From the NCBI RefSeq assembly GCF_964204645.1, contig NW_027437432.1:1-64000 (forward strand): a stretch of DNA of 64,000 nucleotides, read 5' to 3'. This stretch comes from Tubulanus polymorphus (taxonomy: Eukaryota; Nemertea; Palaeonemertea; Tubulaniformes; Tubulanidae). How positions within the stretch are numbered: position 1 is the first letter of the stretch; every line of letters starts with the position of its first letter. Shown piece by piece: positions 1 through 64,000 of the stretch. The position numbers were made by a program, and so were the translations under genes. The notes beneath the pieces are model-generated. The model saw only the letters and a list, made by a program, of their open reading frames with translations, was not told where the DNA came from and searched no databases.

Positions 1-770
1 CCTGTTTAATAGCTGTTCGTAGCTCTATCAATACCTGTTTAATAGCTGTTCGTAGTTTATCAATACCTGTTTAATAGCTGTTTGTAGCTCTATCAATACC
101 TGTTTAATAGCTGTTCGTAGTTTCTCAATACCTGTTTAATAGCTGTTCGTAGTTTATCAATACCTGTTTAATAGCTGTTCGTAGTTTATCAATACCTGTT
201 TAATAGCTGTTCGTAGTTTCTCAATACCTGTTTAATAGCTGTTCGTAGTTTCTCAATACCTGTTTAATAGCTGTTCGTAGTTTATCAATACCTGTTTAAT
301 AGCTGTTCGTAGTTTCTCAATACCTGTTTAATAGCTGTTCGTAGTTTATCAATACCTGTTTAATAGCTGTTCGTAGTTTCTCAATACCTGTTTAATAGCT
401 GTTCGTAGTTTCTCAATACCTGTTTAATAGCTGTTCGTAGTTTCTCAATACCTGTTTAATAGCTGTTCGTAGTTTATCAATACCTGTTTAATAGCTGTTC
501 GTAGTTTCTCAATACCTGTTTAATAGCTGTTCGTAGTTTATCAATACCTGTTTAATAGCTGTTCGTAGTTTATCAATACCTGTTTAATAGCTGTTCGTAG
601 TTTCTCAATACCTGTTTAATAGCTGTTCGTAGTTTCTCAATACCTGTTTAATAGCTGTTCGTAGTTTATCAATACCTGTTTAATAGCTGTTCGTAGTTTC
701 TCAATACCTGTTTAATAGCTGTTCGTAGTTTATCAATACCTGTTTAATAGCTGTTCGTAGTTTCTCAATA
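1..770. repeat. 32-bp tandem array derived from TRABD exon 2 end and splice donor
   Basis: About 24 head-to-tail copies of a 32-bp unit reach the window edge, with small variants (tttctcaata versus tttatcaata). Read on the minus strand, each unit equals the last 31 bases of TRABD exon 2 (residues SIEKLRTAIKQ) plus the first bases of the intron, so each copy repeats CAG|gtattg. The unit is not a multiple of three. Reading past the first donor gives a stop within the next copy. Confidence 0.95.
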
Positions 771-1467
771 CTGATTGTTTTTGCTTCCTCCAGTAAAGTT
801 TTCTCATCCAATGAAAGAATACTAACTCTTCCTGGACATAATTCAACCATTACTATATCTGGTTTACATTCCTGAATCGTCTATTAATACAATAGAAAAA
901 ACAATCTTTGATTAATAATAACACGATTACGAGGAAAGAGAAAATTAATCAGATTTATGACGACACAGACCTGAGCTACATCGGCCTGACTCTCCTCACT
1001 GAAATGAGCAGTTCCTACAATATACACCTTACTGCCGTCTGCTGTCTCTAGCGTCGTGACGGTATCCGGTAAATTAGGATACTCAGGGCGTTCGATCGCT
1101 CGTTGAGACGGGAATAAATGATCCATCGCTGAATCCTGTTGATCATTATCTTCAATATCAGATTCATCACCGCTCTCAGCATCATCCTCATCTGAATTAT
1201 CATCTATTTCACTTTTATCATCAGTTTCCTCAACTGGTGTTAGTTCCTCCAATCTGGGTCCGTCTGGTCCGGGTCCGTCTGGTCCGGGTTTCTCTGGTCC
1301 GGGTTTCTCTGGTCCGGGTCCCTCTGGTCCGGGTTTCTCTGGTCCGGGTTTCTCTGGTCCGGGTTCCTCTGGTCCGGGTTTCTCTGGTCCGGGTTCTCGC
1401 GCTGTGTGGTTTGCATTGTTTTCCAGACTTGTTTTTAAATGTTTCTCACTCAACGTTTTAACTTCAT
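740..1467 (-). CDS. TRABD: TraB domain-containing protein, 5' coding exons (partial)
   Basis: Two exons on the minus strand: 1467-971 and 880-740. The first carries an acidic N-terminal stretch with a run of PGPEK pentapeptides, then the start of the TraB domain, including VGTAHFS, the GxxH-type motif of the TraB/Tiki family. It ends CAG|gtctgt. The second starts after TTAATAG with TIQECKPD and runs through VMVELCPGR to SIEKLRTAIKQ, matching TRABD order with no gap. The donor of exon 2 lies in the first unit of the 32-bp array at 1-770, and the rest of the gene is beyond position 1. The first in-frame ATG is at 1126. The open frame continues upstream to an acceptor-like TTTTTAAG before 1467, so the real start is probably in an unseen upstream exon. 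TraB-family proteins are membrane-associated, and some are metalloproteases. Confidence 0.85.
1256..1395 (-). repeat. 15-bp coding minisatellite in TRABD (PGPEK repeats)
   Basis: About nine tandem 15-bp units (tctggtccgggtttc on the plus strand) encode Pro-Gly-Pro-Glu-Lys and variants (EE, EG, DG). The unit is a multiple of three, so copy-number change keeps the frame. The region is low-complexity, charged and proline-rich. Confidence 0.9.
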
Positions 1468-3354
1468 CTTAAAAACAATATCAATCATTTTAAATATTTG
1501 ATTCACCCTGTGACACTCACCGCATCTTCCAGAGGGTGACCCTCACTACCACCACACTGATGGTACGAGGGTCACAACTTATACCCAGACAGACAGCAAT
1601 ATGATCCTCCTCTCTCATTCTATAGGATACCTCTTATTAAGCTAAAGGGGTAAACAAGTAAGTATTGGACTAGAAGATACACAATATCCGTGTATGATGA
1701 TAACGAGAGAAATCCCACAATAACGAAGTCAAGATTGAAAAATTATATATCACAATGATTGTATTTGAGATATCTGATATAGAATTTTTCAATCTTTACT
1801 TTGTTATTGTGGGATTCCTCTCGGTAAACAAGTCGGTCTCTATCTACTAGCCCGGGCTAATACTAACTAGTCAGTAACCTGTCTGTGGTTTAGTTTCACG
1901 ATAGCATATTTTCACAACCCTCATAGTATAAGCCAATCCGATTATAAAAAGCTTACCACCAACAAGGAGTAACTAACTAGCCCGGGCTAGGCATCGATCG
2001 ATTGGATCAGCTGTTCACATCTATCTATCATCATCCGGATCGACATCTGTTCATCATCAATTAGCAGAGATTAATTTTGTAAGTCTCTCCCCGGCCCGAG
2101 AATGACCACGGTAAGTGGTATTACAGGCCGGGCTCCAGGTGTTCCATAGTTGCTTCGTGATTTAGGTCTTAATTAAGTATAATTACCCGTAATTTCCATT
2201 GTTTATTAAACAATATGCTGCCGTTAGTTCACAACAGGGTTTTCCCAATTACGTCATTCAGGGTTCCCGAAACATGACGGCATCGCTAGTGAATGGATAT
2301 CCCGCAGAGGAGGGTGGCAGCACCGTCTAGACTGTTACTAATTTCCCACAATTAACTAAGCCAAGGTGACTTATTCTCTTGGATCTAGTTTATTTAACCA
2401 ATGATATTCATGTATAAATAAAGAAAAATTATAGGACGGAAACAACAATTATATTCGACAATTTCATATATCACAGATCTCTGATATTAAAACAATTATA
2501 CAATTTATCATATATAAATATCATCATTACAAATAAATAAATAAAAGACTTATCCTAAAACTGGCACCAATAAAACAAAACAAAAGAAAAATAGTCAAGA
2601 TTCTAAAATCCGAATGTCTCGGAGCAATGAAGCTATAATGGGAGCTTATTCCTTAAGAAAAATAAAATATAATTCCAGTATTTAACAACCTCCACACTGC
2701 CCCGACGCGAGACATTTTCTAGTAAATAGTTAGTTCCATGGTTTAGTAGAAAATATATAACAGGATTTGTAAATTTTTTATAACCAAAAACCCAGTGAAT
2801 TCATTATAGAGAGACTGATATTGTTTTAAGGCTGAATACATTCAAGTTTAACCCTTAGATGCTAATCGAATGTGAATGATGAGGCCTAGTATATGCCAGG
2901 CGACAGTGGTCAGCGTGTGAGAGGGGTTACTGTACAGAGTGCTAGCAACAGCCCAGCCCGCTGCGCTCGAAGGCTTCTACTGAGGGCGCTAGCTGCAGAT
3001 GGTGGTCTAACGTAACATTACAATTGTTGTCTAAAAACCTAATTTCTACTACGAGCAAATAAACACATAATATCAATATTACAGTGTATTACATTTAGTA
3101 CAATGTATAATGATGTATTACGCTGTATTACAATGAATTACATGTTGTTCAGTTTTCACGATATTGAAACAAATACCGATTATAAATACATAAAATCTGT
3201 ATTCAAAATGTATACAATTTTTCCTTTATCAATATCAAAACCAATAAAATGAATACAAATTACATTTTTTCATGAATAAATTATCTAAATATCTATATTT
3301 GATATTTCTAGGTCATGTGACGAGCTGAAACATGTGCGACTGACATGTACATGT
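1468..3354. other. Spacer between TRABD and the large FN3/cupredoxin gene
   Basis: Apart from the inverted repeat at 1704-1823, no coding exon could be supported. A small GC-rich palindromic patch (cccggcc...ggccggg) lies near 2092-2133. The spacer probably holds the TRABD promoter and any upstream TRABD exon, neither of which I could place. Confidence 0.5.
1704..1823. repeat. Near-perfect inverted repeat, about 47-bp arms
   Basis: The left arm begins CGAGAGAAATCCCACAATAA (1704) and the right arm ends at 1823 as its reverse complement, with three or four mismatches over about 47 bp and a loop of about 25 bases. It could fold as one long hairpin. It lies between TRABD and the large gene, outside any coding exon. 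A short foldback transposon or a hairpin RNA precursor are both possible. Confidence 0.85.
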
Positions 3355-3360
3355 TTTATT
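3355..3360 (-). terminator. Poly(A) signal of the large gene
   Basis: AATAAA on the minus strand, about 130 bases after the stop codon at 3488-3490. It is the first perfect hexamer downstream, implying a short 3' UTR. Confidence 0.55.
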
Positions 3361-3487
3361 ATGTTGTATTTCCCTAAAGTAAAGAGAATTGGGAGCAAAA
3401 ATCGGTGACAAGACACAGAGAAATATAATAAACACCCAAGTCATCGGCAAACAGTTTAACAACTCATTGAAATTCTTCTCTCCTTAA

Positions 3488-4901
3488 TCAATATCGATCT
3501 TTTCTCATTTTTCTAGTTTTTGTTGCCAGGGGTGACTGGAATTTCTCTAAATAAGGACTCGTTAATTGAGCGTTTAAATTTCCTGAAGCTGAAAACGGAC
3601 GTTTATTTACAGATAGTTTATCTTTCCTCGCGCTGGTGCTGCCACCGGCTCCGCTCCGAGATTTACTACTCTTGATAAATAGTTTTGGCGACCCGCTGTT
3701 GCTCATACCGCTGTGTTTCGGGGATGTTAAACCATCGCGACTGTGACCGTTTATGAATCCGTTGCTAGGCTGCGGATGTAGTGTCGTTATAGCGGGAGTC
3801 GAATGCTCACTAGAGGGCGTATGAATCAGTAAACTCGCAGTTTTCTTACGATATTTTGACATATCTGAAATTATAGGTTTTTAGTTTATAGAATTTCTGG
3901 TGAATTTGAAGCGATCAGATCGAGAGAACTGGACCGATATATTACCGAGGAATTCTGAAGTGATATCAGTACTAGCGCCATCTATATCATCTAAACCATC
4001 TACTTCAGTCATCGTCGTGTAAAGTGTCTGATCGAGAAATGCAGAAAATGACGAATAATCAAAACTGCAGTTACGACCTTGCCATACGAGATTATCTGAA
4101 ATATTTAAAATTAAAGATCAGTCTTAGACCATGGGTTATAGATGATTGTTCATGATATCGCGAGGCAGGTTAATTTATACATTTCACTTACTTTGTGGAT
4201 ACATAATAGTAATGTACGGAACTCCTTGAATCTTTAATTTCTTACTCAAATCCTGATCTTTTCTTCCTTTAGAAGGCGTGCTTTTCGGAGTAGAAGGATC
4301 TTTATTATCTAATCCTACGATTTGACCGGTTGTATGTCTGATTATTACGTCATCTCTCCAACCATTCTTCATTAGAACGTGAATCAATTCCTGACGTTCA
4401 GCGATTATATTACTGTCTAAACCAACGGCAACCGTCAGGAAATTGCACTGAAAATCATTTATTTGAATCCAGTTTCATGAAAACAGAATTGAAATACAAT
4501 GAGTAATAAACAGAAATGTTAACTTACAGTTGTGTATTTCTCTTTAGCGAATTTGAAGAAGTAACTGGCAACTTTCATCGAAGCCAAACACCTGAAATAC
4601 AATCAAATAACACGAATAAATGAGGTTTCACGAAGGCCACTCACTTCCCCTCAGAGAACCGTAGCTCTCCTTCCTCGCACAGGAAACGTTCACTTACCAG
4701 TGAGTCCAGAATAAGATGACTGTTGGTTTATCGGTATTACCAGCAATCATCGGTTTAAATTCTCCATCAAATACATCTCTTAAAGCGCAGGGTGGTGCGG
4801 GTACGGGCTGTGAGAGGGCGCCCTGGTGAATCGGACGGTTTGGCGTGTGCATCTCCATCCTATATGTATCTGGATAGTGACAGCAGCCTTGTGACGGAAA
4901 C
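3488..4901 (-). CDS. Large gene, exons 54-58: thioredoxin-like domain and basic tail
   Basis: Exons 4901-4698, 4591-4528, 4447-4192, 4095-3946 and 3864-3488. After a Pro-rich lead, DVFDGEFKPMI, comes the beta strand PTVILFWTHWC, then LASMKVASYFFKFAKEKY, FLTVAVGLDS, a lysine/serine-rich insert (PSTPKSTPSKGRKD), and GVPYITIMYPQ with a cis-proline-type Val-Pro, then LVWQGRN. This is the order of a thioredoxin fold. The active-site position reads W-C-L-A-S, so only one cysteine remains (CxxS). The last exon is Ser/Lys/Arg-rich and looks disordered. Trx-fold identity is inferred from motif order. Confidence 0.7.
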
Positions 4902-7900
4902 CTACAAACATAAACAATATCATTGCAGTCACTGTAGTAAATACTGATGTCATACAGGCATTCAAAATATGAAGAGACCTTAATTTCAACATGAAACATC
5001 AGTTGAATTTGTAGAATATCTCAAATTTTCAAAAAAAAAACTTTTGAGGAAATGAATATTTATAAGTAGAACTTACTTGGATTCTTTATTGTGCATATTA
5101 TTGAGACAGTAGAATGAGAATGGTTGGAATGGATGTGTTAATAATTCGACTATATTTGACTCGACACTGTTTGCGTGTGGTTTATCAGCTATTGCTATCA
5201 TACTCAATCTGTGACTAGGTTCACCTAAATTCAACTACAAAACAAACAATTCATTTATACAACAGTTGCATATTCAGTTATGGTAACAATGCTTAAATCA
5301 AGGAATTCTTTTGAAGAACCTTTGAAAGAAGAAATGTATGTATGACCTGATCGATTGAAATGTTAGTCGTGATCTGCGTGATCCAAGATGGCCACCAGTA
5401 ATTCTACACTTACCTTGATTCTGACAGTTTTGATGCCAGCGTGTAAAGTACAACCATACTGTTTACCATCAACCAGTACTTTATAACCACTGACATTTAT
5501 ATCTGCATTACTCTGAGGACATTGCCAACTGACATGTGCCAACAGGTGACCTGAAAGAACAACAACAAACAGACCTCATACAGTTTGTGAGGGTTTCAGT
5601 TGCTTATTAACCAGCGGACCTAGATAAAGTGATGCTGCACATTTAACTGCTTCAACTTTTGAGGGGAGGGGAGGGGGAACAGGAGGAGGGGTGTCTGTTA
5701 AATGTATAGTTCAATCATTTGAAATGAAGTTATCTCGAGTCAAATGGTATAAACTAAAAACTGTGTATTTTGATTGTCTAATCTACGAACCTGTATAATG
5801 AGCTAATGATGAGAAACAATCCTCTAACATGTCTTCAACAAGCACCAGACTTTCATTTACTTTAGAACCAACCTAAAAAAATATAAAATATTTCATTAAC
5901 CAACGATTTCATTCGATGAGTTCCAAATCAGTCTCAGAAATGTCAAAATTCATTTTACCTCAGAATCGAGTTTCTTCGATGATTTATTTAAAGTCAACAA
6001 TCGATCTCGTTTATTCAATAAATCACACGTGATTTTCTCGATTCGTCTGCGCTCTTCTAAACCGACGACGGTGATAGCAATAACCGGCGGATCCGGACTT
6101 AAAGCCGGTTGGATCGAGATCGACTCCGACCGACTAATTTCACTCGTTCCGTGAACCTAAACAATAACATCGAAAACCAAAATTCAAAATAACTGTCAAA
6201 TGGATCTAAAAATAGTAACTAACATCCAGCCCCCCCCCCCTTGAAGTCTCTCTCAAATAAACTAGAAAATCAATACTTACCAGAACCTCAAGATGCACCC
6301 TGTAAGTTCCTTTCTTTAGATTCTTTAATTCAGCGACTCTAGTTTCAGGATGAATCGGACTAACAGTCTGTACAACTTTATCAGTTCCTTCTTCCGTACA
6401 ATACAACTAGAAATTATTGATATAACATGAAACCATTTACAAATAGCAAAAACTACCAGGGGAGAGTAACAGTAATAGTTGAGTGATTTTACCTTAAACT
6501 GTTTAATTTTGACACCTCCCGTGCAGTAAGGATCAGTCCAGCGAACTCTTACAGCATTTCCTGTGATACTTTCAGCTTGTGTTAACATCGGTGCTTTTAC
6601 TCCGGGCCACGTGACAAATAACGGTTCTGACGGTTTACTGTGTAGTTTCTCATTAATACATAACGCCTATAAACATAAACACATGTGAAATACATAACAT
6701 CCACTTACACAACATCCACAACTGTGGAACTGTGGAGTCCAGAACTGACAATATATACCTGTATCTGGAATGCGTATTCCATGCACCATTTTCCGTGTGT
6801 AAATGTATAAGTGAGTTGATCAGGTCCGAGCATGGCTTCAACAACTCCATTTACAAACACTTTAAACCCACTAATAACACCCTCACCATACGTATTAATC
6901 TTATCCCATTCAATCGCGATATATTTGAAGTTACAAGCTCTGAAAAAAATATTTGAAAAATTCGATGAATAGCTTAGAGAGGAGAGAAGGGGGAGAGAGG
7001 AAAGAGAGAGGAGAAAGAGAGGAGAAAGAGTAGGTACCTGAGAGATAGAACTGGTGTATCTGGTGGAGCTGAAGTCTGAACTACAATCCGTGATGATTTC
7101 TCTAATACATCTTTATCTTCACCCAAAACGAGTAAATGAATAAAATGATTTGTTCCCGGGAAACAACCATTAATGATGCAATGCTGCTGATTGGATGCAA
7201 CCGTTACTTCTTTTTGCTGAAATAAACATGTCGAAAAATGTATCAGACATTCCACGTGTCAGTTACAACTGAGTCCACAGATCCACGTGTCAGTAACAAC
7301 TGAGTCCACAGATCCACGTGTCAGTTACACAGACTCGGGTAAATCAGACATTGTACAAACCATTGGTTGTGCCATACTGCTCCATTGTACTTTATAACCA
7401 GTAACTCCCTCTGGTGTTATATATCCGGACCAATCGAGATGAATCGAATCATCGGTTGTTTGTATTGATTTTAATGGAATGATGTCGTGATCTTCCTCAG
7501 CAGACGTATATTCTGAGAGATGTAAGCTGCCAGCTTCTGGTAGATAGCTAGCGCCGTCTTGTGTACTGATATATAACGTATTAGACAGTGCCGATTCACT
7601 TCCCGATTCATTTATAGCGATTAGATTCACTTTATAATGTCGATTCGCGCGGCACGGAATCACTGCTTTATGGTGTTTATGAGTCAATGATTTACCAACT
7701 CTTTTATCGTCTAAAAGCAACTGTGGATAAAATAGATTCATACTTAGTTAAAAATCAACAGCAGCCGCAGTGAGAGGGACAGGGTCAGGGTCTGGGGCTG
7801 GGTTAGAGTTAAGGGTTAGGGGAACAGTGATTGTTTCTAACCTGATATCCTTTGATTTTATTTTGTCCATGAATTCGAGGTTCTCCCCAAACAATACTGA

Positions 7901-10900
7901 ATTCATCACTTTCAATCGAGCGTAAAAATATCTCCGGAGCAGTGGCGACACCTGGTATCAGTACTTGTAAGTGCGGATAATTCGGCGTGGTCGATTCTTT
8001 TTTATGGATCACTTCTAAACCGAGTTCATAAATGCATCTACAACAAGAACATGTCAAACTCAGACCAATTTCTTAGTGTAAAATCATTCAGTTTAGTTGT
8101 ATCAATATTTTATACCTGTCCTCATTCACAGCTATTGAACATCTATTCACATTAGAATCTAATACTTTACTCTTTACGACTGGTTTCTGTTTATTGTAAT
8201 AATTCACACGGAATTGTTTGATTTTATCGTTTTGTTCGTGTATTTTCCAATCGAAGTAAATTTCACCTCCGCCGGTTTGAGTCGCGGATCTAGGAACAAA
8301 TACAGCACTCATTTCAGAAATACAACCTGAAAATAGAGAGACCAGAAAACTGGGTCAACTGTGAGATAACTAAAAGAAAACTGGGTCAACTGTGAGATAA
8401 CTAAAAGAAAATTGGGTCAACTGTGAGATAACAACAAGAGAACTGGGTCAACTGTGAGATAACAACAAGAGAACTTGGTCAACTGTGAGATAACAACCAG
8501 AGAACTGGGTCAACTGTGAGATAACAACAAGAAAACTAGGTCAACTGTGAGATAACAACCAGAAAACTAGGTCAACTGTGAGATAACAACCAGAAAACTA
8601 GGTCAACTGTGAGATAGATGTTCTGGTGATGTGAATAGCATTCAAATTAACACGATTGTGAAATTGATATTAATGAATAAATCTCTCTTACCGGGATAAA
8701 GTTCAGGTATCGACACTGACACAGATTCAGACATCGATTCATCATTTTCTATTTGTTCATCTCCAGAAAGACTGACGAAACTGGTGCGAGAAATAGAGTC
8801 ATCTGTACCGGAACTAATTACAGCATCTTCACCATTCATCTGTTTATAAATATTACAATTAGAAGCACATCACCCTATGACATCACTATATCAACCTATG
8901 ACATCACAACTGACCTTTCTCTTGCGATCTTTCTTCACCTCATCGACGCACGTTACAGCTGTTAATACAATACTGTATGTTTTACCTCCTCTACATTTAG
9001 TGAGAGTACACGTCTGAGCGAGAGGTGATAAACATCGGTGGAATTTACCGTTAATAATCAGTTTATAACCCTGTAACGAACGTTGTAGTAACCGTGGTGA
9101 CCCGTCACACCGATATTTACCGATTACAGAGTATAAAACTGGTTTATTCCACGCAAGTTGTATCGTATTCTGCGTGTAACCACGGATACCGATTACGGGC
9201 TGTTCGCACGGAGCTCGCGTACGTATAAACAACGAACTCGAAACGACGTGAGTCGTCCGTCTGTTCATCATTTCAGTCGTCGTCGACGACGATGAGTCCA
9301 TTGTTGTTTTAACGCTAACGATCGCCTCGACGACGATTTTATACCGAATTCCGGGCAGTAAATTAACGATCGATATCGTATTATCACCGGGATTTAGATT
9401 CATGTGATCGGCTGTATTTAATTCATCTTGTTTACGAGGATATAACGGAGCCTCGGACCACCGGACGATCTGACCTAATAAACGATTCGATCCATAAACG
9501 GTCGGTGGTTTCCAACGGATAACGATACAATCAGTATGTATTTGATCGGCTGATAGGTTATAGGGCGCGTCCGTTCCCGAGGTTAGAGCAATAACGGTAG
9601 CCTGCGGCAACCAACGATTGTCTTTCGGGATTAAACTGAAATCTTGCGGTAATTTCTGAAGTCGTTTCGTCTCGTCGCGATCGGGAAGTTCGTAAAAGAA
9701 TTCTTCGGTTACCGTGGTGATCGTAACAATGTGTTCTACGCGTTCTCCGAGATTCTCGATCGTACAACTCGTCGCGTCCGGCAACAGATCTAACGTTACT
9801 ATCTCAGGATTTGTCGCCATAGGAACGCAATCAACTCTCAAACCTACAAATAACAATCAAATCAGTTATCTATTTTCAAACTGAGCAGTTTGAGAACTGA
9901 AGAGTTTTAAACTGATTTATACCGATGACTTCAACTCCGTGCTCTTTAGGTGGATCCCAGGCTAGTTGAATACTGTGACACGTTGTAGCTGTGACTCCGA
10001 TATTTTTAGGTGGATGCGGAGGCCTAGCCGTGTGAATATTCAATTTATTTGATTTTCCAGTTAGAATTAACGTGTTATTTCCGTTCTCAACGAGGTTCCC
10101 ATCAACATCTACAACAATACAATCACACGAGTTTACTGTAATGTTTGATATTTTAGATGGATTATAGAAATGAATTGTAGAGTGATTACGGTAATCTGTC
10201 TACCTTCATCATAAGCCGAATAAGATCTGGTGCTTCTTCCTTCTATGATCACCGTATAAGTTGTGTCCGATTTTAGATCATCTAACAACAAGTGATCCTC
10301 TAAAAACAATGAGAGAGATTGAGAAAATCAAGGAGCTGCAACAATAAGGAGGAGATGGAAGGAATGTTAGAACAAACCTGATGTAATCTGACTGTTAATA
10401 TCTAATTCGGGTTGGTCCCCTGGCCACCATGTGACTTCATAACTCTCAGGAGCTACGAAGTGAGCCTGCGGTTTGTTAGCTATAAATAAACACATCTCAG
10501 CGAGATTAGACAATTATTGAAATAATAATAGAATTGATTGAGACAACAATGTGAATCACAGTGAGTACTTACATGTATTCCAGACAATGAATGCTGAATG
10601 ACCGGTAACTGTTTCACACCACACTTTAGACGGTGGTTGTACTAACCCTGTGTAGTGAACTGACAGTTTAGGTCCTGCCTTACAAGCTGTATACTGATCA
10701 TGTTTAATATTATCTGTAAAAACATCGATGAAATAATCTTAAAATATCTGAAAATATGGAGTATCATTCATCAGTTTACAGAGAGATTGTTGCTATGGAG
10801 CCAAATTTAGAGTGAAAGAAAGTTTGCTAAGTTTAGTAGTGTTCAGTATTAGAACACGCAGTTCCACAGTTCATCGTTGATATTTGACTGTATAGAGTTT

Positions 10901-13900
10901 AAACATCGAACATTAACTGTTTCTAACTAAACCGAGAATTGTAGAAGAATTAACACTAATCAATGCCTGGTTTATAAGTTTACCCCAGTCATCTCCGTTC
11001 TCTAATTTCTCATTGCCCTGACCGACTGGATGTTCCGTCAATGCTATCAGTTGTAAAACGACTTTATCACCGAGTTCAACATCTTTAATAGTGAAATTCT
11101 GTACATCGGGAGGAACCACTGAACCATACAATTTACCATTCTTTAATATCTGATAACCCTGAAAATATACAATTTAAAATCCATCCAGATTTAGTGAACA
11201 CAACACGTTGAATATTTCCAGTTTCCAGGGCCTTCAAATTCCCTGATTTGTTCTCGAGGTTTTTCCTCGTCAAACAGACACCTCTCTAGTGATCTATACT
11301 AGGAGGGTACTCTACAATCACGAGATACTCACAGATACTCTAGCGTCTCCGTATTGCTGCGGTGTTTGCCACGTGAGATGAATGCCCTCAGTATCGAGAC
11401 CCTCAATTCGTAAGTTTGGAGATTGCGGTGGTGCTGAACTGACAACAGTGATTACATTAGACAATTGACTCTCAGATACACAATAAACGTGATCAGTTTT
11501 ATTATCGGTCTTCGAGTAACCTGCATACGCCTGGAAAATACAAAAACACTAAACCATCAATAATATTTCTAAAACAAACTCTTCGGCCTAGAGTCAGAAA
11601 TGGTTGAATTCAGGGAAGATTTGAGAAATATTTGACCTTCACTGAGACTTCGTAAGCTTGTCCCGGGATAAGATCGGTCAGATAATACTGATAACCATTC
11701 TTATCAGCCGTATTAACAGATTTCATTTCACCGTGCCATTTCCCATCTACAAATATCCTACAAATAGAAAACGCAATCCCGGTCAGACAAGCTTTATCTC
11801 CTCTACCCGTCGTAGAGCTACAGCCGAGCATTCGGCAATTTTGAAGGTCTTTTGAAATATCTCATAGCAAATAAAATTAACAATTTTATAATAGGCCACA
11901 GATATATTCTTGTGTTCCTAGAATAAGATGTTTCATCGATATTTCTGAAACACTGGATGAAGTACTCACTTGTAGTAAGAGACATCCTCTAATCGGGGAA
12001 TACCTCCCGCTGTCGGTTTATCCCAACCAATCACAACCACTCCTTTTTTAAACGAAGGTTGTTGACAGATGAATGTCGGGGGTGGAACGTTCGGACATGT
12101 TACTTGTATAGTTTTAGACGGTAGACTATTCCCTACTGCGTGATCAGTAGTAGCTATCACTTGAATGTTTTTCGTGGTTCCTAAAATATCAAAATATTCA
12201 GAAATCATTCGAAATTCATCAATTCTAAAATATTGAAGGGAAAGATGGATTAAACACCGAGAGTTACATAAATAATCATATACAACAAGAGTAGATGATG
12301 ATAAACTGACCTGGTTGAAGACTATCAATAACAGTTCTAGTAACTTTAGGATTCAGTTTCTCACCAAGTTGTTGACCATCGACCATTATCATAAAACCAG
12401 ATATATCCATACCATCGATAGCTTCATAACCATCCCACTCTAAACACACCTGAACATAGAGACACATAGCTATAAACCACCTCATTCCATAGGCAGAATC
12501 CCATTCCATAGGCAGAATCCCATTCCATAGGCAGAATCCCATTCCATAGACAGAATCCCATTCCATAGGCAGGGTTAATTGCTCAAATACTCTTATGGCA
12601 GACTGGCAATTAAAGGAGGAAGGGAAAACAAAAGCTAACTGAAGAATTTCAAGGCAATTTCTTCGCAAAAAATCATTGGAAGTCTGTTAAACTAGTCAAA
12701 CCAGGGAGGGGCCCAGGGTCAAGTTTTATATATAACATATGGCTTTACCAAGTCCACATCTTTTAACCTAGAAGCTTTATAGAAAGGCTGAAATAAATCA
12801 ATGGTTGATAACAGATTGGTTTGTAACGTACCTGATAAAGATCAGCTTTATAAACTTTAACATGAGGAGAATCTGGAGCACCTAATGCTGTATAATATAT
12901 CACAGATGAAGACACTTGTATTTCACCGGGCTGCCGAGCATCAACCATTGAATAATTCGCAATTACAAATATCCTACAATATACAAATCATTTACGTACT
13001 GGTTTTTTAATTAGTACATTTTATGATGGTACAATACCGCGTTTAATGCTATATTTACCTGTATTTTTGAGATGGTACGATACCATGTACGACGCATTCA
13101 TTCTTATCAGCAATATTCCATGAATGTTGAATTGCTCTCGACATTTTACCATCAAATTCCTGATCACATTCAAAACTATAAAATAAAACACCAAGAAATT
13201 CGTATCAAATCAGCTCCTCATTGTTCGTCAAATCAGCTCCTCATTGTTTGTCAAATCAGCTCCTCATTGTTTGTCAAATCAGCTCCTCATTGTTTGTCAA
13301 ATCAGCTCCTGTTTGTTTGTCTTGATTTGCAGTTTTAGGTTCAGATTCACAACCAAAATTATGCAGTTAAAATACTTTGTAAAAATGGGTTGCTCTCGAT
13401 AAATGGGCCCCTCCCTCAGTTGTTTTGGCGGCTACAAATTCTATATGTGAGTGAAGAAACTAAGTTCAGCCTACCTGATATCACTGTTAACTTTCTTCTC
13501 AAATTTCTGTCCAATCACATTCACTACGTACAACATGAGTTTGTATGGTTTTAGCGGAGGATGTGGTAAACTCCATTCTATTACTATAGAATTCAACGCT
13601 TCTGGTTCCACTGTTACCGACGGCGACGGTAAATTATCAGCCTATACAAACACAACAATGATACAGTCAATAAAATACAATTAACAATGAGAGATGATTA
13701 GTGATTGCAATTCAATGTACCTCCATTGCTGTTCCAACTGCAGCTGATTTATCTTTCTTAGCATCAGTGGGAACAATTATAGCTTCCTCAACCTCAACTG
13801 CCGCAGCAGCCTCCTGTTGATTTAAACTCAAATCAGCAGTTTCTTCAACATTCACTACAGCATCACCTGCAAAACATTCACAACATTCTTATAAATCTAT

Positions 13901-16900
13901 ATCTCATAGAAATATATCAGTTTGAATTGTCTTTTTTTACCATAAATTAAAGAATTGAAGCTTTGTTCTAATATTTTTATTATTCAGTGAAGTTCAGTCC
14001 AAAGAATAGATTTTTGATAGAATTGGATCTTTAAAAAATATTCTTTTTATTATTTTCATCTTTATCAAGTGTAGATTTTTCACTTAAAAAAGAAATGTTT
14101 TATTTCTGTCATTGGAAAGTTCAAGATTCTTAAGTAAAGTGATGTTTATACAATAAATAAAATCAGCTGATTTCATCATGCATTCCAAATATAATCTGAA
14201 ATAAAATCAGTTATTTTCAAATCTTAAAAATAGTTTTTTTTATTGTGAATGATTCAAACGAACAGTTGTGTTTGGTGCAGGAAAATAATCACTTCAAATA
14301 TAGTAATTCTAGGTTCCTGATTGGTCTAGTTTGCTTATCATTATGCAAATAAACAATGATATAGCTGACTAACCCTAGGGTTAAAATGGAATAATCCTAA
14401 GGCCAAACTAGCTACTAACCCTAGGGTTAGAATAGACTGGCCCAAGGCCAAACCTAGGGTTTCAATGGTTTACTAACCCTAACCCTAGGTTCTGATTGGT
14501 CTAGAGTCAGGCCACACCTAGGGTTCCATAGCTATCAACCCATGGGTTAAAATGGAATAACCCTAATAACCCTAGGGTTAGGGTTGCTATCTTACCCTGG
14601 AGTTGCTAAAATGGAACAACCCTAGGTTTGTGATTGGTCTAGAGCTGGTCACCTGATACAAACCTAGCTTCAGAGTAAAGTGACAGATTGTTGTGATGTG
14701 ATTACATGCAGCATAAGAGGATGTATTACTGTAATATTCAACATGAAAATGTTTTTGGTTCGTTTTGTGACACGAAAACTTTGTGAAAGAATGAACGCAA
14801 TGTTTGTAACCCAATGATTTAGGGTTTGGACTGGAGTGGGTTAAAATGTAAAATCATGTTGAATTAAACAGAACAAAAGATACATATAAATGGTTTATCA
14901 CAATGGGAATCATTTTCAAATCATCAAGTGAATATAAAAGCATTGATTTCTGTTGATTTTCTGTAATAAAAATAAAATAACTTATCCATGCCTGATTCAT
15001 GCCTGCAGGTGTAGGTGTCGCCACCGTGCAGGTGTAGTGACAATTAATAAATTCTCAACCTTTTCTCTGTTTTTGTCGTTGTTTGACTTTTTCTCGTTCC
15101 AATTTATATAAAATCTTTCCCAGATCTTTTTTCTTTTTTGGTTTTCGCTGAGGGGTATCTAGGTCGCTGATATCGCCGATAGAAATGATCTCGTCGTCCC
15201 CAGCGATACTCTTCGTTTTAACTACATTGTTAACCTGTGATTTACGATGTAAATAGTCGACAGCCATCCGAGCCCCGGCGACTGTTTTTAGTTTATTCAT
15301 CCACGGACCTTTAGTCGCATCAATCTCTAAAACATCGCAACCATTTTCTGATTCATCGCTAATAGAGGGCGCTGCTATCTGCTGGTTTACGCTACCCGCA
15401 CCGCTATGTACTGAACATTCAAGATGGCCGCCATCGTTATCCAACTGATCAGATTCTTCATCAACTCGATCTACAACAATATTATCATCGCTAGGATGTA
15501 TCGGTGCGTCTATTTGACCTTGAACTTTGACGTCTGCTGCGGGGACTTCATGAGAACGACCTTCAACTTCAATAGAAACAGAAAATAATATTTCTATACG
15601 AACAGAAACAGGTCTAATTTGAGCCCGTAAAATCTATCACAATCTACCTGACGTTTCTTCGTGAATTTCATCATTTTCTTCATCTACATTTTCATTTCCT
15701 GTTTTCATGCTTTCCTCCTCATCCTCATCTATAATTTCCTCCTCAATTGCGCTTCCATCATCTTCACCGTCATCTAAAACTTCTCTTAATTTACTCATCA
15801 TATTGTTGAATGTTTTCTGTCTGTTTTCGCGCTCGGCTTGTGAAATTCTTCCCAATTGTTTCGGTTTTAAATCAGTGAGTTTATTTATAATTTCAGTAGC
15901 AATTTGTCTCTTATTCGATTTATCAGAAGATGAACTTTTAGTTCGCGTGATTGGTATAGGTGGCGTTGTTGGTTTAAATGTCTCATCGCTGCTGGCTCTA
16001 GGTTGAACTGGAGACAGGGCTGGTTTAAATCTCGGACCAGACGGAGGTTTAGAGTCAAGCGAACGGGGAAATCCAGCCGGTAAACTCACTACAGATGGTC
16101 GCCTAGCAACCACATATCTACTGGTTGAATCAATCGATGGTATTGTTGTGTTGCTAAGCCGTAACGGAGATCGTGGTTTTTCGATTGTTGGATCAGTTTT
16201 AACACGGCTTTGTTTTGGTGAAGTTTGTGGTTTAACAATTGAATCTTGTTTCACTATTTGTTTCTCTGTTTCAGGATCTTGAATTGTAGCTAAAGGAGCC
16301 TCAGGATCATCAGCTCCTTTCTCCTCTCCCACCTCTTCTCTGTCCTCTACCTCCTCCTCTACCTCCTCCTCTACCTCCTCCTCTATCTCAGGCTGAGTTA
16401 TAAACTCTCCAGTTGTAGCTCTATTCAGTAGTCCACGGATACCAACAATGTGATGCAGTTTCCCAATTTGTCGATCGATATTCAATGATTTTCTGGCTAC
16501 CGTCTGCCAGAATGACTCCGCTAAAGGAGGGGAGAAAATAGTCATTCAAATGTTAGAATTTGTTAGACAAACAGATAATGTAACAGTGTACTCTGGTCTC
16601 ATAGATACAGTGTACAGTGTACTCTGGTCTCATAGATACAGTGTACAGTGTACTCTGGTCTCATAGATACAGTGTACAGTGTACTCTGGTCTCATAGATA
16701 CAGTGTACAGTGTACTCTGGTCTCATAGATACAGTGTACAGTGTACTCTGGTCTCATAGAAACAGTGTAACAGTGTACTCTGGTCTCATAGATACAGTGT
16801 ACAGTGTACTCTGGTCTCATAGATACAGTGTACAGTGTACTCTGGTCTCATAGATACAGTGTACAGTGTACTCTGGTCATATAGATACAGTGTACAGTGT

Positions 16901-19900
16901 ACTCTGGTCTCATAGATACAGTGTACAGTGTACTCTGGTCTCATAGATACAGTGTACAGTGTACTCTGGTCTCATAGATACAGTGTACAGTGTACTCTGG
17001 TCTCATAGAAACAGTGTAACAGTGTACTCTGGTCTCATAGATACAGTGTACAGTGTACTCTGGTCATATAGATACAGTGTACAGTGTACTCTGGTCTCAT
17101 AGATACAGTGTACAGTGTACTCTGGTCTCATAGATACAGTGTACAGTGTACTCTGGTCTCATAGATACAGTGTACAGTGTACTCTGGTCTCATAGATACA
17201 GTGTACAGTGTACTCTGGTCTCATAGATACAGTGTACAGTGTACTCTGGTCTCATAGATACAGTGTACAGTGTACTCTGGTCTCATAGATACAGTGTACA
17301 GTGTACTCTGGTCTCATAGATACAGTGTACAGTGTACTCTGGTCTCATAGATACAGTGTACAGTGTACTCTGGTCTCATAGATACAGTGTACAGTGTACT
17401 CTGGTCTCATAGATACAGTGTACAGTGTACTCTGGTCTCATAGAAACAGTGTAACAGTGTCCTCCGGCCTCAGAGATTTGAATATTTGAGTAAAAACTCT
17501 TCAATGAAACCAGCTTCCAAAAGATGGCTGCAAAACCACTAAATCTAGTTAGAGCATTACAGTGAAGTTTAGAGATTGTGTATTACTGAGTTACTGGGTT
17601 ACTGGGTATTACAGAGGTATTACTGAATATTACAGGTATTACTGAGTATTACAGGTATTACTAGCTACTTTAACAACATTGACAATTAATATTACATAGA
17701 AACACTGAAACCATTAAATACAAATAGTAACTACAGGGATCAGTTCTATAGACTGGATCAGTTCTATAGACTGTATCAGTTCTATAGACTGTATCAGAAT
17801 GGATCAAAATCCAGAATTTTCAGTCACAGAACTGAATACAGATTGAACTGAACCCTGCTGTTATTAGCAGTTTAATTGAGGAATATAAAACTATTTTCTT
17901 ACCCTGTTCTGTTTTACCATTATTTTCGATTCCCTCTTCAGTCATCACAGGTACTGCTTGTTCAGCACTAACTTCTTGTTTGATTATTACATCTTGACTT
18001 ATTAGTTCTGGTTCTAATTGAGCTGCTACAAATAAATCATTAATCACATCATCAAATTCCAACAAATCATCTAATAATAGCACAGTAGGGTTTAACAGTA
18101 GGCTCTATCAATAGGCTCTATCAGTAGGCTCTATCGGTAGGCTGTAGCAAACAGATTTTCTGATGCTCCTAATTTTGTTTTATTGAGGCTTCTTTAACAA
18201 AGCTAGGATTCGTTCAATATATTCTTTTCCAGATGGAAACCTATTCCTACTGAAAACTGTGAAACATTTCTCAAATATCAGTCAAGTTTTTAATTAGGAC
18301 AGTAACTGTGGAACTGTGTAAGGAACGTACGTCTGTCCATATCTGGTAAATATCCCGAACCTTCACGAACTTCCACATATTCCGAATACATATCAACATC
18401 ATCCGTTCTCAACTCAATATCCGGCAGGTCAATATTCTCTGTATCTAATGGCAACGATAGTTCCAACTGATTGGACAGTTTCGGTCGTAAACTTAAATCT
18501 GTAAATAATATATGAAATTATATAAATAAGTGATTAGACTGCGTTGAACTGGGATTGAGAGAGAATGTATTCTTACTATCACCAGCTGGTATAGCCATTA
18601 CTGCTACTCTATACACTATATCCAACTGACATCCTTCTATTACTACTTTACATCTCTGACAATCTTCATCGGGTACAACCTACAATCATTCAATATACAA
18701 CCTACAATCATTCAATATACAATATCTACAATCATTCAATATACAATATGTTGATAAAGATTTAAGTTAGCGAATGGTTTCATTGTTTAAAAGATTCAAA
18801 CATGTCATCGGACGCCAGTTTCTGAGAAGTTGGTTGAACAATTAAAAATATATATCTGATTGTTTAAACTTCAAATTTTGAGCAACTGGACTCAGCTCAG
18901 GTGGATTAGAAGTAACTGGACTCAGCTCAGGTGGATTAGACCATTACGTACCATTCCTCCACATTGTTTTCCGTTGAGATATACTTTATAACCGGCTACT
19001 GGATATTCAGGAGTAGAGATAGACATCCAGATAATAGCCATAGCGTTATCATTATCAGTGATGCCTAGTGATATTAATGGACCTCCAAGAGCTGTTGTCT
19101 TATCACAATGCATTGTCTGAAATATTCAAATATCAGTTCATTTCCCAAGAATCCAATTTACCGAAGAACTATGGAACTGTGGAAATTATCCTGGACTCAG
19201 TTCTACTGTTGTGAGTTGAAGTTTGAACTCTTGAGACACCTTCAATTCTTTAACACAAGTAAATAAGATTTATACTCAGAACTGCGGAACTGGATCCTAA
19301 GGGATGATTTAGGTTCGATATTTTGTGCACAGAGTTGACTGGGAAACTGAAAACTTACCAAATGATTAGATTTATGCGGTAGAAACATTTCTTCTTCGGG
19401 GAAAACTTCCAACCAGATATCGTATGTACGTCCACCAGCGAGACCTGCGATATTTAAACTGTGGTGATTGTGAGGAAATATCTCACAATATGAGATTCCA
19501 TTTAGATATATCTGAAATATCAAATTAGACAAATGTGAAATGATTGACAATGAGAAGATTGAGAATTCGTTACGTTTAAACAGCCCTTCAGTTTACCTCA
19601 TAACCTTTGATCAGATGCAAACTTTCTTGAGGAGGTGGGTCCCAGAAAACTTCTAAAATTCCAGGTCCGGTGAAACAGCCTTTTATTTTCGGGATACAGC
19701 CCCACCATTGCCAGGTTTTTGTCTGCAATAAACGTATTAAGTAAATGAAATACCTGCGGCAAGCGAGGATTTATAGTTACTCATCTTTCAATCAACTTTT
19801 CTCTTGATGTTTATGAAAACTTACAGTAGTTTCTGCTGTATCCAATTCATCGTTTACCGGTTCGGTATCAGACGCCTCTGATTCACCTGATTCTTCATCT

Positions 19901-22900
19901 GATATTTTACTCAACACCCAAAAACGTCTGCAAAAATACACATAATCACAATCAATTCATCTGCATTTGAAAATGGAGTCTAAATTGTGAACAAAAACCA
20001 GCACATCAATCCAGCTCTGACTCCATAGAGTTAAACATTTCAAAATTTGGACCTGTTTCGGGTAAAGGAACTAATTGACAAACCTGGAAGTCATGACATC
20101 GCTTTGTAAACAGGAATCACTCACAGCTAAAGCTCTGATTACAAATAAACCACTTTCCTTCAATACAATTCCTTTATCAGGTTTATAAATCTAGAAAACA
20201 ATAAAATAAAATCAGTTTCTCTGAAAGACGATGAATAGAAATATCAGAAATGAATGATTGAAAGACCTTTGATTGTTGTCTATGAGGTTCAGGTAAAGAT
20301 CCGTCTAACGTGTAGAATATCTTAGCGTCCACAGTTTGACAGGTCAGTTTAACGACGTGTCCTCGATCACAGACTCCACCGATCTTATCAGAGCAAATAT
20401 CAGGACAATCGGTCTTTTTACCTAAAATTGATGAGAAATACCTGAGAATCCTTTATGAGAAACAAAACCACGTCAGGATTTAAACATATGAACCCTGAAT
20501 TGATGAGAGACCAGTGAAAGACTGATGCATTAAACCACTCGGGCCCTGTACCACTCGGGACACTGTACCACTCCGGCACTGTACTACTCGGGACGCTGTA
20601 CCACTCGGGCACTGTACTACTCGGGACGCTGTACCACTCGGGCACTGTACCACTCGCACACTGTACCACTCGGGCACTGTACTACTCGGGACGCTGTACC
20701 ACTCGGGCACTGTACTACTCGGGACACTGTACCACTTGGGACGCTGTACCACTCGGGCACTGTACCACTTGGGACGCTGTACCACCAGAAATTCTTACCT
20801 TCTAACAGAACCTGTACAGTTCCAGCGAAACCCGGAGCACCTTGAGACGCGACACAGAATTCTCCAACTTCATCAAACGTATAGAGGAAGCTGTTATTAG
20901 GAACCGGTCGTCCGCTGTTGAATGATTTACTGCCTTGTATTACACTGAGTGGAGTCTACAAATATACATACATCATATATACATGTACATCAGCTAAATA
21001 CATTATACATGTGCACAACAGATGTATATAGGCGATACATACCTCACTACTAGGAGGGTTCACATGTACTATATTGTGTTCCTCTTCTCCGTTGTTTTTC
21101 CAAGTCCACAAAACCGACTGACCCTAAAACCACGAACCCAATAACTGTTAGTTTATCATTAAAAAGTGTACAGCAATTCAAACAACTCCTTCATGAATGG
21201 TTTATATATTAAACAACATTTCATCAAATAATCATCGTGATGTGGTAGCTACTGATAGCTGTTCTTGGCTGCCACTCTCTTCAGCTACCCTTCCTTAGAC
21301 TCCTTTCCTCTGACTCCCTTTCCCTGGCAGCTTCCCCTCCTTGGTCTCCCCTCTCCCTGGTTTCCCTTCTCCCTGACTCCTACCCCCCTGAGCTAGGTTA
21401 CAAACAAACATACCTTTAGAATGTTGACTTTAGTCGGATTGAATCCTTTAGTTGAGACCTGAACCGCAATACAATCATTACCTTCATCTACTATAACAGT
21501 ACTGATCTTAGAATCATTATACTGAGACTGAAATATTATAAATAAAACAATTTATCAATCATAAAGTAACAATGAGAATGGAGAGAGGAGAGAGAGGAGA
21601 GAGAGGAGAGAGAGGAGAGAGAGGAGAGAGAGGAGAGAGGAGAGAGGAGAGTGGAGAGACACAAACCTGATCTTTCTTGCCCGGTTTAATAAATGCTTTG
21701 CTACAGAAATGATAAATTCCACTGTTTGCAAATGAGCGATTCATACAGCGACTAAAATACAAACAGATTTATATTGATTATACGACTAACGCTTGGTTCC
21801 TGTTTCACATCCATTCACAGAGAATTTCGTATTCTAGCAAAGAACCACAGTCAGAAGAAACAGTAGCTATATAGAATCATTCTTTGAATAGTCTGATACA
21901 ATCTCGACATTTTAGGATTAAATCTAAAATCTCAAAGCGTTTCTGAAATATGTTTGTTCCAATCACAGTTTAGTGAGACTTACCGCGGAGCGTGAGTACC
22001 GGGCATCGACGATATATTCAACAATTGATCAACTGATTCTATTTGTTGAACGTCGTTTTGTTTCAAACCTTTAAACGACCAACAGACGACATCGTTAGTG
22101 TTTATAATTAGGGGATCTGGATTTAACGAGGTTGAATTAACAGCGATGTTGTGAACTCTCGGCTGAGATGAGACGACTATAGCACCGAATACCTTCGCTA
22201 TATTAGCACTGAAATATATATGTAACATGTGAGACACTGGGCCATGTTTGTACATTACTGGGGTCGGTCCGAAGTGTAGTTTGAGGTCCTATTACGAGTG
22301 ACAAAAATTGTCAAATTGCCCTTTTTGGATTTTACAGCCCCAGAATCATTGAACTATAGATAGAGGTTTCTATGTTTACCTGATATAATAGTAAACACCA
22401 GGTGAAGTGAACTGATTGACGTAAGCAGACGGACAATCCATCGCAGCTCCGCTACAGAATCCATCTTTAACGTGAAAACCTTGATGAGACACCTATGATA
22501 TAATAATATAACTACTGGTTATACAAACACCGAGTCCTCACAACTGAGCAGGTCCTCACAGCTGCGCAGGTCCTCACAACTGATCAGGTCCTCACAGCTC
22601 AGCAGGTCCTCACAGCTCAGCAGGTCCTCACAACTCAACTGGTCCTCACAGCTCAACTGGTTTATAGATATTTTAGAGCATTTTATAGAGCATTTTTCTC
22701 AGTATTTTTACCTGGATAATGTTGTGTTGTTTTGCGCTAGTTTGCCAAACCCACCAAACTCTATCATTACTGTGCACACTGAGAACCTTCGGTTCAAATC
22801 CTTTATCCGTCACATGAACCGTGTAATTCTACAAATATACAACAAATATATAGTCACTTCATCCGATGAGAACATAGATAAACTATTAGGAGGAAGATGG

Positions 22901-25900
22901 ATAGATAGACAGACAGATAGACAGGTAGATAAACTACTAGGGGGAAGATGGATAGATAGACAGACAGATAGACAGGTAGATAAACTACTAGGAGGAAGAT
23001 GGATAGATAGACAGACAGATAGACAGGTAGATAAACTACTAGGAGGAAGATGGATAGATAGACAGACAGATAGACAGGTAGATAAACTACTAGGAGGAAG
23101 ATGGATAGATAGACAGACAGATAGACAGGTAGATAAACTACTAGGGGGAAGATGGATAGATAATACTTACCCTTGATCCAGGATTGACTACGACTGATGA
23201 AGTAGAAATGTTATTAGGACTATCAGCTATTCTATAGTGATATAATCCAACTGCGTTTAAACTCGTAGATTCAAATCCGACTAAAGACTTTGTCAAAGCC
23301 GAGGATTCATCTAGAAATTCACATTTATCTGAAAAATATGATTGCAAAGTGATAGTTATATACAGAGGGAGGGAAAGAGGGGTGACGTAAGAGCCGCTCC
23401 TCGGAATGAAACGATGACTTTTGAGTCTATTAGAACATTAAGTATCTCTTTTATGGTCCTGCTTTACCCTGCTAGGTAGCAGTCCATCGAGGTCCCTAAT
23501 TCTATCATGTTACTCATCACAAAATTATGATTTAATGATGAAACAGTAGGACTTACTTTTACAATCGAAAGGTAGAGCCTCTTTAGCGATAGGAGATAGA
23601 CTCCGTTCAACTTCAACGAGCGAGAATGTAGTTTTATTATCTAATAAACTGTTAGTTTTCCAGCTCCACCAAACCTGATCGCCGGTCTCCACGTACTGTA
23701 AGTCTGTTATTATACAGAGATTCAGTGTTCAGTTTATAAATAAACGAAATAAAGAATACAAATCCGACAATTAATGAAATATCTGGTGTAAAATAAGCAG
23801 ATAATTCATCAATTGTATGATTAATAATTTGTCTAAATTGAATATTTTGAAAACGTTAAAACTGGGTGTGAAATATTGAGACACGAACCTGGTGCGAATC
23901 CTTCTGGAGAAAGTTCAATGAAATGTTGTTTTTGTTTTGGACGTACGATGATCGTCCCCAGATATTCAGCAGCTTCATGGAAACTATGATCGGAGTAATA
24001 ATATACTCCAGGAGTTTTAAACTCATGAGACACTAGTCCACATTTACTCGGTTGAGGCCATTTAAAACCATCTTTCTTTTGCTGTAAATATATCAAACAG
24101 AAACATTCAAAACTGGATCTCAGTTTTACATTTGATGACATTTAAAATTAGTTCAATTTGAACATTTCCCAGTTCAACAGTTCTTACTTAGAATTGACAA
24201 CTTAATGGATTAAAACATTAAACTAATCTTAACTCATATTTCACTGACAAATGTAGAACTGGAAATGTGTGACTCACTTTAAATGATTCATCTGGATTGT
24301 GGTTGAGATTTGGAGCCTCAGTTTGATAAATACAATGATGTTTTTTGACGTTATTTTTATCCCACGACCACCAGACGCGATCTCCTTCCTCAATCAATAA
24401 TATCATCGGTTTAAATGTTCGATCTTCAACTTCTATTCGATGCTCCCTAAAAATAAACAGATTCTTCATGATGTCAACCAGTTCAATATGAAACAAACAG
24501 ATTCTTCACAATGTCGACCAGTTCAATATAAAACAAACAGATTCTTCACAATGTTGACCAGTTCAATATAAGACAAACAGATTCTTCACAATGTCGACCA
24601 GTTCAATATAAGACTAACAGATTCTTCACAATGTCGACCAGTTCAATATAAGACAAACAGATTCTTCACAATGTCGACCAGTTCAATAAACGACTCCTGT
24701 GTTAAAACTTACTTTTGTGAAGCTCTAACTCGAACTATTGTAAGATGTTTTTTATCAATAGTTCCAGCTTCAGCTTGGAAATAATAGATACCAGGATTTC
24801 TAGAAAACAGTAAAAATAGAAAATTAATCAGTCTCACAAATTACAGTCATCCAAAATAAACCAAACTGGAAACTAATAAAGAGCACATCTTACCTGAATT
24901 CATGTTTGTAAACACCAGAAGAAGTTGCTATCCCGGTTCTAAAAATAAATCATTTCATCATCAATGCGGTTCAGTCAGATGGTAACAATTAACACTAGTA
25001 AATGTAGATAGACGAACAGCTAGAATATAATTGATATTTTACCCTGATGTATTTTCTGGTTTGATAATTCCACAGTGTTTTGAGCAATATTTCACTTCAT
25101 ACATGAGATGTTGTATTTCACATAGTTTCCATTGCCATTTCACAATCGTTCCTTGATCAATGTGTAAAACTGGATTAGTAAATCCTGCGTCCGTTAATTC
25201 AGCTGTTAATTCTTTCCTTTCTTGAACGACGACGATCAGAGGGGTACAGCGTAGTCCGGCACTAGAATTATACACATAAAAACAATGACGATCAGAGGGG
25301 TACGGCGTAGTCCGGCACTAGAATTATACACATAAAAACATTGACGATCAGAGGGGTACGGCGTAGTCCGGCACTAGAATTACATATACCAGTTTAAAGA
25401 GAGCCAAGTATACCCCGTTCTACAAGAGTTGGATTTAACTATCTTTAACTGTTTGAAATATCAATAAGTGTTAAACCTGATGTTCAGAGTTAAATATTAA
25501 AGATATAACCGTTAAAATGAGTTGATAATTTGACAGTAGAGGTAAAATATCGGAAATAAACTTAACAACTTATATTCTAGAATTAAACAAACAACAACTG
25601 CGGAACTGGATCCTGGATTCTTCAGTCAAGAGACATGTTTTTTACCTGACAAATTTATATTCTCCGGCTAAATTGAACTGATGTTCATAATGACCTTCTT
25701 TAGTTAACGGTCCGCTGTAAATACCGCCGGTAACCGGTCGAAACTGGTCTCCATCATGCACTACCTACAAATACAAATACAAATCAAAACTATCAACGTA
25801 TAAACAAGAGTAATGGATCTGATATTTCTGGGCGCAGTTTCTACGGGTAAATCCTCAATCTAGTTATAACCATGGTTATAACTGACAAATTTCAAACCGT

Positions 25901-28900
25901 TCCCAGGGACTATCTGTCTTCCATATCTATGAAACCGAGCCCTGATGTTTAATGGTTACATATTGATTTCTTAACGACAAAAACAAGAAAATCATTTATT
26001 TCGCTACAAAAGAAATCAATTTTCTACTAAAGGTAAAATCTGCATTATTTATTGAACTGTTCCGTTAAACAGGTCGATCACGATCAAGAAAATAATAGTT
26101 CCTTAGTAACTGCTCAACTGGTCTCATCTGTTATGGTAACCAGTGACAGCGCGATTATTAAAATGACCTTCACAGCATTAATTAATGACCTTCACAGATA
26201 TAAGATCCAGATCAACAATAATTTACTGAATATATTCTAAAATCATCAATAAACTAGTATCTCGTCAGAGTTTGTATCGGCACTAGATGACTCGTAGAGT
26301 ATAGTAGTAGCTTTATTGATAAAATCATTTGATTCTAGATTTCTAGATAGGTTGGCGCCTAAAGGGAGTGTAATATTAGCAACTGTTGAGTTAGTGAGAT
26401 TGGATGGGGACTGATGGGGGTAGATACTGTACAGTGTGATGTCACCGACTTCAAACAAACAGCACAAAAAAAAATATCAGCCGATATATTACTATCAGAT
26501 CAGCGTAACCCATGGCAACAGAGAATATAAACGGAGTGATGAATCTATTTATAGACACAGATTCACTGACAAGGAGTGGGAAGGGGAGAGGAGTGGGGAG
26601 AGGGAGTTAGTAGAGAGGGGTAGGGAGAGGGAGTGGAGAAAATGGGGAAGTGGAATGTGTCTAAGAACCCCAGTGTGGTCTAGATTTACACCAGACCCCG
26701 ACACACTCAGACCCCAGTGTGGTCTAGATTTACACCAGACCCCGACACACTCAGACCACAGTGTGGTCTAGGTTTACACCAGACTCCGACACACTCAGAC
26801 CCCAGTGTGGTCTAGGTTTACACCAGACCCCGACACACTCAGACCACAGCGTGGTCTAGGTTTACACCAGACCCCGACACACTCAGACCACAGCGTGGTC
26901 TAGGTTTACACCAGACCCCGACACACTCAGACCCCAGTGTGGTCTAGGTTTACACCAGACCCCGACACACTCAGACCACAGCGTGGTCTAGGTTTACACC
27001 AGACCCCGACACACTCAGACCCCAGTGTGGTCTAGGTTTACACCAGACCCCGACACACTCAGACCACAGTGTGGTCTAGGTTTACACCAGACCCCGACAC
27101 ACTCAGACCACAGTGTGGTCTAGGTTTACACCAGACCCCGACACACTCAGACCACAGCGTGGTCTAGGTTTATGGTAAGTTTCACATGGATTGTGCTGAT
27201 CTCTATTACCGGTATAATATTATATGATCAGATTAAAATGTGTTGTGTATTTTACTAAGAGGATTAGAGAAACTCAAACAGAAATCAATCACACGTTTCT
27301 ACTGCTTTCTACTGAATTTAATCCTCCTTCACTGGCAATTCAGCTGCTGATGATGGGAGAGACTGGGGTACTGATGAAATTCAGCTGCTGATGCTGGCGC
27401 TGGTGATGTTGGGAGAGACTGGGGTACTGATGAAATTCAGCTGCTGATGCTGGTGCTGGTGATGTTGGGAGAGACTGGGGTACTGATGAAATTCAGCTGC
27501 TGATGCTGGTGCTGGTGATGTTGGGAGAGACTGGGGTACTGATGAAATTCAGCTGCTGATGCTGGTGCTGGTGATGTTGGGAGAGACTGGGGTACTGATG
27601 AAATTCAGCTGCTGATGCTGGTGCTGGTGATGTTGGGAGAGACTGGGGTACTGATGAAATTCAGCTGCTGATGCTGGTGCTGGTGATGTTGGGAGAGACT
27701 GGGGTACTGATGAAATTCAGCTGCTGATGCTGGTGCTGCTGATGATGGGAGAGACTGGGGTACTGATGAAATTCAGCTGCTGATGCTGGTGCTGGTGATG
27801 TTGGGAGAGACTGGGGTACTGATGAAATTCAGCTGCTGATGCTGGTGCTGGTGATGTTGGGAGAGACTGGGGTACTGATGAAATTCAGCTGCTGATGCTG
27901 GTGCTGGTGATGTTGGGAGAGACTGGGGTACTGATGAAATTCAGCTGCTGATGCTGGTGCTGGTGATGTTGGGAGAGACTGGGGTACTGATGAAATTCAG
28001 CTGCTGATGCTGGTGCTGGTGATGTTGGGAGAGACTGGGGTACTGATGAAATTCAGCTGCTGATGCTGGTACTGTGATAAAACTGACAGCTAATGAAGAC
28101 TGACAAGATCCGGCTAATCACTACTTATAAAACACACATTGACAACGTGTAAGTGCAGTGAAACTAACCACCCTGTGGGGGGGGGGGGACTGACGGGACT
28201 GAAGTGGTTCACAGAGAGAGAGAGTGGCTGTGTCCTCCACTTCATATTGATATTTACAGTGGAAATTGCTCACTATCCACCTCTATACAAACTACATGTA
28301 CTGGGTGAGAAGGTGTCGTCATTAGTAACTAATCATAATTTTACTGAATTGTTGAGAAGAGAAGTTCATCATTAGTAATTAATCATAATTTAGTTTTCAC
28401 TTCACCCGTGGGACAGGGTAGGATACTAACACGCAATGGAACAAGTCTCATGATGGATGGATGGATGATCGACATAGTGTTATCCATATAACCCTCAAAT
28501 CGTGTTACCTTGTATAATCCTCAAAGTGTTACCCCTATAACCCTCAAATAGTGTTACCTGTATAACGTTATAACCATTTCCAACCGGATCATCCCAGGCA
28601 AATGTTAAAACCTGTCCCTCTGATAGTGTTACCGCTTGTAATGAAAATCCACTGCGAGATATCACTACAATATTCAACGGTCCTGAAATATAAAATATAA
28701 TTCCTCCAATGACATCATCGCAATGGTTGGTTCTAAAGTAGATCGGGTTTAACTCATTCAGGTTCTTACCTTTCCGTTCATTGTTTAGAGCTGAAACTTT
28801 TTTCCATGTTTTTTGACTGGCAGCTGACCGGGCGGATAAAACAGGTCGACTGGTCGCAGGTCGACTGGTCGCGGGTCGACTGGTCGTTGTGTTACTAGTC

Positions 28901-29001
28901 GATTGTTGAACTAGTTTAGGAGATTGACGAGTGGATGATGAAACGACTGATCCGTTACCGGACGGATCCACATCACCTTCAACTGAAGCTCCCGTTCCCA
29001 T
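3488..29001 (-). CDS. Giant multidomain cupredoxin-repeat / FN3-array / thioredoxin-like protein (58 coding exons, 3527 aa)
   Basis: ATG at 29001 and stop at 3488. I joined 58 coding exons by hand. Every junction has GT/AG ends, matching phases and no internal stop, and the total is 10584 nt. Domain order: N-terminal MGTGAS (myristoylation-type); seven cupredoxin-like repeats (about 82-795); a chitobiase/beta-hexosaminidase C-terminal-like module (796-882); two FN3 domains (918-1099); an acidic Ser/Pro-rich linker (1100-1536); about 14 FN3 domains (1537-3177); a thioredoxin-like domain (about 3190-3365) with WCLAS and a cis-proline-type GVPYIT; and a basic Ser-rich tail ending RKMRKDRY. There is no signal peptide or membrane segment, so it is probably cytoplasmic, perhaps membrane-anchored by myristate. 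I do not recognise the architecture and assign no function. Two adjacent genes (29001-15055 and 13866-3488) remain possible. Exons are listed in the block entries. Confidence 0.8.
5077..13866 (-). CDS. Large gene, exons 28-53: FN3 array (about 14 domains)
   Basis: Exons: 13866-13721, 13641-13475, 13175-13059, 12973-12832, 12449-12311, 12180-11970, 11757-11637, 11530-11333, 11158-10933, 10713-10573, 10479-10378, 10299-10204, 10108-9923, 9843-8915, 8839-8692, 8326-8116, 8037-7842, 7720-7361, 7216-7038, 6939-6759, 6666-6493, 6406-6281, 6156-5959, 5872-5791, 5550-5414, 5234-5077. Typical signatures: IVIEWSLPHPP, VCLEWDGYE, HLTWQTPQQYG, IQLAWDPPKEHG, IVIRWKPPTVYG, IQLAWNKPV, IVWGEPRIHGQNKIKGY, VRVRWTDP, and repeated GYKV.VDG(K/Q)Q turns. 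The 929-nt exon 9843-8915 holds at least two whole FN3 domains. A 148-nt Ser/Asp/Glu-rich spacer exon follows it. The array suggests an elongated scaffold; no enzymatic motif is visible. Confidence 0.8.
7255..7327. repeat. Intronic 32-bp repeat, about 2.3 copies
   Basis: ccacgtgtcagttacaactg and its flank (agtccacagat) are repeated with one base change in the intron between exons 45 and 46 of the large gene. Confidence 0.85.
8343..8617. repeat. Intronic minisatellite, about 32-bp unit, 8 copies
   Basis: Units built on gggtcaactgtgagataac followed by an A-rich linker, in the intron between exons 42 and 43 of the large gene. Two linker variants alternate (taaaag and aaccag/aacaag). Confidence 0.9.
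12480..12568. repeat. Intronic 19-20-bp repeat
   Basis: About four to five copies of ccattccataggcagaatc in the intron upstream of the exon starting at 12449. Confidence 0.85.
13204..13322. repeat. Intronic 23-bp repeat, about 5 copies
   Basis: Tandem copies of caaatcagctcctcattgtt (plus tgt) between exons 29 and 30 of the large gene. Confidence 0.9.
14300..14660 (+). repeat. Degenerate repeat cluster with telomere-like AACCCTAGGGTTAG palindromes
   Basis: Three or four loose copies of a module holding gattggtctagag, a variable stretch, and a CCCTAGGGTT palindrome. It lies downstream of the alternative terminal exon. A related cluster lies in opposite orientation at 32690-32960. Confidence 0.7.
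15055..15566 (-). CDS. Large gene, alternative terminal exon (short isoform, 1657 aa)
   Basis: The acceptor TATTGAAG precedes 15566. The phase-1 entry continues exon 27 in frame and stays open to TGA at 15055-15057. The encoded C-terminus includes KGPWMNKLKTVAGARMAVDY and a basic helix, KKKKDLGKILYKLEREK, ending RQKQRKG. Downstream minus-strand AATAAA hexamers at 14239-14244 and 14046-14051 could serve it. An internal CAG|gttaac after HRKSQ is in phase 0, which does not fit the next exon's phase-1 entry. So this is either an alternative last exon or the end of a separate gene. Confidence 0.6.
15648..18498 (-). CDS. Large gene, exons 25-27: acidic, Ser/Pro-rich linker
   Basis: Exons 18498-18331, 18025-17903 and 16520-15648. 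No folded domain was recognised. The 873-nt exon 27 encodes EEEVEEEVEEEVEDREE, Ser/Pro/Lys-rich stretches, a helical segment around ATEIINKLTDLK and NMMSKLREVLDD, and a second acidic run (EEEIIDEDEEES). Exon 27 ends in phase 1, which fits both downstream choices (15566 or 13866). The intron before exon 27 is almost filled by the 30-bp array at 16575-17462. Confidence 0.75.
16575..17462. repeat. 30-bp minisatellite, about 29 copies
   Basis: A highly homogeneous array of agtgtactctggtctcatag plus atacagtgtac fills most of the intron between exons 26 and 27. Rare variant units (aaacagtgtaac; ggtcatatag) recur at spaced positions, which suggests higher-order duplication. Confidence 0.95.
17580..17800. 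repeat. Two short AT-rich tandem repeats
   Basis: A loose ttactgggtattacaggtat-type repeat (17580-17665), then four copies of a 17-18-bp unit, gtatcagttctatagact (17735-17800), in the same intron. Confidence 0.7.
18083..18145. repeat. 14-bp repeat, about 4 copies
   Basis: agtaggctctatca-type units in the intron just upstream of the exon starting at 18025. Confidence 0.75.
18577..19722 (-). CDS. Large gene, exons 21-24: first FN3 pair
   Basis: Exons 19722-19597, 19511-19359, 19116-18952 and 18679-18577. Two FN3-like domains each show the B-strand Trp (EVFWDPPP and AIIWMS), a GY(K/E).YLNG turn (GYEIYLNGIS, GYKVYLNGKQCG) and a closing tyrosine-corner segment (GGRTYDIWLEV, LDIVYRVAVMA). Each domain is split by one intron at the same place, after the GY or NGKQ turn, which suggests internal duplication of a two-exon unit. 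Confidence 0.75.
18868..18942. repeat. Duplication abutting the exon 23 donor
   Basis: Two copies of agtaactggactcagctcag plus gtggatta lie immediately beside the donor of the exon ending at 18952. Confidence 0.75.
19825..20421 (-). CDS. Large gene, exons 18-20: chitobiase-C-terminal-like module and acidic spacer
   Basis: Exons 20421-20267, 20190-20084 and 19927-19825. The sequence VVKLTCQTVDAKIFYTLDGS followed by LPEPH and LFVIRALAVSDS matches the CHB_HEX_C (PF13290-type) beta-sandwich often appended to surface or cytoskeletal multidomain proteins. It is rich in cysteine (DCPDICSD, GVCDRG). The third exon is an acidic Ser/Glu-rich spacer that leads to the first FN3 pair. Confidence 0.7.
20535..20785. 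repeat. Compound 16-20-bp minisatellite
   Basis: Mixed units of ggcactgtaccactcg and ggacgctgtaccactcg in the intron between exons 17 and 18. The open frames seen across it are products of the repeat. Confidence 0.9.
20799..29001 (-). CDS. Large gene, exons 1-17: N-terminus and seven cupredoxin-like repeats
   Basis: Exons: 29001-28770, 28682-28558, 25764-25646, 25261-25043, 24938-24894, 24799-24713, 24446-24278, 24081-23889, 23703-23557, 23328-23171, 22828-22712, 22492-22380, 22208-21984, 21751-21667, 21527-21414, 21123-21043, 20955-20799. Each repeat follows GF.P..L.V..GD.VWW.W, a variable insert, then PG.YYY and a final beta strand (for example GDRVWWSWDKNN, GDQVWWSWKTNS, NDRVWWVWQTSA, then TPGVYYYSDHS). 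This is the greek-key cupredoxin pattern. The His/Cys/His/Met copper set is not complete in any repeat; the seventh is closest, with EEHNIVH and EFCVASQG. Domain identity is inferred from pattern, not from a profile search. The intron between exons 2 and 3 is 2.8 kb and made largely of two minisatellites. Confidence 0.8.
21573..21660. repeat. GA-rich simple repeat
   Basis: About nine gagagagga-type units in the intron between exons 14 and 15. The strand is purine-only. Confidence 0.9.
22532..22662. repeat. 18-bp minisatellite, 7 copies
   Basis: aggtcctcacagctcagc-type units in the intron between exons 11 and 12. Confidence 0.9.
22876..23165. repeat. 51-bp minisatellite, about 5.7 copies, beside the exon 10 donor
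   Basis: Units contain actaggaggaagatggatag, then agacagacagatagacaggt. The last partial copy runs into the minus-strand donor at 23166-23170. Confidence 0.95.
24453..24690. repeat. 42-bp minisatellite, about 5.5 copies, starting at the exon 7 acceptor region
   Basis: Units aacagattcttcacaatgtc plus gaccagttcaatataagaca. The first copy overlaps the pyrimidine tract just upstream of the exon starting at 24446 (minus), so the array appears to have grown out of the intron 3' end. Confidence 0.9.
25231..25382 (-). repeat. 56-bp triplication containing an acceptor and the exon 4 head
   Basis: Copies start at 25231, 25287 and 25343 (56-bp spacing). Each holds 31 bases of the start of exon 4 and the same TTCTAG|TGCCGG acceptor. 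Only the copy nearest 25261 is followed by the rest of the exon. The other two are decoy acceptors with exon stubs. They carry a derived G (tacggcg) where the true exon has tacagcg. Confidence 0.9.
26660..27170. repeat. 45-bp minisatellite, about 11 copies
   Basis: Units tctaggtttacaccagaccc plus cgacacactcagaccacagt, in the 2.8-kb intron between exons 2 and 3 of the large gene. ccacagcgtgg, ccacagtgtgg and ccccagtgtgg variants are interspersed. Confidence 0.95.
27350..28075. repeat. 56-bp minisatellite, about 13 copies
   Basis: Units ctgatgaaattcagctgctg, then atgctggtgctggtgatgtt and gggagagactggggta, nearly identical, in the same intron as the 45-bp array. Read in any frame it is a repeat, not a gene. 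Confidence 0.95.
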
Positions 29002-29017
29002 TATTTATCAATCAATA

Positions 29018-29740
29018 TCTAATTTAAATAAAATATCAATATTTTAAAATTAAAAATATCAACAATTGAAATATGTTTTTTTTTATGAAAAAAATAGCGT
29101 TGACTCCAAAATAAATATCAGACAATGTAATATTTTCAGGTGTGTTACTTGACTTCCTGTTACTGATTACACCAATTATCAGCTTAGTTGCCCTCGGCAA
29201 CAAACGACTTTATACGAACAATGTATTTCTAAAAGCGACAAAAAATATTGAGCAGAAATTTCAGGCGTCTTTGATTTTGATAAAATGAATGGTGAGGAAC
29301 AAAAATTTGGAAAATGAGACTAAAAGCTAGAATTTTAATCTAATAACAAGAGAATTATTGATATGTGACTGATAGAATTCAATCAATATCATTTACTTCA
29401 GATAAACAAATAATTATTAAACATATTGAACGATTTATTGTCATTATACAAATATTACCCACACTTACTTATACAAACAAGTGCCGCTAATATTCACAAA
29501 CAAGTGCCGCTAATATTCACAGACAAGTGCCGCTAATATTCACAAACAAGTGCCGCTAATATTCACAAACAAGTGCCGCTAATTCACAGTATAATTTGGT
29601 ACAAATTCCATTGTTTAAGAATAAGAAAACCTACCTGAAATGAGATATCATAGTGAAGCAGTGTACTGTGTTTGGTTACTATGCTTTCATTGAACACACC
29701 GCACGGCACTGGTACCTGCCGCCCGCCCAGTAACTGTAAT
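29018..29740 (-). promoter_or_regulatory. Putative 5' UTR exon and leader intron of the large gene
   Basis: A minus-strand donor CATTTCAG|gtaggt ends at 29635, and an acceptor AAATTAG lies just before 29018, 17 bases upstream of the ATG. Together they suggest a non-coding first exon ending at 29635, with its start uncertain (about 29740), spliced to 29018. The inferred intron holds a 23-bp minisatellite at 29473-29590. No promoter motif was recognised. Confidence 0.4.
29473..29590. repeat. 23-bp minisatellite, 5 copies
   Basis: acaagtgccgctaatattca units upstream of the large gene, inside its inferred leader intron. Confidence 0.9.
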
Positions 29741-32700
29741 TAATAAATTAAATATTTATTATTTATTTCAACACGATGACTCTCCCCATACACCCCCTTT
29801 CTCTCTCTTAACTCCCTATTGGATATATAAATCAGATGTGCTATGACTTGAAGTCTAACTGTAGTTACAAATACTGCATGAATATATCTTCAAATCTCAG
29901 TGCAACAAAACGAGCAGATTCCGGTCTATAGCTAAATATAGAGAGAATCTTCCTCTAGATGATTAACACGGTGATTCCACCTACTCATCCCTCCTCCTCT
30001 CTCAACCTCCCCCAAAACACAGGTGATCCCCATTCTAAAAATAAAATGGTATCCATATTAACCCTAACCCAGGGTAACCCTGTTAACCCTAACCCAAGGG
30101 TAACCCTGTTAACCTTAACCCAAGCCCATCATCTAGAGAAGACAGATTTTGAGTAATTGAACTGAATTTATTTAATCATTTATCAAATTAATAAATAATT
30201 TTAACAATCTGTGAGTGATAAATAATTAATATCATCAATTCAGTCAGTTAACAGATACTGGTCTAGTGAGCAATCATTGTGTCGACCATTAACTATTCAT
30301 CAGTAACACCTCAGCACTACATTCATTCATTCATTTCTGCTTCTTTTACACATATCTTAAAAATACATTCATTTGGAAACATCAAACTGTTAAATCACAA
30401 TCACTGTTTTTACTGTGTATTGACTTGGAGTCACAAACAGTCTAATTAAACGTACGTACAACTAGAACCTACTTTCAAATATACTCTAAAAAATTGAATG
30501 GAGTTAAACTTATTTTGAAACTGAATCCAGGAGAAGTGAGTTAGGTTTATAACATCACCTTGCCAAACACCAATTTAGATCAAGTTTGATTTAGACTGGT
30601 TTCAATGTGTGTTTTATTTCTAGGTGACGTTGGAATGAATGGATGCGATATAAATGTCTATTTAAATCATTCAAAACGGCGTTAAATAGAAAAACAGCTT
30701 TGACAAATAAAAACACGACCAGTTTCTAAAGAGTGGAACTCCTACTGTCAACAATTTATAAAATACCTAAAAGTCCTAGATACGTGAAACGACAATGGAC
30801 CTCTAGGTTTCTGTATGATAAAGAATAACTATAAATATTCAAAGATTATTCCAGAATTTTATATCAAAATCAAACAAACGATAAAAATATTTTACGATCT
30901 AAAAACTTGCAGTAAATCGAGATTCCTTTGGTTCTGTTGAAACATAAATTCTGTCGTTGAGATTTCATCTTTTTAAGAAGTTTCGTTTTAATCTATTTCT
31001 GAATGTGTAGATTTTCAAGCAAATTTAAAATGAATATTTTTCACAAATTGACATAAAACAATTTGAAGGTATTTGATTAATGTTACTTTAATAGCACCTA
31101 CCTGACGTACACCAGGCCAAGTTTTAATCAATTTTAATGATTGATTCCTACTTATAAAACCTTTTTCAATTCTATTTTCCAGAATGAAATATATATAAGA
31201 GCTTTATGACTTTTGGAATTTTTATTTCATATTTATGTCAAACCAGTCGAAGCTTTCATTTCTATATATGTATAATATATAGCGACATAAAAAGGCGTCC
31301 GTTGTATGAAATACTCAATCACCATGGAGCGAAACAACTTTCTATAACAAATGACTTTATCTTAAAAATTTCACGTTCAATTGACCCAATTTACGACAGT
31401 TTTTCAGTGGTTTTCATTACATTGAAATTAAAACGAGATTTATTTCAATGATCTAATGATTCTCAAGGTGTCTAGCAACCGCAGAGCGTAAATAGATCAA
31501 TTTATATTTTATTGAAATTATCGGGTTCAAGAGGTTCAAATGAATTTAAAAGCGTTTAGCAGCGAATAGAGATTAATCGATAGGACTCAGGAGGGGAAAG
31601 GGTTAAATTATTGGAAGCGTTAAAGTCTATAAACTTAGTTTTATTTATTCATTGTAAAACAATAAATCAATTTTCTAATTAAATCTTTTTTTCTTGTACG
31701 GCATTTGATAAAATAGAAACTGATAAAGTTTCATGGATGGAATTTTCTACTGTAGGATTAGATCCAGTTCTTCAGTTCTGGGTTTAGTTTAACTCTATAC
31801 AATTTAAAATCAATTTATTTTCAATGTTTTTAAGTTGAATATTGTTGAACTGAAGCCACAACTAAAAGTTCGGGCGCCAGGGAACCGAATCAGGTATTTC
31901 ATGACCTTCTTGGTAGAAAATTGGACCAATTGCATTTGAAGAATTTCAGGCTATGTGTCCTTAGACAAATATTTCAGAATATTAAACTCAGCATGAACCA
32001 AATTCCTAGTGAAACAAGTTTAAGGAAAGAAACGCTCGACACGCACGCAATGGTATAAATAACAGGTTATTCACTAATGAGGCTTTTATAAAATATGGCA
32101 GTCAACATGGCAGCCATTAGAGTCAGACGTGGTTACACGGCTATTTATATGAGATTTTTAAATGTAGACTCGAGACATTATAAACCCCTAACCTCCTAAA
32201 CATTACATGTCTCCAATATTACACAAAGTGAAATCATCAGTCCACGAGTTCAACGAAGAGAAATGAGTTTGAATGAAATCAGACATTTTTATTTAGATTT
32301 CATTTCAGGGCTGACAAAGAATTAGTCTCTGAAACTAGTTGGCTGTGTGATGATAATTGAAAGTCATAGGATTTAGACTGAGATGTCAATTCTCCAATAG
32401 GTTCAGCTCCTTCCATTCGAGTAGAAAGGGCTTTTAGCTTTTTATTATGAAATTACTTTAATATCGGGCGTGATGTGTTAATTAATGCTTGAGATATTAA
32501 GTTCTATTATTAAGGACATCCATCCCAATGTAGGCCTACATGAAGTTTTAATCAGCCCCAGTCAACAGGTAGTAATGTATTGTAACCTATTGTAGGGTAT
32601 TGTAATGTATTGCAGCTGATTCTGTGATATGTAACATCAGAATTTTATCGATATAACTTTGGAATAAATCAAAGTTATGAGACTTGATGAAACTCTAGGT

Positions 32701-33600
32701 CTGGCCTCACTTGACCAGTAGTAACCCTAACCCTAGGGTTAGTCTATTAGTCCGAGAGGTGATGTAGCTAGGGTTAGTAAACCACACTAACCCTAGCTGT
32801 GGCCTGTATCATGTGATCACTCTTGACCAATGGCGTAACCCTAACCCTAGGGTTAGTTTATTTCAACCCTAGGTGAGGTACCTAGGGTTAAACTATAGGT
32901 GTGACTAAAGTTGATTTGCATCACAGAGGACCTGAGCTCTTGACCAATGACAGTCTATTGACCAGTCAGTAAGCCATGTGTAGACTCGTCTGTTTGTTTA
33001 TACAGATCAGTATCAGCTGCTGCAGCCTCCTACCCACCCGGACCTTGACTTTATAAGTTCTTAAATTGAATGTCTGATGCCATAGTTATAAACATAGCAT
33101 ACACTACAACCAACAAGGGAACAGGTGGCAGTCGCGGGGCGCAGTGTGACTGTTGTGTCACTTCCATCCTTCTTGAAATCCATGACATAGCCTACCTACC
33201 AACAGTGACTATTGTGCCAATTTAAAGACCCCTTACTTCACGGAATCAACCTCTTGTATGATATGAGCAGCTGGAATGAGATAGGCCAATTGAATCAGTG
33301 ACACATATCGCGCGCCGGACGCGACGGGTCCAGTAGCCAGTCTCTCTCTCTCCGCTCCCATCCCGGCGGCCCGCTTCTCATTCAAAATATATTAACTATT
33401 TGTATATTTGTTCCACGATAAATTGACGCCAAAATGTGTTAAATAAATATCTGTTACTTACATAAAGAGACAAACGGTAGAACTGTATTTAATGATAGTT
33501 TAATTAAGAACCGTTCGATTAGGCGAGCACTGGTCTCCGCGTTTCAACGACTGAGTAATGATTGTTTACACTCTATATCCATGCGACGTCACAACGATTA
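29741..33600. other. Upstream spacer of the large gene, no coding exon supported
   Basis: AT-rich DNA with a telomere-like patch at 30058-30122 (taaccctaacccagggtaac), a degenerate telomere-like cluster near 32690-32960, and a short CpG-rich stretch at 33305-33370 (cgcgcgccggacgcgacggg). I see no exon with a conserved protein signature on either strand. Confidence 0.5.
32690..32960 (-). repeat. Second telomere-like repeat cluster, related to 14300-14660
   Basis: In reverse orientation it shows attggtcaagag, then a gatcacatgatacaggccac-type stretch and CCCTAGGGTT palindromes, in the same order as the cluster at 14.3-14.66 kb. It is a dispersed, decayed repeat family. Confidence 0.65.
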
Positions 33601-35103
33601 TAAACACATATAAATATATTACTCCTCTCACTAAAACACGTCATTCCGTTCTAATAAAATTCTCTCTATTTTATCTTTGAATAATTATGATCAATTTTAC
33701 GAGATGAATTATGATTTACTGGTGAAAATAGAGTTTTTATTCATGTCACATCGATTTCGGGCGTTCAATTAGTTCATCATTCGAGCGACAGAGGGAAGCA
33801 CTGGCTGGTACTAATGAGTTTAACTAATTAAAGAATCAAAAAGCTCCGTTAAAAGCAAAAACACGAACGCACATTTATATTTTTACAAAGTTTTGATATT
33901 TTTATTCTTTTTATTTTATAAAATGAAAACATTCTACAGGGTTTAAAAGCTAACCAGTATTTTTTTATTTTTTTTATTTTCAAAATTTACATGATTACTG
34001 AGTTGTTTTTTTTGTATTTGTTTGTAATTATTGCACAATTTTAAAAATTATTTTCATTTACACAAGTAACGGTTTGATGTTGTTACGCCAAGCATTTCAC
34101 TACACAGTGACTCTTTAGGGACTCTAGTAATTGAACTGCTGAACTGAGTCCTGAAACTGAGTTCTACAGCACAGCTCAGAATCCAGTAACACTAATGTGG
34201 AACTGGGTACCAGTACCGTACGTGCATCCACTGAGTAACCACTGATCAGATCATTGACCAAAATAACTAAAAAATAGTCTTATTCTAAAATATTTCATTC
34301 TCAGATTAAACCTATAAGTTGAGATGTAGTTGACCTAATGTCGAAATGCAGCCAAATATAATTGAAGTAAATTCTATCAGGCAACAATTCAATGTTCTCA
34401 AATTAACCGAATTCTGTTGAATTATTATTCATTTCAATTACGTATGATACACCTACATTCAAACATTACTGGCGCAACGCCAATTTTTGGGTCACAAGAT
34501 AATTGATAATTATTTTACTGGAGCCATTTTTCAAACATTAACAAAAACATATTTACAATTTTACAAGTGATAGATTCATTCTGTATAGTTCAGACAGTTA
34601 CCCTGGTCAATGTTTGGATTCTGACCTATGTCAGCCGTTACTCAAAGTTAAAAACATTTGTATGTTTTATCTGACATCAAGGTGTATTTTGATTTTTATA
34701 CAGTGCATAAGGCTGAGCTGGGCACTGTTTGGTGCTGGGAGCATTTCCTAATCACATCATATGAAAAATATCCAGCGCGATCACACAAGTTCTTGATCAT
34801 TAGGGATCACGAGAATGTAACTAAAAAAGCATTGATAATTTCAATCACCTTCCGATTAAATTCATAATGACCACAAAAATAAACTTTCAAAGTATGGATA
34901 ATTTTGATAAAATTGGACCGTGATCACCTTCAGATCATATGCATGGTGATCGCGATACCTAACTAGTAAAGTATTGATGATTTTGATCAAATCAGCATCT
35001 GATCAAAAGTTGTTCTAACTCGCTCGTATGATGGGGCAGTGTTAAAATTCTAGTTGAAACTCATGAAATGTTTAACAAGTGCCATGATTTCAGTCATCAT
35101 AGA

Positions 35104-35177
35104 GGCGGAGGGTGGCCCGGGGGCTGCGGCCCGAGGGCAGGTGGAGGGTGGCCCGGGGGCTGCGGCCCGAGGGCGTG
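35104..35177. repeat. GC-rich duplication
   Basis: Two copies of ggagggtggcccgggggctg plus cggcccgagggc in an otherwise AT-rich stretch. Confidence 0.85.
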
Positions 35178-35409
35178 GTGGTTTATCTCTTCAAATGCAA
35201 ACATTTTAGACTCAAATTTCAGATACCGGTATGTTTTGATTTATTTGATCGATGGAATATCGGAGAGACAGGAAGTTAGAACTGATGTGATTCACGCGTC
35301 GTCAATTTTACACTTGACTGAAAGAAACTCGTTATTCCCTACAAAGCACATTATAATAATTACAAACAAGACAGGTTTCGAAATATACAAAAACAAAAAT
35401 AAGTTTCTT

Positions 35410-35942
35410 CGAGCAGTGGCTGAGCGATGACCTCATCACTTTGAGGAGACCGAGCAGTGACTGAGCGATGACCTCATCACTTCGAGGAGACCGAGCAGTG
35501 ACTGAGCGATGACCTCATCACTTTGAGGAGACCGAGCAGTGGCTGAGCGATGACCTCATCACTTCGAGGAGACCGAGCAGTGACTGAGCGATGACCTCAT
35601 CACTTTGAGGAGACCGAGCAGTGGCTGAGCGATGACCTCATCACTTTGAGGAGACCGAGCAGTGACTGAGCGATGACCTCATCACTTTGAGGAGACCGAG
35701 CAGTGGCTGAGCGATGACCTCATCACTTCGAGGAGACCGAGCAGTGGCTGAGCGATGACCTCATCACTTTGAGGAGACCGAGCAGTGGCTGAGCGATGAC
35801 CTCATCACTTCGAGGAGACCGAGCAGTGACTGAGCGATGACCTCATCACTTTGAGGAGACCGAGCAGTGGCTGAGCGATGACCTCATCACTTTGAGGAGA
35901 CCGAGCAGTGGCTGAGCGATGACCTCATCACTTTGAGGAGAC
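35410..35942. repeat. 43-bp minisatellite, about 12 copies
   Basis: gaccgagcagtgactgagcg plus atgacctcatcacttcgagg units. Two binary variants (gtgact/gtggct and ttcg/tttg) are interspersed in a non-random-looking order. Confidence 0.95.
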
Positions 35943-36254
35943 ACTAAATGAACTTATAGCAGCACTTGATGACATCATCTTCATACAAACCAGTACATTA
36001 TAATTATAGTTACAGTGAAAAATAAAACATAATAGAATACATTTAAATATGACACTTAATGAGAACATGGTGTTCAGTACCCCCCACCCCCGCCCACTCC
36101 CCCCCCCCTCCTGTTACTGACTCAACCAGTAACAATACTCCTATGGCAGGGTATACTCTTAGGAACTCAGGTAATCAGATAGTCCTGACTATTCAGTACC
36201 TATAGCATTTAATAGATACTTGTAAGTAGTGTCTCATTGCAGAGCGCAAAAACA

Positions 36255-36415
36255 CATTACCCCTCACAGTGCGAGCGAGGAGATAGCGCACATTACCCCT
36301 CACAGCGCGAGCGAGGGGATAGCGCACATTACCCCTCACAGCGCGAGCGAGGGGATAGCGCACATTACCCCTCACAGCGCGAGCGAGGGGATAGCGTACA
36401 TTACCCCTCACAGTG
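36255..36415. repeat. 36-bp minisatellite, 4-5 copies
   Basis: cacattacccctcacagcgc plus gagcgaggggatagcg. All six frames are open across it only because the unit is a multiple of three. Confidence 0.9.
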
Positions 36416-36554
36416 CACCTAACACACTGATTGTTACTGTTCATTTACAATAAAACTGTGAATTAAAATATAAACATTTTAGCGTTGCTTGCATATATTC
36501 AATTAGGCATTTCTTACAATAGCCACAGTATGTGCCATAAAACAGGAGTTACCT

Positions 36555-36706
36555 TAGTCCCACTGACCTGAAACAGAAGTCAGTCTCACTGACCTGAAAC
36601 AGAAGTCAGTCCCACTGACCTGAAACAGAAGTCAGTCACACTGACCTGAAACAGAAGTCAGTCCAACTGACCTGAAACAGAAGTCAGTCTCACTGACCTG
36701 AAACAG
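36555..36706. repeat. 26-bp minisatellite, 6 copies
   Basis: cactgacctgaaacagaagt plus cagtct units. Confidence 0.9.
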
Positions 36707-36822
36707 TTCACCGAAAGTGAACATAATATCTCATAAAACCGCTGTGAAAGGAGAGTAGCGGTATTCAAAAGGGAATCACAGTGGTTGAATCTGTAGGATT
36801 TAAATACCTCTCAAATCAGGGG

Positions 36823-37026
36823 TATCCTGTCCACATCGGCAGAGTTAGGGGTATCCTGTCCACATCAGCAGGGTTAGGGGTATCCTGTCCACATCGGCAG
36901 GGTTAGGGGTATCCTGTCCACATCGGCAGGGTTAGGGGTATCCTGTCCACATCAGCAGGGTTAGGGGTATCCTGTCCACATTGGCAGGGTTAGGGGTATC
37001 CTGTCCACATAGACAGGGTTAGGGTT
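36823..37026. repeat. 29-bp minisatellite, 7 copies
   Basis: ggggtatcctgtccacatcg plus gcagggtta units; the last copies are diverged. Confidence 0.9.
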
Positions 37027-37137
37027 GTCTAGTCCATGCAGTGCACACCGGACCAGATCAGTTGAATATCCGTGAATCTTGGCTTCACAGAAACACAATA
37101 TTCCTAAACAGATGAGAGTAATGAATGAGGGTTTTTC

Positions 37138-37242
37138 TTCCTCGCGAGGGATTGTCTCATCATCCCCTCGCGAGGGATTGTCTCATCATCCCCTCGCGAG
37201 GGATTGTCTCATCATCCCCTCGTGAGGGATTGTCTCATCTCC
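37138..37242. repeat. 26-bp minisatellite, 4 copies
   Basis: tcgcgagggattgtctcatc plus atcccc units. One copy carries tcgtgagg, a CpG transition. Confidence 0.9.
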
Positions 37243-37332
37243 TATATATAATTGCAGATCACTTTATGTCAATGCATTAATATCACAAATTGTTTCGTCT
37301 ATAATTTCTATATACAATAACTTATTACACAA

Positions 37333-37338
37333 TATACA

Positions 37339-37397
<59 letters not shown>
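37333..37397. repeat. (TAA)n microsatellite
   Basis: About 21 uninterrupted taa units. Confidence 0.97.
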
Positions 37398-37398
<1 letters not shown>

Positions 37399-37474
37399 CG
37401 TCATCATCATCATTGCTGTACAGAACATTATAAATCACCATTAAACACTGAACTGTTTCTTTCATTTACACTTT

Positions 37475-37514
37475 CCGATGTTGCCCGATGTTGCCCGATG
37501 TTGCCCGATGTTGA
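37475..37514. repeat. 10-bp repeat, 4 copies
   Basis: ccgatgttgc units. Confidence 0.85.
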
Positions 37515-38469
37515 CCCCGCACGCTGCATTCAAATATTCAAAGCCTTTTTCATATTAAAGTTGTCAATTCATGTCCTACAGTCAGAGACACCTTCAGTGA
37601 TTTATCTGAACTAAACACGAGTTTAGACCGCGTTGTCGTTATATTCAATTAGGACTCCTACTCTATTTACATCTAAACCTCTACAAATAATCCTTATCAT
37701 CTTACGAGCTCTAATAGTTTCCCTGCTCTAGAGCTTCAGCGATTCTTCAAATAATCTCAATCATATCTAGTACTACATGACTCTATTCTATCCAGGTTTA
37801 ATACCAGTTTTACCGATCTGTGACACTTTAAAGGTGGGTAACATAAGCCTGATTAATTTGATCATCATCGAGCCAAAATCTTTACCTAACTTAACAAAAT
37901 CTAAATTTCTTCTCCCCTAAAAAAAAAACTTATCTAAGCCGCACGAATTATCAGCGATTCATTAAATTCACAAAATTTCTTTAATTTGACTTCAGAGAAC
38001 GTGACAGTTTGAGTCGAGGTTCAGTTGAACTCGTAGTTCATTAAATTGTAACCAGAAAACTGTTAAACCGTGCATCAATAAGCTGTAAATATTGAATGAC
38101 TTTTGTTCACAGATCATTTCAAATAAACTTCTAAAACTAAATCAACATTCTACACACCAGTCTCCATCAGTGCACGAGGTTCTAACGAGGGTTTCTATAA
38201 AAGCAGGATTCACACACACTACAAACGGACAAACCTCAGGATTCTACATTATTACACATCGAAATAAACGCGTTAATGGCGGCCATTTTTGAAAATATAA
38301 TTATACCATGGGGACAATGAAAACCGTTAACGGTATTTTCCACTTTGTTGCTACGACTACCTAATTGGTATATATGTCAGGCACTTATTGATATTATTAT
38401 GATTATTATCAATATATAATTTTATGATGTGACTTTATTTTTTTGTAAAACGTCTTTTTAAATACACAC

Positions 38470-38745
38470 GACATATGGTACAGAGTACAGTACTGAGTAC
38501 GGTACCGGGTTCGAGTACGGTACCGAGTACGGTACAGAGTACGGTACCGGGTTAGAGTACAGTACAGAGTACAGTACTGAGTACGGTACAGAGTGCGGTA
38601 CCGGGTTAGAGTACGGTACCGGGTTAGAGTACGGTACAGAGTACGGTACCGGGTTCGAGTACGGTACAGAGTACGGTACAGAGTACGGTACAGAGTACGG
38701 TACCGGGTTCGAGTACGGTACAGAGTACGGTACCGGGTTAGAGTA
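38470..38745. repeat. GTACGGTAC-rich compound repeat
   Basis: 6-bp and 12/18-bp units (gagtacggtaca, gagtacggtaccgggttc) rich in the self-complementary cores GTAC and GGTACC. Long open frames across it (repeating PYSVPYSN) are artefacts of the repeat. Confidence 0.9.
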
Positions 38746-39059
38746 GTATGATTGATATTTATGAAGTTTGAGATTTTGGCTAAAACACATTTCTTCAGTT
38801 ACGCATTAAAACAACAGAAATAAAATTCCATTTCTATTTTTACAGACAAACTCAAAACAGCACATTTTATCAAATGCAAATTAATAGTTCTTTTTCAGCA
38901 CAAATATCGTTATTTCGTTTTATATTAAAAGCCATGCAAGCAGCGCAACCAGCTGCAGTTGCTGAAAACATTCAGATAACTGACGGATGAATACCATAGT
39001 AACATATGTCAACTATCCACCGGTAAATCCTAACCAACTTTTGAGCAACTGACCCCGGG

Positions 39060-39345
39060 CAGATACACAGACAAGAAAGCTAGCCAACCAGCCAGTCACG
39101 GTACACACAGCTAGCTAGAGATAGCCAGGCAGGTTCATAGGTAACCAGCTAGTCCAGGCACAACCAGCCAGTCAGGCAGCTATAATGGGAGTCAGTTAGC
39201 CAGCCAGTCAGGCAGCTATGCTGAGAGTCAGTTAGCCAGGCAGGTGTGCTGAGAGTCAGTTAGCCATCTAGCCAGGCAGCTATGCTGAGAGTCAGTCAGT
39301 CAGGCAGCTATGCTGAGTCAGTCAGCCAGGCAGGTGTGCTAGCTG
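39060..39345. repeat. Degenerate gctagccag / gtcagttagcc repeat
   Basis: Loose copies of gagtcagttagccaggcagg and ggcagctatgctgagagtca, imperfect and partly shuffled. Confidence 0.75.
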
Positions 39346-39367
39346 CGTACATGATTTATCCTGCATT

Positions 39368-39692
39368 TCATTTATATATCATTTTAAGGAACTCACTGAG
39401 AGTGATATATCATTTTACGAAACTCACTCAGTGTGATATATCATTTTAAGGAACTCACTGAGTGTGATATATCATTTTACGGAACTCACTCAGTGTGATA
39501 TATCATTTTAAGGAACTCAGCGAGTGTGATATATCATTTTACGGAACTCAGTGAGTGTGATATATCATTTTACGGAACTCACTGATTGTGATATATCATT
39601 TTATGGAAACTCACTGAGTGTGATATATCATTTTAAGGAACTCACTGAGTGTGATATATCATTTTAAGGAACTCACTGAGTGTGATATATCA
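39368..39692. repeat. 30-31-bp minisatellite, about 11 copies
   Basis: tgatatatcattttaaggaa plus ctcactgagtg units. actgag/actcag variants alternate in the first six units. Confidence 0.95.
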
Positions 39693-40105
39693 TTCACTCG
39701 ATATCTATTGAATATTTGTAAAAACCTCGTATTATCAACTTATAAAACATTTAAATACATTCAACTGTTACCGTTGCTGTGGTTACGAGTTCTAACAAGC
39801 ATCGCTGTTAAAATAATGAGATCGAATTTGAATTTTAAATGTTTGCCTGAATTACGCGTGCATCAGTACTGTCAATAGACATCAGAGGGCAGCACTATAC
39901 ACATTTACAATATGACTACTAATGGTATATATGAGACAGTTCCCTGTCACTTACTGACCACACAGGAGTATTCCCAGTCATGTACTGACTAGACCGGAGC
40001 ATTCCCAGTCATGCACTGACCGGAGCATTCCCAGTCTTCACAAACATTCATATGACACTTTCTTAGTTTTTGTTCTTTTCTGATTTTTTTTTCAAATTGT
40101 CCTTT

Positions 40106-40111
40106 TTTATT
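40106..40111 (-). terminator. Candidate TENT4 poly(A) signal
   Basis: AATAAA on the minus strand about 580 bases beyond the TENT4 stop codon. Confidence 0.4.
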
Positions 40112-40687
40112 TTCTAATCATCAATAATTGAAATGACCGCGACCCCTACTAGTACTATACAACAACTCCCCCTATATTCATAGCTATATATTATAATTAT
40201 TATTATGATTAATATAACGGAATGTTTTTTACACTAATTCAACTCTCGCTCACAACCCTACCACCCCTCTTTACACAATCGACTCTTCTTCACTTCAAAC
40301 AATCTACAAATTATACTCAACAGTCTCGATTGTTGTTAACTGTTGACACGACGACAGCTTTTTGAATTTTTTTAAGTTGGAAAATATTGGAATGAATTAT
40401 TTACAATCAATTCCTGAAAGGGTATGACAACCCTGAAGGGTCCCCTGCCTTTACAGAGTTAGAATCTAGAATCAAAACCAACCAGATTTAGCTTCATTCA
40501 CATGAATCTAGTGTAGATCTAAAGTAGATCTAAATAAAGTGACTTCGTCCATTCTAGATTCATTGAAAAATGTCGAAAATCAGAAACGAAAGAAAATCCA
40601 ATTCTGTTCTTACTTTCTTTACTAGTAGTAGTTGTTTAAAGTACTCACTCCCTTTCACTCCCCTCCCCCCCCCCGTATGATTCGTTA

Positions 40688-46706
<6,019 letters not shown>

Positions 46707-46804
46707 ATAAACCAAAACTCGCCCAAATATATCCTTGATTTCCCTACAATCAGTTAGTTCTATAATCCAACAGCATTCACTTCGAGAAACGGGATTCACA
46801 CAGT

Positions 46805-46815
46805 ACGCATGCGCC
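46805..46815. promoter_or_regulatory. NRF-1-like palindrome upstream of TENT4
   Basis: ACGCATGCGCC lies about 100 bases upstream of the TENT4 ATG and resembles the NRF-1 consensus YGCGCAYGCGCR with one or two mismatches. A near-identical site precedes VAP. Assignment is by motif only. Confidence 0.4.
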
Positions 46816-46965
46816 GATACGACATGGGCTTCCGGTTCACAGCCGACATTTCGTAAAGCATGCGGGGTCGAATCCCGCAGAATGATGTGCCGCCCGTTGA
46901 TTTCAGAAAACCTTGAATAATTGAGATCATATTTTTAACATTTATTGAGATATCATTCTCTACAC

Positions 46966-47150
46966 TTATAATTGAGGAATATCTGAAACTCGTCTCTTTA
47001 CGTCGAACCGCGGCGCTATCAAATCAACTGGCAGAAACTCCAAATAATCTAATCCAATGTTCAGCCATTTTTCAAAAGAATGTATCTGCTCATCATTCAA
47101 AGCCATAGCAATAACATGGTCAGACTGAGTACACATGACTTTATTCGTAT
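46966..47150 (-). CDS. Possible orphan terminal exon, hypothetical
   Basis: A minus-strand open segment begins after an acceptor-like TTTAAAAG (47150) and ends with TAA at 46966-46968. A perfect AATAAA follows at 46941-46946. It encodes MALNDEQIHSFEKWLNIGL, then DYLEFLPVDLIAPRFDVK. The sequence looks like ordinary protein rather than repeat, but I do not recognise it and found no matching upstream exon. It ends about 260 bases before the TENT4 ATG and sits at the edge of a foldback element. It may be a real 3' exon, a gene remnant or chance. Confidence 0.3.
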
Positions 47151-47172
47151 CTTTTAAACAAAAAAACAAATT

Positions 47173-47955
47173 CACCGCAACAGTAAAAAATAGTGAGGTC
47201 AGATTTCGACCGTCTATTGCTGCCCCTATGTATAACGATAGCGGGGAAACTGTGAACTAACAAAATACTCGCTTGCCAGACTCTTTGACCGGCAGTATTG
47301 TGGACATACTATTTACCGATTTGCGGGCCGGATTCCGAGAAAAATCTCAGACATAAAAAAAGCATTATACCAACTCAACATGTAATTTTTCTATAAAAGA
47401 ATCATTTATAGTTTATGATGAGTCTGTGATGAATAAGATGTCTAGTAGACCGAGTGAGTTCAGAGCTTATGAAATATTCACCTTAAACAATATGAAATCT
47501 ATTATCATATAGAATTTCGAACAGATTCAGAGTATCATAGTTTATTAGAATGAGGCACCACACCGGTCCGTATCGTACGTAAAAAGGAAATTCAAATTAC
47601 GGCAATTAAATTTGTTACTATTTTAGTTCACAGAAATTCCGCTATCGTTATTGATAGGGGCAGCACTGAACGGCTGAGATTTAAACACCGCCTCGTTACT
47701 CTACTGTGGCATGCGAGGAAAAAATATAAATTTTTCAAGTTAGATACCATTCATCACTCCCAACACTAGATCAGTTTGAATGACTAATTCTTTTTCGACG
47801 TAAAGGCGTCATTTAAGGGGATTTTTGATAGAACTCTTTTCTCAGCGAATGCATTAGCATCCGGTAAAGCGGCAAACTCACATGCCACAGGAAGAAATTA
47901 AAGCAAATTAAAATTTATTCTCGAATATTTTAACAGACCCACTGAATATATTAAT
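47173..47955. mobile_element. Foldback/MITE-like element, copy 1
   Basis: Shares several long blocks with 62097-62915 in the same order (for example gatttgcgggccggattccg and ggggcagcactgaacgg). Within the copy, ctgcccctatgtataacgat (about 47220) is the inverted complement of a block near 47640-47670, giving subterminal inverted repeats about 45 bp long. No transposase frame is seen, so it would be non-autonomous. Confidence 0.75.
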
Positions 47956-48424
47956 ATAGTCTGTATTGTAGGTATATTAATTAATTAATTTTACACACGC
48001 AGTAAATGATTACACATTTCTGGGATGTCACGTGACTTAATTGTATTTCTCATCTACCGAACACTTTTCAGAAACAGGTTTAAGTAAAAAATGTTGTTTT
48101 CAGCACTTCATGCAAAAAGTTAGCACAATTTAGTCTAGCCCTTCCGCAAATTAAGCTTTTCAAAAAAGTAGCACTAAGAAATAGACTTACAAACATGATT
48201 CCAAAACATCCAACTGTGGTTTGAATCAACCGAGAAATATTTAAAAAAAAACACAAATTTAATTTTTCGACAACTTTTTCATTTAATACCATAAGTGAAC
48301 AATTTGTTGCTGTACAACACCTTATTATCATTAATCATGTATCAATATGCTAAAAAAAAAACTTCGCGACCAAGGAAACCTCCGACACAGGAGTGATTTG
48401 GTATCGGTACCTGTAACTTGCATT

Positions 48425-48665
48425 GGACCAGATATCAGTACCTGATCTTAGTATCTGATGGTGACGGTACCTGATCTTGCATCAGTACCTGATCATAGTA
48501 TCAATACCTAATCATTGTATCGATAATCATAGTATCAATAACTGATCACAGTATCAATACCTGATCACAGTATCGATACCTGATCACAGTATCGATACCT
48601 GATCACAGTATCGATACCTAATCACAGTATCAATACCTGATCACAGTATCGATACGTGATCTAGT
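48425..48665. repeat. 19-bp minisatellite
   Basis: atacctgatcacagtatcg units, degenerate at the left end. Confidence 0.9.
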
Positions 48666-49804
48666 GTCAGTACTTCATCTCATATTCAGAGATAATTCAA
48701 TAATCAAACAAAAAATACTCATCATCAAATACAAGGAGGTAACATTAACGTGCCAGAGAAGGAGCGGCCAGAAAATCAATTTTCAAACTTACATACAAGT
48801 TATAAATCTCGAGAGGTGTTGTATAAACCTCTATTTTACCACAACTGCAGCTTGACTAGCTCTGCTCTATAAATATATCGAAATATACGAATGTTTCATA
48901 GGCTTTTATCGAAATAGTTGTCATTTTGCTCCGACCCCAAATTCTTATCGAATTCTGTTTCTATAAAAACTAAAATTATTGCAACTTAATCATTTAATCT
49001 GAATTACCATCGCAGCTTGTTTCTATCTTAGAAATACAGACAAGCTTCAATTATATCTAATGAAAATACCATTTTCTTCGTTGAATACTATTCTGATTTA
49101 ATTCACAAAAATAACACAATTCGAGAGATATTTTTAGGTTCTAATTTCGAAATTAAAGATGGCCCAAACATTATTTTGGAGGTTGCTCCAAAATTAGCCC
49201 TAAACGCAGCTATGAATTTACAATTTGAGAACCAACAAATTTCACATTCGACCATCATTCACTACATACAATTAACTGCGTGAAAATTAGTGTACTCAAA
49301 AAAGTGGCATTAATTAATTTTCATCAAATATTTGTTTTACATGAATGTAATTTAAAACTACTGACCTCAATACAAAAACAATCTCAATATCAATTTATTT
49401 CTATATGAAACAAGTTCTGTAAGACACTATAGGAAGAAAGTTTCAACCATTAAACCAGATTTAATAAAACCAGACTAAAACTAATCCATGTCAATAAATG
49501 TTTATCAACAGTTGCTGTTTTTGAGTTGTCGCATTCTAGAAATTCAAATCAATGAAAATGACGAATTAGAATATTACAGGAGTCATGGGCTGCGTGTGGG
49601 ACTCCGGGGTCGCTGGGCTGTCGGACTCTTCAGTCACTAGGGCTACACTGTTAGATTTAACATAAATATTTATATTCGTTTACTATCAATAAATCATGGA
49701 TTTTAAACCTGTGGAACCAGGACTGGGTTGTGAAATCCTAAACATCTTTAAAACGACACGGTTAAAATGGTGAAATACATCTTGATCACGGGGATTAAAA
49801 AAGC

Positions 49805-50068
49805 TATATGTGATCACATAGAGATTAAATCACCAAGTGATCACAGAGATGGAATCACAGTATGATCACATAGAAATTGAATTACTATGTGATCACATAG
49901 AGATTAAATCACCAAGTGATCACAGAGATTGAATCACCGTATGATCACATAGAGATCGAATCTCTATGTGATCACATAGAGATTAAATCACCAAGTGATA
50001 ACAGAGATTGAATCAACGTATGATCACATAGAGATCGAATCTCTATGTGATCACATAGAGATTGAATC
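49805..50068. repeat. Tandem array with embedded perfect palindromes
   Basis: Units of tgatcacatagagattgaat with linker variants. Twice (about 49944-49976 and 50022-50054) the sequence tgatcacatagagat is followed after cga by its exact reverse complement, giving 15-bp arms able to form cruciforms. Confidence 0.9.
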
Positions 50069-50174
50069 ATGTTTAAATCATCTATGTGCAATTCATAATT
50101 TTAGCAGCAGAAAATAAAGTATTTTACACATTGACATCGATTAGAAAATGTAGAAAATTATCTTTCATCCTTAG

Positions 50175-50655
50175 TCCGAGAGGAACCCTGGCATGCGGGA
50201 ATCTACGAGAGGAACCCTGGCATGCGGGAATCTACTAGAGGAACCCTGGCATGCGGGAATCTACTAGAGGAACCCTGGCATGCAGGAATCTACGAGAGGA
50301 ACCCTGGCATGCGGGAATCTACTAGAGGAACCCTGGCATGCGGGAATCTACTAGAGGAACCCTGGCATGCGGGAATCTACTAGAGGAACCCTGGCATGCA
50401 GGAATCTACGAGAGGAACCCTGGCATGCGGGAATCTACTAGAGGAACCCTGGCATGCGGGAATCTACTAGAGGAACCCTGGCATGCAGGAATCTACGAGA
50501 GGAACCCTGGCATGCAGGAATCTACGAGAGGAACCCTGGCATGCGGGAATCTACTAGAGGAACCCTGGCATGTAGGGATCTGAGACAACCCAGTCATGCA
50601 GGGGATCCAAGACAAACCCTGGCATGCAGGGGATCTGAGACAAACCCTGGCATGC
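50175..50655. repeat. 29-bp minisatellite, about 15 copies
   Basis: gaggaaccctggcatgcggg plus aatctacta units; the final three copies are diverged. Open frames across it are artefacts. Confidence 0.95.
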
Positions 50656-51471
50656 GGGATTCACACAGTACAATGTATATTTCTGTACACACCACTATGA
50701 ATGGTCATAATTAATTAATACAGCTTAAGAATTATGAATTAATTAATTTATCTTAGTAACTAATGAACAACTAGAAGCCAATTGTTTTTTTTGCTACAAA
50801 TCTTTGTTATTTTCGCACACAATAAAAACAATAGTAATTATTACTGTTATTATTAATAAAGCAATTTATATATATTTATATATATTACATGTTTATAGTA
50901 ATCAACACCCGGAGAACCAGGTGAATAGTGCCACAGCCTGCTCCTAGCCGACTTCACTACAGCAAAATGCACGAGTGGCGCCATCTATAACTGTATCAGA
51001 CAGCATTCCCATAAACCACAGAATAGGTGAGCGGTTCAGGACGTGGGAAACACAAGCCAACCATTGCTAGACCTATAACTACCAGCCCCGGTGCGGAGTT
51101 AACCCATAACTAGTACCAGACGCAGAACGGAGGCCTCGCCCACAGATACCTGATCCAGAATAGGTAAATTTACAATAAAACATCATTGACAAATTATTGA
51201 TTGTTAGAGAGAAGATTTAAACAATACATAATGATGAAGGAGACTATTATCACTTATCTGTGATTGTTTGCATAAAATATAGACAACCAACCGACTGACC
51301 GACCGACCAAGGGCTAGGGTTTAATTATACTCTGTTGTCTCTTGCTGTTTAAACTGTGGCTTAAGTGACCGACAACCACGCTAGAGTTATAATAAAACCT
51401 GGGTTTAGTTAATCCAGAATCACGTGCATTTGAGCATAGTTTACATTTTATTTACAGAGAACAAACTGATG

Positions 51472-51712
51472 CCTCAGACCCTCAACTCACTGACCCCTCA
51501 GACCCTCAACTCACTGACCCCTCAGACCCTCAACTCACTGACCCCTCAGACCTTCAACTCACTGACCCCTCAGACCCTCAACTCACTGACCCCTCAGACC
51601 TTCAACTCACTGACCCCTCAGACACTCAACTCACTGACCCCTCAGACACTCAACTTACTGACCCCTCAGACACTCAACTCACTGACCCCTCAGACCCTCA
51701 ACTTACTGATGC
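51472..51712. repeat. 24-bp minisatellite, 10 copies
   Basis: ctgacccctcagaccctcaa plus ctca units. The unit is a multiple of three, so long frames appear by chance. Confidence 0.95.
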
Positions 51713-51814
51713 ATCAGTAACCAGGGAAATATCACCAAAGAGAAATTCAAACAATTCTCAATCTCTCATATAGAAATACACTATGTATTATAATTAGCTG
51801 TATTCATGCCAGTG

Positions 51815-51897
51815 AGAGGAGAGAGAAGAGAGGAGGGGGAGAGAGGAGGGGGAGTGAGAAGAGGGAGTGAGAAGAGGGAGAGAGAAGAGGGAGAGAT
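51815..51897. repeat. GA-rich simple repeat
   Basis: gagaagagggagagagaaga-type purine tract downstream of VAP. Confidence 0.85.
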
Positions 51898-52233
51898 CAG
51901 TTCATATTTCTAAGTTGTATGAAGCTATAATTATAGTACATATTCATGTATAGAATAATGATCACTTTTTTTTCTCAGTCGAAACTCGTCACAAGGCAGA
52001 AAATCTTTTTTTACAAAAATTTGTCAAAGTTTTTTTTCCACATATTTCATAAGTCCTTTTCATCGAAGTAAAAAAAGTTCAATTTTCGCGATAATTTTTT
52101 TCAAATTAATTCGATGAACTCCAAAAAGCGATAAACGAATGAAGAGGACTTATACAGAAAACTCGTCCTAATCGCGAAATAATGCACAAACCCTCGGACC
52201 AGGGGGAGAGAAAAACGCGACGTAAAAATGATT

Positions 52234-52416
52234 TCAAAGTATGAATTTTCCGATGATAAAACCGAAAAGCAGCGCAGCAAACAGCAAGATGTAAGGAGGA
52301 ATTTGATTGGATTGTTGAATCTGCGTCGATGGTTGGTGGCTCACTGATCCTGATTTAACTGTATCAGAAATCGCTACTTTCCTCAAACGTACTTCACTTT
52401 CCTGAAAATAGTATCA

Positions 52417-52458
<42 letters not shown>

Positions 52459-54521
52459 CAAACATTTCACTAATTCAACCAATTATTTCAATCATACAAT
52501 TATCTGAACCCAGTTTCATCGGTTTAAATACCACTGGATCTACAACTGTGGAACTGGATCCACGACTGTGGAACTGGATCCAGGACTGTGGAACTGGATC
52601 TACGACTGTGAAACTGGATCCACGGCTGTGGAACTGGATCCACGACTGTGGAACTTGATCCACTACTGTAGAACTGGATCCACGACTGTGAAACTGGATC
52701 CACGACTGTGGAACTGGATCCACGACTATAAGACTGTTCAGATTGATACCTAAACCAAACGGAGTGATATTGTTGAATGAATTGAATATGTTGAGAAGCG
52801 CCACCTACCTTCAAAGTTGAATTTTCATGTCTTAATTGATTAATTTCAGAGTGAAGTCGTTTGCATTCTTCAGTCGTTTTCCTCAATTCTGACTCGACAT
52901 TACTGGCCTAAAAAACACAAATATTCTGACGAGTCAATACCGCAAATTAATTCACCCCCCTCCCCGCAGAGAGGGGGAATCCCGCCCCAAGCTCAGAGGG
53001 GAGATTAAAATCATGCTGAAAATCAAAAACCCAGAATTCTAGATTGAGAACCTCGACTGCCAGAGGAAGAATAATCTAGCTGGTCGGTTCAGTAAAACTT
53101 ACTTTAATAGTTGACTGTTTCTCAGGAGATGATGTAATATTAGTGGCGACCTTCACCTTAGTATTATCTTCATGACTTGTATCTAGATTGTTCTGAGAGA
53201 CGAGAGAAATAAAATCACTACTGTATCGCTGATAGAGACAGATAGGTGGCACTAGCGGTCTGACACCCGAAGACAAGGGACTGAGACTAATTTCTCTAAG
53301 CTGAAACTGTTAGCTATTAATATCAAGTGTATATGCAACCGATCACCACTGACACAGGCGGTATAATACATCCAGTAACAGTGAAAGGGTTAAACTTCTC
53401 AAAATCATCACTGAACTGAATCATTGCGAGGGTTGGGAGGAGTGTGGGGAGGGAGGAGTGTGGGGAGGGGGGAGTGTGAGGAGGGGGAAGTGTGGGGAGG
53501 GGGGAGTGTGGGGAGGGGATGAGACTTACCTGTACCGTGCTTTCAACCGGTAATTCAAACACACATCGAAGTTTTGAATCCATTAATGTTTCAGGAGCAG
53601 CTTCTTTCCACTAGAAATAATTCATAAAAACAATTTTAAACGTGAAATTAGATTGCGTTATATGGAATAAACGTAGAATGTAATTATTGTTACCAGATTA
53701 TCGACACTTTCAATCGGCCCGTTTGGAGCAAACATCGACTGAACCATAAATTTATGTTTATTTTTCTCTGAAGGGTCGTAGTCAAACGGTTGTAACATCA
53801 CTGCAGAAATAATTGACAATTAGTTCATTACACATTTTAACTCAGCTTAAATAGCCCCAAGTTCCACCTAATCATCAGACCAGCCCCCAGTTAAGCCCGG
53901 TTCCGCCTGAGCCTAAGTAAAACTCACCTGCTACATTGACTTTAGAGCCCGGATCTACGATACCGCTGTTTGGACGCACGCAGTATTTTTTGGGTGCTGT
54001 CGTTTTTACTTTGAAACAAACTCTTTTTTCTGTAGGGTTCGATAGCTGTAGGTCGGCCGTGACTACATCGGTAAATGGACCTGAAAAAAACACAATGAAT
54101 CCAGTGTTTACAGGAATTACAGGATCTTGATCTATCCGGTATCAGAATATCAGAATCCTCGACTGACTGACAGTTCAGACATTCCGCGCAGGAGATGATC
54201 AGATCAGCAGCCACGGGATTGGTCAAAATCTGATCCAGCCTCCAAAATTAACGAAGTTTAATTCATAAGTAACTTCTGTAATACCCAGTCCCTGTTCTAA
54301 ATTATGATATGGAAAGTAGTTTATGATCAGTGGAAGGAGGGAAAGGGGCTGTCATACGTCAAAACCCTAGAGAGAGATAGTCTGTTCAAAATTCATTCAG
54401 TTTCACAGAATTCAAACAGTTTTTATTGAACGCTGATTGATTTAAACGATGTTTGAGTCTTACCTCTAAATCTCAGCTCATATGCTGGCTCTAGAGCTAA
54501 TACCTGCTCGAGTTTAGACAT
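52234..54521 (-). CDS. VAP: VAMP-associated protein (VAPA/VAPB type), complete, 251 aa
   Basis: Exons 54521-54464, 54080-53928, 53800-53694, 53610-53530, 53192-53103, 52907-52809 and 52401-52234; 756 nt, frame closed, of usual family length. ER tail-anchored receptor for FFAT-motif proteins at membrane contact sites. MSP domain: [40 protein letters not shown] (the FFAT-binding basic face), [49 protein letters not shown] short linker follows, then a coiled coil ([20 protein letters not shown]). The C-terminal membrane segment, [17 protein letters not shown], carries a GxxxG. An alternative acceptor before 53300 would lengthen exon 5 in frame by 36 residues (287 aa); the shorter form fits the family better. 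Confidence 0.95.
52405..52456. repeat. (TTA)n microsatellite (VAP last intron)
   Basis: About 15 tta/att units directly upstream (gene sense) of the last VAP exon. Confidence 0.95.
52540..52735. repeat. 20-bp minisatellite, about 10 copies (VAP intron 6)
   Basis: gatccacgactgtggaactg units between VAP exons 6 and 7. Confidence 0.95.
53425..53520. repeat. G-rich repeat beside the VAP exon 4 donor
   Basis: ggggagggaggagtgt-type units with several runs of three or more G on the plus strand. It could form G-quadruplexes in plus-strand DNA; the transcript carries the C-rich strand. Confidence 0.8.
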
Positions 54522-54590
54522 CTTACTGTGTGTTAGAGAGCGGGTTACAGGTTACAGGCTCCTCAGTACGGGCTATCTATTAACCACCAC

Positions 54591-54603
54591 TACGCATGCG
54601 CGG
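54591..54603. promoter_or_regulatory. NRF-1-like palindrome upstream of VAP
   Basis: TACGCATGCGCGG, about 70 bases upstream of the VAP ATG, matches the NRF-1 consensus at all but one core position. The site upstream of TENT4 has the same core. Confidence 0.45.
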
Positions 54604-55769
54604 TAATTATGCGTCAATCGCCGGTTTTAATTCTAAAGCCGAAACGACGGATTTGCCTTGAGAAAAAAATTCGTTTAATATTCATTCAAATGGAAATGAA
54701 TAAAGAATCTGAATAAAATTTAACGTCAAAGGCATCAAGTGGGAGCACTTTACAATGTCTGTGATAATTTGATTCCTTAAGTTTTTTCAGAATCTTTAAA
54801 AAACCGTATAACATATAAAAATTTCGAATTTCTGTTGAAGTTGTATACACCAAAAAAATGGTATTACGTTATTTAAGTTTATCTGCTAAAAACATTAATA
54901 TACTAAAAAATGCATCTTTCGATACTTCATTAGTAATTAGTTAATAGTTTTCAACTTAGTTGCGACAGGGGTAGCAACCATTTCATAATCGTCAGAATCA
55001 TTTTCAATTAAATTCAATATAATTTTTATTGTACGTTATAAAGGTGGATTTCCGGGCAGCGTCCAATGTATTCATGTGTTTAGTGACATATTCAAATGAC
55101 AATATTGCTTTAATATCCAGATTTTAAAAAAAACCAGATAGATTTCTGATAATAAAGCTGCGGGCGGGACGGGTTCCACGGGTGGCATATTAGAAAATTA
55201 AATCGCATAATGACACGCCCGCCGGGACCGCCGATAGTTCGTTTCGAGAGGTCTTTTGCCCCGTGGCTTTGAAGTAGTGGGCCGACAAATGCGGGCCAAT
55301 TTTCAGTGTGGGAGGTGGATGCCCCGGGCCCGGCCCCGGTTTGCAGGCCCATGAAACCTTGAAAATGACCGAAAAGCCTCGAATTACGGCCAGGGTGGGA
55401 CTATAGTCAAAGGCTGTTTGGAAAAATTACAAGTCATGATTTCCAAGAAAGGCAAGAACAAGGCTTTTTTCGCCCGGGTTAGCACCGGTCGTTACGAGAG
55501 ATTCGACTCGCTTGAGAGTTTTGAAAAATTCCATGTGAATAAATGCGTCGACCTCTTACTGTCACGGTCCGCCCCCCCCCACCTCAGAGTTGTGGTGATA
55601 TCGCGTGGATATTCATTGCGTTGATCGGTAGCCAGGTGAATAGTTGGGTCACTCGTGTTTTACGTGTACGTGAATAACGCAAGAACTGATCGACTCCTTA
55701 CAACAGATTTATATTTGACAGATCACATTGAAACGATAGAAATTGTTTTGAAAGTCTCTCCACGACAAA
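54604..55769. other. Divergent VAP/Kunitz intergenic region with a CpG-rich block
   Basis: 55145-55620 is unusually GC/CpG-rich (cacgcccgccgggaccgccg; gccccgggcccggccccgg) against its AT-rich surroundings. Short open frames exist on both strands (for example a plus-strand frame through 55420-55624), but I recognise no protein. It may be a CpG-rich promoter, a processed gene fragment or an old insertion. Confidence 0.4.
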
Positions 55770-57296
55770 ATGAAGTCTATCACAGTTGCTTTACTCGTGG
55801 TAAGTTCACACTTTAGTTGAACAACCTTTACTAATGTTATATCAATCCACAGAATATTTAATTTCTTTAACATTATAAAACTTGATGATTTTCAATCTAA
55901 TGCGTTAAGTATTCGGAATCCATTATTTGTATCTACTGTATTCTATATATTGCAGTTTGTTTTTGTGTTTGTGGCTGAATTCAGTTTCTCACTGGCTGCA
56001 AGAACAAACAAGAATCCTCGCCCCCAACAACAAGGTGATCAAAGATAACGAATTTAATTTATTACATAGAGGGGGTTCGGGAGTAAACAGTACACTGTTC
56101 CACTGTTCCACTGTTCCACTGTTCCACCGTTCCACCGTTCCACTGTTCCATTCATTGTTTATCAGCAATGTATAGTTTGTTTGAGTCTTTTATGATCTTC
56201 ATCGCTGTATTTTGAAAAACATATATGGAACTATAAATAAGTGTATGGTACTTGTTTGTGAACTGAGTTGTTATGGGGTCAGGTCAGGAAACACTAAAGC
56301 CCCATTCAACAACGGCTCATAAGTAAATACACCATTGTCAATAACTACAGGAGGCCTCTGCATAAAACCAGGGATTCCTACCAAAACAAAATCAAAAACC
56401 TTTAAAATCCTTACAGTAAAACTAGATAACAAAATACAGAGCTTCAGAAATAATAATTTCGGTTGAAAGAACACTTTAAAAAGCGGGGAATGCGCATGTT
56501 CTATAGACCAGTCCTAGCTACATGAGACGTAGTGCTGCTGCAATACAACTAAACGTTAGTGTTAAATAGGTATGTCCATTCATTTTGTTTTTAATGTGTT
56601 GTAGATGTCTGTTCACTTCCGAAGAAGGTCGGACCCTGCAGAGCGCGAACATTGCGATACTTTTTTAACAAGAAAAGAGGACAATGTAAGGAATTCTATT
56701 ATGGAGGTTGTCGTGGGAACCAGAATAACTTCCAATCAGAAGCGGAATGCGCTCAAAAATGTGTGAAAGGTAATTAATTATACAGGTCCTCCATCTTAAG
56801 AAATGATGGAGGATCGGTCTGGGGGAGGGACAGGAAGGGGGTATCGGGGCGGCGGCGGTTAGGTATTTGACTGTTAACTGTTGAATAAGATGTTAGCTGA
56901 AATGAACTCGATTCAGCGATTTGGCGACTTTCCGAGTTTTCCTGATAATCTGATATTATGTTGTAGATTCACCTATCCCGCAGCTAGATGGCGCTGATAC
57001 GTGTTCCCTACCAGCTGAAACCGGCCAGTGTAGAGGAGCCTTCCAGCGATATCACTTCGATCAACTACTGGGAAAATGTGTCAAATTTACTTATGGAGGA
57101 TGTGACGGAAATAGTAATAACTTCCGAACCAAACGAGCGTGTGTTTTACAGTGTGCAGGTGCTCGCAGAATTAACAGGTATTCTTCAGTCCAACATGTTC
57201 ACCAGCAGGGGGCGCTGGGTTAACGGGGTTCCCTGTTCTCGTGAGGCAATCTCATCTCTAGGTTTAATATTTTTATAATTTTCTAGAAGAGGTTAG
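55770..57296 (+). CDS. Secreted two-domain Kunitz/BPTI serine protease inhibitor, complete, 164 aa
   Basis: Exons 55770-55799, 55956-56034, 56605-56769, 56967-57177 and 57287-57296; frame closed with stop TAG at 57294-57296. A signal peptide (MKSITVALLVFVFVFVAEFS...) is split by intron 1. Two Kunitz domains follow, one per exon. Each has six cysteines with the exact spacing 8-15-7-12-3 and the YGGC core (EFYYGGCRGNQNNF and KFTYGGCDGNSNNF). Both have Arg after the second Cys (GPCRA, GQCRG), the usual P1 of trypsin-like inhibitors. A second acceptor (GGTTAG before 57297) would replace the two-residue end with about 34 residues. Target protease unknown; secretory role inferred. Confidence 0.92.
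56090..56152. repeat. 10-bp repeat (Kunitz intron 2)
   Basis: About six copies of ttccactg(t)-type units. Confidence 0.85.
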
Positions 57297-57398
57297 AAGA
57301 GAAGAAGAACTGAGTGGTGTGTTAAATCTGAAAATCGACAAGAAAAGGGTTAGGGTTGTATGTGTAATTTCTGAGATATATTTGTTGGAGATTAATTG

Positions 57399-57404
57399 AA
57401 TAAA
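57399..57404 (+). terminator. Kunitz gene poly(A) signal
   Basis: AATAAA 103 bases after the stop codon at 57296. Confidence 0.75.
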
Positions 57405-58071
57405 CTTCACGACACTGAATATGACTTTATTCAATTTGGTTTAAAAAAAATAAATTTCATGAGTTCTAACTGAATCAAGTTTTCGAATTTTATAAGATTA
57501 TGGGGTCGTTGGTGCATTGTAAACATCCTCGCTTGCCAGGGTTTGATTGGAGCCCGCTGTAGTCAGAAACTCGTAAACACTCGGGGTTAATGAATTTTTA
57601 ATGAATCGCTTTCTTTTTTAGTAAAATATAATAGATATGTTTAGCTGTGTGAGTGAGAACATTAAAACTAGTTTAAAGTGTGAGTGACTGCGGAGAACTT
57701 GATAATGAAAAAAACAGTCTTACAAATATCGCCATCACCAGGAGAATAGCAACTATAATGTGTTATATCGAAATCAATAGAGTTTTATGTCCATAGAATT
57801 GGCAACATAGACACAAACACCTCGCTACTGTATAAATTACAGACTGAATCGCTGCGCTGTGAAGACGTCGAGCTAAACACACGTCGAGAGAGAGAGAAAA
57901 TTATAGGCATCGCACATATATAGCTGCGCCAAATGATGATTACAGACTTCAAAACTGTGAACAATAATAAATGGGTATGAACTGCACGAGTGCGCGCATC
58001 ACTCACATCAGTGGAGTCGACTGCTTCGTGACGCCGTGATTCTTACAGTTTTGCGCATTACACCAAAAACA
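57405..58071. other. Spacer between Kunitz gene and GPCR
   Basis: No coding exon seen. It probably contains the GPCR promoter and 5' leader, but no motif is convincing. Confidence 0.45.
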
Positions 58072-59118
58072 ATGTCGTTACTAATGAATGAAACAGCCGC
58101 AGATCCTGCGCTGATTTGTTGCGGTAGATATTGTGATGGTTCAGGCACGATCTTCACGTACAAGACGATCATGACATTAACTCGTGGCATATTTTATACA
58201 ATCGGTATCATCTCAAACTGTCTCGCGTTTATCGTTATTCATCTGATGAAACTTAGAGGTAGCAGTATTCTATATTTGGAGATGCTGGCTGTAGCTGATT
58301 GTGTAAACTGTCTGACCGGTTTGTTCGGACGCGAGTTGTTACTGATCTCCAGACGCTTCCCATTTGAACATATTCGCTACAATCACATTTATCAACAATA
58401 TTATCGTTATATCAATACTTACGTGGACGCCATCTTCCAAATGACGACGACCACCAGTTCGTGGCTACTTTTCGCGTTAAGTTTAGACCGTTATGTAGCT
58501 ATTAGATTCCCACTGTCTGCTAGGAATATTTGCACGATTCGAAATGCATTTCGTGTTTCTGTTGCAATTTGGATTCTAACTTTTATTTTCGATTTACCGA
58601 CAATTTGGGATAAAGAAGTGTACGTAAGGCTGCCTGGTCGGGTCTGTAGTTTATTGGCAAAAAGGAGATTCTTGCTTCTCAATACTCAATACGCTTTGTA
58701 TTACGATTTTGTATTCGGTAAAGTAGTGTTGAAGTTTATTCCGGGTTTGATTGTTTTAGGTTGTAATCTACACATGGCGATATTAGTTCGTTTGGCGGCT
58801 CGTCTGAGACACAAACTTCAACAAATCGACGTCAAAGATGAAGCTTCGACAAATAGTAAACAAGGACGACAAATAACTCTGTCAATATTAGCTTTAAATG
58901 TAATATTTATGGTTGAATATGGAATGTCTTTAGTAAATACAATGTTACCAGCGATTTTACCGGAAGGGGGATCAAAATTTCGCCCGTTTAATTCGGGTCA
59001 GTTGATTCACGCTATTAATTCTACGATAAATTTATTCGTTTATTTAGGAATTCGAAGAGGTTTTGGAGAAACTTTAGTTTGGTTTTTGAGTTGTCATCGT
59101 TTTGGAAACCGAATGTAG
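58072..59118 (+). CDS. Orphan class A (rhodopsin-like) GPCR, intronless, 348 aa
   Basis: The start is the ATG at 58072 in a good context (aacaATGtcg). The open frame extends 12 codons upstream without another ATG. Seven hydrophobic segments follow an N-terminus with a glycosylation site (NET) and three cysteines (CCGRYC). Conserved positions: GIISN in TM1, LAVAD in TM2, LDRYVAI (DRY) at the end of TM3, W in TM4 (AIWILT), P in TM5 (KFIPGLI). Departures: TM6 lacks CWxP (IFMVEYG), TM7 reads NLFVY instead of NPxxY, and no Cys sits at the usual start of TM3 for the extracellular disulfide. The closest impression is the lophotrochozoan FMRFamide-receptor-like peptide GPCRs. The ligand is unknown and the intronless state suggests a retroposed or expanded family. 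Confidence 0.85.
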   Translation: MSLLMNETAADPALICCGRYCDGSGTIFTYKTIMTLTRGIFYTIGIISNCLAFIVIHLMKLRGSSILYLEMLAVADCVNCLTGLFGRELLLISRRFPFEHIRYNHIYQQYYRYINTYVDAIFQMTTTTSSWLLFALSLDRYVAIRFPLSARNICTIRNAFRVSVAIWILTFIFDLPTIWDKEVYVRLPGRVCSLLAKRRFLLLNTQYALYYDFVFGKVVLKFIPGLIVLGCNLHMAILVRLAARLRHKLQQIDVKDEASTNSKQGRQITLSILALNVIFMVEYGMSLVNTMLPAILPEGGSKFRPFNSGQLIHAINSTINLFVYLGIRRGFGETLVWFLSCHRFGNRM

Positions 59119-59707
59119 TTGACCCAACTTAAATGCTGGGCCGCCGGCCGGAACACTCGAGACGCCGATAAACTGTGACCGGTCGAACATGGAACACTGA
59201 TCAATGGTTAATCTACACTCAGTATCCAAATCACTCTGAAACCGTCTCAATCTCGGGTTCGAACCTGGACCCCCCCCCCCGTTTTCCTCTCTAGTGTTCG
59301 GCCCGGCGCGTGCATAAAACGTGTGGTTTTATATAGACTTGTTGCCGGTCTCCACCTACACTTATAGACTGGTCACCGGTCTTGACAGGCAACCAGTCTA
59401 ACATTCGCCTTCAGAAAAATTCCAATAGATGGCGAACGGGGCGGGAGTCAATGCAAACCGAACCGTCGTTTGGTCATACAAGCTTACATTTCTATGACAA
59501 AAGAAATACTTTTTACCACAAGACAAATCAAAAAACCCAGATGAAGATTCAGAAGAAATCCAGTGTTTCGATAAAGTTTAGCGAGGATAGGAATAATCTA
59601 GTCGCTCGGACGTTTCGGGCTCAGAGTCAGCTACCTCGACTAGGTGGCAGCACAGTCTGGGTATATTCAATTCAATTCACTAAATTGATTCCTTCAAATT
59701 GTCAGAA
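59119..59707. other. Spacer between GPCR and Nudix gene
   Basis: Holds a C-homopolymer (59271-59280) and an open frame at about 59382-59738. That frame is out of frame with the Nudix start and unlike any family I know, so it is not called. The Nudix 5' UTR must lie here. Confidence 0.45.
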
Positions 59708-61477
59708 ATGTCAAAACGAATTTCTGATGGTTTGTTAAGACTGGTAACACAACGATGTAATAGTTATCTTTTACCAGGTAAATCACAGATATTGCATTCT
59801 TTCTCCTCCTCCCATCCCCGCGAGATACTAAAAAAAAACTAAAAGCTGGCAAATTTTAGTTTTAGATAGAGCCAGGCCCCTGGCCCTGCTGCACAAAACT
59901 GTCTCACTCAGAAACTGGACTATTTCCAGGTTCGATTAGAGAGAAATGTAGCGATTTTTATATCGGGCGACATCGAGTCGGGACAATTCGAGCTGATCAT
60001 TTGAAAGAGCTACTTCAATATCGGGATACATTCACAATACGTGATCAAACTACTGGTAGTATACAGCTGAATGAATCTGAATCATCACTGGATTCAACAC
60101 GACAACGTGGCGTTACTGAATCACTGGATTCAACACGACGTGTTACTGAATCACTGGATTCAACACGACATGTTACTGAATCACTGGATTCAACACGACG
60201 TGTTACTGAATCACTGGATTCATACAAACACAGAACACAACGTGTTAATGATGTGCTGCTCGATTTAAAACAGAAGAGCAAACTAGAAGCGTTGAACGGC
60301 TGGAGAAATGAGGTAGAATCTCACTCCTCATTCTATGCCTCGCGAGTGCAAATTGAACCCATCTTTATTAAATTATTTTCTAAATTTCAGTTCTATGAAG
60401 TCTGGGCAAATGATAGACGATGTTCACTGATGAAAATAGAAAGGGCAGCAGCGTGTAAGTATTGTAAGTTCTGGTTAGAAGATCCTTTGAGAAGTTTCAC
60501 AGTCTCTCACCACAGAACACTTACATTATTTCAGGTATATTTGGTATAAGGACGTATGGAGTTCATATAAATGGATATGTTAATCATTCTACGGAAGGAC
60601 TGTGCGTTTGGACTGCCCGCCGGTCACCTACTAAACCAACTTATCCAAACAAACTCGATCAAATGGTCAGTACTGATTATAGGTAAATAACGGCTGAATA
60701 GTTCCAATATTCAGTATTTATTCGTGATTGTTGATTCAGGTTGCCGGTGGACTGACTGCTGGACTAACGGTTTTAGATTGCGCAAGGAAGGAATGCGGCG
60801 AAGAGGCTTCAATTCCAGAACAATTCCTCAATAAATTAAAACATGTTGGATGTGTCAGGTTTGTGCATTTTAAAAATCACCAGAACTAATCTGCAACCTG
60901 GAGCCACCCTGTTCAATTTGGAGCCACCCTGTTGATTATTTTCAGTTATTGCTATGAAGCGTCACGTGGTATTGTCCCCGGTGTTGAATATTGTTTTGAT
61001 TTAGAACTTCCACAATCTTTCACTCCGCACAACTCCGATGGAGAAGTCGCTGATTTTCAATTACTTCCTGTACAATCGGTAAATTTTACATTAAACTAAG
61101 ATGAAAATGTTCAGAGGTTGGAGAAATGTTTGCGGTGAAAGATCAGACTTTATTGTGACCTGTCTCTTATTAACATGTAGTTTATTTGTTTTATTTTCAG
61201 TTATTAAGTAAGATGATTACTGATGAGTTTAGGGCTAATGCTGCCCTCGTGAATTTAGACTTTTTAATCAGACATGGAATTATAACTCCTGATAACGGTA
61301 CGTACCAAGAGTTGGGGGGGAGGGGGTACGTACCAAGAGTGGGGGGGGGGGGGGTAGGAGATATCTGTCAAACTATGAGATTTTAAATGTTCATTGTTTC
61401 TATTTTCAGAGCCTAATTATGCAATGTTAGTCGAATGGATGCATACAACACCCTGCCTCCCCTCTGAGAGAGTTTGA
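59708..61477 (+). CDS. DUF4743-Nudix hydrolase (thiamin pyrophosphokinase-related / NUDT20-like), complete, 354 aa
   Basis: Exons 59708-59777, 59930-60312, 60391-60454, 60535-60665, 60740-60858, 60946-61078, 61201-61297 and 61410-61477; 1065 nt, frame closed. N-terminal DUF4743 region: MSKRISDGLLRLVTQRCNSY, FYIGRHRVGTIRADHLKELL. Nudix domain: GVHINGYV, LCVWTARRSPTKPTYPNKLD, box AGGLTAGLTVLDCARKECGE then EASIP, then YCYEASRGIVPGVEYCFDLE and FRANAALVNLDFLIRHGIIT. The catalytic KECGEEA core is present; the distal glutamate position of the classical box is not Glu, as I recall for this family. Relatives hydrolyse oxidised or damaged thiamin diphosphates, so a house-cleaning role is inferred. Odd: exon 2 contains a 30-bp in-frame minisatellite. 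Confidence 0.92.
60100..60222 (+). repeat. In-frame 30-bp coding minisatellite in the Nudix gene
   Basis: About four copies of tgaatcactggattcaacac plus gacgtgttac encode TESLDSTRRV (R/H variant). They sit between the DUF4743 N-terminal part and the Nudix core, where a surface loop is likely. Confidence 0.95.
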
Positions 61478-61765
61478 CTAGTCCTTCCACCCCTCTAATG
61501 AGTGAATAACCTGGTCCACCCTGTATCCACTAATATGATTTTACTAAATTCTGTCTCAATTTAACGATCACCGCGCCTTTGCCTCAGCAGCTCCTATTTA
61601 CCTTTTAGAATAAGATCCTGCAGTGATGTAGTTACTTATAAAACTGAGCTGAAAACTTTTCTGTTTAGGCAATATTTAAATTGACTGTTTTAATTTGTGT
61701 TTATAGCCTTGTTTATTTGTAAACCACGCTGAAATTGAATTGTAAACTGAGCGCGGTAAATAAGA

Positions 61766-61771
61766 AATAAA
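61766..61771 (+). terminator. Nudix gene poly(A) signal
   Basis: AATAAA about 290 bases after the stop codon at 61475-61477. Confidence 0.6.
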
Positions 61772-62096
61772 TACCGGTATTATTATAATGTTTGACTCTT
61801 GTCCACATTTCACTTTAGAATTGTATTGATAGTTTAATAGTATTTTAATAAACAATATATTCATAATATAAATTGTGTTTTTATGCTCAATGTTTGTGGT
61901 ACAAGTAAAGTGACAACTTTTCAATTTCAGCACTTATAATGCACCGGTCCACGATAGGACTGTGTAACTGCTCCTGTGAATCGCCTGCACGCAGAATGAG
62001 TCTACAAATTCTTTTTTTAGAATCGTTTTCTTTTTTCTATCAATTGAGGAATTTATTAAACAAAGCGTTGATGGTACATACAATTAGCCCGCCACA

Positions 62097-62915
62097 GTAA
62101 AAAATACCGAGAGTCGTATATTGACCGTCCAGTGCTGCCTCTATGTATAACGGTAGCGGGGAAAATGCGAACTAACATGATACTCGCGTGCCAGATTGTT
62201 TGAGTGGCCGTATTGGGCAAACTATTTACCGATTTGCGGGCCGGATTCCGAGAAAAATCGAACTCTTTTAAAACAGCACTGTCACTACTTAAATGACGGA
62301 AAAGTTAGTTAAAAAAAATAGTCAATTTGTATCGGGGTGTCTTGTGCATGGTGGATAGATTCACAATGTTTTCTGACCATTACTTTCTCGAAAACGCACC
62401 GCGCCCATCATGCGCCCAAACTGACTGTGGAGAGGACAAAAGGAGAGCTAGTATGATTTGTTCAAAGGCGCAATTAGAAAGAAAACAACAACAAATGATT
62501 CTATTTTGATTGCACAATTTAATAAGAAAATTTAAATACCGGCGGTAAATTTGCATTAATTCACAGAAATTCCGCTGTCGTAATTCATTGGGGCAGCACT
62601 GAACGGTTAAGATCTTATAGAGCCTTGCAATCTTACTGTGGCACGCGAGGAATTCAGATATTTTTCTAAGCCAAATTTCATCCATTACTCAACACTTCTT
62701 TGTTAAGAATTAAAAATCATATCAACATTTACGCTTTTCTAAGGAAAATCTGCTTTCAAAATCAATTCTAAAGCCACTTTTGATATAACTCTTTTGCTCA
62801 GCGGATATTAGCATTCGGTAAAGCGGCAGCGTAGAGTGATAACTCACATGCCACACGAAGAATTTAATTCAAATTACATTTTATTTTCAAAGAATTTCAG
62901 ACCATTTAAATAAAT
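62097..62915. mobile_element. Foldback/MITE-like element, copy 2
   Basis: Shares collinear blocks with 47173-47955: acagtaaaaaata at the left, ctatgtataacggtagcggg, gatttgcgggccggattccg, the inverted block cacagaaattccgct plus ggggcagcactgaacgg, and ggtaaagcggca plus actcacatgccaca at the right. Divergence is moderate, so it is not recent. No coding capacity was recognised. Confidence 0.75.
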
Positions 62916-64000
62916 CGATATTAAACTAACAGATTATTTTGCACTTTCCTCAGATCGCGCGGGACCAGTTAATTTCATTCGTCAATCATGCACTTAAGAC
63001 ATGTTATATTGCCCTGAAGTGACGTGTGCTTGGGCTACGGTGACAAATTGAGATAAACTAAAACTTTTTGTGTTCAAATCAGGGGGGGGGGGGGGGGGTC
63101 GGGGAAGAAATATTTGTTCTTCAAAAATAACACTTAGTAGAGTAGACTTCAATCTGTGAATGATTGAAGTTTTTACAGCCAATCAAACATACTAGTGATC
63201 AACTACGGCATGGCTGGTTATTTGACTGAGTCTCCAGTACTGACGTGTTGTAGACAAACTAAGATGTCACATGCGACACGGTATTAAGAATGAACTACAT
63301 GTAAAGTGAGTTGCGAGATGATCAGCCGTCAGAGACGATGGACACAAGAGATGAGGAAACTGCACCTTCAGTCCGGATACAATAGGAAGGAGTCAAATAA
63401 ACAAACAACAAACTAGAAATATTTCACATAAATCAATGATTTATTTTCACACAAAACCAAGCATAAAAATAGCCCAGGTTTGATTAAATCCCGACCCCGA
63501 TAACCTGGTGTCTTTATCAATCCCAACCCCTGAAATCATATAATATATACACAATAAAATCCTCACATAATTTATTAGTTGATGTTAAATGAAACTTGGT
63601 TAAAGGAAGACACAATTCACGATGAATTCATAAAGATGCATAGTTTTTAATCAATCTATGTTTAATGAATGATCTGTAAATTTACTGATTTTCAAAAACT
63701 ATCAGTCCTTTCCGTAACCCCCCCTTCATAGTAAGGATACCATGTGACACATTGTCCTATAGTAGAACCCAGGACCAAAGCTAGTTAACTGATTCCCCTG
63801 AACCCTGATCGGATTCATGTGAAGCAGGTTATTTCACGAGCAAAGTACAATAATTGTTTACATCTCGGGCCAAACGGCTTAAATTCAAACAGATCCAAAT
63901 GGATTTGAAGCCGGCGCTTCAAAAAAAAAAAAAAAAAAAACAATTTCTGACTATTCAGTTATAATAACGGTTTCTCATAGTAACCTTGGAGATAACTGTC
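62916..64000. other. Right-end spacer
   Basis: No gene supported. It contains a G-homopolymer (about 63081-63098) and an A-homopolymer (about 63919-63940) preceded by aagccggcgcttc. The poly(A) could mark a retroposed 3' end, but no source was identified. Confidence 0.5.

Follow-up and report, generated by a model that had tools for sequence, protein, structure and literature searches.

The cupredoxin folds known from animals are those of clotting factors, ephrins and secreted copper oxidases. A type 1 copper protein is recognised by a cysteine ligand at the C-terminal end of the sheet. Titin-like proteins are giant intracellular arrays of FN3 domains, and the RIM-binding proteins (RIM-BP/RIMBP2) are likewise intracellular. 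Disulfide-reducing thioredoxins rely on a CxxC motif. Finally, DZANK1, a protein with zinc ribbon and ankyrin repeats, has been localised in cultured cells to the base of the cilium (PMC4617706). Here we describe a gene of the nemertean Tubulanus polymorphus whose predicted product resembles each of these systems in part and carries the defining features of none: not those of RIM-BP, titin or DZANK1, nor those of copper proteins or redox thioredoxins. Judged from the sequence, every module appears to be of a known kind, and it is their combination and order that would be new. We consider it probable that this apparently single-copy gene encodes a giant, copper-free intracellular scaffold, a long structural spacer that plausibly serves in the cilium.

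The gene lies in a 64-kb window, the whole stretch of DNA that was analysed (the first 64,000 nucleotides of contig NW_027437432.1). We rebuilt it on the minus strand from codon preference, splice-site scores and phase bookkeeping, independently of the exon list of a first-pass annotation made from the letters alone. The exon-chain dynamic programme returned 63 exons, four of which were removed by hand as minisatellite DNA or as very short exons with poor splice sites; three boundaries were corrected and the frame was kept. The resulting model runs from 29001 to 3488 with 59 exons and 11,061 coding nucleotides, for a protein of 3686 residues and about 410 kDa. All junctions are GT-AG, the phases agree at every joint and there are no internal stops. 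The ATG at 29001 and the stop at 3488 were the same before cleaning, and they coincide with the ends proposed in the first-pass annotation, which had counted 58 exons and 3527 residues. The features of the locus are as follows.

29187 to 29201, no strand assigned: RFX X-box GTTGCCGAGGGCAAC, 186 bp 5' of the ATG (match to the X-box consensus)
3488 to 29001, minus strand: whole coding region, 59 exons, 3686 aa (exon-chain model, control, start and end signals)
28770 to 29001, minus strand: exon 1, MGTGAS start and low-complexity N-terminus, aa 1-77 (sequence)
20799 to 28682, minus strand: exons 2-17, seven tandem cupredoxin-like repeats (Pfam, PDB profile, leave-one-out HMM)
20090 to 20351, minus strand: Fn3_assoc/CHB_HEX_C_1 module, about aa 819-881 (Pfam, PDB)
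18455 to 19692, minus strand: FN3 domains 1-2, aa 928-1114 (HMM, Pfam)
13629 to 18455, minus strand: charged, probably disordered linker, about aa 1115-1718, with introns 26 and 28 (composition, splice scores)
5139 to 13629, minus strand: FN3 domains 3-16, aa 1719-3316 (HMM, Pfam, PDB profile)
4010 to 4816, minus strand: thioredoxin-like domain, about aa 3365-3540, with WCLAS and the cis-proline-type motif GVPY (Pfam, PDB)
3488 to 4010, minus strand: basic, serine-rich C-terminal tail, aa 3541-3686 (sequence)
3355 to 3360, minus strand: poly(A) signal AATAAA, 128 nt 3' of the stop codon

The exon chain is confirmed, far beyond chance. It scores 1197 on the real strand (61 exons), against 71 on the opposite strand and 36-67 in ten random first-order Markov sequences, a margin of about 17-fold that is somewhat flattering because this same model had served to train the codon and splice scores. 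The ATG stands in a good context, with an in-frame TAA two codons 5' of it.

The lowest-scoring joints are intron 26, intron 58 and intron 28, and two of these raise the question of whether the locus holds one gene or two. A cupredoxin/Fn3_assoc/FN3 gene could run from 29001 to about 15055, followed on the same strand by an FN3/thioredoxin gene from before 13866 to 3488. The acceptor of intron 26 is the worst of all (-1.0), the donor of intron 28 is weak (AAGGTTGAG, score 1.5) and an in-frame TGA stands right after exon 28; the break would fall within the disordered linker. However, no AATAAA or ATTAAA occurs within 800 nt 3' of that TGA, whereas the true gene end has its signal at 128 nt; phases agree across all joints, and exon 29 has no suitable start codon 5' of its acceptor. 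FN3 domains also flank the linker at either end, but their similarity does not decide between one gene and two. We therefore regard a split as unlikely and read the locus as probably one unbroken gene across introns 26 and 28, which would yield a single transcript.

Downstream of exon 1, the protein continues with seven repeats of about 100 residues each (aa 78-173, 174-274, 275-381, 382-496, 497-590, 591-694 and 697-796). A leave-one-out HMM built from any six of them finds the seventh at 23-60 bits, the best of 1000 shuffles reaching 10 bits, and for none of the seven repeats was any of 1000 shuffles equally good. Searched against all PDB sequences, the seven-repeat profile retrieves nitrite reductase, plastocyanin, auracyanin, amicyanin and pseudoazurin (best E 1.2e-4). 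Cupredoxin_1 lies above the Pfam cut-off on the joined protein; taken one by one, the repeats match Pfam weakly, two of the seven at E<1. Structure prediction yields a poor, all-beta AlphaFold2 model (A2, from four repeat rows) at pLDDT 61 with no significant fold match: Foldseek and VIA-align describe a generic beta-sandwich, Z<8 throughout, with no cupredoxin among the matches listed, an outcome that carries no information at this pLDDT. On the sequence profile, then, the repeats are predicted to be cupredoxins by fold. Copper is another matter. Where plastocyanin has its copper-binding cysteine, the alignment shows S, S, I, D, A, S, S for repeats 1-7, and the first histidine is kept in four of the seven. 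Since the cysteine is absent from all seven repeats, a type 1 copper site of the usual form is impossible, and none of them offers the ligand by which such proteins are recognised. The seven cupredoxin-like repeats of the first-pass annotation thus stand as a predicted fold, but not as copper binders. Although plastocyanin, amicyanin and copper nitrite reductase head the profile's PDB matches, the giant protein differs from them in its lack of the cysteine, in having seven repeats in tandem and in its lack of a signal peptide.

At the opposite end of the protein, the divergent thioredoxin-like segment matches 57 PDB sequences, nearly all of them thioredoxins (best E 0.0085), and it hits Thioredoxin_8 (E 2e-4) and Thioredoxin (E 8e-4) below the Pfam cut-offs (22.0 bits vs 27; 19.9 vs 23.5). 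A scan of prokaryotes with this segment returned no relative. The segment shares with the thioredoxin family (Trx f, TlpA-like) the WC motif and the GVPY motif, and its sequence suggests the fold as well; unlike that family, it has WCLAS in place of WCxxC and scores under the Pfam cut-off. The proposal of a thioredoxin-like end is therefore supported for a probable fold only, since the single cysteine of WCLAS is not the CxxC of a disulfide-reducing thioredoxin. One could imagine a working copper and thiol redox relay, in which copper-loaded cupredoxins hand electrons or copper on to the thioredoxin end. The plastocyanin, amicyanin and nitrite reductase matches, the four conserved histidines and the very presence of a thioredoxin-like domain would fit such a relay, which the absence of the copper cysteine from all repeats and the one-cysteine motif make extremely improbable. 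Because both ends lack these residues, the protein is most likely structural rather than a redox or copper enzyme.

Between these ends lies a long series of further beta-sandwich modules. The first, which had been described as CHB_HEX_C-like, is indeed recognised as such (CHB_HEX_C_1, 33.6 bits), and Fn3_assoc is the better name (40.7 bits over the same stretch, cut-off 23). The FN3 domains follow, about 16 in the first-pass annotation. Of the 16 segments proposed, 13 reach E<=0.1 against Pfam fn3, aa 1719-1836 being weak, and an HMM seeded with nine clear copies from the protein itself finds 14, so that 13-16 are supported. An AlphaFold2 model of the FN3 part reached pLDDT 33. With the protein cut into three pieces, Cupredoxin_1, Fn3_assoc, CHB_HEX_C_1 and fn3 all score above their Pfam cut-offs, as does Ig_RIMBP2 in the middle piece. 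Domains 2 and 3 of the array are separated by a stretch (aa 1115-1734) in which charged residues are abundant, cysteine is nearly absent and order-promoting residues are scarce.

Against the PDB, the FN3 profile matches 231 sequences, titin and fibronectin first. Like titin, the best match, the protein would be a giant intracellular FN3 array; unlike titin-like proteins, it shows no immunoglobulin or kinase domain in Pfam, with no kinase or I-set match at E<=1. The RIMBP2 domain model picks up five of the FN3 segments and the PDB search also brings in a fly RIM-binding protein, which together with an intracellular location would recall RIM-BP; however, no SH3 domain is found (Pfam, none at E<=1), there are many more FN3 domains, and cupredoxin and thioredoxin-like parts are added. 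The closest PDB match of the Fn3_assoc/CHB_HEX_C module is DZANK1 (E 0.005), whose zinc ribbon and ankyrin repeats have no Pfam counterpart in the giant protein.

Where would such a protein reside? FN3 arrays and metazoan cupredoxin folds such as the ephrins are mostly extracellular, which counts for a place outside the cell or in its membrane, with a signal peptide encoded by an unseen upstream exon, and the many cysteines of the protein point the same way. Against this, the in-frame TAA lies just 5' of a good-context ATG, the charged linker is long, and neither a signal peptide nor a transmembrane segment was found in the 3686 residues, where the mean hydrophobicity over 19 residues peaks at 1.56. 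The absence of a signal peptide, already remarked upon from the letters, is borne out, no hydrophobic segment being long and strong enough. An extracellular location is thus decidedly improbable, and from the architecture and the missing signal peptide the intracellular scaffold first suggested remains the best reading. The protein does begin with MGTGAS, as the earlier mention of a myristoylation-type motif implied, and the motif is of a common kind.

Upstream of the gene, we found a clue to where the scaffold may work. The X-box follows the consensus GTNRCC N0-3 RGYAAC (PMC10530576) in a strict form, GTTRCC-N0-3-GGYAAC, that has 469 sites in 268 Mb (about 1 per 571 kb) against 116 for the reversed pattern; its exact form, GTTGCC-N3-GGCAAC, has 15 sites in the genome against 2. 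The chance of a strict X-box within 500 bp of a given start is about 0.0009, a figure to be read with the fact that this site was spotted by eye first and tested afterwards. The looser consensus occurs at ten places in the window, many of them in exons and introns. A Cid1-type poly(A) polymerase gene is the upstream neighbour, at about 41.9-46.9 kb; because it is on the same strand, no divergent gene shares the promoter region at 29001. The X-box suggests that the giant-protein gene is under RFX control, as in an RFX-regulated ciliary gene. The motif is nevertheless not discriminating in this genome: a consensus X-box is absent from the 3-5 kb or so upstream of five tektins, RSPH3, CFAP20, a second CFA20-domain gene, IFT20 and BBS5, of which RSPH3, CFAP20, the second CFA20 gene and BBS5 are weak controls, since their first exons were not located.

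The genome also encodes tektins, radial spoke 3, CFA20-domain proteins, BBS5 and IFT20, and the organism therefore has motile cilia.

The suggestion of a cilium or flagellum in the first-pass annotation thus gains an X-box 186 bp upstream and is weakened by ciliary control genes that lack the motif. These same controls, the titin and fibronectin matches of the FN3 profile and the five RIMBP2-like segments would suit a giant scaffold in muscle, at the synapse or at some general cytoskeletal site. This reading, which we find possible if somewhat unlikely, sits poorly with the strict X-box and with the DZANK1 match of the Fn3_assoc module. We tentatively favour the cilium as the most likely site, other cytoskeletal sites being nearly as likely.

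To explain this architecture, we propose that the seven copper-free cupredoxin-fold repeats, the single Fn3_assoc module and the roughly 16 FN3 domains are strung together as beta-sandwich spacers. A charged, flexible linker some 600 residues long would connect two rigid stretches, and the C-terminal end would consist of a single-cysteine thioredoxin-like cap followed by a basic tail. The N-terminus, as its motif predicts, may be myristoylated, which would tie one end to a membrane. By analogy with other giant FN3 proteins, the scaffold may space its partners at fixed distances, most plausibly in cilia. Taking general domain sizes, about 25 beta-sandwich-sized modules of about 4 nm would add up to some 100 nm, a length close to the axonemal repeat of 96 nm. 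A more specific version, an axonemal or ciliary-membrane ruler with the N-terminal myristoyl at the membrane and the thioredoxin-like cap at the far end, seems to us very unlikely.

The domain order appears to be without precedent in the sources that we covered. Searches of the literature, Pfam and the PDB found no named family or protein with this order, in agreement with the first-pass annotation, and the literature search gave no paper linking cupredoxin to FN3 or cilia in a relevant sense. In relatives, the protein may well already carry an "uncharacterised" annotation. To employ seven copper-free cupredoxin repeats inside the cell as spacers, joined to an FN3 array and a thioredoxin-like end with one cysteine, would put the fold to a new use. 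The protein would also be an unexplained giant and, if ciliary, a large structural component added to a well-studied organelle. A search of the whole genome (268 Mb, 77 contigs) with the N-terminal 819 and the C-terminal 764 residues matched only this locus; the gene thus appears to be single-copy with no paralogue found, though a missing match here does not show absence. Elsewhere, the genome contains GPCR, Kunitz and titin-like loci, which along with its intron style indicate an animal, and a separate locus on contig C1 is rich in FN3 exons.

The looser consensus of the X-box, an RFX-type promoter motif (GTNRCC N0-3 RGYAAC), is matched at 10 sites in the 64-kb window, about 20 times the chance expectation, and many of these sites fall inside exons and introns.

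The gene of the probable giant scaffold (3488-29001, minus strand) has introns full of minisatellite arrays, with periods of 31-56 bp and up to 29 copies that are 94-98% alike:

27343-28078, intronic minisatellite array
26667-27172, intronic minisatellite array
24450-24688, intronic minisatellite array
22875-23162, intronic minisatellite array
16583-17477, intronic minisatellite array
8344-8616, intronic minisatellite array

Arrays of this sort are spread over the entire window, the introns of this giant gene being among their sites.

Elsewhere in the same genome (G000), a very large cluster of FN3 exons (loci L034-L063) occupies about 90 kb of another contig (C1:8389034-8477077), and we presume that it constitutes a titin/twitchin-like gene.

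The window also holds these genes:

1-1468, minus, TraB/PrgY/gumN family gene (TRABD-like)
41942-46934, minus, gene for a non-canonical poly(A) polymerase of the Cid1 type (PAP_assoc match, E 1e-19)
52620-54138, minus, VAP-like gene encoding a major sperm protein (MSP) domain
56619-57166, plus, gene with two Kunitz domains
58054-59082, plus, intronless rhodopsin-family GPCR gene (7tm_1, E 3.5e-17)

The TRABD-like gene lies at the contig end together with a 32-bp array of 24 copies, and its N-terminal exon holds a proline-rich repeat.
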